From Marinifilaceae bacterium (GTDB lineage Bacteria > Bacteroidota > Bacteroidia > Bacteroidales > Marinifilaceae): a DNA stretch of 64,000 nucleotides. Location: positions 1-64,000 of the forward strand of contig JAFGYE010000098.1 in NCBI GenBank assembly GCA_016936255.1, written 5' to 3'. The position numbers and the translations under genes are program-made. The notes under the pieces were generated by a model. The model saw only the letters and a program-made list of their open reading frames with translations, was not told the origin of the DNA and ran no database searches. Below, piece by piece: positions 1 through 64,000 of the stretch. The stretch's first letter is position 1; every line of letters starts with the position of its first letter.

Positions 1-318
1 AAGGGCCTCTTTGTAGTCCAGCTCATAAACTGCACCGTCAACACTTACGCTGCCTTTTCCGCCAACATTCACAACACCCAATTCTCTCCTCTCCAAAAAA
101 TAGTCCGCTTTTAATGGATCGATTGCTTCCAATGTCAATGCTTCCTTTACCGGAACGGCCCCGCCTACAATAATCCTGTCGTACTGGGAGTAGGTCAGAT
201 GAATGCTTCCTTCTTCCATTAAATTCTGAACCAGATACTCATCCCGTAATCGGGTTGTATCGTAACTCTTTGCATCTGCAGGATGAGTTGCATATCTTTC
301 TTCGTATTTCAATCCCAT
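1..318 (-). CDS. kduI: 5-keto-4-deoxyuronate isomerase KduI, N-terminal part
   Basis: The first 106 codons of a minus-strand gene that runs off the left edge. The translation starts MGLKYEERYATHP and contains DRIIVGGAVPV and YFLERRELGVVNVGG, hallmark blocks of 4-deoxy-L-threo-5-hexosulose-uronate ketol-isomerase. The family enzyme isomerises the 4-deoxy-5-keto-uronate released from pectin- or alginate-like polymers in the cytoplasm; its zinc ligands lie in the C-terminal half outside the window. The gene diverges from a LacI-family regulator, which suggests uronate-responsive control. The start is the ATG at 316-318, matching the usual family N-terminus. Confidence 0.9.
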   Translation of the reverse strand, partial: MGLKYEERYATHPADAKSYDTTRLRDEYLVQNLMEEGSIHLTYSQYDRIIVGGAVPVKEALTLEAIDPLKADYFLERRELGVVNVGGKGSVSVDGAVYELDYKEAL

Positions 319-411
319 GATATCTGTGTTTATAAATTTTATTTCTTCAGTTTTGACAACTTAAATTCTCAAGTATTTTTCAACTTGTTCGTTACAAAGA
401 AATAAAATGTT

Positions 412-430
412 ATCGATCTGCGCAATCGAT
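412..430. promoter_or_regulatory. Candidate operator between kduI and the LacI-type gene
   Basis: Two copies of ATCGAT (412-417 and 425-430) are separated by seven bases in the 326-bp divergent spacer 319-644. As ATCGAT is its own reverse complement, the pair forms a symmetric site suited to a LacI-family dimer. A minus-strand TTTCTTTG, one base off the TAnnTTTG -7 consensus, lies between it and kduI. The rest of the spacer is AT-rich and has four CTAAAAC or CTAAAC words (501-563) of unknown meaning. Binding is inferred. Confidence 0.3.
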
Positions 431-644
431 TGTCCGTTTTTTTATTTTCCACAAGCATAAACCGCATCAAAAATAGAAAGTAAAACTACATACAGCACTA
501 CTAAACAGAAGCTTTTGCACCTAAAACATAAAAACACTAAACGATATATTAATGCAACTAAACATCCTTTATTGCACTTTTCCGCATTCATTTATAAAAA
601 TAATATGCATCTTTGTAATGGATTAACTACTGCACAACATTACG

Positions 645-1667
645 ATGAAAAAAGAGAGTAACATTACCATTCACGACATAGCCAAAGCATTAAACATCTC
701 AGGATCTACAGTCTCCAGAGCTTTAAACGACAATTCGAGAATTAGTGACAAAACAAAAAAAGCTGTTCGCAGCATGGCTAAAAAGCTAGGTTACCAGCCA
801 AATGCCTTAGCCTCTAACCTGCGCACAAGTTGCACAAATACCATTGGTGTCATTATTCCAAGAATAAGCCGGTACTTCTTTTCTTCGGCAATTACAGGTA
901 TCGAGGAACTGGCCAGAACAAAAGGTTATAATGTTATCATCTGTCAATCAAACGATCAGGAAGCAAGAGAGTCCGACTGTGTTCAAACACTATTTGCCAG
1001 TCGTGTTGACGGAGTTATTTCATCGATAGCGATCAATACTAAAAACTACGACCATTATAAAACCTTCACCAACAGAGGTATTCCGCTGGTATTTTTCGAT
1101 AGGGTTTGTGACGAATTGGAAACAAGCCAGGTAGTCGTTGATGATTTTAAAGGTGGTTTTTTAGCTGCCGAACATCTTATTTCGAAAGGATGCAAACGAA
1201 TTGCACACATCAGCGGACCGCAGCATTTAAACATTTACATTAACCGTTTGCAAGGCTATTTAAAAGCTCTCCGCAAACACAGTATCAAAATCGAAGAGGA
1301 ACTTATCATTGAAAGCCCGTTAACCAGAGAGGACGGAATGGCATGTGCAAAAAAACTATTGGAATCACCCAATCCTCCTGATGCTATATTTGCGGCCAAC
1401 GATACTTCTGCTCTAAGTATCATTCTTTATGCGAAAGAAAACGGCATTCGAATTCCAGAAGACCTGGCAATTGTCGGATTCAGCAATGAACCATTCTCTG
1501 AATACCTAAACCCATCGCTCACAACAATAGAGCAATCTGGTTTTGATGTTGGCACAAAAGCAACCGAACTTTTACTTGATATCATCACCAACAAAACCGG
1601 AAATTATCAGGAAACAATTGTATTGCCTGTAAAACTGATTGAGAGAGAATCGAGTAACAGAATATAG
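645..1667 (+). CDS. LacI-family transcriptional regulator
   Basis: A 340-residue protein of normal LacI/GalR length. Residues 8-30 (ITIHDIAKALNISGSTVSRA) are the LacI helix-turn-helix, followed by the hinge-helix region (YQPNALASNLR). From about residue 62 (TIGVIIPRISRYFF) comes the periplasmic-binding-protein-like effector domain, with the typical DAIFAANDTSAL and LAIVGFSNEP blocks. It is divergently transcribed from kduI, so control of uronate catabolism by an intermediate such as 2-keto-3-deoxygluconate is a reasonable guess; the ligand cannot be read from sequence. The start ATG is directly followed by the helix-turn-helix. Confidence 0.9.
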   Translation: MKKESNITIHDIAKALNISGSTVSRALNDNSRISDKTKKAVRSMAKKLGYQPNALASNLRTSCTNTIGVIIPRISRYFFSSAITGIEELARTKGYNVIICQSNDQEARESDCVQTLFASRVDGVISSIAINTKNYDHYKTFTNRGIPLVFFDRVCDELETSQVVVDDFKGGFLAAEHLISKGCKRIAHISGPQHLNIYINRLQGYLKALRKHSIKIEEELIIESPLTREDGMACAKKLLESPNPPDAIFAANDTSALSIILYAKENGIRIPEDLAIVGFSNEPFSEYLNPSLTTIEQSGFDVGTKATELLLDIITNKTGNYQETIVLPVKLIERESSNRI

Positions 1668-1749
1668 ATAAACAGGCATGCTTTTAAATAAGAGACTCTA
1701 ACCTAAAGTATGGGATACGACTACAAACACTGGAACCTACAAAAAAGTT

Positions 1750-1988
1750 TTATCCCAACTCTTTAATCTTCTCTTCATATCGCATACACTCTTTCTTAGC
1801 ATCTGCAAAATTACCATTGAGTTTATCACATGAATCATTGGCAGCTTTCCAGCTATTCTTAGGGTAATCATGCATGCATTCATAATTAAATAACACTTTT
1901 TCTTTTTCAGACAATTGCTTAGTGAGATGCTAACGTGTCCGTTTTTTGTTCGGATTTCCAATATGAGTTCATTTTTGGCTTTTTCCAT
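1750..1988 (-). pseudogene. Probable frameshifted small protein gene
   Basis: The minus strand opens with MEKAKNELILEIRTKNGHVS from the ATG at 1988. Around 1925-1940 the plausible coding signal moves to another frame, which reads LTKQLSEKEKVLFNYECMHD, then YPKNSWKAANDSCDKLNGNF and ends KECMRYEEKIKELG with TAA at 1750-1752. The second frame has the better composition (balanced Asp, Lys, Asn, Trp and Cys), while the first frame carried onward turns into a Cys/Met/Leu-rich run. One indel would join them into an approximately 80-residue Cys-containing protein. I do not recognise the family. It could also be two unrelated short reading frames by chance. Confidence 0.3.
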
Positions 1989-2213
1989 CGGACATTTGGA
2001 GTTCTACCGAAAAAAAAAGTCCGGAAATTAGAAAGTGCAGGGACATATTCATTTGTCGCATCTAATCTCTATCTTCGCAGGCCTGATTTTGTTACAGAAT
2101 TCCGGGAATCCGCAATCGCATTCTACCAAAGTATTTTAAATAATGGTATAACCTGACGGACAAATATCCGTAATTGCACTTGTTCCTATCCGAAACAAAA
2201 GGATCAATTCTAT

Positions 2214-2246
2214 AATTGGCAAAAAGAATGAGACTTATTGCCAATT
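2214..2246. promoter_or_regulatory. Inverted repeat upstream of rlmG
   Basis: A perfect 9-bp inverted repeat, AATTGGCAA (2214-2222) and TTGCCAATT (2238-2246), ends 30 bases before the rlmG start. The 15-base spacer and lack of a T-run make an operator or leader hairpin more likely than a terminator. The binding factor is unknown. Confidence 0.3.
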
Positions 2247-2276
2247 GTAAATCAACATACTAAGACATATTGACAA

Positions 2277-3359
2277 ATGAATTTTGAGGAGAAAAAATAT
2301 AAGATTAAAAGATATGATTTATCCGAAGATAAATCATTAAAGGCCTGGAGTGCAGCAGACGAATATCTTTTGCAAGCGTTTACTGATTTGGAAAAAAAAC
2401 CAAATAATTTGGGTATTTATGGTGACAGATTTGGTTTTTTGAGTTGCTATTTACATTCATTTACCCCTACAATTGTATTTACTCAAAAAAGCCAGCAAAA
2501 AGCCATTGATGCCAATTTGAAAGCACACAATGCTCCGATGCTTCATTTTTCAGATCCGCTTTCCCCTATTGAAAACAAACTGGATTTCGCTCTGGTAAAT
2601 GTGCCTAAATCTTTAGAACTTTTTCAGCTTTTTCTTGAACAGATTGCAGGCAATTCGAGTGAAGATATTACCGTAATCTGTGCATTCATGACCCGCCATT
2701 TTAGTCCTAAATTATTACAAATAGCACAGGAATATTTCGATGTAACGGAACAAAGCAGAGCGGTAAAAAAAGCACGTCTATTAGTGCTTACTAAAAAGAA
2801 AAGCATCATTAAAAAAGAGCTCATCACCTCACTAAATTACAACAACCAAGACTACAAACAGTATTGGGGAGTGTTTTCGGCACAACATATTGATTATGCC
2901 ACACAGTTTTTTTTGGAACATCTTGAAATAGATGATAATGATCAATGTATTTTGGATTTAGCCTCTGGAAATGGAATTATTGGCAATGAAATATTCAAAG
3001 AATTGCCTGATGCTGAAATCCATTTAATGGATGATTCTTACCTGGCTGTTGCTTCAGCAAAATTAAATATTCAAGGAGAAAATATACATCATCATTTTAA
3101 TAATGAGCTAACCATTTTTGATGATAACACCTTTGATTTAATCGTAACAAATCCACCCTTTCATTTCGAATTTGAGATAAACATCCAAATTCCCCTTCAT
3201 CTCTTTAAAGGATGTTTCCGCTGTCTGAAAAAAGGTGGAAACCTTCAGATTGTCGCGAATAAACATTTAAATTACAAAGTACATTTGGAGCCTTTGTTCT
3301 CTTCGGTTCAGGTTATAGCAGAAGACAATAAATTTATTGTCTATAAATGCATTAAGTAA
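2277..3359 (+). CDS. rlmG: 23S rRNA (guanine-N2)-methyltransferase RlmG-like
   Basis: A 360-residue class I SAM-dependent methyltransferase. Like RlmG/RsmC it has an N-terminal degenerate methyltransferase-like half (LKAWSAADEYLLQAF near residue 21, KKARLLVLT near 165) and a catalytic C-terminal half. SAM motif I is LDLASGNGIIG (about 226-236), the acidic motif II region is HLMDDSYLAVASAKLN, and the N2-guanine NPPF motif is at 292-295. The C-terminus (IVANKHLNYK, DNKFIVYK) also follows E. coli RlmG, which modifies G1835 of 23S rRNA; that target is carried over from the family. Motif I has Ala-Ser where Gly-Cys is usual. It stands alone between a degraded gene and a terminator. Confidence 0.85.
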   Translation: MNFEEKKYKIKRYDLSEDKSLKAWSAADEYLLQAFTDLEKKPNNLGIYGDRFGFLSCYLHSFTPTIVFTQKSQQKAIDANLKAHNAPMLHFSDPLSPIENKLDFALVNVPKSLELFQLFLEQIAGNSSEDITVICAFMTRHFSPKLLQIAQEYFDVTEQSRAVKKARLLVLTKKKSIIKKELITSLNYNNQDYKQYWGVFSAQHIDYATQFFLEHLEIDDNDQCILDLASGNGIIGNEIFKELPDAEIHLMDDSYLAVASAKLNIQGENIHHHFNNELTIFDDNTFDLIVTNPPFHFEFEINIQIPLHLFKGCFRCLKKGGNLQIVANKHLNYKVHLEPLFSSVQVIAEDNKFIVYKCIK

Positions 3360-3466
3360 TTATACCTAAGAAGCACAACAATAGATTCTTAGGTTTCAGA
3401 TGTGGGATATCAGACTGATTTACAATACATTTATTTTCTAAGCTTCTTACTCCACCAACAAAATAA

Positions 3467-3492
3467 AAGCCCGACCAATACAAGCCGGGCTT
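3467..3492. terminator. Bidirectional terminator between rlmG and the metal-efflux operon
   Basis: AAGCCCG (3467-3473) and CGGGCTT (3486-3492) form a 7-bp GC-rich stem. The plus side continues with CCTTTTTT and the minus side has a TTTTATTTTG tail. It lies 108 bases after rlmG and 67 bases beyond the stop of the HMA-protein gene, so it can end both convergent units. Confidence 0.75.
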
Positions 3493-3558
3493 CCTTTTTT
3501 CATCCTGAAAGGAAAATTTACGGGTTACACTTCAATAAAACCAAACCCATTTGTTCCA

Positions 3559-3930
3559 TTAATGCTGATGATGTCCTTCGTCACTTTTCATCTCAGCATT
3601 CGTCCGATCGTATTTACAACATCCCGGCAATTTATTGTAAATCTCATCTTTAGCCTTATGCATTTCCGTATCATGACCTGCATTGGCAATGCCCATATGT
3701 ATTTTGTGAATGTCTGTTTTGGTTGTATCAAAAGCAACCTCAATTATTTTCGTTTCCTTGTTCCAATCTGCCAGTGTTACACCATCCACCGCTAAAGCCG
3801 CTTTTTCGATTCGGTTTTCGCACATTCCACAATTACCAAATACCTTAAATTTTTTACTTGTTTGCTGAGCAGATAAACTAAGCCCACTCACTAAAAACAA
3901 TCCGATTAATCCTATTAGTTTTAATTTCAT
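3559..3930 (-). CDS. Secreted heavy-metal-associated (HMA) domain protein
   Basis: A 123-residue protein with a signal peptide (residues 1-22, ending LSLSAQQ), so probably periplasmic. The HMA fold follows, with the metal-binding motif FGNCGMCENRIE (Cys34 and Cys37) in the ferredoxin-like first loop, as in CopZ and MerP. Further likely metal ligands are Cys104-Cys105 (PGCCKYD) and a C-terminal GHHQH. It is the last gene of the CusA/TolC/CusB group before the terminator, so it probably delivers Cu(I)/Ag(I)-like ions to the pump or buffers them in the periplasm. The metal is inferred from context. Confidence 0.8.
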   Translation of the reverse strand: MKLKLIGLIGLFLVSGLSLSAQQTSKKFKVFGNCGMCENRIEKAALAVDGVTLADWNKETKIIEVAFDTTKTDIHKIHMGIANAGHDTEMHKAKDEIYNKLPGCCKYDRTNAEMKSDEGHHQH

Positions 3931-4005
3931 AATATTTACTTTTTTTATTAACTATTTGTTTAAACTGCATTATTAAAAAGAGATATTCCTCTCCTCTTAA
4001 AAAAA

Positions 4006-5811
4006 TTACTTAATAATTTCTTTCACTTCTCCGCATCCGAGCATCATATCTCCAAAATAAGGGTTTTGTATTTCCTCTGAATTGCTGAACCAGTAAGCTC
4101 CTTTATCATCATCAGCCATGGGGCAAAATTGATAGTAAGTTGTTACTTTATCCAAACCAAAAGATTTTATACTTTTATACAAAGCCTGGTTAAATGGGGC
4201 AAAAGCAGTTCTTTGCGCATCAATATCTTTACTGGCAGCAATCGCTTTCAAGCTGACCTCAAGTACATTTAAATTGGTCATCCACTCCATATGTTTATCT
4301 CCTTTTAACAGCTCCATGTCAATAGTACTCAGTTTTGACAGTAAGGATTCCGTGGCAGGCTTAACCAAAGATGGGTTGGAGGTAACAAAAGCTTTTGTGA
4401 GCAACAAATATTCGTTATAAAAACCTGTTAATTGCTTTTTAAATTTTTCATCCACCACAGTGCCTTCCATTTTTTGCATCGAATTACCGACATCCATGTC
4501 TCCGTGATTGTGACCCATTGAGACTTTTCCTCCTTCAGGATTCATCATACTTGGAAGCCCAATTAGCTGAGCGGCAGCATCAATTTTAAAGACTCCGTTT
4601 ATTGCAATTTCTTCATTCTCTTTCAAGCCCTCACTCACAACAAAAAATGCGCCTGCTTCGGATCCTAAAACTATTTCCCGATACAAAAATGACGGGGTTT
4701 CCCGATTCGGAACTTTTACATACACAACAGATCTTTTTCCTGTCCAAAGCACTGCGGATTTCGGAATCAGTATTTTATTCAATCCTTTCTCAGTTTTAGA
4801 TTTCAAAATCCCGTTCACAAACATTTCCGGTTTAAGCTGCTGATTTTTATTTAAAACCTCTGCTCTCACTTTTGCTACTCTGGTATTGCCGTCAATAAAC
4901 GGATCGATAAAAGTCACCTTAGCTTCATAATTCTTACCTGGCATCGCCTGCACTGTAAACTCAAGCTTATCATTCACTTTTATCCAGGGCAAATCACTTT
5001 CATACGCATCCAGCATCACCCAAAGTTTCGATAAATCAACTACTTCGAACAACTTGGTTCCTTCTTTTATATAGTCGCCAATGGCAACATTCCGCACAGT
5101 AACGGTTCCCGAAATTGGAGACAACACGTCAAAATACAGCATTGGTTCTCCTTTTGTTTCAATCTCCTCAATTTGCTTGTCGGTAAGATCCCATAATTTC
5201 AATTTCCCTTTAGATGCCTGATATAAGGACGGACGCGACGATTTAAAACCAATCGCCTCCAACAATTCACGTTGCGCGGTTACCAAATCGGGAGAATAAA
5301 TGGTAGCCAGCCTGTCGCCTTTGCGAACTGTTTGTCCTGTGAAGTTGACAAATAACTTCTCTATTCTGCCTCCAAACCGGGCCGTCAATTCCGATATATT
5401 TCTTTCATCTGCATGAATTTTCCCCTGCAAACGAATCGATTTTTCAGGAACTCCCAATTGAACTTTCATGGTTTGAATGGCCGCCAATTTAGCCGCAGAC
5501 TCTGTCATCACAATTTCGTTCGGATTGACATCATCTCCTTTAGATTGCCTGTTTATGAGCGGAATTAAATCCATTGCGCATATCGGACATTTTCCCGGCT
5601 TATCCTGTTTTATTTGCGGATGCATGGAACAAGTCCAGATAGTTGGATCTTCAGATTCATGATTGTGCCCTTCGTGCCCTTCAACAGCATTTGTACCTGT
5701 AACTGTTTTATCTGATGATCCGGAAAATATCAGTCCGAGTAAAACTCCAATTACCAAAACTGCAATTACCAATTTGTAATTCTCTTTTATATTATTGATT
5801 GTTTTTTTCAT
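4006..5811 (-). CDS. CusB-type RND efflux periplasmic adaptor with metal-binding N-terminus
   Basis: A 601-residue membrane-fusion protein of a heavy-metal RND pump. A membrane anchor (about 14-31) is followed by a His-rich stretch (HEGHNH) and a heavy-metal-binding domain with CSMHP (Cys61) and CPICAMDL (Cys75, Cys78). The adaptor core (about 95-420: beta-barrel, lipoyl and hairpin parts) contains GRIEKLFVNFTGQTVRKGD and SPISGTVTVRNVAIGDYIKEG. The C-terminal ~130 residues are a DUF3347-type domain ending YYQFCPMADDDKGAYW and YFGDMMLGCG. It follows the TolC gene with a 138-bp spacer that holds a structured leader element (5839-5901), so separate control is possible. Confidence 0.9.
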   Translation of the reverse strand: MKKTINNIKENYKLVIAVLVIGVLLGLIFSGSSDKTVTGTNAVEGHEGHNHESEDPTIWTCSMHPQIKQDKPGKCPICAMDLIPLINRQSKGDDVNPNEIVMTESAAKLAAIQTMKVQLGVPEKSIRLQGKIHADERNISELTARFGGRIEKLFVNFTGQTVRKGDRLATIYSPDLVTAQRELLEAIGFKSSRPSLYQASKGKLKLWDLTDKQIEEIETKGEPMLYFDVLSPISGTVTVRNVAIGDYIKEGTKLFEVVDLSKLWVMLDAYESDLPWIKVNDKLEFTVQAMPGKNYEAKVTFIDPFIDGNTRVAKVRAEVLNKNQQLKPEMFVNGILKSKTEKGLNKILIPKSAVLWTGKRSVVYVKVPNRETPSFLYREIVLGSEAGAFFVVSEGLKENEEIAINGVFKIDAAAQLIGLPSMMNPEGGKVSMGHNHGDMDVGNSMQKMEGTVVDEKFKKQLTGFYNEYLLLTKAFVTSNPSLVKPATESLLSKLSTIDMELLKGDKHMEWMTNLNVLEVSLKAIAASKDIDAQRTAFAPFNQALYKSIKSFGLDKVTTYYQFCPMADDDKGAYWFSNSEEIQNPYFGDMMLGCGEVKEIIK

Positions 5812-5838
5812 CTGTTTGTATTTTTTACTTTATGGTCC

Positions 5839-5901
5839 GATGGAACTTACCATGAGTAAATAATCATTTTCGTGTGTGAGTTAATAATTACTTAATCATG
5901 G
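5839..5901 (-). promoter_or_regulatory. Structured leader element, copy A (before the CusB-type gene)
   Basis: Read on the minus strand this is a hairpin followed by AGTTCCATC, 28 bases before the cusB-like start. The arms are 5850-5864 and 5887-5901 (13 of 15 positions pair). A second copy with the same order lies before the MscS gene at 16471-16528. Both share ATGGAACTTA, TGTGTG and TTAATAATTA on the plus strand. Where copy A has an A-T pair in the outer stem (CCATGA/TCATGG) copy B has C-G (CCTGA/TCAGG), a compensatory change. Function unknown; a leader RNA structure or a mobile repeat are both possible. Confidence 0.5.
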
Positions 5902-5949
5902 ACGTTTCATATGCTTATAATTTGTTTTTTAGCTGCCACATGGAATGGT

Positions 5950-7182
5950 TTATTTCCCCATTAAGTAGTAGATAAATGCAATTGCTGCTTGTTTATCTGC
6001 TCTGGCTTTTTCCAATTCCAGCTTGTATTTCAGAACCTTTCTTTCCATTCTTAAAATCTCCTCAAAATTCTTATTCCCTGTTGCATAATCTGTTTCCAAC
6101 AGATTTAACGATTTATTAGCCAATTCTAATTGGGAGATGTACAAAGCAATTCTTCTATGTCCGTCTTTATAATCTTTCCATGAATTTTCGAATATGGATT
6201 CCAACATGTTTTGTGTATTGGCTTTGTCCATCTCTTTGGCTGTTTCAAGCAAAACAACTTCATTAATCATTGCTTTGTATTTGTTCCGGTAAAGAGGAAT
6301 TGTGATCCCCACTTTAGGGAAAACAAAAGCATCTTTTCCTGCCAGATTGTTATCTCCCTTCCCAACAATTGTATACTCAAATCCTAAATTAAAATCAGGC
6401 TTGCCTTGTTTGTTTGCCAGTATTTTTCGGTATTTCAACGACTCCTGCTGAAGCGCTATTCCCAGCAACTTGTGATTGTTGCTTCTCACAGAATCCAACA
6501 AGGCCTCTTTTGCAAAACGAATATCGTCTTCCCACAGAACATCCGGAGTATCTACCTCATTGGATGGATCAGTATTCAGCAGTTTGTTGAAAGAAAACTC
6601 CAATGCCTCCTGCTTATCGGTTAAAAGAGCCAATTGATTTTGCAAATCGCCAATTTCCATTTCTATTCGATACCCATCAACAGCTGAAACCAAACCAGCC
6701 TCTACCTTTACAGCTGCCAGCTTTTTAAATACACTCAGAATTTCAAAGTTCTGATTGGTTATTGCAATGGCCTTCTTATTAAAATAGATGTTGTAATAGT
6801 TTGCACTGATATCACTGAATAATTTTGATTTGGTATCCAGAAAAACTTCATACTTAGCCTTAGCGTTCTGAATCGCTATATTTTCCTTTGCTTTAAGAGT
6901 TCCAAACCAAGGAAACATCTGCGAAAGCGAAAATTTAAATTCCTGAGGCCCCATTCTTGTTTCAACAGGTTCTATAAAATAAGCAAATGCCAACTGGGGA
7001 TCCGGCAGTGCTTTCACCTGAGGAGCAAGCTCAAGTGCTGCCATATACTCCTTAAAGCGGGCCTTCAGTCCCGGATTATTTTCTGCTCCCATTTTCAGAT
7101 AAGCTGACAGTTCCTGCTGACCAAAGGCAACAGAAGATGTCAAAAGAAACAGGACTGTGATAATTCTATTTATTTTTCTCAT
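5950..7182 (-). CDS. TolC-family outer-membrane efflux protein (CusC role)
   Basis: A 410-residue outer-membrane factor. It starts with a signal peptide (MRKINRIITVLFLLTSSVAFGQ) and holds two alpha-helical hairpin repeats typical of the family (AYLKMGAENNPGLKARFKEY early; KVLKYKLELEKARADKQAAI at the end). The short beta segments include FNLGFEYTIVG and VFPKVGITIPLYRNK. No lipobox is present, unlike E. coli CusC. It starts four bases after the CusA-type stop, so the two are co-transcribed and probably coupled. It should form the outer-membrane channel of the tripartite metal pump. Confidence 0.88.
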   Translation of the reverse strand: MRKINRIITVLFLLTSSVAFGQQELSAYLKMGAENNPGLKARFKEYMAALELAPQVKALPDPQLAFAYFIEPVETRMGPQEFKFSLSQMFPWFGTLKAKENIAIQNAKAKYEVFLDTKSKLFSDISANYYNIYFNKKAIAITNQNFEILSVFKKLAAVKVEAGLVSAVDGYRIEMEIGDLQNQLALLTDKQEALEFSFNKLLNTDPSNEVDTPDVLWEDDIRFAKEALLDSVRSNNHKLLGIALQQESLKYRKILANKQGKPDFNLGFEYTIVGKGDNNLAGKDAFVFPKVGITIPLYRNKYKAMINEVVLLETAKEMDKANTQNMLESIFENSWKDYKDGHRRIALYISQLELANKSLNLLETDYATGNKNFEEILRMERKVLKYKLELEKARADKQAAIAFIYYLMGK

Positions 7183-7186
7183 GATT

Positions 7187-10100
7187 CTATCCCTTTAGTT
7201 TTTTTAACTCCTTGGTAACTTTAGCTTCCTGCCACATGCTGTACAGAACCGGAACAACAAACATCGTCAGCACCTCAATGGTCATTCCTCCGAACAGTGG
7301 AATTGCCATCGGCACCATAATATCGGAACCTTTTCCTGTTGATGTTAAAATTGGAATCAGGGCAATAATGGTTGTTGCTGTTGTCATAACTGCAGGACGA
7401 ACCCGTTTTGAACCCGCTTCCAAAACCAAAGCACGAACCTCTTTTGCTGTTTTAGGACTCCTTTTTTCCTGCAGCTGTTTGATGTAGGTACTAATCAAAA
7501 CGCCATCATCAGTGGCGACACCAAACAGAGCAATAAAACCTACCCAGACTGCCACACTCAGATTTATGGTGTGAACCTGAAACAAATCCCTTAAGTGAAT
7601 GCCGCCTAACTCTCCGTTCAGGAACCAAGGCTGACCATACAACCAAAGCATAATAAATCCGCCTGACAAGGCTACAATTATCCCAGTAAATATGAACGTT
7701 GTTGATACAACAGATTTAAACTGGAAATAAAGAATCAGAAAAATGATCAGTAATGAAATTGGCACAACAATCATCAATCGTTTCGTTGCGCGAATCTGAT
7801 TCTCATAGTTTCCGGTAAAAACGTAGCTGACACCTGCAGGCAGATTAAATTCTCCTTCGGATATCTTTTCTTTTAGGTAATCCTGTGCATTCTCAACCAC
7901 ATCCACCTCTGCGAATCCCTCTTTTTTATCAAAAATTACATATCCTACCAGAAAGGTATTTTCACTTTTAATCAACTGAGGCCCCCGGATGTAATGAATG
8001 TTTACCAAATCGCCTAACGGAATTTGAGCGCCATTCGATGCCGGAATCAATATCTTCTTTATATCTTCAGGATTGTCGCGAAATTCCCGCGCATACCGCA
8101 AGCGAACAGGGAATCGTTCTCTTCCCTCCACTGTTGTTGTCAATTGCATTCCTCCAATAGCACTGCTGATTACCGATTGCAGATTTTTAACAGAAATGCC
8201 GTATCGTGAAATCGCATCCCGGTCAATTTCGAGCTCCAGATAAGGTTTCCCCACCACCCGATCGGCAAAAACAGACATGGCCTGTACTCCTTTCACTTGT
8301 TTCAGATGTTTTTCAATCTCGCATCCAACCTTTTCTATTGACTCCAGATCGGGACCGAAAACCTTGATTCCCATGGGTGCCCTCATTCCGGTTTGCAGCA
8401 TCACCAAACGTGTTTGAATTGGCTGCAGTTTTGGGGCAGAGGTTAATCCTGGAATTGATGATTGACTGATGATTTGATCCCAAATATCATCCGGCGATTT
8501 TATTTCTTTGCGCCATTGACGGAAATACTCTCCATTGTTGTCTTCTATCAGATTTTCTTTCCCGATTAAACGAAACCCCTCTTCCCTGGGATTGTATGTA
8601 GAGCCATCCTTCAACACAAACGCATCTTTCCTGTTTACTTTAAACCGCATTCTGTGTCCGGATTCATCCAGCATATACTCCGACTTGTAATTGATCAAAT
8701 TTTCGAACATTGAAGTAGGTGCCGGATCGAGAGCAGAATTTACACGTCCCCATTTTCCAACTACGCTTTCCACCTCAGGAATCGAATTGATCTTTTTATC
8801 CAAAACGGCAATCACATCAAGATTTTCCTGTATTCCGGAATGTGGCATTGTTGTTGGCATAAACAAGAATGATCCTTCATCAAGCGAAGGCATAAATTCC
8901 TTACCAATTCCCGGAATGGCAGCATCCAGTTTTTTATAAACACCGGTATTTTGAACAAAATCAGGCATAAAACCAAACAGTTTGTCAAATCCCTGCCATA
9001 TTGAAATTCCAAATACCACAAACAGGATGGGAACCGATAAAAATTTCCATTTGTTGTTTAAACACCATTTCAGAATTTTCGCATAAAAAAACACGACTGA
9101 TGATAAGGCACCTAAAACGACACTTACAATTGCAATTACGAACAAGAAGTTAGCAAACAGGCTGTTCTCTGCTCCCAAAGGCAACCATGCCTTGGTCAGG
9201 AAGAATACAACTACCACAATTGTGATGGCAATATTTATTAAATTCACCCACGACTTTTTGGCCTCTTTCCATTTATCGGCAAACAAACCATTTAAGCCAT
9301 ATGCAACCAAAGCCATTGCGATATATTTCCCTGAAACAACCGACAAAACAATGCCTGCCAAAATTATCAGGCTGTTCCAGATTTTAGAGTATTTGTTTTT
9401 GTCGAAACGAATTGAAAATACCAGATGAGCCAATGTTGGAATGATGATTAAACCAATCAGCAAAGCAGCCAACATGGTAAATGTTTTGGTATAGGCCAGT
9501 GGTTTAAACAGTTTTCCTTCGGCAGCCTCCATGGCAAACACGGGCAAAAAACTTATGATGGTAGTTGCCAAAGCTGTTACAACCGCCCCGGCAACCTCGG
9601 TTGTGGCAGTATAAACAATTTCCAAAAGTTTTTTCCCTTTGGCTCCCGCATTTTCAACCGCCCCGGCATGCCTGATGATGTTTTCGGTGAATACAATCCC
9701 CACATCAACCATAACTCCAATGGCAATCGCAATACCCGACAGAGCAACAATATTCGCATCGACTCCAAACTGACGCATGGCAATAAAGGTGATCAGTACT
9801 CCGAGTGGCAGTAAACTTGATATTAAGAAAGAAGCCCTGAGATTCAGCACCAACACAATAATCACTAAAATACTGATCAAAAGTTCCAGTGAAATCGCTT
9901 CCTCTAATGTTCCAAGGGTTTCTTTGATCAATCCTGTACGATCGTAAAAAGGGACGATTGTTACTTTAGACAGCGTGCCGTCGGCCAATGTTTTAGAAGG
10001 CAAACCAGGTTCTATTTCCGCAATTTTATCTTTTAAGTTTTCGATGGTCTGCAAAGGGTTAGCACCGTAACGTGCTACCACAACACCGCCAACAGCTTCT

Positions 10101-10993
10101 GATCCTCCTTTATCCAAGCCACCACGACGGGTGGCCGGACCAAAATTCACCTTTGCAACATCCCTTATCCGGATGGGAATATTGTTTCGAACAGCAACAA
10201 CGCTTTTTTCAATGTCTTCCAGACTTTTGATATACCCTAAAGCTCTTATTAAATATTCTACTTTATTGAACTCAATGGTTCGGGCTCCAATATCCAGATT
10301 GCTGTTTTTAACGGCAGCCATTATCTGACTAATATTTACTCCATTCGCCTTCATTGCATCCGGATCAATATCAATCTGATACTCTTTCACAAAACCTCCA
10401 ATGGATACGACCTCGGCTACTCCTTTGGCCGAAGTTAATGAATAGCGGACGTAAAAATCCTGAATGGTTCTTAATTCGTGAGGATCCCAACCTCCCGCCG
10501 GATTTCCATCTTTATCTCTTCCCTCTAAGGTGTACCAGTAAATCTGACCAAGAGCTGTTGCATCAGGCCCCAAAGCGGGAGAAACATCCTCGGGAAGAGT
10601 TCCGGAAGGAAGAGAGTTTAATTTTTCAAGAATCCGCGTACGGCTCCAATAAAACTCTATATCCTCATCGAAAATAATATAGATACTGGAAACGCCAAAA
10701 ATGGAATTACTGCGAATGGTTTTTACACCTGGTATCCCCAAAAGGGATGTTGTTAACGGATACGAAATCTGATCTTCAATATCCTGAGGAGACCGACCCG
10801 GCCATTCCGTATATACAATTTGTTGGTTTTCTCCGATATCCGGAATTGCATCAACAGGCACAGGATCGTTTGGCAAAATTCCGGTATCCCAGCCAAAAGG
10901 AGAATTAATAATTCCCCAGCTAATCATGACAATCAGCACCAAAAAAGTAACCAGTTTATTCTCAAGGAAAAAACGAATAATTTTATTAAGCAT
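7187..10993 (-). CDS. cusA: CusA/CzcA-family heavy-metal RND efflux pump
   Basis: A 1268-residue inner-membrane pump. The first helix (FFLENKLVTFLVLIVMISWGI) and IEDQISYPLTTSLLGIPGVKTIRS are characteristic of heavy-metal RND proteins. GIAIAIGVMVDVGIVFTENI in TM4 holds the proton-relay Asp, and GVATDDGVLISTYI and RVRPAVMTTATTIIALIPIL are the second-half equivalents. It is about 200 residues longer than E. coli CusA; the excess lies mainly in the middle (about residues 530-680), where LIILAGIVLSVVSGKYIA and similar runs suggest extra membrane helices. Such long CusA forms are, to my knowledge, common in Bacteroidota. Cu(I)/Ag(I) is favoured over Zn/Co/Cd by the neighbouring CxxC proteins, not by a residue I can verify. 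Confidence 0.93.
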   Translation of the reverse strand: MLNKIIRFFLENKLVTFLVLIVMISWGIINSPFGWDTGILPNDPVPVDAIPDIGENQQIVYTEWPGRSPQDIEDQISYPLTTSLLGIPGVKTIRSNSIFGVSSIYIIFDEDIEFYWSRTRILEKLNSLPSGTLPEDVSPALGPDATALGQIYWYTLEGRDKDGNPAGGWDPHELRTIQDFYVRYSLTSAKGVAEVVSIGGFVKEYQIDIDPDAMKANGVNISQIMAAVKNSNLDIGARTIEFNKVEYLIRALGYIKSLEDIEKSVVAVRNNIPIRIRDVAKVNFGPATRRGGLDKGGSEAVGGVVVARYGANPLQTIENLKDKIAEIEPGLPSKTLADGTLSKVTIVPFYDRTGLIKETLGTLEEAISLELLISILVIIVLVLNLRASFLISSLLPLGVLITFIAMRQFGVDANIVALSGIAIAIGVMVDVGIVFTENIIRHAGAVENAGAKGKKLLEIVYTATTEVAGAVVTALATTIISFLPVFAMEAAEGKLFKPLAYTKTFTMLAALLIGLIIIPTLAHLVFSIRFDKNKYSKIWNSLIILAGIVLSVVSGKYIAMALVAYGLNGLFADKWKEAKKSWVNLINIAITIVVVVFFLTKAWLPLGAENSLFANFLFVIAIVSVVLGALSSVVFFYAKILKWCLNNKWKFLSVPILFVVFGISIWQGFDKLFGFMPDFVQNTGVYKKLDAAIPGIGKEFMPSLDEGSFLFMPTTMPHSGIQENLDVIAVLDKKINSIPEVESVVGKWGRVNSALDPAPTSMFENLINYKSEYMLDESGHRMRFKVNRKDAFVLKDGSTYNPREEGFRLIGKENLIEDNNGEYFRQWRKEIKSPDDIWDQIISQSSIPGLTSAPKLQPIQTRLVMLQTGMRAPMGIKVFGPDLESIEKVGCEIEKHLKQVKGVQAMSVFADRVVGKPYLELEIDRDAISRYGISVKNLQSVISSAIGGMQLTTTVEGRERFPVRLRYAREFRDNPEDIKKILIPASNGAQIPLGDLVNIHYIRGPQLIKSENTFLVGYVIFDKKEGFAEVDVVENAQDYLKEKISEGEFNLPAGVSYVFTGNYENQIRATKRLMIVVPISLLIIFLILYFQFKSVVSTTFIFTGIIVALSGGFIMLWLYGQPWFLNGELGGIHLRDLFQVHTINLSVAVWVGFIALFGVATDDGVLISTYIKQLQEKRSPKTAKEVRALVLEAGSKRVRPAVMTTATTIIALIPILTSTGKGSDIMVPMAIPLFGGMTIEVLTMFVVPVLYSMWQEAKVTKELKKLKG

Positions 10994-11072
10994 AGTTAAT
11001 AAATTATGATTTATCTTAAACTTTTAAAATTACTGATACGCAGGAAACTACAAGGCACAGCAATTCCAACGC

Positions 11073-11090
11073 ATCTTATAAAAATAAGAT
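11073..11090 (-). other. Short AT-rich hairpin between the HYC gene and cusA
   Basis: ATCTTAT (11073-11079) and ATAAGAT (11084-11090) pair perfectly around a four-base loop, just after the HYC_CC_PP stop (11096). It has no GC core, so it is a weak terminator at best. It could be an RNA-processing or partial read-through signal that sets the pump level relative to the first gene. Confidence 0.3.
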
Positions 11091-11095
11091 ACAAA

Positions 11096-11464
11096 TCATA
11101 ATCTATAATTCTGGAAACAGGAAAGTACCGTTTGGATTTTGGGGGGAGGAACAATATACTCTACGAAATTCTTCCTGACATTAAGAGGTGTTTCAACCTT
11201 AATTAATTCAATTAAAACCGGCAATACCACTTCCAATTGCTCGAAATCAAAAGTATAAGAAGAAATTGAAAAATCATTTTCAATTTTTACGGTAAAAACT
11301 TCATTATGGCAACAGCCTTGTGGAATTTCGCAGCAAGCTTTTGGTGCAGATAAAAAAGACACATCTTTTACATTGCCCCCACAATAATGTACGGAGACAG
11401 TTATACCTGTTGTAACAACAAATACAACCAAGGCTAATAGTAAATGACTGAATTTCTTAAGCAT
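11096..11464 (-). CDS. HYC_CC_PP family small secreted or anchored protein
   Basis: A 122-residue protein with one N-terminal hydrophobic segment (about 5-25). It has the signature order that names the family: HYCGG (about 27-31), then two Cys-Cys pairs in ACCEIPQGCC (about 43-52), then VPPPKIQ near the C-terminus. The conserved His and Cys residues facing the periplasm suggest metal binding, and the family is often seen beside metal-efflux genes. It is the first gene after the AraC regulator and directly follows a direct-repeat operator candidate, so it may be the most strongly induced gene of the locus. Molecular function is unknown. Confidence 0.7.
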   Translation of the reverse strand: MLKKFSHLLLALVVFVVTTGITVSVHYCGGNVKDVSFLSAPKACCEIPQGCCHNEVFTVKIENDFSISSYTFDFEQLEVVLPVLIELIKVETPLNVRKNFVEYIVPPPKIQTVLSCFQNYRL

Positions 11465-11482
11465 TACAAATTATTTATACGA

Positions 11483-11490
11483 CAAATATA
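11483..11490 (-). promoter_or_regulatory. -7 promoter box of the HYC/cus operon
   Basis: TATATTTG on the minus strand fits the Bacteroidota -7 consensus TAnnTTTG and ends 18 bases before the HYC start. No TTG lies at the usual distance for a -33 box; that position is instead covered by the proximal direct repeat. This is what an activator-dependent promoter would look like. Confidence 0.5.
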
Positions 11491-11503
11491 ACGCCTGTTT
11501 ACA

Positions 11504-11543
11504 AAAAAGACGTGTATAATTTGTAAAAAGACGTGCACAATTT
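11504..11543 (-). promoter_or_regulatory. Direct-repeat operator, candidate AraC-protein site
   Basis: AAAAAGACGTGTATAATTT (11504-11522) and AAAAAGACGTGCACAATTT (11525-11543, plus strand) match at 17 of 19 positions with a 21-bp period, two helical turns. AraC-family activators bind direct repeats on one DNA face and often overlap the -35 region. Here the proximal copy covers the -33 area of the HYC promoter, and the only AraC gene nearby ends at 11559. No further copy was seen before cusA, cusB or the HMA gene, consistent with one regulated transcript. Confidence 0.55.
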
Positions 11544-11558
11544 AGAAATAAAAGAGAT

Positions 11559-12131
11559 TTATATCTCATTTATAGAATGTCTTCCTGCTTTTTTATTTTT
11601 TCCAAATTCGGTAGGTGTTAAGCCGGTAATCGACTTGAATTGTCTGGAAAAATGTTGACTGGAACTGTAATTTAACTGATAGGCAATTTCGCTGATACTC
11701 AATTCCTCGTAAAAAAGTAATTCTTTTGCTTTCTCAATTTTTTGAAGAATCAGGTACTTTTCAATTGTTTTACCTTCGAATTCGGAAAAAAGCTTGCTAA
11801 GTGAAGCATAACTATGTCCGATAGTCTTCTGCAAATGATCGGTTAAATTTCCTACCTGAATGGCTTGTTCCTGATAATGAACGATTTTGATAATTTCACT
11901 TTTAACCTGCTCAATCAATTGCGCTTTCTTGTCGTTTAAAAGTTCAAAGCCAATTGCTTCCAAGTCAACTTTCAGCTTTTGCTTTTCGCTCTCCGCTAAC
12001 GACCGCTCCAACACCACTGTCCCCAAGTCTATTTCAATAAAATTAAGGTTCAACTTCTTAAGAACCATCTCCACTGCAGCTATGCATCTTGGACAGACCA
12101 TGTTTTTTATATGAATGCGGTTTTGTTCCAT
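11559..12131 (-). CDS. AraC-family regulator with HMA-like metal-sensing N-terminus
   Basis: A 190-residue protein. Residues 1-75 resemble an HMA domain: RIHIKNMVCPRCIAAVEMVL with a CPRC pair (Cys14 and Cys17), then the beta strands of a ferredoxin-like fold (IDLGTVVLE, KVDLEAIGFELL). Residues ~95-180 are an AraC helix-turn-helix pair; the second helix-turn-helix carries ISEIAYQLNYSSSQHFSRQF and ITGLTPTEFGK. No cupin domain is present, so the protein is shorter than usual AraC activators. Direct metal binding followed by activation of the downstream operon is the obvious model. It lies immediately upstream of that operon on the same strand. Confidence 0.85.
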   Translation of the reverse strand: MEQNRIHIKNMVCPRCIAAVEMVLKKLNLNFIEIDLGTVVLERSLAESEKQKLKVDLEAIGFELLNDKKAQLIEQVKSEIIKIVHYQEQAIQVGNLTDHLQKTIGHSYASLSKLFSEFEGKTIEKYLILQKIEKAKELLFYEELSISEIAYQLNYSSSQHFSRQFKSITGLTPTEFGKNKKAGRHSINEI

Positions 12132-12190
12132 TTTACTATTTTAATCCGACAAGCGAAACAAATAAACTACAAGCTATTCCTTTTGCAAAG

Positions 12191-12228
12191 TCTTATTTCG
12201 CAGCTTGTTTCTGAAAAGCAAAATAAGA
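12191..12228. other. Inverted repeat upstream of the AraC gene
   Basis: TCTTATTTCGC (12191-12201) pairs with GCAAAATAAGA (12218-12228) with one mismatch and a 16-base loop. It lies about 60 bases before the AraC start and has no T-run. It may be an operator or a leader hairpin. The rest of the 186-bp spacer shows nothing I can assign. Confidence 0.3.
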
Positions 12229-12274
12229 AAAACATTTAAGAAGGCATCTAAAACAAGAAAGGAAAATTAAACGT

Positions 12275-12300
12275 TTCGGATACCTTCTTTTATTTCCGAA
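12275..12300 (-). terminator. Weak terminator after the ATP-cone nuclease gene
   Basis: TTCGGA (12275-12280) and TCCGAA (12295-12300) form a 6-bp stem with a 14-base loop, 18 bases beyond the stop. The minus-strand tail is ACGTTTAATTTTCC, only moderately U-rich. Confidence 0.3.
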
Positions 12301-12317
12301 GAAATCAATCTGAACCC

Positions 12318-13217
12318 CTATCCACAAACATGAGTAAGTTCATTTTTCAATGATTTTTGCCTTTTTTCACTTAAGGCAAACGAATCCAATAAATGAAAGT
12401 TTTCTTTTAGCTGCAAACAGGTAAGGATGTTTCGATCCATCAAATCCTGCTTTTCCTTTTTTGTAAGATTACTTAGTATCGTTACAGGATAAAGACGAAG
12501 CTCTTCAATGATTTCTTTCAGACCTCTGTTCCGGGGATAATCCCATCCTAACAGATGCAAACCGCTACGAGTGCCGTACTGCACTGAATCGGGTGAGAAA
12601 CGGGTATTTGTAACAACCCATCCCGTAAAGGAAAGGTTTTTGTATTCGGGCATATCCTTTCTTTTTTCGATGATGTCGTTCACACGCGAACGCACATACA
12701 AAGGCACCTGCACACTAACATGTTTGCCCTGATCTTTATGATATTTGCATTCAACCAAATGCTGCTCCTTATTTCGGGTAGCAATTACATCCATTTCGTG
12801 GGTCACACAAACACCTTCAACCACCACTCCTACTTCAATCTCAAATTCTTGTTTTTTGAACAATTGCCCGATAAATTGCTCAAAAGGGTATCCTGTCGGG
12901 CCAAGCTCCATTATTGCTTTCTTTAAGCGGTAACGCATGGCCGAAGTGTTTTTTTCGCGGCGCAGAATTGAAAAGGCCCGCGAATAGATTTGTTTGGTAG
13001 TAACTCCATTAAAAATCCAATCTTCAATATTCACAAGAATTTTTTCTATTGCTACTGTACTTGCCCCTGCATTTTGCAGCGAACGCTCTAACTTATCAAT
13101 TGCAAAAGGTTCCTCATCACCCGAAGCCTTCTTAACAAAAATCAAATTACGCCCGAAGGAATTTGGTTCCTTATTATCTCTATTTTCGCTGCTCACAAAC
13201 TGTTTTGGATTGGTCAT
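12318..13217 (-). CDS. ATP-cone domain fused to an Mrr-like restriction-endonuclease fold
   Basis: A 299-residue protein. Residues ~24-110 fit an ATP-cone, the nucleotide-sensing domain of NrdR and class I/III ribonucleotide reductases (NLIFVKKASGDEEPFAIDKL, TTKQIYSRAFSILRR). Residues ~110-185 look like a PD-(D/E)xK nuclease of the Mrr/REase type: PFEQFIGQLF (Glu113), EMDVIA (Asp143), LVECKYH (Glu156, Lys158) and VSVQVPLYVRSRVNDI (Gln170). The C-terminal ~110 residues are an uncharacterised helical part. The same architecture recurs in Bacteroidota with, to my knowledge, no assigned role. An (d)ATP-gated DNA nuclease is an inference. It is a lone gene. Confidence 0.65.
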   Translation of the reverse strand: MTNPKQFVSSENRDNKEPNSFGRNLIFVKKASGDEEPFAIDKLERSLQNAGASTVAIEKILVNIEDWIFNGVTTKQIYSRAFSILRREKNTSAMRYRLKKAIMELGPTGYPFEQFIGQLFKKQEFEIEVGVVVEGVCVTHEMDVIATRNKEQHLVECKYHKDQGKHVSVQVPLYVRSRVNDIIEKRKDMPEYKNLSFTGWVVTNTRFSPDSVQYGTRSGLHLLGWDYPRNRGLKEIIEELRLYPVTILSNLTKKEKQDLMDRNILTCLQLKENFHLLDSFALSEKRQKSLKNELTHVCG

Positions 13218-13349
13218 ATTGCTCTTTCAATTTATTTATTTCACAATGGGAAGAATGGTAAAGCTAAAAAATAATAAATCTCATTGTGGCACTGTTAGGT
13301 TTATCAATTTATTGAATTTGAAGTTTACAAATTAAGGCTCTTTTGTATA

Positions 13350-14420
13350 TTACAACCACTTCTTTTTCCGGAAGTACCACACCATTCCCACTACAACCAA
13401 AATCATGACAATAAGTATGCTAAAGTAGCCATATTTCCAATCAAGCTCAGGCATGTACTTAAAATTCATCCCATAGATACCTGCCAAAAAAGTAAGCGGA
13501 ATAAAAATAGTTGCTATTAAAGTCAGAAACTTCATGGTATTATTTAGCTGATTATTTTGTTCCGACTGATATGTATCGCGAATATTTGAGAGGTAATCGC
13601 GCAGGTAATCCAACTGATCGATGATAAACAAAATATGATCCTGCGTATCGCGGAAAAACTTAACATTCTCTTCAACAAACAAGTCTGATTCACATTGAAT
13701 TAAAAGATCATAAGCCTCTTTCAAAGGTAAAATGCTTCCCCGGGCCTTCATTATTTGTTTCTTAAAATCCTGAATTTTTCTCGGAACAAAATCCGAATCT
13801 TCATTTTCGATGAATTCTTCCAATTCAGCCAGCTGATCGTTCCAATTTTCAATGATATGAAAATAGTTATCCACAACAGTATCTGCAATGGCAAAAAACA
13901 AATAATCTACTCCTTTCAATCGTATTCTTCGTGTACTATTCTCCAAGCGGCTGAATAAGGAATCCAATACTGCATAGTGGGTATCCATAAAGGAAATCAC
14001 ATAATTTTCTCCTAAAATAAGATGAACAGGTACCGACTGAAACTTATAGTCTCCTTTCTTTGGAATCATCAATTTTAAGGATAAAAAACTATAGTGATCC
14101 AGATCCTCAAATTTTGGCCTCAAATGCGAATTAAGAGCATCCTCCAAGGTCAGGTTATGAATGTCAAGTTGCTGACCTAGATTCTCATAAGCCGGAATAT
14201 CAATCCCAGAAAAATGAATCCAGGAAACCAAGTTAGCTTCCTTAAAGTCATATTTAATCTGATCCAAATCAGTTGTATATTCTGTCAATTTAATTTCTTC
14301 AGAATTATACTGTCTCACCTGAACCGAAGCATGCTCAAGTTCACGGGATCCAATATGCAACAGGGTTCCCGGAGCCATTCCGGTTTTTACAGAAATGCGA
14401 CTTGTTTTTTTCTTTGTCAT
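13350..14420 (-). CDS. corA: CorA-family magnesium/cobalt transporter
   Basis: A 356-residue protein with the CorA layout: a large cytosolic alpha/beta and helical funnel domain, then two C-terminal membrane helices (FLTLIATIFIPLTFLAGIYG and YFSILIVMILVVVGMVWYF). The signature GMN sits at the end of TM1, in YGMNFKYMPELDWKYGY, and the long stalk helix includes QLDYLRDYLSNIRDTY. The C-terminus ends in basic RKKKWL, as is usual. CorA forms a homopentamer in the inner membrane that passes Mg2+ (also Co2+ or Ni2+). A minus-strand TATATTTG at 14478-14485 could be its -7 box. Confidence 0.93.
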   Translation of the reverse strand: MTKKKTSRISVKTGMAPGTLLHIGSRELEHASVQVRQYNSEEIKLTEYTTDLDQIKYDFKEANLVSWIHFSGIDIPAYENLGQQLDIHNLTLEDALNSHLRPKFEDLDHYSFLSLKLMIPKKGDYKFQSVPVHLILGENYVISFMDTHYAVLDSLFSRLENSTRRIRLKGVDYLFFAIADTVVDNYFHIIENWNDQLAELEEFIENEDSDFVPRKIQDFKKQIMKARGSILPLKEAYDLLIQCESDLFVEENVKFFRDTQDHILFIIDQLDYLRDYLSNIRDTYQSEQNNQLNNTMKFLTLIATIFIPLTFLAGIYGMNFKYMPELDWKYGYFSILIVMILVVVGMVWYFRKKKWL

Positions 14421-14493
14421 GACAAAATAGGTATGATTAATTGTATCTTTAAATTAAACAAATCATTTACTGGTTAACAAATATATTACAACA

Positions 14494-15381
14494 ATGATAG
14501 AAACATTTGAAGCTTTATTAAAAAACCTTGGAATTGGATATAAATTACTTTTTATTCTTGTTACAATTACATCCGGTTTTTTGCTGTCCAAACTCATTCA
14601 ATTTTTCATGAGCCGCATGCTGAAAAAAGCTTCAGATCTCTTAAATGTTGATCCAACCAATTACAGTTTTCTAAAAAATGCGGTTAGTTTCCTCATTTTT
14701 ACAATTGTTGTTATCATTGTTTTTTATTCGATTCCTGAATTGAAAAGTGTTGGTGTAAGTTTAATGGCCAGCGCCGGTATTTTGGCCGCGATTCTTGGAT
14801 TTGCATCCCAACAAGCTTTTTCAAATATTATCAGTGGCATATTCATTGTTATTTTTAAACCTTTTCGCGTTGGCGATTTCATTAAAATCGGGGAATTACA
14901 CCACGGCACAGTTGAAGATATTACTTTGCGCCATACCGTAATTAATAATCCTGAAAACAGAAGAGTAATTATCCCCAACTCGGTTATTAGTTCCGAAACA
15001 ATTTTAAATTCATCAATTACCGATGCAAAAATCTGCTCCTTTCTGGAAATAGGAATCAGTTACTCTTCCAGCATCGACAAAGCGATTGAAATTATACAGA
15101 ATAAAGCTTTGAACCACCCCAATTTTTATGACAACAGAACAGAGGAAGAAAAGAATGAGAATAAAGATCAGGTAGTTGTAAGGGTTATTAACCTGGGCGA
15201 TTCGAGTATTACGTTAAGAGCATATGTTTGGGCTGAAGATTCGGCGAAAGCTTTTGTAATGAAATGCGATTTATTAAAATCAATTAAAGAACAATTTGAT
15301 CAAGAAGGAATTGAAATTCCATTCCCGCATCAAACAGTCTATCTTCGACAAGAAGAACCCTTAAAAATTACTCAGATTTAA
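14494..15381 (+). CDS. MscS-family mechanosensitive channel
   Basis: A 295-residue small-conductance mechanosensitive channel. There are about three membrane helices in the first 130 residues (LLFILVTITSGFLLSKLIQF; LIFTIVVIIVFYSI; and the pore helix with VSLMASAGILAAILGFASQQ). The MscS beta domain follows (IFKPFRVGDFIKIGELHHGTVEDITLRHT, RRVIIPNSVISSE), then the alpha/beta C-terminal domain. It should release solutes on hypo-osmotic shock. It is divergent from corA and convergent with a second, only distantly similar MscS gene. Confidence 0.9.
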   Translation: MIETFEALLKNLGIGYKLLFILVTITSGFLLSKLIQFFMSRMLKKASDLLNVDPTNYSFLKNAVSFLIFTIVVIIVFYSIPELKSVGVSLMASAGILAAILGFASQQAFSNIISGIFIVIFKPFRVGDFIKIGELHHGTVEDITLRHTVINNPENRRVIIPNSVISSETILNSSITDAKICSFLEIGISYSSSIDKAIEIIQNKALNHPNFYDNRTEEEKNENKDQVVVRVINLGDSSITLRAYVWAEDSAKAFVMKCDLLKSIKEQFDQEGIEIPFPHQTVYLRQEEPLKITQI

Positions 15382-15393
15382 AATTGTTTTTTT

Positions 15394-15467
15394 AGCAGGA
15401 AGAATCAAGCACAGTGAGTCAACATGCAATGCCGTTTTTATCACTACTTGATTCCTTGTCACCTGCT
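15394..15467. other. Nested inverted repeats between two convergent mscS genes
   Basis: Three pairs of arms nest around one centre: AGCAGG/CCTGCT (15394-15399, 15462-15467), AATCAAG/CTTGATT (15403-15409, 15447-15453) and GTGA/TCAC (15414-15417, 15441-15444). The element fills most of the 101-bp space between the two stop codons. It may act as a bidirectional terminator, though no T-run follows, or be a small RNA or a repeat copy. Confidence 0.4.
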
Positions 15468-15482
15468 CATTACAACCCGCTA

Positions 15483-16442
15483 TTATATAGAATTCTCCGA
15501 GCTAAGAATCTCACAATTCAGAAATTCCTTGATTACATTTTCAGTTAATTCACTTTTGAAGGCAAACTCAAACCGGATGTCCATCACATAAGCTTTTAGC
15601 CGCATTTTGTAGCAAAGCTTATCGTGTTTAATATCATTCACAAAAATAACAGCGATTGGCTTGGCCAGATACACATATTTTGAAACCTGGGCTACTTCCA
15701 TAGCTATTTTTCGTACCTGATGTGTATCGATAGTAATTGGCAAATAAATTTCGGCAACTACCTGACAGTTGGTTTCGCCCGAATTCGAATTGGAGATGGA
15801 CTGATTCATCAGTTCGCCGTTGGGCAAAGTAACAATTGAATCATCAGCAGTTTGAACCCGGGTGGATCGCAAGGACATGTCGAGAACCTCTCCGTAGGTA
15901 CTTCCTACTTCAATTTTATCACCAATTTTAAACGGACGGTCGATAATGATCACAAAACCTCCAAATATATTCTTTAAAATATCCTGGGCGGCAAAACCTA
16001 CGGCAACGCCCACCGAAGCACCAAAAGCAATCAAGGATCCCAATGGAGGATTAAATATTCCCTTCACGATAATATAAGAAATGACCATCCAGCAAATAAT
16101 TTTCACTACCGGAACAATTGCCTTGCCTTTCACTCTTCTATCGGGGCTTTTTTCAGACCAAATCTCGATGGTTCGGGTCAAAAAACGGACAATAAAATAT
16201 CCGATAACAATAAAAACCAAGGCCCAAAATATCTTCGAAAAAGAAATGATATTTGAAACATCCGGAGCATCGAATTTATTACCAATTGATTTAATAACAT
16301 TATCGGTTGATGAAACAACTGAATCACCCTTTACAAGCTCAGTATTTACGATAGAATCAGCAATCTGTTTTTGCGGCAGTAAAGTTTGAGTGCCTATAAA
16401 AAAGCTTCCGATAAGAAGAAATATGCTTATTATTTTTTTCAT
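15483..16442 (-). CDS. MscS-family mechanosensitive channel with signal peptide
   Basis: A 319-residue MscS-like protein that differs from its neighbour by an N-terminal signal-like segment (MKKIISIFLLIGSFFIGTQ) and a short periplasmic stretch before three membrane helices (IFWALVFIVIGYFIVRFL; IICWMVISYIIVKGIF; the pore helix LIAFGASVGVAVGFAAQDIL). The beta domain contains DRPFKIGDKIEVGSTYGEV, LRSTRVQTADDSIVTLPNG and ELMNQSISNSN. The leader carries copy B of the structured element shared with the CusB-type gene. Expected role is turgor-gated solute release. Confidence 0.88.
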   Translation of the reverse strand: MKKIISIFLLIGSFFIGTQTLLPQKQIADSIVNTELVKGDSVVSSTDNVIKSIGNKFDAPDVSNIISFSKIFWALVFIVIGYFIVRFLTRTIEIWSEKSPDRRVKGKAIVPVVKIICWMVISYIIVKGIFNPPLGSLIAFGASVGVAVGFAAQDILKNIFGGFVIIIDRPFKIGDKIEVGSTYGEVLDMSLRSTRVQTADDSIVTLPNGELMNQSISNSNSGETNCQVVAEIYLPITIDTHQVRKIAMEVAQVSKYVYLAKPIAVIFVNDIKHDKLCYKMRLKAYVMDIRFEFAFKSELTENVIKEFLNCEILSSENSI

Positions 16443-16470
16443 CTGTTTACGATTTTCATACAGTTATCAG

Positions 16471-16528
16471 ATGGAACTTAGCCTGATTAAATAGTAATCA
16501 TGTGTGTGTTAATAATTATTTAATCAGG
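16471..16528 (-). promoter_or_regulatory. Structured leader element, copy B (before mscS)
   Basis: Plus-strand ATGGAACTTA (16471-16480) is followed by a perfect 12-bp inverted repeat, CCTGATTAAATA (16482-16493) and TATTTAATCAGG (16517-16528). On the transcript the hairpin comes first, then AGTTCCAT, then 28 bases to the start codon. Spacing and order match copy A at 5839-5901 (also 28 bases before its start) although the downstream genes are unrelated. See that entry for the compensatory pair change. Confidence 0.5.
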
Positions 16529-16574
16529 AATGGTTTCATTTTATCCTGCAATTATTTTCTATTCCTAAATGCTT

Positions 16575-19481
16575 TTAGTGTATGTAGTTCAAAACAGCCA
16601 GATGATCTGCGATCTGTCTGTAAACTAATGGATTTATATGATACACCTCATTTCTTTTAATTAAAATTCCATCGTCGGTAAAGACCATTAAATGAGCGAA
16701 ACTCTCCTCCTTTTGCCAGGCAAAAATAGCTGCATGTTCCTCGAGCAAAAGTCCTCCATGAAGAACCAATGCATGCAAAGTGGCAATTTGAGATGTGCTT
16801 AGTGTGTTAAAAAAAGAATACTCCAGATGCTTGTACTGCAAATGAAAATTATTATCCTCTACACTTACAATCGACCTCATCCAAAAAATAAGTGCCAAGG
16901 AAAGATTATTCTGTGCAAACTTGTACAGGCGATTAAAGTAATCAAGCTCCAAATAGGTCTGTTTATCGGCTTCCGACAGTCTCTTAAAAGAACGCTTGGG
17001 GTGAAATTCTTCCGGTGGTAAAAACGTAAGCTTAAACCCGCTAAACCTATGCCGTTTAATAATAATCTCGGTTAATTGCTCCTTATTCAAACTATCCAGA
17101 CTGACAACATATCCAAAATAATCACTCATTTTTAAGGTGTAATCAAGATACTTGTATGTATAAAGCAAACAAGTGCTTAACCAAAAAATCTGAGCATTGG
17201 TTTGTGATATCAACCTAAAAAAATCCGATAGATTTTTAAAGCCATGAAGTTTACGCAGAAATAATTGATGCACATTCTCTATTACAACTATTCTTCGTCC
17301 TTTCAAATTCTGAATTTCCTCAATTAATCCGTCAATCGAGTTAAATTCCAAATCCGTGAAAACAGTCTGTAAAAACTGAATGAAATCTTCTTCACTGCTA
17401 ATTTTACGGTTCAGTTCGAATCTGTAAAATGCGTACTGATGTCCAAATTTCTCCTTAAAAACACTTACCATTGAAGTTATTCCACTGCCCGCCTCTCCTA
17501 CCAAACAAGTGGGAGCAAACTTCCCATTTGTCCAGTTACTATAAGCAATTTCCAGCTGATAAATAACCTTGGGCCTCTCAATTCGAAATTTAGCATTTGC
17601 TATGGGTGCAATTTTAAATAAACGCTGATACATCAAAGGCAATCGGGCAATGGAAATTTCCGTCTCGGATAAGTAATTGGATAACTCACTGCCAATGGTT
17701 TCCTTTTTTTCAGACAAACCCAAAACTTCGCGGTATGCCGTGTATTTTGATCTGACTTGCTTACTTAAAGCCAGAATTTGTTCCTGAGATTTGCCCAAAT
17801 TTTCTTTTAAAAAGAACAGGCTATTCGTCAGAACATTTTTAGCATCCCTGATTCTTTTTTTCCGAATCATCTCCGTCTGTTTCTGATCCAGATTATCCAG
17901 AGTGGTTGCAGTCGTTAGTTCGGATTTGAAATTGGAATTAATCCTGCGAATTTGATCCAACACATCCCTTGACAGCTCTATATTGTACTGCTTATTTTCT
18001 CTTGCTCTCTGCACAGCGCGTTCGATGCCTGCAGCAAACTCTGCAAGCTGATTACTTGTGTTCTCCAGATCTTTGGCATTGTAATATTCCAAGGCATATT
18101 CAACAATACCCGCCAATTCGCTTGTGTTTGATAAAGACTGATGAATGCCCTTGACTAAAGTATTTTTTTGAATTGTTAGAGGACTGGCGATCGATTCATC
18201 GATGCATCCAATTACAATATCATTCACATTGGTTTCCCTCAATTTTATTGAGCCTGAATCTTTATGCCAGCCCTTTTTATTTGGCAGTAAATAGCTTGAC
18301 GGTATTTTCTCAAATTCTTTGGAACATTCCAATTTCAAAAGATCAAAATACGGAGCAAAATCCGTTTCCATCAATTTCTCAATATAAGTTGGAATTCTCC
18401 CGGCCAGCAATTGTTTCGCCAGTAAATTATCTTCAACATCCTTCAAATCGCTTTTGCTCTGAATCTTTTTTAATGCACCTTCCAAAATACTCACAAAAAA
18501 AGAATCGTCGCCAAGCAAAACCTCTTCTAAAGTACTTTTTAATTGAGCTTCGCGCTGATTGAAAATATTTGTGATGAATAAATTTGAAAAACGAATTTCG
18601 TAAACAAGCCGCCAATGTTCAAACAAAGCAAATACTCGACTGTTACAATCCGCAAATAATTTCTCCTGCTTCTTTATGCTGCCATCTGCTTTTTTCGCCA
18701 GCTTCCCCGATTGAATTTTGCCGGGCGAAAACTCAATAGTTCCTGTTTTCGAATGCAATTCGGTATACAACAAATCCAGAGCCTTTTTCAGTTCTTTAAA
18801 TTTCAATTCAATTTCAGTCTTTTTGGCATCAATCTGTTGTGTCAGTTCTGTTAACTGAAGAGCAAAATCATTTTCAATCCATTTACTATTTACGAGTAAA
18901 TTATTTTCTATTTGTTGATCAATTGCCTTAATACTCTGAAAAATATCCTGTCGGAATGAAAGTATATTCTCAACAATCGGATTCACATCATCTAAAAACC
19001 GCACAAAATAAATCAGTTCGGCCAATTGCCTGCGGTGAATTTTGTGTTTCCAGTAATTTTTAGGAATTGGCTCCTTTTTAAATAAGGATCGGAATTGATT
19101 TCTGCCCCCCAGCAATGCCCAATTTACCTTAAGAAAAAACAACTTTCCCAGTTTTCTTGTTTTCAAAAAAATGCCATCCGCAGGCAAAGCATAAAACCGG
19201 TCCTTATCCTGAAATTCTTCAACCAGCTCTTCAAAACCGGAAATGTATTCTTTAATCTCTGCAAACTGATCGAAAAACTCCGAAACATCAAGTTTATTTA
19301 AATCATAAAAATAAGAGTGAACGTATTTCTTAAATTCTTCGCTGTATTTTCGGTAATCGGAATAATTATCAGAAACAGCCTTGTTTTGCTCAATTGAAAC
19401 AAGCGTTTCCTGTAAAGTAGATATCATGCTCTCCATCGGTTGAAGAGAACTTAGTAATTTTGATGAATAGTTAGTGTACAT
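16575..19481 (-). CDS. Large coiled-coil protein with degenerate AAA+/STAND-like ATPase domain
   Basis: A 968-residue cytoplasmic protein I do not recognise. The first ~600 residues are charged and strongly helical (FALQLTELTQQIDAKKTEIE, IRKKRIRDAKNVLTNSLFFL), suggesting long coiled coils. From residue ~640 a P-loop-NTPase-like region appears: VGEAGSGITSM (about 661-671) sits where a Walker A should be, but the essential Lys is Ile (codon ATA). RRIVVIENVHQLF resembles Walker B with Glu-Asn for Asp-Glu, and FWLSTCLLY resembles sensor 1. A winged-helix-like end follows. No signal or membrane segment is seen. It starts beyond the mscS gene on the same strand, 132 bp apart. Confidence 0.6.
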   Translation of the reverse strand: MYTNYSSKLLSSLQPMESMISTLQETLVSIEQNKAVSDNYSDYRKYSEEFKKYVHSYFYDLNKLDVSEFFDQFAEIKEYISGFEELVEEFQDKDRFYALPADGIFLKTRKLGKLFFLKVNWALLGGRNQFRSLFKKEPIPKNYWKHKIHRRQLAELIYFVRFLDDVNPIVENILSFRQDIFQSIKAIDQQIENNLLVNSKWIENDFALQLTELTQQIDAKKTEIELKFKELKKALDLLYTELHSKTGTIEFSPGKIQSGKLAKKADGSIKKQEKLFADCNSRVFALFEHWRLVYEIRFSNLFITNIFNQREAQLKSTLEEVLLGDDSFFVSILEGALKKIQSKSDLKDVEDNLLAKQLLAGRIPTYIEKLMETDFAPYFDLLKLECSKEFEKIPSSYLLPNKKGWHKDSGSIKLRETNVNDIVIGCIDESIASPLTIQKNTLVKGIHQSLSNTSELAGIVEYALEYYNAKDLENTSNQLAEFAAGIERAVQRARENKQYNIELSRDVLDQIRRINSNFKSELTTATTLDNLDQKQTEMIRKKRIRDAKNVLTNSLFFLKENLGKSQEQILALSKQVRSKYTAYREVLGLSEKKETIGSELSNYLSETEISIARLPLMYQRLFKIAPIANAKFRIERPKVIYQLEIAYSNWTNGKFAPTCLVGEAGSGITSMVSVFKEKFGHQYAFYRFELNRKISSEEDFIQFLQTVFTDLEFNSIDGLIEEIQNLKGRRIVVIENVHQLFLRKLHGFKNLSDFFRLISQTNAQIFWLSTCLLYTYKYLDYTLKMSDYFGYVVSLDSLNKEQLTEIIIKRHRFSGFKLTFLPPEEFHPKRSFKRLSEADKQTYLELDYFNRLYKFAQNNLSLALIFWMRSIVSVEDNNFHLQYKHLEYSFFNTLSTSQIATLHALVLHGGLLLEEHAAIFAWQKEESFAHLMVFTDDGILIKRNEVYHINPLVYRQIADHLAVLNYIH

Positions 19482-19620
19482 AGCTTATGTGGTAGGTAAT
19501 TACAATAATTCAAATTACGAAAAATACCCGATATGCCAACACCTGTATGATTCAAGAAATTTACCCAAGAATTTTAAGCACAAACCTGCCCCGGGCGAAA
19601 AGAACTTCTTTTTCCCATCT

Positions 19621-19796
19621 TTTTGTCTGGACGGCTTATTTCCCTGAGAAATACATCAACTTTTTGTCTGGACGACTCATCTGAAACTCATACAAGACTT
19701 TTTTTTGTTTGGACGACCCATCTGAAACTCATACAAGTCAACTTTTTGTCTGGACGACTCATCTGAAACTCATACGAGTCAACTCTTTGTTTGGAC
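19621..19796. repeat. 41-bp tandem repeat, four copies plus a partial fifth
   Basis: The word TTTTGTCTGGAC (or TTTGTTTGGAC) starts at 19621, 19662, 19703, 19744 and about 19785, a strict 41-bp period. Copies 2-4 also share GACTCATCTGAAACTCATAC with one or two changes, while copy 1 is more diverged in that half. The array lies in the 487-bp spacer between the degenerate-ATPase gene start (19481) and the secreted-nuclease stop (19969). Its right end is 140-320 bp upstream of the ATPase start. No reading frame is preserved. The rest of the spacer is AT-rich with nothing assigned except the terminator at 19940. Confidence 0.85.
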
Positions 19797-19939
19797 AAAA
19801 AAAGCCTGACCGTTCTCTTTTATTCTGATCATTTTTTGAACCCACTTTTTCGGTTTTGTTCATCTTTTACAATTATAAAAATCCATTTAAATTTTTACAA
19901 AAAAATCATAAAATTTAAAAGACAAGAAGGAATAAAAAA

Positions 19940-19957
19940 GGGTGGCATCAGCCACCC
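19940..19957 (-). terminator. Terminator of the secreted-nuclease gene
   Basis: GGGTGGC (19940-19946) and GCCACCC (19951-19957) form a perfect GC-rich stem with a four-base loop. Six A residues on the plus strand (19934-19939) give the minus-strand T-run. It ends 12 bases after the stop at 19969. Confidence 0.85.
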
Positions 19958-19968
19958 TCCTTAGATTA

Positions 19969-22900
19969 TCAGCGAACGACCATGAGTCGTTTTGTTACAA
20001 TAAATTCATCTGTTTGAATGGATATAAAATAATTTCCGGAAACCAGATCCTGAATATTAATTCTGTATTTTTCATGAGGCTGTATGGTTTTCACTACCTG
20101 CCCACGACTATTCAAGATTAAGATTTTAATCACATCGGCATCGGGTAAATCGATACTCACAAAATCGCGTGATGGATTCGGATAAATCTTAACGATTTTC
20201 TCAAAAATCTCTTTCAATCCTGTTGGTTGACTTACAGTAAAAAACTGAAATTCTTCGGCGGACTCAATATTAGCGTTTCCATCCTGATGAGCCCGAACTT
20301 TAAATTCGCCTGGTAAAGTTGGTGTAAGTATAGATCCATTAAGTTCACCATTACCTTGCAACAGCTCGAAAGCAACCGTTAATCCTTCCGAAGAAACGGC
20401 ACTCAATTGAATTGGCTCTCCAACAACTACAAGGCCTTCAATAGGCTCGAAGGTTATCGTCTGACTTGCTTTTTCAACAGTAAACGTTCTGCTTACTGAT
20501 TCTGCAGCTTCGTAGTTCTCATTACCTGCCTGCACCGCTTTTACAACAACTGCTCCGGCTCCGGTAAGTATCAGTTCTTTTCCGGATAGGGTTGCCGGGC
20601 CTGATACCAGTTCGAAATTGACTTCCAATCCCGATGAAGCACTTGCTACCAATTCGAAAGCAGGATCACCAAAGGTTTTATCTGCAAGAGCAACAAAAGT
20701 AATGGTTTGATTTTCTTTACTTCCAGCAACTGTAAACGTTCTGCTTACCGATTCTGCCACTTCGTAGTTCTCATTACCTGCCTGCACTGCTTTTACAACA
20801 ACTGTTCCAGCTCCCATAAGTGTCAGTTCTTTTCCAGATAAGGTTGCCGGACCTGAAATCAGTTCAAAACTGACTTCCAATCCCGATGATGCACTTGCTA
20901 CCAATTCGAAAGCTGGATCACCGTAGGTTTTGTCTGTCAATTCCGCGAAAGCGATATCCTGAGAAGCCTTATTTACGGTAAACGTTCTGCTTACCGATTC
21001 TGCTGCCTCGTAGTTCTCATTACCTGCCTGCACCGCTTTTACAACAACTGTTCCGGCTCCGGTAAGTGTCAGTTCTTTTCCGGATAAGGTTGCCGGCCCT
21101 GATACCAGTTCGAAGCTTACTTCCAATCCTGATGATGCACTTGCCTGCAATTCAAAAGCAGCATCACCGTAGGTTTTGTCTGTCAATTCCGCGAAAGCGA
21201 TATCCTGAGAAGCCTTATTTACGATAAACGTTCTGCTTACTGCTTCTGCCGCTTCGTAGTTCTCATCACCTGCCTGCACTACTTTTACAACAACTGTTCC
21301 AGCTCCCGTAAGTGTCAGTTCTTTTCCGGATAAGGTTGCCGGGCCTGAAACCAATTCGAAATTGACTTCCAGTCCTGATGATGCACTTGCTACTAATTCG
21401 AAAGCAGCATCACCGTAAGTTTTGTCAGCCAAATCAGCGAATGTAATATTTTGCGATTTTTTACTGATTTTGTCTGAACGTAATTTTAATCGCAGCAATA
21501 TAGGATGATGGTCGGAAATGCTAACATTCTCCTCACTTGTATTGTTGGTCAAAACCTGATATTCATCGTACAATTCATTCGAAATCGTAATGTGGTCGAT
21601 ATTGGTACTTGAAGTTATTACATGATCGAAATAATCTTTGGTTTCGAACCATGATGCATAAGGAGATGCAGCCCCGCTGGTCATACTTCCTTCTAAATAA
21701 TCGTTGTAATCACCCAGAATCACCAAATTGTCGTTGGAATAGTTCGCATTCAACTCATTCATTAAAAATTTAGCATCAGCCAATTTTCGGGAGTGACTAT
21801 CCTGACAACACTTGGCGTGAATGTTCACCAACTTGATATTCTCTTTCTGTCCGTCGATGAAAACCTCTGCTTCGAATAGATATGGCAAACGTCCCGAAGC
21901 CCAAAAACTGGAAGCATCGCCTGTGTACCCATCAATGGAAGCGGTAGATGTATCGGGGTATAAATCAGAAAACATCGAGAAATCGCCTAAATTACTTACA
22001 GTTGTTTGGTTGTAGATGTAACAAATGCGCTGAGCCGGATAGTCTGTACTTGGAGCTGAATCGTCGTGAGAATATCTTGCACCCATACTGGCCGCATACA
22101 AATCTTCTCCCGCCAAAACATTCAACTTATCGACCAAAGGCTGCAGAAAATCACCATTTACATTATCGGAGACCAATTCCTGAATGGCATAAATATCGGC
22201 ATCCAATTCAATAATTTTCTCTGAAACAGCAGTCAACTGCTCATCGAACGAAGATGCATGTTTCGACATTGCAGGAGAGCCAAACCACTCTACATTCCAC
22301 GATACAATATCAAGGGTTTTATCTCTACCCAAAGTTGAAGCGTCAGCAATTTCGGTTGATGCCAAAGAGCTTACAGGAACCTCAAGCGATTCGGCAGCTT
22401 TTGCTTTGTGAGTAATCGTTCCTGAAGAGCCGTTAATCACAGCTGTTTTGGGTGCAAAGCGAACCGTAATAAGTACTGGTGAAACTTCTGATTTATCAAC
22501 ACTCACCTTTGATTCATAAGTAATCCCATCTAAAGAAATTTCATAATTATCGCTGACCTGAATGCTGATATCTCCCTCTATTTTATCAAAATTTAATTCA
22601 TACAACATCGGCTCACTAACAGCTCCAACTTCAGTAAACGGAAATTCCAGATCAGCAATAAGATTGCTTCCCAAACTTCCAGTTAATGGAATTTTATTCC
22701 CTTCAACCACCACATCGTCTACCTGATAGGTTGTAGTAACAGAACTGCCGTTGCCGGTATATTTAAAAGCGATATGGGCAGTTCCTTCGTATGCAGACAA
22801 ATCGATATCGCCCGATTCAACAAAGTCGGCTCCGTAAGCCGCATTATTTCTTTCATCAATTGTTGCCGCCAATTTCTGCCATGTGGCTGCACTTACATCG

Positions 22901-25900
22901 CCACCATCATAATCGGTAGAAATAAACACCTCTAATGCAAGTCCTTTAAAATAACCATTCTTGGTTTTAAAATTCAGTTTCTCATTGTTGTAAGCATCCA
23001 AATCCAATTCAGGAGAAATTAACCACGAAGTCACTTCACCGGTAGCTTTGTAGGCCGACATTTGCATGTATTTATTACTTGAAAATTCTGTTATTGCCCA
23101 ATTTCTGTCTCCAATTTCCGATTTTAAGATCCAATTGCTGTGCGTATCCGTTTCAAAATCCTCTTGTAAAAATGCAAGAGGAACCAATGCAGGATCTCCC
23201 TCTACAGCCGATACAGCTATCGATTTAGAATTTGTGCCGCTTGTAATTTGAAGATCTCCTGACACTTTTGCTGAAACAGCCGATTCAGGAACAAATTTCA
23301 CAGATATAGTGGTCTCTGCAATAATTCCATCTGCCACGGTCAAAGCCAAAGAAGAAGAAAAGTTGTTGCCGTCTTTGGATATCAAAAAGTGCTGTGGTGA
23401 TGTTATGCTTGCATTTTCGCTTAATGAATTTGCCGAAACTGTGAAGGTCTGAACGACCGACTCTTCACCAAATTTAACCATACCGAAATCGGCCAATGTT
23501 CCTGTAATTTTAATTTTAGCTGGCTCTGTACCAATTCCACCATTCCAAGTTTGCACCTTAGCTTCACCAAAAATGTACTGCACCAATTCAGGATGATCAA
23601 CAAACGGATTTCTATTGTGCTGATACCCATAAATCACATTGTTTCTTCTTACTTCATACGGATCAACAGGATCTTCCTCGTGCCATTTCAATAAATCGGA
23701 CAGCTTTCCGTGACGGGCTGCCGATTCAGTTTCCTTGCACTGATCATCAACGGTCATATCCCAACGGGTTGCCATGTAGAAAATCATACGGGCAACATCA
23801 CCTCTTGCCGATTTAGGAGGAGTATATCCCGGAGCCTCATCGGCAAAATCACGACTGCCACGCACACTGTTCTCCTGAGCATCGGTAGCTCTTAAATGGT
23901 GACCATCTGTACCTGGCCCATCTGAAGTTCCAAAATCGCCATGCGACTTAGCCCAGGTGTGTTCTCTGTTCCATCCTGTACTACCCGATACATGTGCTGT
24001 TTTTGCAATTCCCTGTTCAACATACATCTGCCAAACTTGCGAAGCATCTTTCGGATTCTGATCTCCATCTTCACACATGTTCCAAACGGTGCTGTACGAT
24101 TGAGCTTCTGCTCCGGTCTCAATTATGGTATGAATATGCTCACGCAATGCAGTTCCGTTAAATCCAACAGCACTGCTGTAATAATCGGCCGGAATTTTCA
24201 CACTTCCCATATGATGACTTGGACTTACTGTCTGTACATATTCTTTTGGTGTTAGGTTCACTACAATACTTCCATCTCCATTGGTTTCCGGAGCCAAATA
24301 AACGTAGTTAGCCAAAATGCTTCCGGTGTTTCCATCATTATCAGCAATACTAATTGAAGCACTAACATTTGTTCCCAACTGAATTCCTGCAGAAGGATTC
24401 GAAATGGAAACTGTCATGCTCTCGGTGCCCTCAACATGGGCATCATCAACAATGGTAAGACTTGCACTTGCCGTGCTTTCGCCTGCTGCAAATGTGAATT
24501 GTGCTGCTGACAGCGTATAATCTCCTGTAGTAATTCCAGTTCCTGAAATTGTTACATCAAGAGTCTGGCTTTCGCTTACGGCCTTACTTGCGGCAGCCGT
24601 TAACGTAATTACTGTTTGGTCGGCTTCGCTGGCTGATACTGCAGATAAAGCCAAATTAACTGTTACAGCGGTACCGGCACCGCCATTTGATTTTCCGGGA
24701 GTTGGAATCCCTGCAACAAAAGCTGTGGTGTTTCTCGCTCCGCCTTCTCCATCGCTTGCCCGGTATATCGAATGATTCGCCATATCGCCCGAAGCATTCT
24801 CATTTATCTGTTCGCCTGCTGTTATACCTGCCAACAATCCAGCATCATCGGCATCGTCGGTATCATAAACTACAAAATCGACTACATTCTCTGTTGTTAC
24901 AACTGTATTGTTTGGAAAATTTGCTGCCGGTGCTTTATACAAAGCAACTGCATCGGCACCGTTCTGAAGGGAAAAACCTGACGGAGACAAATTAACATTT
25001 TCGACCTCAGTACTTCCAATGACAAAAAAACCTTGTGCATTTGTAGTTTGCCCGGCCAGATCGTAAGTTGCATAAGACAAATCATTGCTTCCATTGTATA
25101 AAACCAAAATGTATCCATCCAAAGAAGTATTTCCAACTCCTCCATCGTACAGTTCAACAAATTCCTTTGTATCTGTGCTAACCTGATCGCAATCCAGTTC
25201 ATTAATCAATAAATTTGAAACTACAGGAATTTCCAGATTTACTGTCACCTCGTATGTCTGGTTTGAACCATCTTCGGCAGTTACCGTGTAAGTCACTGTA
25301 TTTGTAAAATCCTGAGATGCACCACTTGCCGGCAAAACAGATGCCTTATCGGAGATTTTAATTACCGGGCTAAGGGCTGTTACATTCGTTGATTCCGGTA
25401 AGGTAACACCAATTGTGTGTGCCCCTTCGTTAAGGATTCCGGCTTTGCCATCAATTAAAAATGATGTTATGGCCTTTGCTGAACTCTGAACTGGAGCACT
25501 TCCATAGGCAGTCCATTCTATATCATCTATTAAAGTACGTTCGGTTGTTTTAAACTTAAAGGTAAAGTCGCCGTCTACATTTATTTCTTTTGTATAAACT
25601 GCAACATCACTGCTTTCTGCGCTAATGCTTTCTATTAAGATATCATTAATGTAAATAGAAATTTGAGAGTTACTTGAAAAAGCTTTTTTGTACTTAAAAC
25701 TTAAATTTCCTATTCCTTTGGCAATGGATGATGAAGTTAAAATTCCACCTTTCGGAAATCCGTTCTTTCCATTTGATCCAATTAAAGGGGTGATGCCGGT
25801 AATGCCTGCACCTTTTGCTCCTACATCCAAACTCCATTTAATCCCATTAACCCCAATCCAATCAGGAATGGTATTAGAGTAAGCAGTTGATGAATATGGA

Positions 25901-26010
25901 TAAGTATCAAAATTTTCCAATCCTTGCCCAAAACTGACTTGAGCAGACATCATAAATAAAGTAAGTAATGTCACCAGACACCACCTCTTACACGTGTAAA
26001 ATGAAAACAT
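19969..26010 (-). CDS. Secreted two-nuclease protein (endonuclease I + endonuclease/exonuclease/phosphatase) with T9SS sorting domain
   Basis: A 2013-residue exported protein. I use the ATG at 26010, because MFSFYTCKRWCLVTLLTLFM is then a normal signal peptide; an upstream in-frame start at 26154 adds 48 unlikely residues. Order: signal; lamin-tail domain (~266-370, LLINELDCDQ); Calx-beta-like domain (~449-563, AGESTASASLTIVDDAHVEG); endonuclease I domain (~600-810, NREHTWAKSHGDF, GTDGHHLRATD); beta domains; endonuclease/exonuclease/phosphatase domain (~1230-1515, DIVSWNVEWFG, AIQELV, ILGDYNDY, SDHHPI); four near-identical 82-84 residue repeats plus a diverged fifth; T9SS type A tail (IYPNPSRDFVSIDL). 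It probably degrades extracellular DNA or nucleotides at the cell surface for phosphate or biofilm DNA use. Confidence 0.85.
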   Translation of the reverse strand: MFSFYTCKRWCLVTLLTLFMMSAQVSFGQGLENFDTYPYSSTAYSNTIPDWIGVNGIKWSLDVGAKGAGITGITPLIGSNGKNGFPKGGILTSSSIAKGIGNLSFKYKKAFSSNSQISIYINDILIESISAESSDVAVYTKEINVDGDFTFKFKTTERTLIDDIEWTAYGSAPVQSSAKAITSFLIDGKAGILNEGAHTIGVTLPESTNVTALSPVIKISDKASVLPASGASQDFTNTVTYTVTAEDGSNQTYEVTVNLEIPVVSNLLINELDCDQVSTDTKEFVELYDGGVGNTSLDGYILVLYNGSNDLSYATYDLAGQTTNAQGFFVIGSTEVENVNLSPSGFSLQNGADAVALYKAPAANFPNNTVVTTENVVDFVVYDTDDADDAGLLAGITAGEQINENASGDMANHSIYRASDGEGGARNTTAFVAGIPTPGKSNGGAGTAVTVNLALSAVSASEADQTVITLTAAASKAVSESQTLDVTISGTGITTGDYTLSAAQFTFAAGESTASASLTIVDDAHVEGTESMTVSISNPSAGIQLGTNVSASISIADNDGNTGSILANYVYLAPETNGDGSIVVNLTPKEYVQTVSPSHHMGSVKIPADYYSSAVGFNGTALREHIHTIIETGAEAQSYSTVWNMCEDGDQNPKDASQVWQMYVEQGIAKTAHVSGSTGWNREHTWAKSHGDFGTSDGPGTDGHHLRATDAQENSVRGSRDFADEAPGYTPPKSARGDVARMIFYMATRWDMTVDDQCKETESAARHGKLSDLLKWHEEDPVDPYEVRRNNVIYGYQHNRNPFVDHPELVQYIFGEAKVQTWNGGIGTEPAKIKITGTLADFGMVKFGEESVVQTFTVSANSLSENASITSPQHFLISKDGNNFSSSLALTVADGIIAETTISVKFVPESAVSAKVSGDLQITSGTNSKSIAVSAVEGDPALVPLAFLQEDFETDTHSNWILKSEIGDRNWAITEFSSNKYMQMSAYKATGEVTSWLISPELDLDAYNNEKLNFKTKNGYFKGLALEVFISTDYDGGDVSAATWQKLAATIDERNNAAYGADFVESGDIDLSAYEGTAHIAFKYTGNGSSVTTTYQVDDVVVEGNKIPLTGSLGSNLIADLEFPFTEVGAVSEPMLYELNFDKIEGDISIQVSDNYEISLDGITYESKVSVDKSEVSPVLITVRFAPKTAVINGSSGTITHKAKAAESLEVPVSSLASTEIADASTLGRDKTLDIVSWNVEWFGSPAMSKHASSFDEQLTAVSEKIIELDADIYAIQELVSDNVNGDFLQPLVDKLNVLAGEDLYAASMGARYSHDDSAPSTDYPAQRICYIYNQTTVSNLGDFSMFSDLYPDTSTASIDGYTGDASSFWASGRLPYLFEAEVFIDGQKENIKLVNIHAKCCQDSHSRKLADAKFLMNELNANYSNDNLVILGDYNDYLEGSMTSGAASPYASWFETKDYFDHVITSSTNIDHITISNELYDEYQVLTNNTSEENVSISDHHPILLRLKLRSDKISKKSQNITFADLADKTYGDAAFELVASASSGLEVNFELVSGPATLSGKELTLTGAGTVVVKVVQAGDENYEAAEAVSRTFIVNKASQDIAFAELTDKTYGDAAFELQASASSGLEVSFELVSGPATLSGKELTLTGAGTVVVKAVQAGNENYEAAESVSRTFTVNKASQDIAFAELTDKTYGDPAFELVASASSGLEVSFELISGPATLSGKELTLMGAGTVVVKAVQAGNENYEVAESVSRTFTVAGSKENQTITFVALADKTFGDPAFELVASASSGLEVNFELVSGPATLSGKELILTGAGAVVVKAVQAGNENYEAAESVSRTFTVEKASQTITFEPIEGLVVVGEPIQLSAVSSEGLTVAFELLQGNGELNGSILTPTLPGEFKVRAHQDGNANIESAEEFQFFTVSQPTGLKEIFEKIVKIYPNPSRDFVSIDLPDADVIKILILNSRGQVVKTIQPHEKYRINIQDLVSGNYFISIQTDEFIVTKRLMVVR
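20467..21456 (-). repeat. Four ~246-bp coding repeats in the secreted nuclease
   Basis: Units run 21211-21456, 20965-21210, 20713-20964 (252 bp, two extra codons at its end) and 20467-20712. Each encodes an MBG-like beta domain with TYGDAAFEL, ASSGLEV, SGPATLSGKEL and AVQAGNENYEAAESVSRTF. Units differ by only a few residues, so recent duplication or gene conversion is likely. A fifth unit (about 20225-20466) is strongly diverged. Confidence 0.92.
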
Positions 26011-26456
26011 AGGCTTAGTAGTAAATAAAAAATAGTTTGAAATAAACTTTTCAAGAAGCGTATACAAAATGGTTGTTTTGAGCATCAAAAATATACAAAA
26101 TATCAAATAACCGAACATATCAATGTTAAGTTTATGTATCCTTTTGATTAACATTCATTTTTCACATACGAACTATCAGTCAATACATAAGATCCTAATG
26201 CTCATCACACAAAAAGAGCTTTACATCTCTTATATTAAAAGAACAATATAATTTTTGATGTATTTGTGACTTTAGATAATAGAAACGGCGTTTACGCCAC
26301 AGATAGAAGACTAATTTTTGTTTGGCGGGCTTATCCTGATGCCAATCAAAAAAGAAGTTCTTGCTGCACCCCTATACAAATCTTCAACACTGATTGGACT
26401 TAGCAGATTTCAAAGCTAAATTAATACGATCGGGCAGTATACTTATTTGCTTCTGT

Positions 26457-26464
26457 TATCTTTG
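26457..26464 (+). promoter_or_regulatory. -7 promoter box of the FUSC gene
   Basis: TATCTTTG matches TAnnTTTG and ends 24 bases before the FUSC start. No clear -33 TTG at the usual distance was seen. The 478-bp divergent spacer 26011-26488 holds nothing else I can assign beyond a minus-strand TATTTTTG at 26086-26093, a possible -7 box of the nuclease gene. Confidence 0.45.
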
Positions 26465-26488
26465 TATCTGAAAAATTAAAACCGATAC

Positions 26489-28633
26489 ATGAAGAACAAA
26501 TTGACACTTGACAGATTTCAGGGTAAAGGATGGTATGAATTCATGATTAAGAATTTATGGAGGTATCCAAACAGATTGCTGGCACTAAAAGCGGCAACTG
26601 CCATGAGTATTCTGCTGATTCCATTTGTTGTTACCGGTTCTGCAAATATGGGTTTCACCCTTGCTTTGGGTGCACTGGCCGGTGCTCTTTCCGAAACCGA
26701 TGATCATCCCAAAGGACGTGTAAAAACACTGATTCTTACCCTGATAAGCTTTATTATATCGAGTTTATCGGTGGAATTACTGCTGCCTTACCCAATTCTG
26801 TTTGGCATTGGTTTAATTGGTTCTACAATTACATTTATTGTTTTGGGCGGACTGGGTGAGCGGTACAGAGGGGTTACATTCGGAGCTTTGCTCGTTGCCA
26901 TTTATACTATGTTAGGTGCTGATATTTCACCAAATTGGTACTGGCAACCCTTGCTTTTGCCTGCAGGTGCCTTGTGTTATGGAATCCTTTCTCTTATTTT
27001 ACTAGTTCTCCGTCCTAACAGACTATTGGAAGAGCAATTGGCTCAGGGATTCGAGGATCTGAGCTTGTACATGAAGGAAAAAGCGCGGCTTTTCCCAAGT
27101 GATTCCAAATCGCAGGAAAAAATACGAGGCCGGTTGGCTACCTTAAATATTCAGTTCATCAACTCGCTGGAAAGGTGCAAAAATGTACTCAACTCTTATT
27201 CCGATGCTATCGATGATCCGAATGAACTACGCCCTTACCTGCACAAATTTGTACTCTTGCAAAGTTTACACGAAAGAGCCTCTTCAAGTCACGAACGATA
27301 CGATCTGTTAAGTGATGAACCCGATAATCTCGAAGTTCTGGAAGGACTGGGGCAGTTGCTATTGCAATTATCTCTTGCGTGCCATGAAGTTTCGAAAAGC
27401 TTATTAATGGGAACAAGCTATCATCATCCGGTTTCGCTAAAATGGACCATTTCGGCCATGAAAAATAAAATCAAACAGCAAAACCCAACAGCAAAAAGCA
27501 CCAATCTTAGCTTACTTCTTCAGAACCTTACGCAATCTCATCTTTCATTGCAAAGCATGAATTTCTATGTGGATTCTGGATTGCTTCCTAAAGTAGACCG
27601 AGACAGCAAAAGTTTATGGCAAAAGCTGCGCGAACAATTGAATTGGTCGCACCCACGCTTTCGGTATGCCATTCGCCTGAGCACCTGTTTTTTAATTGGC
27701 TACCTTCTTATTCTGGGTTTTAATCTGGAAAAAGGATACTGGATTTTATTAACCAGCTTATTTGTTTGTCAGCCTAGTTACAGTGAAACCCGAAAACGCC
27801 TGTTTCAAAGAATTGTCGGCACTTTAAGCGGCGTAGTAGCTGGTGTGTTATTTGTACAAATACTTCCTACTCTTGCCGGACAGGTAATTTTGCTGCTGGT
27901 AGCTGCTTATGCATTTTTTGTATGGCTGCGAAAAAACTATGCTTTAGCGGTTGTATTTGTAACCATTTTTGTAATAGCGGCTTTTAATCTGATTGCAGGA
28001 AAAGGGATTGTTGTTATGGGAGCAAGAGTAATGGATACAATTATTGGAGCCATTTTGGCAATACTTGTCGTTCGTTTTATGTGGCCCGATTGGCAATACA
28101 AACGTCTTCCCAATTTACTTTCAACCGCCCTGGAAAAAAACCGAAACTATTTCACTTTCATTTTACAGGAATACAAAGAATCGAATGAAGATGATTTAAA
28201 TTATCGAATTGCAAGGTATCGTGCTCATCAGGCCGATAATGCACTTGCGTTATCGTGGCGGGGAATGAAACTGGAACCCAAAAAGCACCAGAAGTTTCAA
28301 AAACACGCCTTTGCCTTAACGTATCTCAATCATGCATTGCTTTCCTATTTATCAGCCTTAGGATCGCACCGTGACACAAAAAATTACATTGGCGATGATC
28401 AATGGGAAATGTTTAGAAATGTAGAAACTGAACTTGGCAAAGCTGTTACAGGTATGCAAAAGCTGGAAGCCTGCAATCCAACCCAAAGTCTTAAAAAATT
28501 TATTGATGATTTGGGACACAAAATCATCGAAATTGAGCGGGGGACAGAACGTCAGAAATTGGTTTTACTATACAATATTGCTGAAGTTACAGAGCAGTTG
28601 TTAGAGGAAGCATCAAAAATATTTGAAGAGTAA
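26489..28633 (+). CDS. FUSC/YccS-family inner-membrane protein
   Basis: A 714-residue protein with the two-block FUSC layout. The N-terminal membrane block has about six helices (ALKAATAMSILLIPFVVTGS, GALAGALSETDDHPKGRVK, GGLGERYRGVTFGALLVAIY); a cytosolic helical domain follows (about 180-390); a second membrane block (YAIRLSTCFLIGYLLILGF, FVCQPSYSETRKRLFQRIVG, VMGARVMDTIIGAILAILVV); and a soluble tail. The QPSYSETRKR..R..GT block is the most conserved part in YccS and aromatic-acid exporter (AaeB-like) families. Export of an organic acid or other small solute is the family expectation; the substrate is unknown. It is a single-gene unit ending in a hairpin shared with the convergent reductase gene. 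Confidence 0.85.
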   Translation: MKNKLTLDRFQGKGWYEFMIKNLWRYPNRLLALKAATAMSILLIPFVVTGSANMGFTLALGALAGALSETDDHPKGRVKTLILTLISFIISSLSVELLLPYPILFGIGLIGSTITFIVLGGLGERYRGVTFGALLVAIYTMLGADISPNWYWQPLLLPAGALCYGILSLILLVLRPNRLLEEQLAQGFEDLSLYMKEKARLFPSDSKSQEKIRGRLATLNIQFINSLERCKNVLNSYSDAIDDPNELRPYLHKFVLLQSLHERASSSHERYDLLSDEPDNLEVLEGLGQLLLQLSLACHEVSKSLLMGTSYHHPVSLKWTISAMKNKIKQQNPTAKSTNLSLLLQNLTQSHLSLQSMNFYVDSGLLPKVDRDSKSLWQKLREQLNWSHPRFRYAIRLSTCFLIGYLLILGFNLEKGYWILLTSLFVCQPSYSETRKRLFQRIVGTLSGVVAGVLFVQILPTLAGQVILLLVAAYAFFVWLRKNYALAVVFVTIFVIAAFNLIAGKGIVVMGARVMDTIIGAILAILVVRFMWPDWQYKRLPNLLSTALEKNRNYFTFILQEYKESNEDDLNYRIARYRAHQADNALALSWRGMKLEPKKHQKFQKHAFALTYLNHALLSYLSALGSHRDTKNYIGDDQWEMFRNVETELGKAVTGMQKLEACNPTQSLKKFIDDLGHKIIEIERGTERQKLVLLYNIAEVTEQLLEEASKIFEE

Positions 28634-28639
28634 ATTAAA

Positions 28640-28673
28640 GGTGAGTTTTGTGCTGTTTTGGCACAAAATCACC
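28640..28673. terminator. Hairpin between convergent FUSC and reductase genes
   Basis: GGTGAGTTTTGTGC (28640-28653) pairs with GCACAAAATCACC (28661-28673) over 13 bp with one bulge and a 7-base loop. It fills the 48-bp gap between both stop codons. The minus-strand tail is TTTAATTT, so it fits best as terminator of the reductase gene and may serve both. Confidence 0.6.
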
Positions 28674-28681
28674 TCTCCATA

Positions 28682-29752
28682 TTATTTAAATTCAATTTTC
28701 AACCTGGCAGTCTGCACCAACGATTGACAGGTTAGGATTCTATTGTTCTTCAAATCTTCGTCACTTAAAGCCATTGTTGTTTTCATTTTCACCTCCCCTT
28801 CAATCAGATGAGCTTTGCAGGTACCGCAAATACCGCCCTGACAAAAATAGGGAGCAGGCGCGCCAATTCGTTTCAATCCTTCCAAAATGGTTTCGTCTTC
28901 CGCTAAACGGACCTGATAATTTTCATTCCTGATTCTTGCATCCACCAGGGCATTCTTCACTGCTGTCAGGCCCTCTTCGTACTCAATGTGCTGAGTTGAA
29001 AAATACTCGAAGTGAATGTCCTTTGATGAAACTCCCATATCAATAAGCACATCCTGAACCATTTGATTCATTCCATCTGGTCCACAAATATAGTATTCTG
29101 ATTTTTCGGCATCTGATCGATTTTCATAGAGAAAGGTTTTCACCAACTCCTCATTTATCCGGCCACGTTTTCCATTCCAGGGGGTGATGGAAAAATCTAA
29201 AAATCGTTTCGAAAGAGTTTGGGTAATTTTCAATCGCTCAGGATATTTTGCCTGCCACTCCAATAATTCACTGCCAAACAAAATCCCGGGCACACTCCTA
29301 TTTCCGTAAAGCAAAAACGCTTTACTGTTTGGTTCGGCCAGCATTATGGATGTAAGCATCGAATAAATGGGTGTGATTCCACTTCCAGCTGCAAAAAAAT
29401 AATAGTTCTTGCCCGCCTTCTCATCTGGTTTCACCATAAAATCCCCTTGAGGAACAGATACTTCTAAAATATCTCCTGCTTTTAAATTGTTCGCCATGTA
29501 ATTGGAAATCAATCCGTCTTTCTGAATCTTTACTGTTACCTGATACAAAGCTTTTACATATGGAGAATTGTGCAGCGAATACATTCTTCGCTCTTCCACT
29601 CCATTTACAACAAACCGAAAACAAAGGTGTTGTCCCGGATAAAACTTAAAAACCGATAACAGCTCATCGGGTATTTGAAAGCTTAATGTTACAGCTTCTT
29701 TTATAGGCTTGTGAATTGCAGCTATGAGTATGCGGTAAAATTCCTGTTCCAT
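28682..29752 (-). CDS. Ferredoxin-NADP reductase-like flavoprotein with C-terminal 2Fe-2S domain (PaaE-like)
   Basis: A 356-residue electron-transfer protein with FAD, NAD(P) and ferredoxin modules. The flavin motif RRMYSLHNSP is near residue 55, the NAD-binding AAGSGITPIYSML near 125, EYYICGPDGMNQMVQ near 220, and the plant-type 2Fe-2S loop CQGGICGTCKAHL plus a distal Cys (ILTCQS) at the end. Family members (PaaE, Hmp-like reductases, desaturase or hydroxylase partners) feed electrons to an oxygenase or desaturase, and none is adjacent. An in-frame ATG at 29854 would add 34 residues, but that stretch covers a terminator-like hairpin (29814-29838), so I prefer 29752. Confidence 0.85.
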   Translation of the reverse strand: MEQEFYRILIAAIHKPIKEAVTLSFQIPDELLSVFKFYPGQHLCFRFVVNGVEERRMYSLHNSPYVKALYQVTVKIQKDGLISNYMANNLKAGDILEVSVPQGDFMVKPDEKAGKNYYFFAAGSGITPIYSMLTSIMLAEPNSKAFLLYGNRSVPGILFGSELLEWQAKYPERLKITQTLSKRFLDFSITPWNGKRGRINEELVKTFLYENRSDAEKSEYYICGPDGMNQMVQDVLIDMGVSSKDIHFEYFSTQHIEYEEGLTAVKNALVDARIRNENYQVRLAEDETILEGLKRIGAPAPYFCQGGICGTCKAHLIEGEVKMKTTMALSDEDLKNNRILTCQSLVQTARLKIEFK

Positions 29753-29813
29753 AATTTTCCAGCTTTCTATTGTTTTTTTCTTAAAATACGGAGATTTCAG
29801 CAATTTATCCCAT

Positions 29814-29838
29814 AAAAAAACCATCTTATAAAAGGTGG
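29814..29838 (-). terminator. Terminator after the MFS transporter gene
   Basis: On the minus strand CCACCTT pairs with AAGATGG (one mismatch, four-base loop) and is followed by seven T residues. It lies 26 bases after the MFS stop and argues against the long start of the reductase gene. Confidence 0.5.
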
Positions 29839-29863
29839 CTCTGTATTTTATCATCGTAAAAAC

Positions 29864-31264
29864 TTAGACTGCTAATTCATTTTCAGCGTCCAATTTTCTT
29901 GTAATTCGTCCGTAAACAATAAGGGCAACAGCTGAAGTTGCAGCAATGGCAACAAAATAGTACCAAATGTAATGAGCATGAGCCGAAGCTTGCTCCCATA
30001 CCGCATGATCTGTAAATAATTTTGGATCCGGACAGTATTTCGACAACAAAAATCCGGACAGACCAAATCCTAAAATAGAGGAGATGAATGAATGCAGATG
30101 GCTAAAGCCAAGATACATCCCCTCTTCCCCCTTGGGTGCTTGCAAGGAGAAATATTCTAAAAATCGTGGTGAAATAAATGATTCTGCAAAACCTTGAAAT
30201 ACAATACCAATAATCATCATAAAAGCAACCGGATGCAGACTAAAAATCCCTAAATCAATCGATTCAACCTCCAACAAATTTCCTGCGGCCATACACAAGG
30301 CCGACACAGGCATAATAAACATACCAACGGTCATTGAAAATAAAGCGGTTTTCTTTCTCATCAACTGAGTAATTAATCCTACAAAAAGAAAAACAATTAA
30401 TGGATTTACATTGGCATACCACGATGGCGATGCTCCCTCTCCTGCCATACGCAACACATACTTAGGCATGGTAGCATACAGTTGATGCTGCACCATCCAA
30501 AATCCGGTGACAATCAAAATCAAAGCAACCAACCGGCCATTCGAAAGTACTTTTAACAAAGCATGCCAAATTTCCGTCATGCTCTTGCCTTCTCCTTCGT
30601 GACGAGTGGTCTTGAAAAAGAAATACACAGCTACTAATCCCAGCAAAGTTGCTCCAGCCGAGAAATAATTTAAGGTAATTAGGCCCTCATTCCCCATTGC
30701 TTCACGCAATGGTTTCACAATGGTTTTTCCAGAAAAAGCACCAATATTCACCATGGTATAGAAAATAGAAAATCCTCTGGCACGATTAGCTACTGTTGTT
30801 TCCTTTGCTACAGTTCCTGTTATTACTGATTTAATAAAAGATCCTCCAATCATTATCAGAACAATAATTGGAATAATAAACCATTTATGAGAACTATGCT
30901 CTAATCCGGTAAATACGGTAATTTTAGAATATTCAACCAATCCTGCCGATTCCAATAATGTTGGAAAAACGGCCAGTCCTGCGTAACCTATACTCAAAAG
31001 GGAAAATGCCAGTAACAAGGCATTTTTAAAACCCATTTTATCGGCTAAAGCACCGCTAAAAGTTGGCAGTAAATACAATCCTCCTGAAAACAAACCTGAA
31101 ATTAAGGCTGCTTCCACATCAGAAAAGCTTAGTATCCTTGATAAATAAATGGTTATAACAATGAATACTCCATAATATGCAGCTCTTTCCAACAACTCAA
31201 CAGAGTTGGCTACCCAAAAGGCTCTGGAAAAGCGCTCTTTTATCGTTTTCTCTTCACTATTCAT
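29864..31264 (-). CDS. MFS/POT-like membrane transporter
   Basis: A 466-residue protein with about 12 membrane helices. The start FSRAFWVANSVELLERAAYYGVF resembles the proton-dependent oligopeptide transporter (POT) signature. The MFS loop-2 motif appears as GALADKMGFKNALLLAFSLL, and ITGTVAKETTVANRARGFSIFYTMVNIGAF also resembles POT transporters. The C-terminus is short and charged (ITRKLDAENELAV). A peptide or small-solute symporter in the inner membrane is likely; the substrate is not predictable. Gene neighbours (reductase, threonine dehydrogenase) are not obviously linked. Confidence 0.8.
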   Translation of the reverse strand: MNSEEKTIKERFSRAFWVANSVELLERAAYYGVFIVITIYLSRILSFSDVEAALISGLFSGGLYLLPTFSGALADKMGFKNALLLAFSLLSIGYAGLAVFPTLLESAGLVEYSKITVFTGLEHSSHKWFIIPIIVLIMIGGSFIKSVITGTVAKETTVANRARGFSIFYTMVNIGAFSGKTIVKPLREAMGNEGLITLNYFSAGATLLGLVAVYFFFKTTRHEGEGKSMTEIWHALLKVLSNGRLVALILIVTGFWMVQHQLYATMPKYVLRMAGEGASPSWYANVNPLIVFLFVGLITQLMRKKTALFSMTVGMFIMPVSALCMAAGNLLEVESIDLGIFSLHPVAFMMIIGIVFQGFAESFISPRFLEYFSLQAPKGEEGMYLGFSHLHSFISSILGFGLSGFLLSKYCPDPKLFTDHAVWEQASAHAHYIWYYFVAIAATSAVALIVYGRITRKLDAENELAV

Positions 31265-31442
31265 GATGTTTTTTTCGTTAAAAATATCTTAAAATTATGC
31301 CCTGTCAGTTAAAAGCCTAAAAATAGATTTACTTCATGGATATATCAAGTAGGGAAAACCCGACCTTAATTTTTGATGAAGCTGAAAGAGTGTTCAAACT
31401 ATATTTTCGTTCTCATACAGATAAATTTACGCGCAAAAAAAA

Positions 31443-31465
31443 AAGCCCAGGCAACCCCTGAGCTT
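31443..31465 (-). terminator. Terminator after tdh
   Basis: AAGCCCAGG (31443-31451) and CCTGAGCTT (31457-31465) form a 9-bp stem with one G-T pair. A run of ten A residues (31435-31444 on the plus strand) gives the minus-strand T-tail, partly overlapping the stem. It lies 23 bases after the tdh stop. Confidence 0.8.
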
Positions 31466-31487
31466 TACACTTGATTTTAATGAAAAA

Positions 31488-32519
31488 TTATTCCCAATCG
31501 AGAATCACTTTCCCACAATTTCCTTCTTCCATGATATCGAATCCTTTTTGGAATTCATCAGCTTTAAATCGGTGAGAAATCATTGGAGACAAATCCAATC
31601 CACTCATCAACATCTGCTCCATTTGGTACCATGTTTCGTACATTTCACGTCCGTAGATTCCTTTTAACTGAAGTCCTTTGAAAATAATATCGTTCCAATT
31701 TACTTTTGTTTGCGGAGGCAAAATACCTAAAAGAGAGATCTTACCTGAGTTGTACATATGAGAAACCATATCGCCAAAAGCTGCTGGTGCACCTGAACAC
31801 TCCAATCCTATATCAAATCCAATCATTCCCAATTCCTTAATTGCGTCGTCAAGACTCTCTGTTAAAGGATTAATAACACGATCGGCCCCCATTTTCTTGG
31901 CCAACTCTATTCTGTAAGGATTCGTTTCTGTTGCCACAACATATCTTGCACCTGCAAATTTTGCAATTGCCACACACATACTTCCAATTAATCCAGCACC
32001 TGTAACCAATACATCTTCTCCTATTATTGGCCACGAAAGGGTGGTGTGTGTTGCATTTCCAAATGGATCCATGATCGCCAAAAGCTCATCACTAATCTTA
32101 TTACTCATTTTCATCAGATTTGATGAAGGAATGGCTGCGTATTCGGCAAAAATACCATCTATGTTTACACCGATCCCAACAGTGTTTTCACACACATGTT
32201 TACGTCCACGTCTACAATTTCTGCAGTGTCCGCATGCAATATGCCCTTCGCCTGTTACACGATCGCCAATTTTAAAACCAGTAACACCGGCTCCAATTTC
32301 AGCTACCTCTCCAACATACTCGTGCCCTATAATCATTCCCGGTTTAATGGTATTCTGTGCCCATTCATCCCATTTATAAATGTGAAGATCGGTACCGCAA
32401 ATAGCTGTTTTTCTAATTTTTACAAGAACATCGTTTACTCCTACTTTAGGAACATCAACTTCTTCCATCCACAAGCCTTTTTCTGCTTTGGACTTTACAA
32501 GAGCCTTCATTTTAGTCAT
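31488..32519 (-). CDS. tdh: L-threonine 3-dehydrogenase
   Basis: A 343-residue zinc-dependent medium-chain dehydrogenase. [11 protein letters not shown] (Cys41) and GHEYVGEV hold the catalytic zinc ligands; the structural zinc lobe is [19 protein letters not shown]; the NAD-binding fold begins [19 protein letters not shown]. It follows E. coli Tdh along its whole length ([36 protein letters not shown]). It oxidises L-threonine to 2-amino-3-ketobutyrate, normally cleaved by Kbl to glycine and acetyl-CoA; no kbl is in the window. The ATG three codons further in (32510) matches the E. coli start and is equally possible. Confidence 0.93.
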
Positions 32520-32762
32520 TGTCGTTTTGTTATATTGTTGTTGTGTAAGTATTTAAATCTCTGCAAATATGCTTGTTGTATATTTGATTAATCTATCTCG
32601 AAAGTATAAAAACTAAATTAGATTTTCAATATCCATTTTGTAAAAATATCCCGATCCGTATCACTTCAGTAAAAGCTTTCTGTATAACGATATCGGAGCA
32701 AGCCCAATGAAGAATGAAAGCGGTTTGAATTTCAAAAATATACCGGCATTACTCTCTTTGTT

Positions 32763-34199
32763 TTATTCCTCAATTCTATAAAATCGGAACCCTGTATCAA
32801 TTGTAGGATACAACTTTCCGGCTCTTACTATTCGATCTCCCGCCAGATCTGAGATGGTAGAAAAACCCATTCTGCCAGCATCCGAATCCTCCTTTACCGC
32901 TTCGGTATTCTGAACACAAATAAAACGGCGTTTAGATGACTGCTTTTCGTTTAATTTGAAAATAGCATGAGGCATTGACGCCGAGCCGGCAAAAAGATCT
33001 AAAATCAAATCCTCATCTTCGCTTAATTGCTTTAATATCGTAAGCAGTAAATCAGTTGGTTTTGGATATTTAAAGGGCAAGCCTTCGGGATATAATTCTT
33101 TCAATTCCCGAGTTCCTTTACTAGTAGGAATATCGGTTATAATCGATGAAATGGGATTGAAAATACTCTTCAGCTCCGACTTGTACTTTTTTAATAAAAA
33201 GCGCTTGCCTTCTTCTTTGGGAAAGATCAACTTTCCTGAATCGAACCATTCTGCAACGCGCTGTTTCGAAAAAGCCCAATATCGGCCAGCAGGCGGTAAA
33301 TATTCTTCATTTGTATATGGATTTGTAATTGCAAAACGGGAATTGGAATTGCCGCTTGCTGCTGACGGATTATCAGGAATCCAATCTCCATTTGGGTCGT
33401 TATCAGGATTTGAATAATTGGATAAATCCTTGAGTTCCCCTTTCAATTTTAATTCACTTGAACATTTGGCATACAACAAAATATATTCATGATTTGCGGC
33501 AAATAAATTGCCCGAGGTATTGGAGTTCGATCGATTGATCCATATGAAACAACCCACAAAATTATTTTCTCCAAAAACCTCATTGCAAATCAGTTGTACG
33601 TTGGCCTTTTCACTTTCATCAATAGAAATGGCTATTGCACCATTGTTGGTTAACAGCTGCCTCGATAAAACCAGTCGCGGATAAATCATGTTTAACCAAT
33701 TGGTGTGAACTTCCCCACTTTCAATCTGATTTTTAAGGCAGGAATCAACCCGTTCAATTCCAGAACCATTCAGAAATTCCAAATACTGATTCGAACGGAT
33801 TTTAAAGCGATCATTATAACCAAAATCATTACCCGTATTGTACGGCGGATCGATATAAATCAATTTGATTTTCCCCGTATATTCTTTCTGCAATAAGCGC
33901 AAGGCTTCTAAATTATCACCTTCTATAAACTGATTTTTTGTTTTATTTGGCTGAATTGATTTTGATTTGTCTAGAACCAGTTTACCGGTACTTTCTTCAC
34001 TGACTTGTGATGCGGCCTTTTCTTTTCCAAACCAGCCTAAACCATAGTTCGATTCATCCACAAACTGATCGGCTTCCAAATAAATTTTAAGCTTCTGAAT
34101 ATCTAATTGATCTTCTGCAAAAACTTCCGGGAGAAGGCTTTTCAGCTCTTTTATTTTCTTTTGTTTCTGATAAAAAGAGAGTAGGTTTTTTCCTTGCAT
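32763..34199 (-). CDS. Orphan type III-like (beta-class) site-specific DNA methyltransferase
   Basis: A 478-residue adenine-type methyltransferase with beta-class motif order. The catalytic DPPY motif is in IYIDPPYNTGNDFGYND (about residues 117-133), and the SAM-binding motif FAGSAS lies near the C-terminus in LDLFAGSASMPHAIF. FIEGDNLEALRLLQ and the tail DTGFRFYRIEE are typical of type III Mod subunits and relatives. It is shorter than usual type III Mod (~600 or more) with a small target-recognition part. No Res helicase-nuclease gene is adjacent; the next gene is an RNA helicase on the other strand. It may serve epigenetic or protective methylation. The recognition site is unknown. Confidence 0.85.
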   Translation of the reverse strand: MQGKNLLSFYQKQKKIKELKSLLPEVFAEDQLDIQKLKIYLEADQFVDESNYGLGWFGKEKAASQVSEESTGKLVLDKSKSIQPNKTKNQFIEGDNLEALRLLQKEYTGKIKLIYIDPPYNTGNDFGYNDRFKIRSNQYLEFLNGSGIERVDSCLKNQIESGEVHTNWLNMIYPRLVLSRQLLTNNGAIAISIDESEKANVQLICNEVFGENNFVGCFIWINRSNSNTSGNLFAANHEYILLYAKCSSELKLKGELKDLSNYSNPDNDPNGDWIPDNPSAASGNSNSRFAITNPYTNEEYLPPAGRYWAFSKQRVAEWFDSGKLIFPKEEGKRFLLKKYKSELKSIFNPISSIITDIPTSKGTRELKELYPEGLPFKYPKPTDLLLTILKQLSEDEDLILDLFAGSASMPHAIFKLNEKQSSKRRFICVQNTEAVKEDSDAGRMGFSTISDLAGDRIVRAGKLYPTIDTGFRFYRIEE

Positions 34200-34367
34200 A
34201 ATAACAAGTCTGAAGTAATGTGATTTGTTTCACAAACCTACAACTTTTCAGTCTTGAATAAAAATTCCGAATCTTGATTTCCTGCAAAAAAAGCACTAAA
34301 TAATACACGTTTAAAAGTTATTTCCAACTATTCGATGTTCCCAACTTTCCGCCATCTAGTTTTTGTT

Positions 34368-34375
34368 ATCTTTGC
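34368..34375 (+). promoter_or_regulatory. -7 promoter box of the RNA-helicase gene
   Basis: TATCTTTG fits the Bacteroidota -7 consensus exactly. Transcription would begin near 34382, so the first in-frame ATG (34379) would be outside the mRNA and the ATG at 34394 becomes the likely start. Confidence 0.5.
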
Positions 34376-34393
34376 GCCATGCAAGCAAAAAAT

Positions 34394-35698
34394 ATGAATA
34401 ATAAAAAAATTTTAGAGAAGCTATCGATTCAGGAATTGAACGAGATGCAAAAAGAATGCGCAAAAGCCTATACCAAAAACAGCGATCTGCTTTTGGTATC
34501 CCCAACAGGGTCGGGAAAAACTTTAGCTTTTCTGTTACCAATGCTTGCTGAACTGGATGCTAAAATTGATGCTGTTCAGACCCTGATTTTGACTCCTGCA
34601 CGAGAACTTTCTTTGCAAATAGAGAGTGTTTTTAAAAGTATGGGGACTGATTTTAAAGTGAATTGCTGCTACGGCGGGCATCCAATGTCAACCGAAAAAA
34701 ATAATTTAAAAACACCACCAGCTGTACTTATCGGTACTCCAGGAAGAATTGCAGATCATATTCGAAGAGGAAATTTTGATTGTCGAAATATTAAAACTCT
34801 AATATTAGATGAGTTTGATAAATCTCTTGAATTAGGCTTTCAGAAAGAAATGAAGGAAGTTACACTAGCTCTGCCGTCTAAAATTAAAAAGGTGCTGACT
34901 TCTGCCACTAATAATATAGATATTCCGGAGTTTACCAGACTTAATTCACTCATCGAACTGGACTTTATTCCCAATGCGAAACCAATTGCTTTGAATCAAA
35001 AGAAAGTAATATCTGTAGAAAAAGACAAATTGGCAACTCTTTTTCAATTGGTTTGTCATTTGGGAAATCAGCCAAGCCTGGTTTTCTGTAATCACCGTGA
35101 TGCTGTGGAACGAATTGGAAAACATTTTTTAAATGAAGGAATTCAGTGTGATGTTTTTCATGGCGGATTGGAACAGGATGATCGGGAGAGAGCTCTTCTA
35201 AAATTTCGTAATGGAAGTCATTACCTGCTAATTGTTACCGATCTTGCTTCGAGAGGATTGGATATTCCTGAAATTAAAAATGTGATTCACTACCAACTGC
35301 CAAGAGTAGAAGAAGTATTTACACATAGAAACGGACGAACAGCCAGAATGAATGCAGAAGGAACTTCCTACCTGGTGCTGGCTCAGGACGAAACACCGCC
35401 AGAATTTATCCCTGAAGACATTGATATTCTTGAACTGGCAGATCAACCATTACCAGCAGAACCAGAATGGGAAACTCTTTACATTTGTTTGGGAAAAAAA
35501 GAGAAAATAAATAAAATTGACTTGGTTGGATTCTTTTGTAAGGTAGGAAATCTGAAAAAAGAGGAATTGGGGAAAATTGATGTTCTCGATCACTCATCAT
35601 TCGTTGCTGTAAAAAGAGGAATGGGAGAAAAATTGGCCCGGAAACTTAAAAACGAACTCATTAAAAAGAAGAAAGTTAAAATTCAGGTTTCCTATTAA
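34394..35698 (+). CDS. DEAD-box ATP-dependent RNA helicase, DbpA-like
   Basis: A 434-residue helicase from the ATG at 34394 (an upstream ATG at 34379 adds five residues). Domain 1 has the Q-motif-like LNEMQKECAKAY, Walker A SPTGSGKT, TPAREL, GTPGRI, motif II as DEFD instead of DEAD, and TSAT. Domain 2 has LVFCNHRDAVERI, VTDLASRGLDIPEI and motif VI as HRNGRTAR (HRIGRTGR is usual). The C-terminal ~75 residues (ETLYICLGKKEKINKIDLVG, SSFVAVKR) match the DbpA RNA-binding domain, which directs E. coli DbpA to 23S rRNA hairpin 92. A role in large-subunit assembly is likely. Monocistronic. Confidence 0.85.
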   Translation: MNNKKILEKLSIQELNEMQKECAKAYTKNSDLLLVSPTGSGKTLAFLLPMLAELDAKIDAVQTLILTPARELSLQIESVFKSMGTDFKVNCCYGGHPMSTEKNNLKTPPAVLIGTPGRIADHIRRGNFDCRNIKTLILDEFDKSLELGFQKEMKEVTLALPSKIKKVLTSATNNIDIPEFTRLNSLIELDFIPNAKPIALNQKKVISVEKDKLATLFQLVCHLGNQPSLVFCNHRDAVERIGKHFLNEGIQCDVFHGGLEQDDRERALLKFRNGSHYLLIVTDLASRGLDIPEIKNVIHYQLPRVEEVFTHRNGRTARMNAEGTSYLVLAQDETPPEFIPEDIDILELADQPLPAEPEWETLYICLGKKEKINKIDLVGFFCKVGNLKKEELGKIDVLDHSSFVAVKRGMGEKLARKLKNELIKKKKVKIQVSY

Positions 35699-35779
35699 TC
35701 TGAATTTGATTATTGACACTTTGAATAAAGAGAAACATTAACCCGTTCTTCAATGGGAAAAGAAATCAGCAACCAAACA

Positions 35780-35827
35780 TTCGTCGTTCGCTAATATGAC
35801 TTTTAGAAAGTTAAATTAGCTGACGAA
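35780..35827. other. Nested 17-bp hairpin between convergent helicase and HAD genes
   Basis: Three arm pairs nest: TTCGTC/GACGAA (35780-35785, 35822-35827), GCTAAT/ATTAGC (35790-35795, 35815-35820) and ACTTT/AAAGT (35799-35803, 35807-35811). Unpaired bulges are small and no T-run follows. It starts six bases beyond the HAD stop on that strand. It probably protects 3' ends or terminates both transcripts. Confidence 0.45.
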
Positions 35828-35833
35828 GAATCA

Positions 35834-36244
35834 TTAATCACCAAAAATTTTATCGAGCAGACGAATGAACATTTTTTTTGTTTTGGATTCTTTAACCAAA
35901 ACTGAATTTTGTGTGGAAATACTTCTGAATATGTGTTCCCATTCCGGTAATCCACCAAAATTGCGGTCATCAATGTATAAATCAGCATAAATTTTGCGAC
36001 TGATGGTGTCATCAAATTCCTCTTCAGGATAATTGCTGTTCACAGCATAGAATTCCAAGCCTCTTTTTTCGCAAAAATCAACCGCTTCAAAGAGATTTTC
36101 TTCCGTTCTGTACGTCCATAAAATAATTTGATGACCTTCCTTCTGCAAAGCCATCAGACTTTCAATAGCAAAAGGAATCTCATTCCCTATTTCAGGGTAT
36201 TTGTGTTGTACAATTGTGCCGTCAAAATCTACTGCAATAATCAT
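35834..36244 (-). CDS. Small HAD-superfamily hydrolase
   Basis: A 136-residue protein starting MIIAVDFDGTIVQHKYP, with the DxDGT nucleophile motif at the very N-terminus. An upstream ATG at 36304 would add 20 hydrophobic residues before this motif and is unlikely. ILWTYRTEENLFEAVDFCE is the motif II region and YIDDRNFGG the acidic motif IV region. It resembles the small BT0820-like cytosolic HAD phosphatases of Bacteroidota, which lack a cap domain. The substrate is unknown. It sits just beyond the terminator of the polysaccharide operon, same strand, as its own unit. Confidence 0.8.
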   Translation of the reverse strand: MIIAVDFDGTIVQHKYPEIGNEIPFAIESLMALQKEGHQIILWTYRTEENLFEAVDFCEKRGLEFYAVNSNYPEEEFDDTISRKIYADLYIDDRNFGGLPEWEHIFRSISTQNSVLVKESKTKKMFIRLLDKIFGD

Positions 36245-36320
36245 ATAAAAAGAGTTAAGTAACAATATATTATAAAAATATAGATTTATTTCATTCTTTC
36301 TCAATGAATAACAAACAAAA

Positions 36321-36345
36321 ATGGTCTGAATTTAATTCAGACCAT
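36321..36345 (-). terminator. Terminator of the polysaccharide operon
   Basis: ATGGTCTGAAT (36321-36331) and ATTCAGACCAT (36335-36345) form a perfect 11-bp stem with a three-base loop. On the minus strand it is followed by TTTTTGTTTGTT. It ends 15 bases after the Wzc-type stop and closes the ~27.6-kb co-directional cluster. Confidence 0.85.
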
Positions 36346-36359
36346 TTAAAGATACTCTT

Positions 36360-38747
36360 TTAATTACTGGAGACCTTTTCCCACAACCGCCTAACGATTC
36401 CCGGCGAACTGTCTTCATAATAGTAACCATTACCACTTAAGTTTCTGGATGATTTGCCTTGATATCCATTCATGGCAACATCATTTAATACCAAGGAAAC
36501 ATTTGATAAAGTGCCTTTTACTACCAACTGATTCACAAAATTAATCTGTTCCCGATGACTGAATCCCCGTCGGAGAACAAATAAATTAGCATCTGCAAAT
36601 TTACCCGTGATGATTCCATCCGTAACCATGGAAAGAGGCGCATTGTCGATAAATATATAATCGTATTTCCCTTCCACTTCGCATAACAATTGCTCAAATC
36701 TGCCATTTTCGAGTAACTCAGCCGGATTGGGAGGAACCGGTCCGGAGGTTACACAGTGAAGATTTGTGATGTGTGTTTTCTGAATGATCTCACTGCATTT
36801 GCTAAGACTGATTAAATAGGTGCTTAAACCAAGCGCATTATCCAAATTAAAAGCGGATTCTATTTTTGGCTTTCGCAAATCTGCACCAATCAATAAAACC
36901 TTCTTATTATTCATGGCAACAATGCTTGCCAAATTAACCGCCGCAAATGATTTTCCTTCTTCGGGTATGGTTGAATGAATTCCAATAATTTTAGTCGGAT
37001 TATTGGGCAGTACATAAGTTAGATTTGTCCGCAAGGTTCTAAAAGACTCAGATATAGCCGATCGGGGATGATAAAACACAGGAACTGCTTCACTGTATTT
37101 ATTATGAGCAATAGTCCCCAAAATAGGAAGTTGTGTCTTCTTCATGATTTCTTCTTTGTTCTGGATATTATCATTAAAGAATTCTTTTAGAATAATGATT
37201 AAAAAAGGAAGACCAATCCCCAAAAACATGCCTATTAGTAAATTAATTGCTGTTTTGGGTTTAATTTTGACGATAGTCGCCAATCTTGCCGGATCGATTA
37301 TTTGCGAATCGGACACATTAGATGCCTTGGCAATAGCAGCTTCTGCTCGTTTTTTCAGTAGAAAAGTATAAAGTTCGTTGTTTAAATCGAAGTTCCTTTT
37401 CATACTAACCAGTTTTTGCTCGTGCTTTGGCATTCGGGCCAATTGCTCTCTAACGGTTTCCATTCTTGCGCTTAAACTCTGCACTTCGATTCGAGAGTTA
37501 GCCACCATGCTTTGAAGATTTTCCTCTAAACTTTGCTGAATCAACTGAATTTCCTTATTCAGGATAACCAGACTTGGATTTTTCTCCTGAACACTATAAG
37601 AAAGCACTTCCCGTTTTCCATACAAATCAGTCAATTTGGCCACTAACGCATCTAATGATGGATCTGTAATCCCGGTTATAGAAGGAGCTATTACTTGTTT
37701 CATTTGATTGACATCGCCTAAATTACGCAACAGATTTTTATAGTAATCCAAAGTAATTTGAGCCTTGGACAACTGACTTTCAAGATCCTCCACTTTTGCT
37801 ACAATTACGCCAGCCTCCTGCCCCAAATCAACAATTCTGTTTTTTGATCTGAAATTGCTAAAACTCTGGCCTGCCATTTGAAGAGAATCCACGATTCCCT
37901 CTAACTGAGAATCAATAAAGCGCACTGTACTTTCAGATTTCTTATTTTTTTCAATCAAACCAAATTGAATGTAAACCCAATTCAATTCATTTAAATAATC
38001 AACTCCTCTTTCGGGTTCCGAATTATCAATCCGAAGATGAATCAGTTCAGCCTTTTTCTCAGCTACGCTAATAGTCATACTCTCCATATACGCGAGAGTA
38101 AGCGCATCCAAATTGTTGAAAACGAAAAAATAATTTTCATTTTTATCAATTTCCTCTTTTTTAGGCTTAATTATAAAATGAAAGTAATTGTTCTTAAATG
38201 GCCGATCGAAAAAAGCGGTCTTGTCAAATTTAACATGTACTTCATCTCCTTTATAATCCGCTTTCCCATCTACTTTAATCTTGTAAGATTTCTTATCAAT
38301 CTGAACAATCGAAATCGGTAAGCTGCATATATTATCTCCGTCCATTTGCTGAACTTCGAATGGTTCATGTCTATACAAACCTCTATCGGAAAACAACTGC
38401 TTTTTATACCAGGATTGATTCCAACCCAAGTTTCTCATTGCCTTCCGGTTAATGGTATATGATTTTAGAATTTCTAAATGATTTTGTATGTTTGCTTTGT
38501 CCTGAATTTTATAACCTTCAAACATACTTTGAGCGCTGGTTTCCCCTGCATCAACATGAATTAGGAGAGAACTCCTCATCATGTAAACAGGATTCGAGTA
38601 CTTACTAATAAAATAAGCCAACAATATCCCCAAGGCTCCGCATACCGCAAACATCTTCCATTGCGATAGCAGTCGATATAGAAATTCCTTCACATCCGGA
38701 CTATCTTTTTGATCAAAATAATCCATTACTTCATCTATATATTTCAT
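36360..38747 (-). CDS. wzc: Wzc-type polysaccharide co-polymerase with tyrosine kinase domain
   Basis: A 795-residue inner-membrane protein. The Wzz/PCP part has a first membrane helix (MFAVCGALGILLAYFISKY, about 32-50), a long periplasmic coiled coil, and a second helix (INLLIGMFLGIGLPFLIIIL). The cytosolic BY-kinase domain has Walker A HSTIPEEGKSFAAVNLA (~588-604), Walker A' LLIGADLRKPKI and Walker B YIFIDNAPL (~694). The C-terminus carries a Tyr cluster (NGYQGK, GNGYYYEDSSPG), the expected autophosphorylation sites. It should control chain length and export with the Wza-like protein next upstream. No partner phosphatase (Wzb) is in the window. Confidence 0.92.
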   Translation of the reverse strand: MKYIDEVMDYFDQKDSPDVKEFLYRLLSQWKMFAVCGALGILLAYFISKYSNPVYMMRSSLLIHVDAGETSAQSMFEGYKIQDKANIQNHLEILKSYTINRKAMRNLGWNQSWYKKQLFSDRGLYRHEPFEVQQMDGDNICSLPISIVQIDKKSYKIKVDGKADYKGDEVHVKFDKTAFFDRPFKNNYFHFIIKPKKEEIDKNENYFFVFNNLDALTLAYMESMTISVAEKKAELIHLRIDNSEPERGVDYLNELNWVYIQFGLIEKNKKSESTVRFIDSQLEGIVDSLQMAGQSFSNFRSKNRIVDLGQEAGVIVAKVEDLESQLSKAQITLDYYKNLLRNLGDVNQMKQVIAPSITGITDPSLDALVAKLTDLYGKREVLSYSVQEKNPSLVILNKEIQLIQQSLEENLQSMVANSRIEVQSLSARMETVREQLARMPKHEQKLVSMKRNFDLNNELYTFLLKKRAEAAIAKASNVSDSQIIDPARLATIVKIKPKTAINLLIGMFLGIGLPFLIIILKEFFNDNIQNKEEIMKKTQLPILGTIAHNKYSEAVPVFYHPRSAISESFRTLRTNLTYVLPNNPTKIIGIHSTIPEEGKSFAAVNLASIVAMNNKKVLLIGADLRKPKIESAFNLDNALGLSTYLISLSKCSEIIQKTHITNLHCVTSGPVPPNPAELLENGRFEQLLCEVEGKYDYIFIDNAPLSMVTDGIITGKFADANLFVLRRGFSHREQINFVNQLVVKGTLSNVSLVLNDVAMNGYQGKSSRNLSGNGYYYEDSSPGIVRRLWEKVSSN

Positions 38748-38789
38748 TGAAATAAATTTTGTGTTAGAATAAACACCAAGCGAAACGGC

Positions 38790-39584
38790 TTAGTTGTTGG
38801 TTATTATTAAACTGGTAATCAATACAGCTGTTGATACTGTTGACAGTAAAAGACTGTAAACGGCCGAATTCATATTCGTATTTTTAATTCTGTGAGGCTC
38901 CACATACACAACATCATTAGGCTGTAGAAAAAATGCCTTCGATTTTAGAAAATCTTTCTTTGTTAAATCCAAGCGAAACGTTTCGCTTTGTTTCTCAGAG
39001 GTTCGCATCACCAAAACGCGGTCAATTTTTGCATATTCAGTTATTCCATTGGCCATACTAATGGCTTCCAGCACAGTTAGGCTGCTATTGTAATTGTAGT
39101 AAACACCTGGTTTCGTGACTTCCCCCATTACACTTACTTTGTAATTTAAGAGTTTTACTTTAACACTGGCATCCTTTAAGTATTCGTCGGCCCTCTCCTG
39201 AACCTTGGCTTGAGCCTCGGCCTGAGTAAGTCCTGCAATTCCGACCGAACCCAGAATAGGCAAGGAAATATTTCCATTTGAATCTACCTGATAACCATTT
39301 AAATACTGATCGGATTGCTGGCTGTATAATTGCTGAGAGCCTCCTATTCCGCCAACGCTTTGGGCGGGATTATACAATTGATTCACCTCAGGATTTAAGG
39401 ATTTAATACTCACAAAAAGATTGTCGTTTGTTTTGATCCGATACTCGGGAACATTTGTTGTAAATTCGCCTGCCAACACCTCAGCTTCGGTGTCCTGCAG
39501 GTAAACTAAGTCCTTTTTTGACCGACAGGAAATGATACTCATTGCTAAAATGAGGCTCATCAGAAATAAATATTTTTTATTCAT
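38790..39584 (-). CDS. Wza-like polysaccharide export lipoprotein
   Basis: A 264-residue outer-membrane export protein. A lipoprotein signal ends SIISC (Cys20), so it is lipid-anchored. The poly-export domain begins YRIKTNDNLFVSIKSLNPEV; a SLBB-type domain follows (YKVSVMGEVTKPGVYYNYNS). The C-terminus has a hydrophobic segment (VYSLLLSTVSTAVLITSLI) that could form the outer-membrane helix barrel. It lies 42 bp upstream of the Wzc gene, its expected partner in building the export channel. Confidence 0.9.
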   Translation of the reverse strand: MNKKYLFLMSLILAMSIISCRSKKDLVYLQDTEAEVLAGEFTTNVPEYRIKTNDNLFVSIKSLNPEVNQLYNPAQSVGGIGGSQQLYSQQSDQYLNGYQVDSNGNISLPILGSVGIAGLTQAEAQAKVQERADEYLKDASVKVKLLNYKVSVMGEVTKPGVYYNYNSSLTVLEAISMANGITEYAKIDRVLVMRTSEKQSETFRLDLTKKDFLKSKAFFLQPNDVVYVEPHRIKNTNMNSAVYSLLLSTVSTAVLITSLIITNN

Positions 39585-39630
39585 GGTCTTGGTTTTTTTG
39601 TTGATTCTAGTTTAAATATATTGAGATTAA

Positions 39631-41034
39631 CTATTGCCCTTCACCAGTGAACACAACTTTAATGGTGCTGAGAAATAGTATTAAATCCAGTTTTAACGAC
39701 CAGGTATCGATGTAAAGCATATCCAGTTTCATCCATTCCTCGAAAGGAATATTGTTGCGGCCAGACACTTGCCAGATACATGTTATTCCTGGTTTCATGC
39801 TTAATCGCCGGCGCTGCCAGCGTTGATACTGCTGAACTTCGGAAGGAATTGGCGGCCGTGGACCAACAATCGACATTTCGCCTCTGAGAACATTAAAGAA
39901 CTGAGGCAGCTCATCCAAAGATGTTTTTCGAAGAAATCTACCAACACGGGTTACCCTGGGATCATTCTTAATTTTGAAAACCGGCCCTGACTGTTCATTC
40001 TGATTTTCAAGTTTCACCCGCAAGGCTTCAGCATTTTCCACCATTGTTCTGAACTTCAGACAATGAAAAATACGTCCATTCAGGCCTACCCGCCTTTGAC
40101 GGAAAAAAACGGAACCTCCGTCTTCAATTTTTATTGCCACAGATATGGCTAACAAGACAGGAGAAATCAATACCACAATAACAAATGAAAACAGGAAATC
40201 GAGCATTTCCTTCACCTTAAGGGCAAAATAATTTTTCGTATTATTGGCGAACGTCAAAAAAGGAAGTTCTTTAAAATAAGTAAGATGAGATCGCTGACTA
40301 ACAACACTTAACAATTCGGAATAAACACGAAACGTAACTCCAACCTCGGAACAGGCATAAATCAAAGCCCGGACTTCTTCATTATCAAACTTTCCCTTGC
40401 AGTAAATTACCTCATCAACCACATTGGCATCAATAATTTCGCTTAGCTGAAAATGCTCGTGCAAAACCCGAACGTGCGACTCGTATTTATTTTTGATGTG
40501 TTTTCCATCCGACATAATCGCCCAAACATTGTATCCCCAATCGCGAATAAAAAGCATTCGATCAATAAAGTGCAGATACGATTCATCATCTGCAACAATT
40601 AAAACATTCCGGGTATTAAAGCCTTTCCCTCTCAGCAATTTGAATATCCGGTAACTTAACATCCGAAAGCCAAAAAGCACTACAAGATTTAAACAGGCAA
40701 ACAAAGCCAGAATTAATGTTGGTACGGAATCAGTGAGGAATAAACTTCCTAAATGCAGCAATCCTGAACTTATTACAACCAGAGCAAAATATTCGGCAAA
40801 CAATTCGGAGTAAGTTTTTACCCGAAGCATTTTACCCAGATTCAGCTCCTTTATCAGCGTGTACCAAATGGCGATAATCAGCAGGTAAATTGTATTGTTA
40901 TCGTGAATATCAATATTTACCGGTCTTAAATAGGTAGTAACTGCCCAAGCCACCACCCAATAACAAGCAACTGATAAACCTACTTGCATGAGAGTACTCA
41001 AACGTGCAAGGGTTTGTTCTCTTCCTTTAATCAT
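39631..41034 (-). CDS. Initiating undecaprenyl-phosphate sugar-phosphate transferase (WcaJ/WbaP type)
   Basis: A 467-residue polyprenyl glycosylphosphotransferase. Four to five membrane helices and a CoA-binding-like Rossmann part (RNVLIVADDESYLHFIDRML) precede the catalytic bacterial sugar-transferase domain: LDFLFSFVIVVLISPVLLAI, FFRQRRVGLNGRIFHCLKFR, RKTSLDELPQFFNVLRGEMS, VGPRPPIPSEV, and GITCIWQVSGRNNIPFEEW. It loads the first sugar-1-phosphate (often Glc or Gal) onto undecaprenyl phosphate at the inner membrane and so starts repeat-unit assembly. It is adjacent to the export genes. Confidence 0.92.
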   Translation of the reverse strand: MIKGREQTLARLSTLMQVGLSVACYWVVAWAVTTYLRPVNIDIHDNNTIYLLIIAIWYTLIKELNLGKMLRVKTYSELFAEYFALVVISSGLLHLGSLFLTDSVPTLILALFACLNLVVLFGFRMLSYRIFKLLRGKGFNTRNVLIVADDESYLHFIDRMLFIRDWGYNVWAIMSDGKHIKNKYESHVRVLHEHFQLSEIIDANVVDEVIYCKGKFDNEEVRALIYACSEVGVTFRVYSELLSVVSQRSHLTYFKELPFLTFANNTKNYFALKVKEMLDFLFSFVIVVLISPVLLAISVAIKIEDGGSVFFRQRRVGLNGRIFHCLKFRTMVENAEALRVKLENQNEQSGPVFKIKNDPRVTRVGRFLRKTSLDELPQFFNVLRGEMSIVGPRPPIPSEVQQYQRWQRRRLSMKPGITCIWQVSGRNNIPFEEWMKLDMLYIDTWSLKLDLILFLSTIKVVFTGEGQ

Positions 41035-41177
41035 GGTTTTAAGGTTTTAAAGTGAAATTTTAAAAGACCACAGTCAGCTTTTCAAGTTGATGGTTGGTCA
41101 ACAGCTGTCTGTATTCTGAGTTGAGTATTTTTTACAATAGAGATGCACACTTGCTTCTGTAAAAATGAAGTGTAGGT

Positions 41178-41924
41178 TTATCTGAAAAATTTTTGAATTC
41201 GTTCTTTAAATATGTAGTAGAGAAACAGAGAATTGGTTGTTAAGTATCTTTTCCACATTCGGCGGGGCTCCTGCAAAAAGCGGTAAAACCATTCCAAACC
41301 TGAGTTTTGCATCCAAAGAGGTGCTCTTTTTACTTTTCCGGCTACTACATCAAACGAACCGCCAACGCCCATAATAAAAGGCACTTTTAACTGATCTTTA
41401 TAAGTATTTAGAAAAATCTCCTTGGTTGGAGAACTTATGGCTACAAATAAAATATCTGCATTCGATGCTGCAATTTGTGCTGCAATATCTGCTTCCTGAG
41501 CTTTGTTAAAATACCCATTTCGGAAACCGGCAATTATTTCTTCTCCAAAAACAGATGTGTACTTTCGAACCACTTCGGCAACCACCTCTTCTTTGCCGCC
41601 GAAAAAAAAGATTTTGTATTGTTTTTCGGCAGCCAAAACAACCAGCTCCTGCATTAAATCAACGCCCGAAACTCTTTCCGGCAAAGGTTCTCCTAATAAT
41701 CCAGCTGCCCAAACAACAGCCATTCCGTCCGCATTAATAATATCGCTGGCTACTACCGATTTGTATAACTCGGTATCGGTTTGCATGTGCACCAGTTTGG
41801 CCGCATTTACCACAATGTGTTGAATTGGCTTTTTCTCCCGGATCGAATCATCGATCAGGTGAAGAGTTTCCTTCATCGTCAACACATCAACCGGCGAATT
41901 CATTATTGTAATTCTCTTTTTCAT
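41178..41924 (-). CDS. WecG/TagA/CpsF-family glycosyltransferase
   Basis: A 248-residue GT26-family enzyme. IINADGMAVVWAAGLLGEPLPERVSGVDL and FFFGGKEEV are the family blocks. WecG transfers ManNAcA, and TagA transfers ManNAc, to a lipid-linked amino sugar. The UDP-ManNAcA genes wecB and wecC lie at the other end of this cluster, so ManNAcA (or ManNAc) is a reasonable donor here. The 49-bp leader before its start contains AGTTCCAT and a hairpin that may be copy C of the element found before the cusB-like and mscS genes. Confidence 0.88.
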   Translation of the reverse strand: MKKRITIMNSPVDVLTMKETLHLIDDSIREKKPIQHIVVNAAKLVHMQTDTELYKSVVASDIINADGMAVVWAAGLLGEPLPERVSGVDLMQELVVLAAEKQYKIFFFGGKEEVVAEVVRKYTSVFGEEIIAGFRNGYFNKAQEADIAAQIAASNADILFVAISSPTKEIFLNTYKDQLKVPFIMGVGGSFDVVAGKVKRAPLWMQNSGLEWFYRFLQEPRRMWKRYLTTNSLFLYYIFKERIQKFFR

Positions 41925-41951
41925 ATGAGTATAATTTTAAGTTTTTGCCAT

Positions 41952-41984
41952 ATGGAACTCGCCAAACAGTCATTCATGTGTTTG
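41952..41984 (-). promoter_or_regulatory. Possible copy C of the structured leader element
   Basis: Plus-strand ATGGAACT (41952-41959) is followed by a short inverted repeat, CAAACA (41963-41968) and TGTTTG (41979-41984), enclosing TCATTCATG. Order and distance to the start (27 bases) match copies A and B, and the loop region shares TCATG and TGTG words. The stem is different and short, and it overlaps the stop of the upstream gene at 41974, so this copy is uncertain. Confidence 0.3.
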
Positions 41985-43176
41985 TGAGCCTTTTCTCATG
42001 GCTCGTTTCATATTCCGGTATTTTTATGGTTTCAACTAAATAATTCGATAAGGACAAAAACATCCAGGCTTGTGCCCATCTGATGTAAGGAATCTTGTTT
42101 TTTCGGCGTTTCCCTGACTGGAAATAGAAATAACCTGATTGATCCTGAAGATTGTTGATGGTCCATTGTAAAACCCGATCAACCAATTCCTGATTCTCTT
42201 CCAACACATTTAAGCTGCATAGTGTAATGGGTAGTTGAGCCGGACAATGTATATCAATCGGATAAACTGAATTGCTGTAATATTTTGGCGTTCCGTCTTC
42301 GGCAAAAAAATTGGCTAAATAGTAATCCAATCCCAACTGAATTTGCTGATCGAAAGAAGAATCCTTTGTATATCTGCGATAATCGGATAAGGCCTCGAGA
42401 TTAAATCCGGTATGAAAATTATCGATCCACCGATGATAAGCCAAAGTACCGTACGACCAGGATCCATCGGAGTTTTGGTTCTTGATACAATACCTTACCG
42501 ATTGCTTTGCACAATTCAAAACTTCCTTCTCTTGTGTATAATGATAGATTCTCGACAGCATCCGGCTTCCTAAAAGAGAAGCATTAAAAACCTGAGTTTG
42601 ATCCAATGGAGAATAGGAAAAACAGAAATCCCCGTTTCCGTCGTAGGTTCGATTCAAATCTTTCAGGATAAAATCTTTGATTCGTATGGCGGTCTCCAAC
42701 AACTTTTCATCTCCCAATATTTCGTAAGCATCCAGCAATGCGCATCCCACATAGGTAGTTACCACTACCGATGGTGTGCCTTTGGGTTGATAAAAGGCTC
42801 TTGCCTGCCAATCAAAATTGTATCCCCAACAGGGGCCCCACCATCCTTTCGATTGCATTTCCAATAATTTTTCGCTCAGAAAATGAATCCGGGATCTTAC
42901 TTCCTGTGTTCGATCAAATTGATAGAGCTTACAATATCCACTAAGAAATAAACCAAGACCTTTTGGATTGTAAGCCTTCTCAACTCTGGTAAGACCCCGG
43001 AAATTTACTGGACTTTTTTTAAATGCCTGAATCCAAATCAATCGCATTAACCTGCTGTTTTGCGCAAAAGGAATGGACTGAAAAAGTTTGGAATTCAGGC
43101 CATCGTATGGGTCCCAGCCTTTGTATTCCTGACTTTCAATATAGCTTCTAAGTTTCTGGAAACTTGCTTTGTACAT
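41974..43176 (-). CDS. Alpha/alpha-toroid-like polysaccharide-cluster protein of unknown function
   Basis: A 400-residue soluble protein with repeated helical pairs and Trp/Tyr-rich loops (SKGWWGPCWGYNFDWQARAF, NSDGSWSYGTLAYHRWIDNF, QDQSGYFYFQSGKRRKN) typical of (alpha/alpha)6-barrel glycoside hydrolases or epimerases and of prenyltransferase-like toroids. There is no signal peptide or membrane segment. Relatives occur in other polysaccharide clusters and are sometimes labelled delta-aminolevulinate dehydratase, which nothing in this sequence supports. It could be a cytosolic hydrolase, lyase or epimerase acting on the lipid-linked unit, or a binding protein. Confidence 0.55.
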   Translation of the reverse strand: MYKASFQKLRSYIESQEYKGWDPYDGLNSKLFQSIPFAQNSRLMRLIWIQAFKKSPVNFRGLTRVEKAYNPKGLGLFLSGYCKLYQFDRTQEVRSRIHFLSEKLLEMQSKGWWGPCWGYNFDWQARAFYQPKGTPSVVVTTYVGCALLDAYEILGDEKLLETAIRIKDFILKDLNRTYDGNGDFCFSYSPLDQTQVFNASLLGSRMLSRIYHYTQEKEVLNCAKQSVRYCIKNQNSDGSWSYGTLAYHRWIDNFHTGFNLEALSDYRRYTKDSSFDQQIQLGLDYYLANFFAEDGTPKYYSNSVYPIDIHCPAQLPITLCSLNVLEENQELVDRVLQWTINNLQDQSGYFYFQSGKRRKNKIPYIRWAQAWMFLSLSNYLVETIKIPEYETSHEKRLTNT

Positions 43177-43255
43177 ATATTCTGAATTATAGATGTGCTG
43201 AGAAAACTTGTTCCGTGAGAAAAGTCCTCTTAAGGGAATTTTGAGGTGTTTTTAC

Positions 43256-44335
43256 TTACTGCTGTTTTATTTTCGCAACCAATTCGGTCAAAGTCAAGAA
43301 TGTTATTTCACTTTTTCCGGCTTGGTGTATTAAATAAAGTAAGGCATCCGGGTAATAAAAATCTTTTGGATGACCAACCAAAATAAAGGGATGAAACAGT
43401 ATTGCTGAATGTTTCTGAAGCCTGATTGCCGCTTTTAAAAAGTTTCTCATTTTCCCTTTCGAGAACAAACAAAAATCCCAGGTTAAGGCCTCTTCCTGAA
43501 GCAAAAACTGAACCGTCTCCCATTTTGATTTCTTTGCGCTGTTGTTTTTAAATTTCTCCAAGGAATTGGCTTTATTCTGCATTGCAGATTTTATGCGTAC
43601 TGCATCGTATTTTAGGATTCGTCTTCGCTTTTGAGCAAAAATTGGCAGTTCCAAAAATCCACTGCTAATTCCGTTTGAACTCATCAAAGAATTATTGGAT
43701 GCATACCAGTAAGCTTTGGTTTCTGAAATATTTGAATAATCGTATTTCGATAGATTGCCTTCCGCTTTTCCCCCATAATAAACCGAGCTGTCTGCAATAA
43801 AGGAATGCTGCTTAAGAACTTTCAGCAATCGGTCAGATGGATCGATATTGTACCCTCCAGCCCGAAGTATGTTGCACTTGTATTCAGAATTTATCGGTTG
43901 CAGAATGGACTCCAAAGTCTCTTTTCCCTTTCGGATTAGTTCCGGCAATCCCATGCTAATGGTTTCGTCCGGCTGATCGGGCACCTCAGGCAACCTCCAG
44001 TAATCCAAATTCAGCAGCCATTCCCCTTTTTCATATTTTGCATCAATCCATTGCGGATGCAGGTGCAATTGTACATCGTGCCCCAATTGATAAGCTCTCT
44101 GTATTTGCTCTTTCATGGCAGTTGCAGGATTCGACGAATATCCCATTGTAATGCCACTCCCGTAAGCTTCCTTCAGCTTCCAGTATTCTACCACCTCAAA
44201 AAATATAGTCAGTTTAATCTTGTGCTGTTCGCAAATACCCAACATTCTATTGGTTGGCTCAATGATGTGCTTGAAAACATCGCCCCGACCAGAACCAAAA
44301 AGTTCGTAGTCGAGTGTTAGGCAAAGAGAGATCAT
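43256..44335 (-). CDS. Polysaccharide deacetylase-like (NodB-fold) protein
   Basis: A 359-residue protein with a carbohydrate-esterase-4-like fold. SLCLTLDYELFG supplies the N-terminal Asp, and GHDVQLHLHPQWIDA the His pair expected to bind the metal. ILRAGGYNI corresponds to the Arg/Gly block of motif 3. No signal peptide is present, so it probably acts in the cytoplasm on a lipid- or nucleotide-linked sugar. Removal of an N-acetyl group would free an amine for the acylating enzymes encoded nearby; this is inferred. Confidence 0.7.
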   Translation of the reverse strand: MISLCLTLDYELFGSGRGDVFKHIIEPTNRMLGICEQHKIKLTIFFEVVEYWKLKEAYGSGITMGYSSNPATAMKEQIQRAYQLGHDVQLHLHPQWIDAKYEKGEWLLNLDYWRLPEVPDQPDETISMGLPELIRKGKETLESILQPINSEYKCNILRAGGYNIDPSDRLLKVLKQHSFIADSSVYYGGKAEGNLSKYDYSNISETKAYWYASNNSLMSSNGISSGFLELPIFAQKRRRILKYDAVRIKSAMQNKANSLEKFKNNSAKKSKWETVQFLLQEEALTWDFCLFSKGKMRNFLKAAIRLQKHSAILFHPFILVGHPKDFYYPDALLYLIHQAGKSEITFLTLTELVAKIKQQ

Positions 44336-44365
44336 GAGATTTTGATGGTTTAACTGGTTTGGTAT

Positions 44366-44653
44366 TTATTTCAGATGCAGACTTTGTACATTGATACATT
44401 GCTCTTGCATTGCTTCGGGTTGCTTTTGTATTTCTTCAGGTTGCTCTTGCGTTTCTTCCATGTTCCCATCCATTTCTTCTATGTTTCCATGCGTTTCTTC
44501 ATGTTGCTTTTGCATTTCTTCCACGTTCCCATGCATTTCTTCGCGTTGATCAGGCATTTCTTCGACGTTCCCATGCATTTCTTCTACTTTCCCATACATT
44601 TCTTCACGTTGCTCTTGCATTTCTTCGCATTGCTTTTGCGATTTCCCTTGCAT
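44366..44653 (-). CDS. Putative heptad-repeat peptide encoded by a 21-bp minisatellite
   Basis: A 95-residue reading frame made almost wholly of seven-residue repeats of EEM-x4 (EEMQEQR, EEMYGKV, EEMHGNV, EEMPDQR and so on, about eleven units) with a short unique head (MQGKSQKQC) and tail (INVQSLHLK). The regular Met at the third place and charged Glu pairs would suit an amphipathic coiled coil, though Gly-Asn in half the units weakens this. It lies 33 bp after the ATP-grasp stop and 30 bp before the deacetylase start, spaced like an operon gene. I know no family for it; it may also be a non-coding repeat whose period happens to keep a frame open. Confidence 0.4.
   Translation of the reverse strand: MQGKSQKQCEEMQEQREEMYGKVEEMHGNVEEMPDQREEMHGNVEEMQKQHEETHGNIEEMDGNMEETQEQPEEIQKQPEAMQEQCINVQSLHLK
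44399..44629. repeat. 21-bp tandem repeat, 11 copies of two alternating types
   Basis: Eleven 21-bp units share ATTTCTTC. Type 1 units begin TTGCTTTTGC or TTGCTCTTGC (44399, 44420, 44441, 44504, 44609) and type 2 begin GTTCCCATGC or similar (44462, 44483, 44525, 44567, 44588), with a hybrid at 44546. A decayed twelfth unit follows at 44630. The period is a multiple of three, so all frames on both strands stay largely open. Confidence 0.92.
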
Positions 44654-44686
44654 ATCTGATTGAATATTTTCTTTGTTGGTCTTCTT

Positions 44687-45787
44687 TCAGCGTTTCACCT
44701 GTCGGAAAAACGGTTTCAAATCACCGATATCCCACACATCAAAAGTTCTGCTGCTGAAGTTGAACAGGACTGAGAACATGTGCATTATCTTTCCCGGGTT
44801 TTTAGCAATTAAAACCATGTCGCGCAGAACATTCATCCATTGAACCTGTTTGGAATTCTTTTGATTACTAACGCACTCTCCTAAAATATAGGGGATCAAA
44901 TCAGGATATTTCAGTTTCATGATCCGGATAAAACCAAACGGCCGGGGGTTCACCTCCAAAAGATAAGGCTCGCCATTAAAAATTTTAAATTCAACATCTA
45001 AAAAACCGGTAAATAATGTTTTGCCAATTAATTGAATGGATTTTTCTTCTATAATTTCGGCAAATCCGCCACAATATTCTTCCACAACCGAAGAGACTCC
45101 CGAACGATAATGCCGGACTTCATTCACACAAATGCCTGCCACTAAATTTCCTTGATCGAAATAAGCTCCATAGGAGTAATTATTTTGCAAATCTGCTCCC
45201 AAAAACTGCTGCATAACCAGCGATTGTTTTTCGCGTTCGCCAAGAGTTTGATAAAGATTCTTTACCTCTTTTATATTGTGCACCAAACAGGTTTTGAAGG
45301 CTGGTTTTTCATACAAATAGATATCCTGATTCCACTTTACGATTTGCGGAAATGTAAAACGCCTGTAATCGGTATCGTGATTCAATTGACTCAGAAGAAT
45401 TGATTTTGGGTATTTGCAATTAATCTCCTCAGCCAATTGGTAGGTATGCAGTTTGTTTAAAAAAATAGATAAAGCCTCTTTATCCTTAGGTACAACATTA
45501 AACAGAGTGAAAAACCCGGGAAAATTCTTCATCAGAAAAGACAGGTAAAAACCACTCGCTACGATACAATCCTGCATCTGATTTTTCGAGGCTAAATCAG
45601 TCAATTTGCCAATCAAATCTTCTTCTGTATCAACAATTAATTTTATGCCGTAACGGGAATACATGGCAATTTCGTTTTTGCGCCCCAGTACAGTAACCAA
45701 ATATCCTATCCGACTATATTCCCGCAATAAAAATAAAGCTTGTGGTCCCGCGCCAACAATCACAATCTGCTTCTGAATCAGGCTCAT
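44687..45787 (-). CDS. ATP-grasp carboxylate-amine ligase-like protein (1)
   Basis: A 366-residue protein. A Rossmann-like preATP-grasp part starts IVIVGAGPQALFLLREY; central strands include VMQQFLGADLQNNYSYGAYF, and the metal-binding end is GFLDVEFKIFNGEPYLLEVNPRPFGFIRI, with the Glu and Asn-x-Arg that bind Mg-ATP. Such enzymes ligate a carboxylate to an amine, hydroxyl or thiol by acyl-phosphate chemistry. Its ATG overlaps the stop of the CapK gene by four bases (ATGA), indicating coupling. A role in amide decoration of a sugar is inferred from neighbours. Confidence 0.75.
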   Translation of the reverse strand: MSLIQKQIVIVGAGPQALFLLREYSRIGYLVTVLGRKNEIAMYSRYGIKLIVDTEEDLIGKLTDLASKNQMQDCIVASGFYLSFLMKNFPGFFTLFNVVPKDKEALSIFLNKLHTYQLAEEINCKYPKSILLSQLNHDTDYRRFTFPQIVKWNQDIYLYEKPAFKTCLVHNIKEVKNLYQTLGEREKQSLVMQQFLGADLQNNYSYGAYFDQGNLVAGICVNEVRHYRSGVSSVVEEYCGGFAEIIEEKSIQLIGKTLFTGFLDVEFKIFNGEPYLLEVNPRPFGFIRIMKLKYPDLIPYILGECVSNQKNSKQVQWMNVLRDMVLIAKNPGKIMHMFSVLFNFSSRTFDVWDIGDLKPFFRQVKR

Positions 45788-47061
45788 TTTTTTTCAATTT
45801 GAGATACAACTAAATTAAACTTCCCTCTGTGGCTTCTGATCAATCCCTGCGTTTCAATTTTTTCAAACCTGATTCTGCAATCAGCCCCCAATAAAGCTCT
45901 TAAGTTTTGTTCCAGTTTTGTGCAATCTAATTTTGTAAACCCTTTATCAGGGACTAGATTTACGGTTATTTCTCCCACGGTATTTTGAATAATTTGAGCC
46001 GCCAGAAGCTGATTTATTTTCTTAAAAGCCAAATCCAATCGTCCAATTCGCTGACCATCTTTTAAAATCACATAATCATCATCACGACCTTCTATTTTTT
46101 GAACCACACAGGCTCCGTTACTTGTGGGTGCCAATTGAATTATATCATCTACCTTATAACGAATTAAAGGAAATGCCCTGTTGATAAATCCGGTTGTTAT
46201 TAAATGATTGTCGGCAAATTCGGTATGAGAATACAATGGAAATTCATGATAATAAGAATCATTAAACTGCCCAAAAGCAACTGTTTGTTCTGCATTTCCA
46301 TACCAATCGAATATTTTGGTATGGAAAACTTTCTCTACAATTTCTCTTTGGAAATCGTGCAATACCTCCGATGAAGTAAATGCAAGCGGAATGCTTAATT
46401 CCAAATTCGCTTTGTACAATTCTGTGGCCAATATGTGCATTGAGCTTGGATATGCCTTTATTACTTTAGGCTGAAAATCCGTAATCATTTTATGAATCCT
46501 GCCAATTTCATCCGCCCCCAAATGAAAACTGGAGATGTACAAAACATTATTGCTTTTATCGAAATAAGAAACTGTATTCCTATCCAGTACACCTCGAAGG
46601 GAAACAACAGGATCGCCTAAATGATACCCGTGCTTTTGCTGGAAAAAATGTCCGTAAGCATATTCTTTTATTGTAGATGAAAAATCCCGGTATACCTGAA
46701 GAGGTGTTCCTGTTGTACCGCTCGAATAGGCTTTAAAAACAGTAAATTTTGATTTGGTTAAAATATCGGCACTGTTTTTTTTAACAATCGATTTATTGAT
46801 GATTGGTAATTTATTTATATCCGATAATTTTTTAACCGAATCAATAGTTAATCCATGAGACTGATACAGATTTTTATAGAATTTTGAATTTTCAAAAGCA
46901 TTTTTAAATTGTTTTACAAACTCCTGCTCTTTTAATTCCAATAACTCCTGCTTCGAACAATTACTCAAATCAATAATTTTTCTGAGTTCTCTTTCGAAAC
47001 CACTTCCGAACTTAATTTTATAGGCAATCAAATCTTTGATTAATCGATATGTCATATTCAA
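45784..47061 (-). CDS. CapK/PaaK-type adenylate-forming ligase (1)
   Basis: A 425-residue member of the phenylacetate-CoA ligase/CapK branch of the adenylate-forming superfamily. The phosphate-binding loop is AYSSGTTGTPLQVYRD, and PKVIKAYPSSMHILATELYK, LAFTSSEVLHDFQREIVEKV and FDWYGNAEQT are the A4-A5-like blocks, followed by the C-terminal lid region. CapK-type proteins recur in capsule clusters; in related systems they activate an acyl acid as AMP ester. It is a tandem paralogue of the next upstream gene (11-bp gap), clearly similar along its length. Confidence 0.85.
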   Translation of the reverse strand: MNMTYRLIKDLIAYKIKFGSGFERELRKIIDLSNCSKQELLELKEQEFVKQFKNAFENSKFYKNLYQSHGLTIDSVKKLSDINKLPIINKSIVKKNSADILTKSKFTVFKAYSSGTTGTPLQVYRDFSSTIKEYAYGHFFQQKHGYHLGDPVVSLRGVLDRNTVSYFDKSNNVLYISSFHLGADEIGRIHKMITDFQPKVIKAYPSSMHILATELYKANLELSIPLAFTSSEVLHDFQREIVEKVFHTKIFDWYGNAEQTVAFGQFNDSYYHEFPLYSHTEFADNHLITTGFINRAFPLIRYKVDDIIQLAPTSNGACVVQKIEGRDDDYVILKDGQRIGRLDLAFKKINQLLAAQIIQNTVGEITVNLVPDKGFTKLDCTKLEQNLRALLGADCRIRFEKIETQGLIRSHRGKFNLVVSQIEKK

Positions 47062-47071
47062 AGTTTATAGT

Positions 47072-48391
47072 TTAAGCCTCCTGCATAATTTCTCTTATCA
47101 CCTGATTTTTCTGCTGAGAATCAAGTTTTGAAACCATCAGATTGTACTTCCCTGATGCTGTTCGAATAATTTGGTCTTCGCCGATTTCTTTGTAATGAAT
47201 CTTGCAATCAGCACCCAAAAGTTGAGTTAAATTCTTAATTAGTTCTGATTTATTGCCCTCGGTAAAATTGTAATCCGGAATGATATTCAAATCTATTTCG
47301 CCTGCTGCATTCTGAACTATTTGTGCTCCCAGAATGTTCTTTACGTTGCTAAAATTAAAAGCATGATCCAAAAGGCCGATTTGCTGCCCGTTTTTAAGTT
47401 CTATGTACTGATTATCCCGTCCTAAAATACGGCTGGTACAACAATGAATGCAGCTGCTACCGCACTTCAGTTTTATCACATCATCAATTTTGTAACGAAT
47501 CAACGGAAAAGACTTATTAATAAAACCCGTAGTAATGATGCACTTTTCCTTCGCCTCAATATGAGCATACAAAGGAATATCCTGATACAAATCCTTCTTT
47601 ACCTGACCTAAAGAGATGGTCTGTTCAGAATTCCCATACCAATCAAAAATCTTCGTTTGCAGAACCTTTTCAATAATGCTTCGTTGAAAATCGTGCAGCA
47701 CTTCGGAAGACGTAAATGCCAGTGGAATTTGCAAATCAAGTCCTGCTTTGTACAATTCTACCGAAAGAATCTGCAGGGATGATGGATATGCCTTTACTAC
47801 CTTGGGACCGAAATCCTTAATTAACTGATAATACTTCCGAATGTTTTTCTCATTCAGATTATAGCTCGACAAATGAAGGGTATTTAATGAGCGATCGTAT
47901 CTTGATATTTCTCTCTGATCTAAATCACCCTTAATCGAAATCACCTTATCGCCCAATTGATAACCGTGCGACATTTGAAAATAGTATCCGTAAGAATACT
48001 CTTTACAAACCGATTGATAATCGCGGTACAGCTTTAACGGCGATCCGGTTGTTCCGCTGGTATAAGCGGTATAAACAAACAATTTATTACAGGTTAGCAA
48101 TTCATCAACCCGATGGCGTATATCTTCTTTTGTGATGATAGGAATCAATTTTGCATCATCAGTTGACTGGATTGAATTTAAGTTCAATCCGTGCTCCTGA
48201 TAAAGCTTATTATAAAATTTAGAATTGGTAAATGCATTTTGATATTGCTTTACAAATTCCTGATTTTTAAGTTCTAACAATTGAGATTCGCTAATTGAGT
48301 ATAAGTCGGCTATCCGCTGTAATTCTTTTGAAAACCGGTAACCAAACTTAATTTTGCTCAATAAGTAATCCCTTACTGCTCTGTAGTTCAT
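47072..48391 (-). CDS. CapK/PaaK-type adenylate-forming ligase (2)
   Basis: A 439-residue paralogue of the preceding ligase, aligning from the first residues (NYRAVRDYLLSKIKFGYRF against TYRLIKDLIAYKIKFGSGF). The loop is AYTSGTTGSPLKLYRD and the core FDWYGNSEQTISLGQ. The conserved N-terminus supports the start at 48391 although it overlaps the glycosyltransferase gene by 44 bp. It differs by Cys residues in SSCIHCCTSRILGRDNQYIE before the lid. The duplicated pair could activate two acids, or one could act as transferase. Confidence 0.83.
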   Translation of the reverse strand: MNYRAVRDYLLSKIKFGYRFSKELQRIADLYSISESQLLELKNQEFVKQYQNAFTNSKFYNKLYQEHGLNLNSIQSTDDAKLIPIITKEDIRHRVDELLTCNKLFVYTAYTSGTTGSPLKLYRDYQSVCKEYSYGYYFQMSHGYQLGDKVISIKGDLDQREISRYDRSLNTLHLSSYNLNEKNIRKYYQLIKDFGPKVVKAYPSSLQILSVELYKAGLDLQIPLAFTSSEVLHDFQRSIIEKVLQTKIFDWYGNSEQTISLGQVKKDLYQDIPLYAHIEAKEKCIITTGFINKSFPLIRYKIDDVIKLKCGSSCIHCCTSRILGRDNQYIELKNGQQIGLLDHAFNFSNVKNILGAQIVQNAAGEIDLNIIPDYNFTEGNKSELIKNLTQLLGADCKIHYKEIGEDQIIRTASGKYNLMVSKLDSQQKNQVIREIMQEA

Positions 48392-49430
48392 GGTAAATTG
48401 AAAATAGAGTTTTTAAAACGCTTTGAGGATAGAAGTCAACACTCCCTTTTGCCGACCTTTCAGAGTAAATCTGTATCAAATTATGGTTGTTTAGTAGTTT
48501 TAAAATGGCTTTTTTTATCGCTTCCTCATTTCCGGCATCAACTAAAATGCCATTCTTGTATTTGTAAATTAAATCAGGGATTCCTCCCGCATTACTTGAT
48601 ATTATTGGAAGTGAATAACTCATTGCTTCCAAAATAGATAAAGGCAATCCTTCCTTGTATGAAGGCAAAATAAAAATGTGCGATGAGCGCATCAACTGAT
48701 CTTTTTTCTTTGTATCTGCCCAACCTTCAAATTGTACCAAACTCTCCAATCTCCATCTCGAAATATACCTTTTTAGCCGGGACACTTCTCCATTACCGGC
48801 AATCTTCAAAATTAATTTCCCCTCAAAATCAGTTCTGTTTTTCGAAATGGTTTTTAATAAATCAAATATTCCCTTATTGTCACCAATTAAGCCCAAAAAG
48901 AGAAACTGAAGTTTGCCATTCAACACTATTTTATTGGGTTCAGCCGGAGGAATAATCATGTTGTTTAAAATCACCACACGCTTCGGATGAAAAGCGCTGG
49001 AAAAGAAATGCTTCCACTTTTCAGTCAGGCAAAAAACAACATCGGCAGACTGAATCACATAACGAATTCTCTTTTGTATAAATACCGGTGATTCCAAATA
49101 AAAATCGCGAAACCCACCTCCGTGGATATGATAGATCAGTTTCTTGTTAAACAGCCTGTGAACTATCGAGAACAGAATGTATTTGCGGTAAAAACTGCCT
49201 TTCGATGCTCCGTGAATATGAATAATTTTAATCTCTGAATCTTTTAAAAGGCGAAATATCAATTCAATTACACAAACAGGGAACCAAATACTATTCAACA
49301 CTTTTGAGTTGAATCGATGCGTAACAATCAGTTTAAATGGTTTGATGTGTTTCGAATAATTATTTACACACAAGCCGATTCCACCTTTACTTTTTGTATT
49401 CCCAGGAGCAATAAATAATACTTCTTTCAT
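48348..49430 (-). CDS. GT4-type glycosyltransferase
   Basis: A 360-residue GT-B enzyme. The acceptor domain starts MKEVLFIAPGNTKSKGGIGL and contains IHIHGASKGSFYRK; the donor domain has QFLFLGLIGDNKGIFDLLKT and the retaining E-x7-E motif in LPSYKEGLPLSILEAMSYSL with PIISSNAGGIPDLI. It adds a sugar from a nucleotide donor to the growing lipid-linked unit on the cytosolic face. Its last 44 bases overlap the start of the CapK gene. Confidence 0.92.
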   Translation of the reverse strand: MKEVLFIAPGNTKSKGGIGLCVNNYSKHIKPFKLIVTHRFNSKVLNSIWFPVCVIELIFRLLKDSEIKIIHIHGASKGSFYRKYILFSIVHRLFNKKLIYHIHGGGFRDFYLESPVFIQKRIRYVIQSADVVFCLTEKWKHFFSSAFHPKRVVILNNMIIPPAEPNKIVLNGKLQFLFLGLIGDNKGIFDLLKTISKNRTDFEGKLILKIAGNGEVSRLKRYISRWRLESLVQFEGWADTKKKDQLMRSSHIFILPSYKEGLPLSILEAMSYSLPIISSNAGGIPDLIYKYKNGILVDAGNEEAIKKAILKLLNNHNLIQIYSERSAKGSVDFYPQSVLKTLFSIYHELQSSKGLLIEQN

Positions 49431-49475
49431 TAGAAATGTAATATGAAGTTTATAAGGTGAAAAACAGTTTCATTT

Positions 49476-50411
49476 TCAAGAATACTGATCTATGATTTGA
49501 ACGCTGACTTTCCTGTTTTCTGATTTTAATTTCAACTGCAAAGGTTGAATGTACTGATGCCACAAACCCAACATGCGTGCAATGTTCTCGTATTTCCCTC
49601 CTTTTGTATTGATAGAAACTCTGGGGAGTTCATACATTCCATTATTTTCCCGATTAAGATTCGGATTCGTAGTAAAAGCCATTTTATAGCCATTCTTTTT
49701 TAAGAATTCAAAATCCCTTTCATCGTAATCGCCGTTTGGATATGCGAACGAATTAATTTCCGTATTCAACCAGCTCTCTAAAATCTTTTTCGATTCGGAA
49801 TACTCAAATGCCAGTTCCTCATTGGTACATTGAATACCAATTGGATGGTGATAGCTATGCGATCCGATGGTAACCAGCGGATGCCTGTGCAAGTATTCCA
49901 GTTCTTTCAGATTTACAGCCGATCTCTTTAATACACGTTCTGCGACAGCATTTCGAACATATTCCATCCGCTGACTGTTTCTCATCTTTTTTAAATCCTC
50001 TGCCCCCCTTATTTCGGGATACTTACTTTTTAGATAGGGAACGTATTCCCACCAATAATTCCCCGAGACAACCGGTTTAACAGGTGTGAAAATTGAAATT
50101 GGAATTTGATATTTCTCAATTATTGGAATCAATTTTAAGTTCCCTTTCCATGCATCATCAAACGAAACAAAGGCTTTCCTTTCCTTCAACTCCTCTCTGC
50201 CAAGTGCAAGATCATACAATTCCTTCCCGCTGATAAAATGGAAATTATTCGCTCTTAAAAACAGAATTATTCCTTGAAATAAAAAAGGAGACGGGTTGTG
50301 AAAATAGATAGACAAAACATGTTTGTCAAACTTTTGCAATGCAACTCCTTTGTAGAAAAAAATCACCACAAAACCCAAAAAATCGCCTATCACTTTTTTA
50401 ATCCTCTGCAT
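49476..50411 (-). CDS. Polysaccharide deacetylase (CE4-like)
   Basis: A 311-residue protein with an N-terminal hydrophobic segment (VIGDFLGFVVIFFYKGVAL) that may anchor it to the inner membrane. The catalytic motifs are intact: SFDDAWKGN (Asp-Asp), TIGSHSYHHPIG (His-x3-His) and FAYPNGDYD. It is expected to remove N- or O-acetyl groups from the polymer or a precursor. It overlaps the upstream acyltransferase gene by 14 bp. Confidence 0.85.
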   Translation of the reverse strand: MQRIKKVIGDFLGFVVIFFYKGVALQKFDKHVLSIYFHNPSPFLFQGIILFLRANNFHFISGKELYDLALGREELKERKAFVSFDDAWKGNLKLIPIIEKYQIPISIFTPVKPVVSGNYWWEYVPYLKSKYPEIRGAEDLKKMRNSQRMEYVRNAVAERVLKRSAVNLKELEYLHRHPLVTIGSHSYHHPIGIQCTNEELAFEYSESKKILESWLNTEINSFAYPNGDYDERDFEFLKKNGYKMAFTTNPNLNRENNGMYELPRVSINTKGGKYENIARMLGLWHQYIQPLQLKLKSENRKVSVQIIDQYS

Positions 50412-51480
50412 GACAATGAACTTTTTTTAGTTGGTTAACCACCGCATGATCAGTCTTTTTTACCCGATACATTAAATATGGCAAGGCCAAAAGAGATTTC
50501 AACCGATATTTAAAATCAAAACACATGTAAGATGGCTCTGCCTGCTTTGTAAATTGAAACTTATAAGCATCTAAACCAATTCCAAATGAGAATTTTGCCT
50601 GCTCTTTCTTAAAACTGTTTTGAATGTTGCAATTCATACAATGGATGCCGGCCCCATAGGTTTTATAATCCCTATCGAAAGCACAATCAATTGCCAATCG
50701 TTTTCCATTTTTGTCGATATTGATAACGTAGGCCACAGCGATCTTATTAAATTTCACAAACAAAACCTCAGATGAATAATTTTTATACATTTTAAGGAAG
50801 AATTTTTCTTTGTTGGAATCACCATATACAAAGCCTTTCCCATCAACAATTTTCGATTTTGCCAGTCTTCTAATTTCCTTGAAATTTGATTCATTGATCT
50901 TTTCTGCAGACAATTCAAATTTGAATCCATCCCTATCTATTTTCCGAAGAGTTCTATCCAATTGCTTCCTAAACCGCTTCGCATAGGCCTCCATCAAAAA
51001 ATTCTGATATCCTGAATATTCCACCATCGGAATAACAGGTTCACCTGCATAATGGTATAACTTATACTTCCCGTTTAAAACGGATGATTTTGGCAGGTAT
51101 TTAAGAAAAATAAAATGATAGTTAATGTTCTTTTTTATCCAATGTTTTAGTTCACCGGCAAAATCAAGTCCCAAAGGTTTTAAAGAGATCACGTCATTTC
51201 CCATGCTGCACCACTGCTGATCCAAAAACTCAACAAATGTAAGCTTTAGACATTTGCAGTAAATCCGCTGCAACTTTACAAGAGGAACAATTGCAGCCAG
51301 TTTCCCATTGCAATAAGCGGAAATAATGTAAGGTCGTTTTTTGTAACCCAATACATTGTTTTCAACGTCTTTAAAAATTGAGAACCAATTGGAAATCCAG
51401 TTGGAATCACAACTTAAAAAATCGCCGTGATAATCAATTTCCTCCAGTTCTTTAAGTGAAATAAATTGAAAGTTGTACAT
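50398..51480 (-). CDS. CelD/FemAB-like GNAT acyltransferase (1)
   Basis: A 360-residue protein with the double-GNAT arrangement of the CelD/BcsL and FemAB superfamily. SKIVDGKGFVY and EVLFVKFNKIAVAYVINIDK lie in the second GNAT lobe, and FGIGLDAYKFQFTKQAEP is the characteristic glycine-rich end block. No signal peptide. FemAB members transfer aminoacyl groups from tRNA and CelD members transfer acyl-CoA groups; which applies here is not visible. It overlaps the deacetylase start by 14 bp, suggesting deacetylate-then-acylate chemistry on one sugar. It is a paralogue of the next gene. Confidence 0.75.
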   Translation of the reverse strand: MYNFQFISLKELEEIDYHGDFLSCDSNWISNWFSIFKDVENNVLGYKKRPYIISAYCNGKLAAIVPLVKLQRIYCKCLKLTFVEFLDQQWCSMGNDVISLKPLGLDFAGELKHWIKKNINYHFIFLKYLPKSSVLNGKYKLYHYAGEPVIPMVEYSGYQNFLMEAYAKRFRKQLDRTLRKIDRDGFKFELSAEKINESNFKEIRRLAKSKIVDGKGFVYGDSNKEKFFLKMYKNYSSEVLFVKFNKIAVAYVINIDKNGKRLAIDCAFDRDYKTYGAGIHCMNCNIQNSFKKEQAKFSFGIGLDAYKFQFTKQAEPSYMCFDFKYRLKSLLALPYLMYRVKKTDHAVVNQLKKVHCHAED

Positions 51481-51628
51481 GCTTTAAAGAATTAAAACTG
51501 ACCGTTTTTTTACGATATGTTTTTGGAAAAAAAATACTGATTCAAATACTTTTATTTCTGTAACCGCCTTGGTTCTTTGTAACAAGATCATCTTAAATTT
51601 ACATTCATCACTAACTTTGGCTAACTGA

Positions 51629-52702
51629 TTATTTACCTTCAGCCAACAAAAGTTTCTCCGTCACCATTTGATCTTCTTTTTTTAAGCGATACAAAAAATA
51701 AGGCAATGCAAGCAAAGATTTTAGTCGAAGTTTATAATCGTAACACATAAAATAGCGATCAATCTGATCTGTAAATTGAAATTTGTAGGTATCCAATCCC
51801 ATGCCAAAAGAGATTTTTTGCTTTTTTTCACTAAAACTATGCTGTATCAGCGCATCTATACAATGAATTCCTGCACCATATTTTCTATAATCCCGATCAA
51901 AGGCAGCATCAATTCCTATTCTTTCGCCATTCCAATCGATACTTGTTCCGTAAGCTACCGCTTGCTGATTAAATTTCACGAATACTACCTGCGAAGGAAA
52001 ACTTTCATATATTTTTAAATGAAACCGTTCTTTTTCAGCATCTTCATACAAAAAGTTTTTCCCGTCCACTTCTTTCGATTTCGCAATCCGTCTGATTTCA
52101 GCCAAACTCTCATCATCAATTCTCTCAAAACTTAGCTTATACTCAAAACCATCTTTTTTAATTTTCCGCAAGGTTCTGCTCAAATCTTCGCGAAACTTTC
52201 TTGTATATACCCTGACCGAAAACGCCTCATAACTATCGTATTTACCGACTTGCACAAAAGGCGCTCCAGCGTAATGAAACAATCGATATTTGTTGGCCAA
52301 AACTGATGATTCGGGCAAGTATTTTAAAAATAAAAAGTGAAATTTAATATTGGCTTTTATCCACGAAATTAATTCGTTCGAAAAACATTCTTCCAAATCA
52401 TCAAACTTCAAAATATCATTCCCGAGACTGGACCATTGCTGTCCCATAAACTCTAAAAATTCAATGTTAACCACTTTAAAATAGGTTCTGTACAATTTCA
52501 CAAGAGGAACTACAGCAGTAAGTTTCTCCTCTTTATAAGCAGCAACGACGTAGGCTTTTTTGTTATATCCAAGCACATTGTTTTCAACCTTTTCGAAAAC
52601 AGAAAACCAATTGTAAATCCAGTTGAACTGATTGCTTGGAAAATTCCCGAAGTAATCAATCTCCTTCAGATCATTTAAAGTGATAAAACGAAAATGATAC
52701 AT
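51629..52702 (-). CDS. CelD/FemAB-like GNAT acyltransferase (2)
   Basis: A 357-residue paralogue of the preceding protein, about half identical by eye and collinear (MYHFRFITLNDLKEIDYFGN against MYNFQFISLKELEEIDYHGD; FGMGLDTYKFQFTDQIDRYF at the end). The two copies probably act on different positions or acyl donors, or one replaces the other. It starts 3 bp after the polymerase-type gene stop. The 148-bp gap to the first copy is AT-rich with nothing assigned. Confidence 0.75.
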   Translation of the reverse strand: MYHFRFITLNDLKEIDYFGNFPSNQFNWIYNWFSVFEKVENNVLGYNKKAYVVAAYKEEKLTAVVPLVKLYRTYFKVVNIEFLEFMGQQWSSLGNDILKFDDLEECFSNELISWIKANIKFHFLFLKYLPESSVLANKYRLFHYAGAPFVQVGKYDSYEAFSVRVYTRKFREDLSRTLRKIKKDGFEYKLSFERIDDESLAEIRRIAKSKEVDGKNFLYEDAEKERFHLKIYESFPSQVVFVKFNQQAVAYGTSIDWNGERIGIDAAFDRDYRKYGAGIHCIDALIQHSFSEKKQKISFGMGLDTYKFQFTDQIDRYFMCYDYKLRLKSLLALPYFLYRLKKEDQMVTEKLLLAEGK

Positions 52703-52705
52703 ATT

Positions 52706-53965
52706 TTAAATTGTAGTTGAGTGTGTCTTCAAATCTGCTGATGAAAGCCGGTGTTTTATTTCAATGTAACGGTTAATTCTATCTTCGATCAATGAAATTC
52801 CGATGAACAGAGAAAGAAACAGATCCAATAAAAAGTAATTTGCCTGCTGCGTTACCAAACAGGAAATAAACATAAAAAAGATTGCTACAGTCAATTGGTT
52901 GTGACTACTGTTCGATTTGGAAATTTCGCTGAAAATTGAATAAAGGAACACCAGGTAAAGTAGAAAACCGAGTATTCCATTGTCAACTATAGTCTGAACA
53001 AAACCATTGTGTGCAAAAAGAGGCATTCCATCCTTTTTCTCATATCTGTTTTGCGATTCCTGCATTCCCATTCCAACTAAATAGGTCACAAAATTACTTT
53101 CGTACAAATTTTCCAAATATACCTGAGCAATTTGCAACCGCCCGGAACCTACAGTTTCATAAGCCGATTTATCTTCCTGCCCTGCCCTGTCGTCCATCAC
53201 TCTGCGGCGAAAGCCTTCGTTGGTTTGATACAAAACAATAAGACCCGCAAATAAAAGAACACTAAGAGCCAATATTTTACCCGCTTCTTTAAAAGTAATT
53301 TTTCGTACAAAAAGAATGCTGACTCCTACCACAAACATGAGCCAACCGGTTCGCGTATAGGTCTTAAAAAGAAAAAATAATCCTAAAAGCAAAAGTGGTC
53401 CCAACACAAAATTCATGAGCATATCACCTCTTTTATTAACAATAAACTCAAGTATAACAATACAGGCTATCGATAATAAAGCCGATGTATAATGCGGGGC
53501 TCCCAATATTCCAACCAAACCATCCAAAGAGGTATCCTCCATCCAAAGCATGGTTTTACTGACCGGAGCCGAAAAAACACCCAAATAGTAAGGAATATTT
53601 GAAATAATTAGAAAGCCAGCCAGATAAACCGGCAGCATCCGTAATTTCTTCAGGCTTTCAACACTGTTGATATTCAAATAAATCCAATGAGCCACCAATG
53701 GTATGGTTAAGTATTTAGAGAAATTGATGATGGAATCAACCGGATAATCGAAAAAAGAAGTATTCACCAGATTCTTAATTGCAAAAAGATAACCGAGAAT
53801 CAAAAAATTGAAATGGACTTTCTGTCCCAAAACGCCAACAAATAGAAAAATAAGTAATGGTAACTTCCAGATGTAAGCCATTTCCTGGCCGCCAATTGTA
53901 TAACTCTTTAAGAAAAGAGCCACAAAAAAAGCCAGCATCCAAAATGCTGTTTCAACGTACTTCAT
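52706..53965 (-). CDS. Wzy/WaaL-type O-antigen polymerase or ligase
   Basis: A 419-residue protein with about 10-12 membrane helices (MLAFFVALFLKSYTIGG, LPLLIFLFVGVLGQKVHFNF, IILEFIVNKRGDMLMNFVLG). The large periplasmic loop near the centre (SGRLQIAQVYLENLYESN, PLFAHNGFVQTIVDNGILGF) carries the H-N-x6-D-N-G pattern of the Wzy_C/O-antigen-ligase domain. In a Wzx/Wzy system it joins repeat units on the periplasmic face. It could instead be a ligase, but no other polymerase candidate is visible here. Confidence 0.82.
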   Translation of the reverse strand: MKYVETAFWMLAFFVALFLKSYTIGGQEMAYIWKLPLLIFLFVGVLGQKVHFNFLILGYLFAIKNLVNTSFFDYPVDSIINFSKYLTIPLVAHWIYLNINSVESLKKLRMLPVYLAGFLIISNIPYYLGVFSAPVSKTMLWMEDTSLDGLVGILGAPHYTSALLSIACIVILEFIVNKRGDMLMNFVLGPLLLLGLFFLFKTYTRTGWLMFVVGVSILFVRKITFKEAGKILALSVLLFAGLIVLYQTNEGFRRRVMDDRAGQEDKSAYETVGSGRLQIAQVYLENLYESNFVTYLVGMGMQESQNRYEKKDGMPLFAHNGFVQTIVDNGILGFLLYLVFLYSIFSEISKSNSSHNQLTVAIFFMFISCLVTQQANYFLLDLFLSLFIGISLIEDRINRYIEIKHRLSSADLKTHSTTI

Positions 53966-54194
53966 ATTTACATCAGCGAGTTTAAAACATTATAAATTCG
54001 ATCTTCAACAAGTAAGCCATAAGTCTGATCAATGCGTAAGCCCAACTCTGCACAATACTACTCTGTAAAATTTCACTTAAAAGCTTCTCTTTTAGAAAAT
54101 AGTTGGCACTTAATTCTGCTGCACCATTGATTCAAAAGACTTTTGTGCGGAATAGAGCATCTACTCAAAGCAACTGCCAATGGCTTTATTCTTC

Positions 54195-55421
54195 CTATTC
54201 CAGTTCAACTGCAATTAGCTCTCCTATTTTATTCATTATCTGATCCCTTGTATCTGGATTTGGAAATTCAAGTAAGCCTATTCCTAGCGCACAATTTGAG
54301 CCGCAAAAGCGAAAAACATCTTCCCCTTCTTCAACCATCATTTTAATTTCCAACACATAATCCTTTATCGAATCATGCAATTTTACAGATCGGAATTTTC
54401 CATCCTTACTGGAATGAATCACATAAATGGTGTAGTACTTATCCATCTCCTTTTGGCTTTGAATCTCTGGTTCTGCACCCATGCTGGCATCCACACTCAT
54501 TTTAACCATGTCAACATTACGTGCACATTTTATAATTTCCGAAATCCAATTCCCTCCATTATAAGCACCAATCTCCATCAAATAAACCTGGTCGTTTCCA
54601 TCAATAATTACCTCGGTTTTAAACCCTCCTAATTTGATTTTCAGCAAATGAATCAGTCTTTGCAGTTCTAGTTTTATTTTTTCATGTAATTTCTCAGGCA
54701 ATAAAGAAGGATAATTGATACTTGAAGGTGCAAATTGGTTTACCTCGATATCATTCTTTTGATCTCCCGGATAGTATGCTGCAATCTTACCATTGTAAAC
54801 AAAAATATCTCCATCGAGCTGAGGGTATTTTTTCTCAATATACTCCTCAACAATAAAACGCTTACTTCTGGAAAAATTCATCGCATAATCAATTGCGTTT
54901 CCCATTTCCCATAAATCATTCACCATTGAAATGCCTTTACTTCCAGAAGAACCAACTGGTTTAACAAGAACCGGATAAGTAAACTCTGTTGAATAATTTG
55001 AAAAATCTTCCAGCGTATTATAACCACCGTATTTTGGTGTCTTAAACTGATTCATTAACAAAAAATTACGGTACAAATCTTTTTCAGAAAGAATTTTCAC
55101 CGATTTATACGGGTTTCCGGGAAGCCCCATTTTTTCCGCTACATAAGCCGCCGTAGGTGCTGCAGAATCTGAGGCAAAAGCCAAAACCCCGTCAATCGCC
55201 AATTTTCTTGATACATTCAATACACCCTTTAAATCTGTTGTTCTCAAATTAATATATTCATCAGCATATTGATGCCCTGGATTCTCAGGTGTATGGTCAC
55301 AAGTAATCACATAATAACCAGCCATTTTTGCATACAAAATACCTGGAATCTGAAAAGATGTACCTCCAAGTATTAGCAATTTCTTCCCTTGCAAACACAT
55401 ATCACCCTTATTTTTAACCAT
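54195..55421 (-). CDS. ATP-grasp carboxylate ligase-like protein (2)
   Basis: A 408-residue CarB/PurK-type ATP-grasp. The pre-ATP-grasp part is KKLLILGGTSFQIPGILYAK, TCDHTPENPGHQYADEYI; ATP-binding strands are VLVKPVGSSGSKGISMV and FIVEEYIEKKYPQLDGDIFV; the metal site is YLMEIGAYNGGNWISEI. In its paralogue at 58225-59472 this last block is EIGPRNGGNLV; here the conserved Arg is Tyr, so catalysis may be altered. The start may be at 55400, closer to the paralogue's start. The 229-bp space before the next gene (53966-54194) shows nothing I can assign. Confidence 0.75.
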   Translation of the reverse strand: MVKNKGDMCLQGKKLLILGGTSFQIPGILYAKMAGYYVITCDHTPENPGHQYADEYINLRTTDLKGVLNVSRKLAIDGVLAFASDSAAPTAAYVAEKMGLPGNPYKSVKILSEKDLYRNFLLMNQFKTPKYGGYNTLEDFSNYSTEFTYPVLVKPVGSSGSKGISMVNDLWEMGNAIDYAMNFSRSKRFIVEEYIEKKYPQLDGDIFVYNGKIAAYYPGDQKNDIEVNQFAPSSINYPSLLPEKLHEKIKLELQRLIHLLKIKLGGFKTEVIIDGNDQVYLMEIGAYNGGNWISEIIKCARNVDMVKMSVDASMGAEPEIQSQKEMDKYYTIYVIHSSKDGKFRSVKLHDSIKDYVLEIKMMVEEGEDVFRFCGSNCALGIGLLEFPNPDTRDQIMNKIGELIAVELE

Positions 55422-55487
55422 ATCGAATCAAAACACTTACCAGTTACAGCAAAGCTAATCTAGACTTCCATTTCACAATTTTAAAGA

Positions 55488-56186
55488 CTATATCAATACA
55501 TAACTCTTCAAAAACCGCAATACAGTCTCCTTATCATTAAACATTAAAATATCTATTATCGATAGATTGGGGATGAACTTTTTTCCTGTCTGAGCGTATT
55601 CAACTTTTCCAGTTTTAATAAAGTACAAATCAATTCCTTTGTTATTAAAATATTCCTTTTGATATAATTCCCGCCCCCCAATAACATTCACATAAGCCTT
55701 GTAACCAAACTGTCTTGTGATATCAATTAATCTATCTGCCTTTTCTTTATCCGCATTTAAAGGAGAGCTAATTGATGACTTACTCCATTTAATTGTTTTG
55801 CCTAAATAATCATAAACACTTAAAATTGAATCAATTCCCATATCTCCAATATTATTGTACTCCTTCTTACAAACTTTTTTTATCAACTCCATCACCTCCT
55901 TATAAAATGGAGCTTTTGAATAGGCATATTTCATTTGCAGAAAAAATTTCCTTTTGCATTTCTCATCCGGAATGGGTTTCACCTCATTAATTTTCTTGTT
56001 TTGGCTGCCTTTAGCCACAGGTATCGTGAATAAAAAATCTGAATCATTCAATAAAATTCGATTTCTGTTCACCCAGCCTTGCTTTATGTAGTTCACATCA
56101 TCGTAAAAAACAATTTCACTGGCCGCCTGAATTAATTGAAAATATCCAATATAAGGAAATACATAGGGCTGCATTATCGCAAGCAT
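55488..56186 (-). CDS. WbqC-family protein
   Basis: A 232-residue protein. I take the ATG at 56186 because MLAIMQPYVFPYIGYFQLI is the standard WbqC N-terminus; the longer reading frame from 56261 adds 25 unlikely residues. Conserved blocks are FYDDVNYIKQGWVNRNRILL, FTIPVAKGSQNKKINEV, and ELYQKEYFNNKGIDLYFIKT. WbqC proteins are found in O-antigen clusters that modify 4-amino-4,6-dideoxy sugars, and their activity is not firmly known to me. Its position between ATP-grasp, DegT and VioA-like genes supports a role in N-acyl or aminoacyl decoration. Confidence 0.85.
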   Translation of the reverse strand: MLAIMQPYVFPYIGYFQLIQAASEIVFYDDVNYIKQGWVNRNRILLNDSDFLFTIPVAKGSQNKKINEVKPIPDEKCKRKFFLQMKYAYSKAPFYKEVMELIKKVCKKEYNNIGDMGIDSILSVYDYLGKTIKWSKSSISSPLNADKEKADRLIDITRQFGYKAYVNVIGGRELYQKEYFNNKGIDLYFIKTGKVEYAQTGKKFIPNLSIIDILMFNDKETVLRFLKSYVLI

Positions 56187-56283
56187 ATCCGCCCCAATTT
56201 GCCCTATATTCTTTGGACTTTTCTTGTCAGTTGAAATGTATGTTACTGATTGGCAATCCATGTGAAAAATTTATTATTTATGC

Positions 56284-57246
56284 CTAAGCAATAATCTTAA
56301 GTTTTTTCCTTGATGTATACAAAAAACAAAAAATAGGATCGAACATTTTGTATTTTGAAAGTATTCGATATAAATATTCATTCCTTTTGGCTTTTTCTTT
56401 AAAATAGGTACTGCACTCCTCCCTTAAATCCTCTTTCTTTAAGAAAATAGCATATTTCAAAAGTTCTCTATGATAAATATTTGATATAAAAGGCAGTAAA
56501 TGCCTGCGGTTGAATTTCTCGATGTAATATTTTTTAATAATGTATCTGTCTTTAAAAAATCGATAATCTCCATTCCAATCTAATTTATGGGTCACCGAAT
56601 CGTCGTGAATCCGATAAGTAATGGTATCGTCTTTCATGTAATGAACTTTCGTTGCGGCTGCCGTCTCAATCCATAAAGGATAATCACCCATTTTCCATTT
56701 TTCATCAACAATTTTCTTCCCGATATTGATTCGTTGAAGCAAATCATTTCTCATGCATACCGTTGCTGTTGCTATATGATTTCCTTTTAATACATCATCT
56801 AAAATATTACCAACCGGCAACATTTCCTCACCCCGAAGACTCTTGATTGTTTTTCCATCTTTAACACATGAAAAATTGCTGTGTACCATTCCATAATCTG
56901 GATTCGCTTCTAAAAAATCAACCTGCTTTTGCAATTTATACGGATCGGTCCAAAAATCATCGCCTTCACAAAAAGCAACATATTTCCCTTTGCAGGCAAG
57001 GTCTGTCCGATGATCATTTGCTGCAGCACCCACATTTTTTTCATCCGTGATGATGCGAATTACATCAGGGTATTTAGCCGCATATTCCTGAACAATTTTC
57101 ATCGTTCCGTCTGTACTGCAATCCTCACCAATAATGTATTCAAACGGGAAATTGGTTTTCTGCATCATGATTCCTTCAATGCACTGCGCAATAAATTTTT
57201 CATGATTGTAGGTAATCGTTTTTATACTAACAAAAGGGGTCGTCAT
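56284..57246 (-). CDS. GT2-family glycosyltransferase
   Basis: A 320-residue GT-A enzyme starting VSIKTITYNHEKFIAQCIEG. The nucleotide-binding strand is YIIGEDCSTDGTMKIV and the metal-binding acidic motif is AFCEGDDFWTDPYKLQ, followed by MVHSNFSCVKDG and WKMGDYPLWIE. This subgroup acts on many surface polysaccharides, and donor and linkage cannot be predicted. No membrane helix is present, so it works at the cytosolic face. Confidence 0.92.
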   Translation of the reverse strand: MTTPFVSIKTITYNHEKFIAQCIEGIMMQKTNFPFEYIIGEDCSTDGTMKIVQEYAAKYPDVIRIITDEKNVGAAANDHRTDLACKGKYVAFCEGDDFWTDPYKLQKQVDFLEANPDYGMVHSNFSCVKDGKTIKSLRGEEMLPVGNILDDVLKGNHIATATVCMRNDLLQRINIGKKIVDEKWKMGDYPLWIETAAATKVHYMKDDTITYRIHDDSVTHKLDWNGDYRFFKDRYIIKKYYIEKFNRRHLLPFISNIYHRELLKYAIFLKKEDLREECSTYFKEKAKRNEYLYRILSKYKMFDPIFCFLYTSRKKLKIIA

Positions 57247-57272
57247 ATTTTATGAATTTATTGAATGTTTTT

Positions 57273-58223
57273 TTACAACACAGCCAGTAATACATTACAA
57301 ATCCGCTCCATATCTTCCCTGTTGTATCTCTGATCGACTGGAAGAGGAAGTATGTATTTTGCCAGTTTGTAATCCAAACTATCTGCTGCACATTCCTCCA
57401 GAACATTCGGCCAATAGCTGGCTACAAATATTTTATTTTGAAGTAATTCCTTTCTCACATTTTCATTTTCCACATACAAAGGATAAACCATTGGACCATT
57501 CACAAGCAAATCGGAGAAATCGAATTGATTGACACCGGACAGTTGCTGACGCAGATACCGAAAGTTTTCTTCTCTGATTTGTTTTACTTTGGAATAATCA
57601 ATATGGCTCAAAAGAGACTTGCTTAGTTCCGACATCTGCAAAATTGGCTGCCCCGACAGCTTTAAACTATTCTTCTGAAAATCGGAATAGCCGCTTTCAG
57701 CACCTAATTCCAAACGCTTTAGTAAATGCGACATTCGATCCCACGAATAATCCATTTTTAACTCTTCCTCCAAAACCAAATTGCACGACAAATAAGCGCC
57801 GTCAGGAACACCAAAAAACTTACGGGCCGAATAAAATGTTCCAAAGGCCAATACTTTATCAGAAAAGAACGCCTGCGAATTGTCAACAATCAGGTTCCCA
57901 ATCTGATGACTCAAAGCTTCAAGCACAGCATCTTTAATTCCGAAGTAGTTGATGTAAAGCATCACCTCATCCTTCTTTGGTGAAAAATCTAAAACAGGAT
58001 TCAGATTTTGATCGATTGAATAAAACTCCGCTTCTACATTCAACTTTTTTATGGGTTCCAAAAGCACTTTACAGGAAAACTTTGGCAGGTATATTTTTTT
58101 GAAATTACCCACCCGAAGCAAATATTCGAGACAATTTCTGCCGGTATTCAAGTGCAGCAGATCCGGGTAATATCCCGGTCCGCCAACCACTTCCAACTCA
58201 AAATAGCCGCCAATTGCTTTCAT
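57273..58223 (-). CDS. Short DegT-like PLP-dependent protein
   Basis: A 316-residue protein, about 60-70 residues shorter than normal DegT/DnrJ/EryC1 aminotransferases. LHLNTGRNCLEYLLRV and KIYLPKFSCKVLLEPIKKLN resemble the start of the fold, LIVDNSQAFFSDK the PLP-phosphate strand, and FYSARKFFGVPDGAYLSCN keeps a Lys where the Schiff-base Lys lies. The Asp of VDNSQAF fits the PLP pyridine contact. It may be a specialised transaminase for an amino acid or sugar, or a diverged PLP enzyme. It starts 2 bp after the ATP-grasp stop (58225), so the two probably work together. Confidence 0.65.
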   Translation of the reverse strand: MKAIGGYFELEVVGGPGYYPDLLHLNTGRNCLEYLLRVGNFKKIYLPKFSCKVLLEPIKKLNVEAEFYSIDQNLNPVLDFSPKKDEVMLYINYFGIKDAVLEALSHQIGNLIVDNSQAFFSDKVLAFGTFYSARKFFGVPDGAYLSCNLVLEEELKMDYSWDRMSHLLKRLELGAESGYSDFQKNSLKLSGQPILQMSELSKSLLSHIDYSKVKQIREENFRYLRQQLSGVNQFDFSDLLVNGPMVYPLYVENENVRKELLQNKIFVASYWPNVLEECAADSLDYKLAKYILPLPVDQRYNREDMERICNVLLAVL

Positions 58224-58224
58224 C

Positions 58225-59472
58225 TTAAATAGCTAAGCGATTTGTGTTCACATTATTCACAAAAATTATTCCTTCCGATTCGAGTTCAATCTGAATGTAT
58301 TTTTCGCTGTTGTCTATCTTTTCATACATCTCATCCCTCGATGAAAATTGCAGTAAGAGAACGCCAATGGTTGCATTCGATCCTTGAAAAGATATCACAG
58401 AATCACCAATATTTTTAAAAATATGTTTCTCCAGAATGTTTTCAGCTAAATCCGGAGATATATTAATTTCCTTTAAAATGCCATCGCGGTCGCTGTGCAA
58501 AACATAGTAAGCAAAAAAGCCTTCTTTGTGTATGTGATCAACAGTAATTGTCTTTCCCATGGTCGCTTCAACAGTAGCATTAACCATATTAAATCCACTG
58601 GCATATTGCTCTAACTGAGGAACTAAATTTCCTCCGTTGCGAGGACCGATTTCCATTAAAAAAATTCGGTCATCCTCATCAATTCTCACTTCAATATTAA
58701 AAGCTCCCTGCTTAATCTCAAGAAGATCAAACAAGCGTTGCAGTTCCGATTCTATTCTGCTCAAAATAGCTGCTGAATGGATCGAAGGTAAGGTTGTTGA
58801 GTAGGGAACAAATGGATTTACTTTTTCATCGAAATGATGATCGCCCAAATAACAAAAACATATTTTCCCGCCGCACACAAATGCATCACCATGAATCTGC
58901 GGCCCTTTCTTTACAAGAAACTCCTCCATCACAATCCTTTTGGTTCTGGAAAAACTCATCGCATATTCAAAAGCGCTTACCAGCTCACCCGCTGAATGAA
59001 TTTTCCCCACTCCTTTGCTTCCCGATGAATCAACTGGCTTTACCATAAGCGGAAAGGAAAAATCATCTACTTCAAGCAAGGCATCTGCCAGGCTTTCAAA
59101 TCCTTTTGATTTTGGCAGGTTAAACCCGTTCTTTTGAAGAAAATTCCTAAACAAATCTTTCTCAGCCAAAATTTTCACCGATTGATATGAATTTCCCGGC
59201 AGCTTCATTTTTTCGGATACATATGCTGCAGTAGGTGCCGCAGGATCCGAAGCGTAGGCTACGATTCCATCAATCTTCAATTTTCCAGCCAATTCGAGCA
59301 CTAATTCTTTGTCGGTAGTGCTAATATTGTAATACTCATCAGCATATTGATGCCCCGGATTTTCGGGAACAAAATCACAGGTAATTACATGATAACCCAA
59401 CTTCTTTGCAGCAAGAACAGACGGCACCTGAAAATAAGAACCTCCAAGTAGTAATATCTTCTTCTTGTTCAT
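58225..59472 (-). CDS. ATP-grasp carboxylate ligase-like protein (3)
   Basis: A 415-residue paralogue of the 54195-55421 protein: KKILLLGGSYFQVPSVLAAK, TCDFVPENPGHQYADEYY, LMVKPVDSSGSKGVGKI, and the metal site FLMEIGPRNGGNLVPQL, with the usual Arg and Asn intact. It should form an acyl-phosphate from a carboxylic acid and ATP and pass it to an amine. It sits between the short DegT-like gene (2-bp gap) and the VioA-like aminotransferase (4-bp gap), so it likely shares their substrate. Confidence 0.8.
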   Translation of the reverse strand: MNKKKILLLGGSYFQVPSVLAAKKLGYHVITCDFVPENPGHQYADEYYNISTTDKELVLELAGKLKIDGIVAYASDPAAPTAAYVSEKMKLPGNSYQSVKILAEKDLFRNFLQKNGFNLPKSKGFESLADALLEVDDFSFPLMVKPVDSSGSKGVGKIHSAGELVSAFEYAMSFSRTKRIVMEEFLVKKGPQIHGDAFVCGGKICFCYLGDHHFDEKVNPFVPYSTTLPSIHSAAILSRIESELQRLFDLLEIKQGAFNIEVRIDEDDRIFLMEIGPRNGGNLVPQLEQYASGFNMVNATVEATMGKTITVDHIHKEGFFAYYVLHSDRDGILKEINISPDLAENILEKHIFKNIGDSVISFQGSNATIGVLLLQFSSRDEMYEKIDNSEKYIQIELESEGIIFVNNVNTNRLAI

Positions 59473-59476
59473 AGCT

Positions 59477-60646
59477 TTACTCCATTTTTCTTTTAATCTG
59501 ACTCAATATCTTCACAGCAATTTCTCTGCTCTCAACCCGCGCCATCCCTTTAAGAACAGACACAACAGTATCAACCACTTCATCGGGTAAATCAGGATAC
59601 AAGGGAAGACAAATTACCTGTCGTGATATCTCGTAAGCAATATCCAAACCTTTTGCTGACGGCAATCCCCGGTAAGCTGAGAATTCACTGATTAAAGGGT
59701 AAAAATATCTTCGCCCGTAGATGTTGTGCTTTTTCAGTTCTTCATATACATCATCTCTCGATCTTCCAAACTCCGATTCATCGATAAAAACGGGAAAATA
59801 GGAATAGTTGTACTCAACATCCACCGGATTTTCGAGGTAGCGAACCCCTTCTATATCTTTCAAACCTTCGCGGTATTTTTCTGTAATGTGCTGCCTGCCG
59901 TCAATGGCCGAGTCGAAATATTTCAATTGTAAAATTCCGTAAGCCGCCTGCAATTCGTTCATTTTAGCATTAATACCCGGCGCAACAACTGTTGTTTCAT
60001 CAGCAATCCCAAAATTTTTCAAATAATCAATCCGCCTTTTTGTCTTCAAATCATGACAGATGATGGCTCCCCCTTCGATCGTATTGAAAACTTTTGTTGC
60101 ATGGAAACTGAGTATGGATAAATCGCCGTAATTCAGAACACTGGATCCTTTGTATTTCACTCCAAAAGCATGAGCTGCATCATAAATTACCCGTAAGCCA
60201 TACCGGTCGGCTAAATTCTGAATCTCATCAACATCACATGGATTTCCGTACACGTGAACTGGCAATATAGCCGTGGTCTCCGGTGTAATTGCCGCCTCAA
60301 TTAATTTAGCATCCAAATTGCAGTAATCAGCTTCAATATCAACAAAAACAGGTTTTATTCCATTCCACCATAAAGAGTGGGTTGTGGCAACAAAACTGAA
60401 TGGCGTAGTAATTACTTCCCCTTTTATTTTCAGACATTGCAGCGCCGCCATTAAGGCCAGCGTTCCATTGGAAAATAAGGATACATAGGGAACTCCAAGA
60501 AAAACAGCCAATTGTTTTTCAAATTCCTGATGGTATTTGCCATTATTTGTAAGCCACCTGCTGTCCCAAATATCCTCTAACAAAGGGATAAATTCCTTTA
60601 ATGGCGGCAATTGAGGCCGGGTAACTAATATTTTATGTTTTTCCAT
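59477..60646 (-). CDS. DegT/DnrJ/EryC1 sugar aminotransferase, VioA-like
   Basis: A 389-residue PLP enzyme. The N-terminus VTRPQLPPLKEFIPLLEDIW then SRWLTNNGKYHQEFE resembles VioA-type dTDP-4-amino-4,6-dideoxyglucose transaminases. The PLP sites are VIYDAAHAFGV (Asp) and SFHATKVFNTIEGGAI with the Schiff-base Lys. It would make a 4-amino sugar such as Qui4N or Fuc4N from a 4-keto-6-deoxy nucleotide sugar; the dehydratase that supplies this is not in the window. It overlaps the flippase gene by 22 bp. Confidence 0.88.
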   Translation of the reverse strand: MEKHKILVTRPQLPPLKEFIPLLEDIWDSRWLTNNGKYHQEFEKQLAVFLGVPYVSLFSNGTLALMAALQCLKIKGEVITTPFSFVATTHSLWWNGIKPVFVDIEADYCNLDAKLIEAAITPETTAILPVHVYGNPCDVDEIQNLADRYGLRVIYDAAHAFGVKYKGSSVLNYGDLSILSFHATKVFNTIEGGAIICHDLKTKRRIDYLKNFGIADETTVVAPGINAKMNELQAAYGILQLKYFDSAIDGRQHITEKYREGLKDIEGVRYLENPVDVEYNYSYFPVFIDESEFGRSRDDVYEELKKHNIYGRRYFYPLISEFSAYRGLPSAKGLDIAYEISRQVICLPLYPDLPDEVVDTVVSVLKGMARVESREIAVKILSQIKRKME

Positions 60647-62085
60647 CTTCTTAGGGGTATTACTTCTTTTAAAATCAGTAATCCATCGGTCAAAGCTTCT
60701 TGTTTTGTTGCCGTGGCCAATAGTAAATAAGATCCGATACCAATAAGTATCTGGTAAGAGAGAGAAATAATTTCATTATCGATCAACCAACCTGTCATCA
60801 TAAAAGCAACCATTAAAAGACTTATTAAGAAGGTTTGACTAATGTCTTTAAGTTGATTTGGTATGGTATAGGCAATCAATTTTCCTGTAAAAAAAGCATT
60901 GATGAAAAAGCTGATAAAAGAGGTACAGATCTGGCCGATCACCAAGCCCATTATTCCCCAATTCAATCCGATAACAATAGCAATTATCACAATCAATTTT
61001 TTAACGACTTCGAGGATCAGGAATAAATCCGACCGGCCTTTCACCTTTAAAATATTCAAGTTAGAAGTGTGCAGAGTATAGATCATTCCGGCAATACACA
61101 ACAACTGAAAGTAAGGTACTGACGGCAGCCATTTTACTCCTAAAACCAATACCAGTAATGGTTTGGCTATCACAGCCAACCCCAGCATCAGAGGAAAATT
61201 AATAAACACCAAAAGTTTAATCAGCTTTCGAAATCCTTGTTTCAACTTTTCGTTATCGTCCTGAATTTTTGAAAAAGCCGGGAAAGTTACATTTCCCACC
61301 ACCTGTGCCAATGTAGTAACCGGAACTTGCTGCAACTTTTTTGCTTGTGAATAAAACCCGAGAGCTGATGCCGAAAACATTCGTCCGATAACCATTAAGT
61401 AAATGTTCTCGAAAGTTTGACTGATAATGCCGGACAGCAGCAGTTTAGAACCAAAACGAAACAGCTGATTAAATGATTGAATGGAAAAAATAAATGAAGG
61501 CCGCCACGTACTTTTTACCCAAAACAATACCGTTCTAAAAAAATAGATTCCAATAATTTGACCAGCAAGCGCCCAAACACCAAAATTGAGTAAAGCCATT
61601 CCTATTCCTACAAAAGCCGATAAAAAGTTGGCAATTACCACCACCTGAGCAATGGACTTAAAATTCATTTCAATTTTAAACTTCACCAAATGAATTAAGC
61701 CAAAAGAGTTTACTGCCAAAACAAGACAAACAACCCTCGTTAAATCTATCAGCAAAGGCTGATGAAAAAAGTCGGCAATATAAGGAGCGGCAGCAAATAA
61801 CAGGAAGTAGAGAACAAAACCTATTGCGATGTTAAAATAAAAAACCGTTGAATAATCGGTCTGATTCACATCCTTTTTCTGTATGAGTGCATTATCAAAT
61901 CCACTATCGATAAATGCCTGGGAAACGCCAATAAAGATGGCCAGCATCCCTATCAAACCAAAATCTTCCGGCTCCAGCAGTCTGGCAAGTATAACCTGAG
62001 AAATCAGGAGAATGAACTGGCTTCCAAATTTTTCAAGGAAACTCCAGAATACACCTTTAATGGTTTGACTCTTTAATTCGGACAT
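60625..62085 (-). CDS. Wzx-type lipopolysaccharide/O-antigen flippase
   Basis: A 486-residue polytopic MOP-superfamily protein with about 12-14 helices. The start TIKGVFWSFLEKFGSQFILL with LISQVILARLLEPEDFGLIG is typical of the WzxC-type group, as is LFRFGSKLLLSGIISQTFEN and GRMFSASALGFYSQAKKLQQ. It should flip the undecaprenyl-linked repeat unit to the periplasm before polymerisation. It overlaps the VioA-like gene by 22 bp and starts 11 bp after wecB. Confidence 0.9.
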   Translation of the reverse strand: MSELKSQTIKGVFWSFLEKFGSQFILLISQVILARLLEPEDFGLIGMLAIFIGVSQAFIDSGFDNALIQKKDVNQTDYSTVFYFNIAIGFVLYFLLFAAAPYIADFFHQPLLIDLTRVVCLVLAVNSFGLIHLVKFKIEMNFKSIAQVVVIANFLSAFVGIGMALLNFGVWALAGQIIGIYFFRTVLFWVKSTWRPSFIFSIQSFNQLFRFGSKLLLSGIISQTFENIYLMVIGRMFSASALGFYSQAKKLQQVPVTTLAQVVGNVTFPAFSKIQDDNEKLKQGFRKLIKLLVFINFPLMLGLAVIAKPLLVLVLGVKWLPSVPYFQLLCIAGMIYTLHTSNLNILKVKGRSDLFLILEVVKKLIVIIAIVIGLNWGIMGLVIGQICTSFISFFINAFFTGKLIAYTIPNQLKDISQTFLISLLMVAFMMTGWLIDNEIISLSYQILIGIGSYLLLATATKQEALTDGLLILKEVIPLRRWKNIKY

Positions 62086-62096
62086 TTATAATGTAG

Positions 62097-63332
62097 TTAA
62101 GCAACAATTTTTTCCCGAACTGCAATCGCTTTTTTCAATTCCTGAACTATTCTTATGCAAGCATTTCCATCACCGTAAGGATTACTGGCTGTTGACATTT
62201 TACGGTAAATGGCATCCTCCTCGAAAAGCATTTCCACAGCTTCAATAATCCGATAAGAATCAGTACCAACCAATTTTACTGTTCCTGCCGACAAGGCCTC
62301 GGGACGCTCCGTTGTATCCCTCATTACCAAAACCGGTTTTCCTAAAAACGGAGCCTCTTCTTGTATTCCTCCCGAATCGGTTAAAATCAAGTAAGAAAGA
62401 TCCATCATGTAAACAAATGGCAAATAGTCAATCGGATCAATCAGGAAAATGTTTTTCGCACCAGCATCTCCGTTAACCGGATTCTTACCCAAAATCTCGT
62501 AAACAGGTTTCTGAACATTCGGGTTTAAATGAACAGGATACACAAAGTCGACATCAGGATATTTCGCCGCTAAAAATTTAATTGATTCGCAGATATTTAA
62601 AAATCCCTTCCCGAAATTCTCACGGCGATGTCCGGTTATCAAAACCATTTTCCGCGAACGGTATACCCAGTCGGCCACTAAACTGGTAGGAATTCCTTTG
62701 GCCTGCAATACGTTAATTATATCCATTACCACCCGCGACGAACGGTGAATTTTGGTAAGGGTCAACTGCAAAGCATCGATAACGGTATTGCCCGTAACAA
62801 CAATTCTGTTTTTGCTGATCCCCTCATCCATCAGGTTTTTTTGAGCCATAATGGTAGGAGCAAAATGCCATTGTGCCAACCGTCCGGTAATTTGACGATT
62901 GCCCTCTTCGGGCCATGGCGAATACAAATTATTGGTTCGTAAACCTGCTTCGATATGCGCAACTGCTATTTGCTGATAGTAAGCTGCCAAAGCCGTTGTC
63001 GAAGATGTGGATGTATCGCCGTGCACCAATACCAAATCGGGTCTGGCTTCATTCAGCACTTCACGCATTCCAATAAGCACTCTACTGGTAATATCGTATA
63101 GATCCTGACCTGACTTCATAATTTCAAGATCGTAGTCGGGCTGAATATCAAACAATTCGAGCACCTGATCGAGCATTTCGCGATGTTGGCCGGTTACACA
63201 AACAATCGTTTCAAAATCATCGGGATACTTCTGAAATTCTTTTACCAGTGGAGCCATTTTTATGGCTTCGGGGCGGGTTCCAAAAACCAACAACACCCTG
63301 TATTTTCCATTCCCGTTCATAATTCGGTTCAT
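62097..63332 (-). CDS. wecB: UDP-N-acetylglucosamine 2-epimerase (non-hydrolysing)
   Basis: A 411-residue cytosolic enzyme converting UDP-GlcNAc to UDP-ManNAc. Family blocks are all present: VFGTRPEAIKMAPLV, VTGQHREMLDQVL, VLVHGDTSTSSTTALAAYY, HIEAGLRTNN, LITGHRRENFGKG, and LTDSGGIQEEAPFLGKPVLV then RDTTERPE. Together with wecC just upstream it makes UDP-ManNAcA. The ATG at 63320 is another possible start, giving MNGNGKYRVLLVFG. Confidence 0.94.
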   Translation of the reverse strand: MNRIMNGNGKYRVLLVFGTRPEAIKMAPLVKEFQKYPDDFETIVCVTGQHREMLDQVLELFDIQPDYDLEIMKSGQDLYDITSRVLIGMREVLNEARPDLVLVHGDTSTSSTTALAAYYQQIAVAHIEAGLRTNNLYSPWPEEGNRQITGRLAQWHFAPTIMAQKNLMDEGISKNRIVVTGNTVIDALQLTLTKIHRSSRVVMDIINVLQAKGIPTSLVADWVYRSRKMVLITGHRRENFGKGFLNICESIKFLAAKYPDVDFVYPVHLNPNVQKPVYEILGKNPVNGDAGAKNIFLIDPIDYLPFVYMMDLSYLILTDSGGIQEEAPFLGKPVLVMRDTTERPEALSAGTVKLVGTDSYRIIEAVEMLFEEDAIYRKMSTASNPYGDGNACIRIVQELKKAIAVREKIVA

Positions 63333-63403
63333 TTAAAAGTGAATATTTTTTACTGTTCCGCTCCTAAAAAATGTGGTTGTTCCTGAGCGGTACATTGGCA
63401 GAC

Positions 63404-63440
63404 AGTAACTAGTAGATAGTAACTGATTACTGCTAACTGT
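63404..63440. repeat. Low-complexity AGTAACT tract between wecC and wecB
   Basis: AGTAACT occurs at 63404 and 63418 (14-bp period), followed by related TTACT and TAACTG words up to the wecC stop. An inverted repeat, CCGCTC (63358-63363) and GAGCGG (63385-63390), precedes it in the 108-bp spacer. I see no gene or clear promoter here. Confidence 0.4.
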
Positions 63441-64000
63441 TTACTTATGCTTCGAAGCTTTTACAACAACTTCTACAGGTACAGCTTCAATCTCTTCTGT
63501 TTGCTTGTTTGTTACGCCGCAAAAGTCCAAAATGAGTTTGTCCTTTGTTTTGGGCAGCGAATAAAATTCACTGTGTGCTACCAAATAAACAATCATATCT
63601 GCAGCATCAAAAGCATTTTTATAATCAGAGAGTTCATATTCAGGATGCGAATCAATATTGGGTTCTACAAGCAGGATTCCGTTCTGTTCGGATCCGATTA
63701 CTTTTTGCGCAATGTACTTGGCAGGTGATTCGCGCAAATCATCAATATTTGGCTTAAATGCCATTCCCATTAAGGCAATTTTGGGTTTGTATCCATGTTT
63801 CAGCTGAAATTGCAGACTGGCATTCTTAATTTTCTCAACACACCAAAAAGCCTTGTAATTATTAATTTCCCTGGCTTTTCCAATGATCTGACTTTCCAGG
63901 GGATACTCCGAAACAATAAAGTAAGGATCAACAGCAATACAATGGCCTCCCACTCCGCATCCCGGCGTTAAAATATTTACCCGGGGATGCCTGTTTGCCA
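63441..64000 (-). CDS. wecC: UDP-N-acetyl-D-mannosamine dehydrogenase, C-terminal part
   Basis: The last ~186 codons of a UDP-sugar dehydrogenase that runs off the right edge; the open frame continues upstream of the internal Met at 63953. The catalytic Cys block reads NRHPRVNILTPGCGVGGHCI then AVDPYFIVSEYP, characteristic of WecC rather than UDP-glucose dehydrogenases. The C-terminal NAD domain has ALMGMAFKPNIDDLRESPAK and ends ILDFCGVTNK. It oxidises UDP-ManNAc to UDP-ManNAcA with NAD. It is the most upstream gene of the cluster seen here, so the operon start lies outside the window. Confidence 0.93.
   Translation of the reverse strand, partial: ANRHPRVNILTPGCGVGGHCIAVDPYFIVSEYPLESQIIGKAREINNYKAFWCVEKIKNASLQFQLKHGYKPKIALMGMAFKPNIDDLRESPAKYIAQKVIGSEQNGILLVEPNIDSHPEYELSDYKNAFDAADMIVYLVAHSEFYSLPKTKDKLILDFCGVTNKQTEEIEAVPVEVVVKASKHK

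What the first reader, a model, noticed from the sequence alone, without database searches (positions are those of the whole stretch)
41974..60646. Polysaccharide cluster rich in acyl-activating and amide-forming enzymes
Within one Wzx/Wzy-type operon there are three ATP-grasp proteins, two CapK adenylate-forming ligases, two CelD/FemAB-like acyltransferases, a WbqC protein, a VioA-like and a short DegT-like PLP enzyme, and two deacetylases. Seen directly: the families, the overlaps and small gaps that couple them. Inference: amino sugars (4-amino-6-deoxyhexose, ManNAcA context) are made, some deacetylated, then N-acylated with unusual acids or amino acids. The WbqC + short DegT + ATP-grasp + VioA-like block (55.5-60.6 kb) and the CapK pair + ATP-grasp block (44.7-48.4 kb) look like two decoration modules.
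Basis: partly seen in the sequence, partly recalled or inferred. Interest (0 to 1): 0.62.

Follow-up and report, generated by a model that had tools for sequence, protein, structure and literature searches.

The report
Sugar-coat genes that attach amino acids
A marine Labilibaculum-like bacterium carries a surface-polysaccharide gene cluster whose extra enzymes most likely hang amino acids on its amino sugars, and comparing it with other genomes gives a testable role to WbqC, a widespread protein family whose function is not established.

Summary
The cluster is real: one minus-strand Wzx/Wzy-type locus of a Labilibaculum-like bacterium.

The VioA-like / ATP-grasp / short-DegT core recurs outside the genus. 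Of the 80 best short-DegT loci, 78 have an amide-former within four genes: CelD/FemAB-like alone 39 (mostly one lineage), ATP-grasp alone 21, WbqC alone 17, two types 1. On the short-DegT tree WbqC and ATP-grasp exchange at least four times (strong branches force two). The CapK/ATP-grasp block was seen only in Labilibaculum.

AlphaFold2 gives WbqC the fold of BshC, the presumed cysteine-to-glucosamine ligase of bacillithiol synthesis (Z 13.9, 221 of 231 residues); sequence profiles do not link them. E. coli O121, which a review cites for N-acetylglycyl-Qui4N, has rfbB-rfbA-VioA-WbqC-GNAT in a row.

Best reading: VioA makes dTDP-Qui4N; ATP-grasp or WbqC joins an amino acid to its 4-amine; the short DegT, a PLP-enzyme family without a database entry found here, supplies or tailors that amino acid (weakest step).

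The parts
59477..60646 (-). VioA/DesI-like sugar 4-aminotransferase, proposed to make dTDP-Qui4N
   Evidence: PF01041 339 bits; DesI model TIGR04427 E 3.3e-89 but under its cut-off; PDB best 2po3 E 8e-69; 53% identical to the E. coli O121 DegT protein
58225..59472 (-). ATP-grasp 1, proposed amide ligase joining an amino acid to the sugar 4-amine
   Evidence: PF13535 over cut-off; L-amino acid ligase 3vot E 3e-16 and 4dim E 2e-25; family member directly upstream of the short DegT in 20 of 80 loci
57273..58223 (-). short DegT-like PLP enzyme (sDegT); first aligned Met 57276-58223
   Evidence: no family match; AlphaFold2 + ArnB fold Z 23.2; K135 and D114 invariant in 10 and 45 homologues
56284..57246 (-). 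family 2 glycosyltransferase inside the module
   Evidence: PF00535
55488..56261 (-). WbqC; homologues start at the Met at 56183, so the true gene is probably 55488-56183
   Evidence: PF08889 220 bits; start; BshC-like predicted fold; Ser22 where 50 of 52 sequences have Asp
54195..55421 (-). ATP-grasp 2, paralogue of ATP-grasp 1
   Evidence: Pfam over cut-off; 47% identity; L020 and L023 have this type directly upstream of sDegT
52706..53965 (-). Wzy-like polymerase
   Evidence: PF04932 54 bits
51629..52702 (-). CelD/FemAB-like acyltransferase b
   Evidence: PF13480 42 bits
50398..51480 (-). CelD/FemAB-like acyltransferase a, overlaps the deacetylase by 14 bases
   Evidence: PF13480 23.5 bits; 56% identical to b
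49476..50411 (-). polysaccharide deacetylase (CE4 type)
   Evidence: PF01522 52 bits
48348..49430 (-). family 4 glycosyltransferase
   Evidence: PF00534 112 bits
47072..48391 (-). CapK/PaaK-like adenylate-forming protein 2
   Evidence: NCBIfam PaaK-like models, under cut-off; 52% identical to copy 1
45784..47061 (-). CapK/PaaK-like adenylate-forming protein 1
   Evidence: NCBIfam PaaK E 1.6e-20, under cut-off; PDB 4r1l E 4e-12
44687..45787 (-). divergent ATP-grasp-like protein
   Evidence: sub-threshold only; shared motif residues
   Evidence: no relevant family match
60625..62085 (-). Wzx flippase
   Evidence: PF13440 318 bits
62097..63332 (-). wecB, UDP-GlcNAc 2-epimerase
   Evidence: TIGR00236 487 bits
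63441..63953 (-). C-terminal part of wecC-type UDP-ManNAc dehydrogenase as listed; the frame opens further upstream
   Evidence: NF008286 E 1.7e-37 over model positions 262-418

Best explanation
The locus makes a repeat-unit surface polysaccharide in which amino sugars are joined to amino acids through amide bonds. Module A (54.2-60.6 kb): dTDP-4-keto-6-deoxyglucose from RmlA/RmlB encoded elsewhere is aminated by the VioA-like protein to dTDP-Qui4N; an ATP-grasp ligase and/or WbqC then couples the carboxylate of an amino acid to the 4-amine, ATP-driven. WbqC would do this as a stripped-down BshC-like enzyme of the class I synthetase/nucleotidyltransferase fold. The short DegT is a PLP enzyme that supplies or tailors that amino acid. 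In many relatives a small GNAT (or a second ATP-grasp) then caps the amino acid's own amine; no such GNAT is in this cluster, where the second ATP-grasp could play that part. Module B (49.5-52.7 kb), a deacetylase plus two CelD/FemAB-like proteins, may do the same to a deacetylated amino sugar, as proposed for VimE/VimA. Shown by calculation: families, recurrence, slot exchange, predicted folds, the O121 gene order. From published work: the O121 glycyl-Qui4N (via a review) and the VimA amino acid specificity. Inferred: every reaction in this organism, the identity of the amino acid and the role of the short DegT.
For: (1) 78 of 80 sDegT loci have an amide-former within four genes: CelD/FemAB-like alone 39, ATP-grasp alone 21, WbqC alone 17, WbqC + CelD/FemAB-like 1. 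(2) WbqC and ATP-grasp occupy the same place directly upstream of sDegT (17 and 20 of 80) behind VioA (15 of 18 and 17 of 20), with no locus holding both (among 44 loci without PhyH 0/18/21/5, Fisher p 3e-8, loci not independent); parsimony on a quick 51-row sDegT tree needs 4 WbqC/ATP-grasp changes. (3) WbqC model: BshC 4wbd Z 13.9, 221 of 231 residues, next match 8.3, the rest of the 50 rows mostly tyrosyl-tRNA synthetases and phosphopantetheine adenylyltransferases. (4) E. coli O121: rfbB-rfbA-DegT-WbqC-GNAT contiguous, WbqC 44% and DegT 53% identical to the window's; review cites O121 for N-acetylglycyl-Qui4N. (5) DegT-type gene in 59 of 69 viral WbqC loci, within two genes in 46 against 18.7 expected for a random gene of the same loci; DegT directly upstream of WbqC in Rhizobium and Bernardetia plasmids and VioA-GT2-WbqC-sDegT in Proteus mirabilis H63. 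(6) rmlA- and rmlB-like genes exist elsewhere in the genome, two of each. (7) VimA determines Ser or Gly on a sugar after VimE (passages).
Against: No activity is shown for any protein here. Profile-profile comparison finds no link between WbqC and BshC (probability 0.2), Foldseek has no match at E 0.001 (4wbd E 0.02, TM 0.45), and BshC itself lacked an in-vitro assay in 2015 (passages of PMC4360819). The window breaks the exclusivity rule by holding two ATP-grasps and WbqC, and its WbqC has Ser22 where 50 of 52 have Asp, so it could be redundant. A second, lower-scoring WbqC occurs in 46 of 48 same-class genomes, so not all WbqC proteins need be sugar enzymes. Only 11 of 30 top-scoring Bacteroidota WbqC loci have a VioA-type gene within two genes upstream. 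Two of 80 sDegT loci (L076, L090) have none of the three amide-formers. The 39 CelD/FemAB-like loci are mainly one Sphingobacteriaceae lineage, a single origin on the tree. The window's CelD/FemAB-like proteins do not match the VimA-type model TIGR03019 at E 0.01.
Confidence: 0.6

Rival explanations
1. WbqC and ATP-grasp attach hydroxy or fatty acyl groups, not amino acids, to Qui4N (as in 3-hydroxybutyryl-Qui4N), with the CapK proteins activating the acids; the short DegT aminates a sugar.
For: Review passages list hydroxybutyryl and other acyl groups on Qui4N. Two CapK/PaaK-like acid-activating proteins are in the cluster. sDegT has a sugar-aminotransferase fold and is followed by a GNAT in 47 of 80 loci, like aminotransferase/acetyltransferase pairs of sugar pathways.
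Against: CapK did not recur with the VioA/ATP-grasp/sDegT core outside Labilibaculum in the loci examined except one CapK-like gene in L051. E. coli O121 has WbqC but no sDegT and no CapK, and is cited for an aminoacyl sugar.
Confidence: 0.2
2. WbqC is a nucleotidyltransferase or another enzyme of the HUP/class I fold that does not form amides; its neighbours only share the pathway.
For: Z 7-8 matches to phosphopantetheine adenylyltransferases and glycerol-3-phosphate cytidylyltransferase; a low-scoring WbqC in nearly every same-class genome.
Against: BshC matches far better (Z 13.9); exchange with ATP-grasp at one slot; in O121 no other gene between rfbA and wzx is left for glycine attachment except the GNAT.
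Confidence: 0.15
3. Decayed or redundant decoration genes: part of the cluster is being lost and the duplicates do little.
For: WbqC is absent from the sister L013, ATP-grasp 2 is a 39-residue trace in L014 and one CelD/FemAB-like copy is missing in L013.
Against: All reading frames in the window are full length, and the VioA, ATP-grasp 1 and sDegT proteins are 93-99% identical in L013 and L014.
Confidence: 0.05

Closest known systems
E. coli O121 O-antigen block rfbB-rfbA-DegT-WbqC-GNAT
   Same: VioA-type aminotransferase and WbqC are homologous (53% and 44% identity); the cited sugar carries N-acetylglycine
   Different: O121 has no short DegT and no ATP-grasp; the window lacks a small GNAT and has rmlA/rmlB elsewhere
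BshC (PF10079), presumed cysteine ligase onto glucosaminyl-malate
   Same: predicted fold over 221 of 231 WbqC residues; proposed chemistry of joining an amino acid to an amino sugar
   Different: no sequence-profile similarity; BshC has extra N-terminal and coiled-coil parts; the window's order lacks BshC (0 of 60 genomes)
VimA/VimE pathway of Porphyromonas gingivalis and Tannerella forsythia
   Same: deacetylase next to GNAT/FemAB-like protein; proposed amino acid transfer to a freed sugar amine (passages)
   Different: the window proteins do not match TIGR03019; two copies; different sugar context (ManNAcA, Qui4N)
ATP-grasp L-amino acid ligases (BL00235, 3vot)
   Same: sequence match E 3e-16 for ATP-grasp 1, LAL_C2 trace
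   Different: known ones make dipeptides (recalled); here an amino sugar is the proposed acceptor
DegT/StrS sugar aminotransferases (ArnB, DesI, PseC)
   Same: sDegT shares the fold, Z 23.2, and keeps an invariant Lys and Asp
   Different: about 50 residues shorter, 12% identity to ArnB, no PF01041 match

Membership tests
WbqC family (PF08889) | profile match over the curated cut-off | tested here: met
   220.5 bits against 21.3
BshC (PF10079) | sequence-profile relationship | tested here: not met
   hhalign probability 0.2; Pfam gave only WbqC for the window protein
BshC (PF10079) | overall fold of the Rossmann-like core | tested here: met
   predicted model only: 4wbd Z 13.9, 221 aligned, rmsd 3.2; Foldseek E 0.02
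BshC (PF10079) | cysteine ligation to glucosaminyl-malate | not testable with these tools
   needs an assay
DegT/StrS aminotransferases, for sDegT | profile match to PF01041 or an NCBIfam member | tested here: not met
   no family at E 0.01
DegT/StrS aminotransferases, for sDegT | fold of the family | tested here: met
   ArnB Z 23.2, 1000 of 1000 chains at Z 8 or more
DegT/StrS aminotransferases, for sDegT | Schiff-base lysine and cofactor aspartate | tested here: inconclusive
   K135 and D114 invariant in 10 and 45 sequences; their roles are read from motif position, not from a residue-level superposition
VimA-type aminoacyl transferase (TIGR03019) | match to the model that VimA matches | tested here: not met
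   no NCBIfam family for 50398 or 51629 at E 0.01; only PF13480
E. coli O121-type glycyl-Qui4N block | VioA-type aminotransferase and WbqC in one operon, with rmlA and rmlB in the genome | tested here: met
E. coli O121-type glycyl-Qui4N block | small GNAT acetyltransferase beside WbqC | tested here: not met
   none of the 20 scanned window genes matches PF13302, and PF00583 appears only under cut-off for 51629

The most novel reading that the evidence does not exclude
Bacterial surface-sugar loci use a portable aminoacyl-sugar cassette: a DegT aminotransferase creates an amine, and one of three unrelated amide-formers (WbqC, ATP-grasp, CelD/FemAB-like) attaches an amino acid that a previously undescribed short PLP family (sDegT) makes or tailors. 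WbqC would be a minimal BshC-fold amino acid:amino sugar ligase, also carried with mini-DegT proteins on viral contigs.
Probability: 0.4. Interest if true: 0.75.

Novelty: new variant of a known kind. Interest (0 to 1): 0.6.

Why it matters
Many O antigens and capsules carry amino acids on their amino sugars, but the joining enzyme is usually unnamed. If WbqC is an amino acid:amino sugar ligase with a BshC-like fold, a family found in 102 of 198 Bacteroidota genomes searched, in Proteobacteria plasmids and on viral contigs gains a function, BshC's poorly understood chemistry gains a small relative to study, and polymer structures become predictable from which of three amide-formers a locus carries.

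Tried and rejected
Rejected: WbqC as part of bacillithiol synthesis in this organism (PF10079 absent from 60 of 60 same-order genomes, the window's included; it is present in 79 of 80 genomes of the phylum draw). Rejected as a recurring unit: CapK pair + ATP-grasp 44687. Led nowhere: PDB sequence searches with WbqC (only an unrelated polymerase chain at E 0.1), sDegT (13), ATP-grasp 44687 (16) and 43256 (119); Rfam and tRNA scans of the window (none); a Proteus WbqC DNA query against E. coli genomes found nothing, although O121 has a WbqC, so that search was too insensitive; the phage collection gave one unannotated record; the serotype structure of Proteus mirabilis H63 could not be found (passages do not name it); no held paper has Qui4N with ATP-grasp or 'glycine transferase' with O antigen. 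Twelve held papers contain the string wbqc (listing); I read passages of one, which calls the domain functionally uncharacterized (PMC5532660). I recall, and could not verify, that Pfam's note on PF08889 mentions a glycine transferase suggestion by Feng et al.; if so the function was guessed before, and what is added here is the fold, the slot exchange and the O121 gene-to-structure match. Also recalled, not from a call: the remaining sugars of the O121 unit and their assignment to tviB, asnB and the serine acetyltransferase-like gene.

Full report
What was checked. The window lies at positions 1-64000 of a 79,359-base contig of a 4.7 Mb genome. The closest loci in the named collection are Labilibaculum euxinus and L. 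manganireducens (95% and 93% identity for sDegT), so the host is Labilibaculum-like. The 23 genes listed from 63953 to 38790 are all on the minus strand and closely spaced. Transcription order: wecC, wecB, wzx, VioA-like, ATP-grasp 1, short DegT (sDegT), GT2, WbqC, ATP-grasp 2, wzy, two CelD/FemAB-like proteins, deacetylase, GT4, two CapK-like proteins, ATP-grasp 3, a repeat-rich ORF, an unidentified protein (43256), a GH88-like protein, WecG-type transferase, an initiating transferase and an export protein.

The short DegT. No Pfam, NCBIfam or PDB sequence match was found. AlphaFold2 from 45 homologues gave pLDDT 94; all 1000 chains compared scored Z 8 or more, the best being ArnB at Z 23.2 with 12% identity. 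A lysine (K135) and an aspartate (D114) are invariant in both alignments. I infer a working PLP enzyme; its substrate is unknown.

Neighbourhoods. In the 80 best loci the gene directly upstream of sDegT is PhyH in 36, ATP-grasp in 20, WbqC in 17 and something else in 7; directly downstream a GNAT stands in 47 and a second ATP-grasp in 8. VioA lies within three genes upstream in 34: 15 of 18 loci with WbqC there, 17 of 20 with ATP-grasp, 0 of 36 with PhyH. All 36 PhyH loci hold a CelD/FemAB-like gene. Within four genes, 77 loci have exactly one type of amide-former, one has two (L088) and two have none (L076, L090). No locus has both WbqC and a strong ATP-grasp hit. Relatedness inflates such counts, so I built a tree: on 51 sDegT proteins (quick method, 12 of 48 inner branches starred, one long row) WbqC and ATP-grasp need four changes, of which starred branches force two; the CelD/FemAB-like state has one origin. 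The window itself breaks the rule with ATP-grasp 1, WbqC and ATP-grasp 2. In L. euxinus the stretch between GT2 and ATP-grasp 2 aligns at both sides of a gap of about 820 bases that contains WbqC; in L. manganireducens ATP-grasp 2 is reduced to a 39-residue trace.

WbqC. PF08889 has no PDB relative by sequence. AlphaFold2 from 52 sequences gave pLDDT 93.5. VIA-align ranked BshC (4wbd) first at Z 13.9, rmsd 3.2, 221 of 231 residues; the next were a tyrosyl-tRNA synthetase (8.3) and a phosphopantetheine adenylyltransferase (8.1). Foldseek also ranked 4wbd first, but with E 0.02, and profile comparison with 15 BshC sequences found nothing, as did the sDegT comparison run alongside it. The shared fold is therefore a structural claim only. 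A review I read in passages calls BshC a putative cysteine ligase of bacillithiol synthesis whose activity had not been shown in vitro (PMC4360819, 2015).

The anchor outside Bacteroidota. The E. coli O121 O-antigen cluster reads tviB, epimerase, rfbB, rfbA, DegT, WbqC, GNAT, wzx, GT, serine acetyltransferase-like, wzy, asnB, GT, GT. A review says Qui4N occurs with N-acetylglycyl and cites for it the O121 structure paper (passages and reference list of PMC3210612; the original paper I did not see). DegT accounts for Qui4N and GNAT for the acetyl, which leaves WbqC as the best candidate for adding glycine. The same adjacency appears in Rhizobium leguminosarum and Bernardetia plasmids (DegT-WbqC) and, with sDegT, in Proteus mirabilis H63. 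In viral contigs 59 of 69 WbqC loci hold a full or mini DegT, 46 of them within two genes against 18.7 expected for a random gene of the same loci.

Against it. In 30 top-scoring Bacteroidota WbqC loci, the window's included, only 11 have a VioA-type gene within two genes upstream, and a second lower-scoring WbqC is found in most same-class genomes (46 of 48 have at least one match), including one on contig 13 of this genome. WbqC proteins may therefore serve several pathways. The window's WbqC also departs at one conserved position.

The second set. CelD/FemAB-like proteins beside a deacetylase recall VimA and VimE, where exchanging VimA changed serine to glycine on the linking sugar (abstract and passages of PMC7468200). 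The window proteins share only the Pfam family PF13480, not the VimA-type model. The CapK pair and ATP-grasp 3 are conserved in three Labilibaculum loci but not beyond: 4 of 197 other same-order genomes have distant ATP-grasp 3 relatives and none shows CapK close by, within the 1.5 kb held.

Supply. Two rmlB-like and two rmlA-like genes lie on other contigs of the genome, so dTDP-4-keto-6-deoxyglucose can be made.

Conclusion. The evidence favours an aminoacyl-sugar polysaccharide locus with exchangeable amide-formers. The general claim is likely (0.6), the WbqC role somewhat more likely than any rival, the sDegT role open.

Noticed in passing
G000:C13:5644-6225 and 46 of 48 same-class genomes: A second, lower-scoring WbqC of about 205-230 residues occurs in nearly every same-class genome, one here outside the window; its role is unknown.
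   Followed up: no
44399-44645: A 21-base degenerate tandem repeat (11.7 copies) makes up a 95-residue repetitive ORF between ATP-grasp 3 and 43256; in the relative L020 that gap is about 30 bases.
   Followed up: partly
viral loci L093-L161, for example L105:5351-5998: WbqC on viral contigs sits beside a mini-DegT of about 213 residues that keeps the SF...K...GGAI stretch (46 of 69 loci), followed by a GH130/GH43-like protein and a GNAT-methyltransferase fusion.
   Followed up: partly
L017-L087, Sphingobacteriaceae loci: A conserved locus PhyH-sDegT-GNAT with CelD/FemAB-like, asparagine synthase, pectate-lyase-like and CapD genes recurs in Pedobacter and Mucilaginibacter.
   Followed up: partly
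L021, L032, L047, L059, L074, L075, L083: In seven loci sDegT lies between two different ATP-grasp proteins, as if the second replaced the GNAT.
   Followed up: partly
L222 (NZ_OL790811.1): A 4.08 Mb Proteus mirabilis record is filed as a plasmid and has only 45 annotated features; it looks like a chromosome.
   Followed up: no
41974-43176: A GH88/GH127-like protein inside the biosynthetic cluster, unusual company for biosynthesis genes.
   Followed up: no
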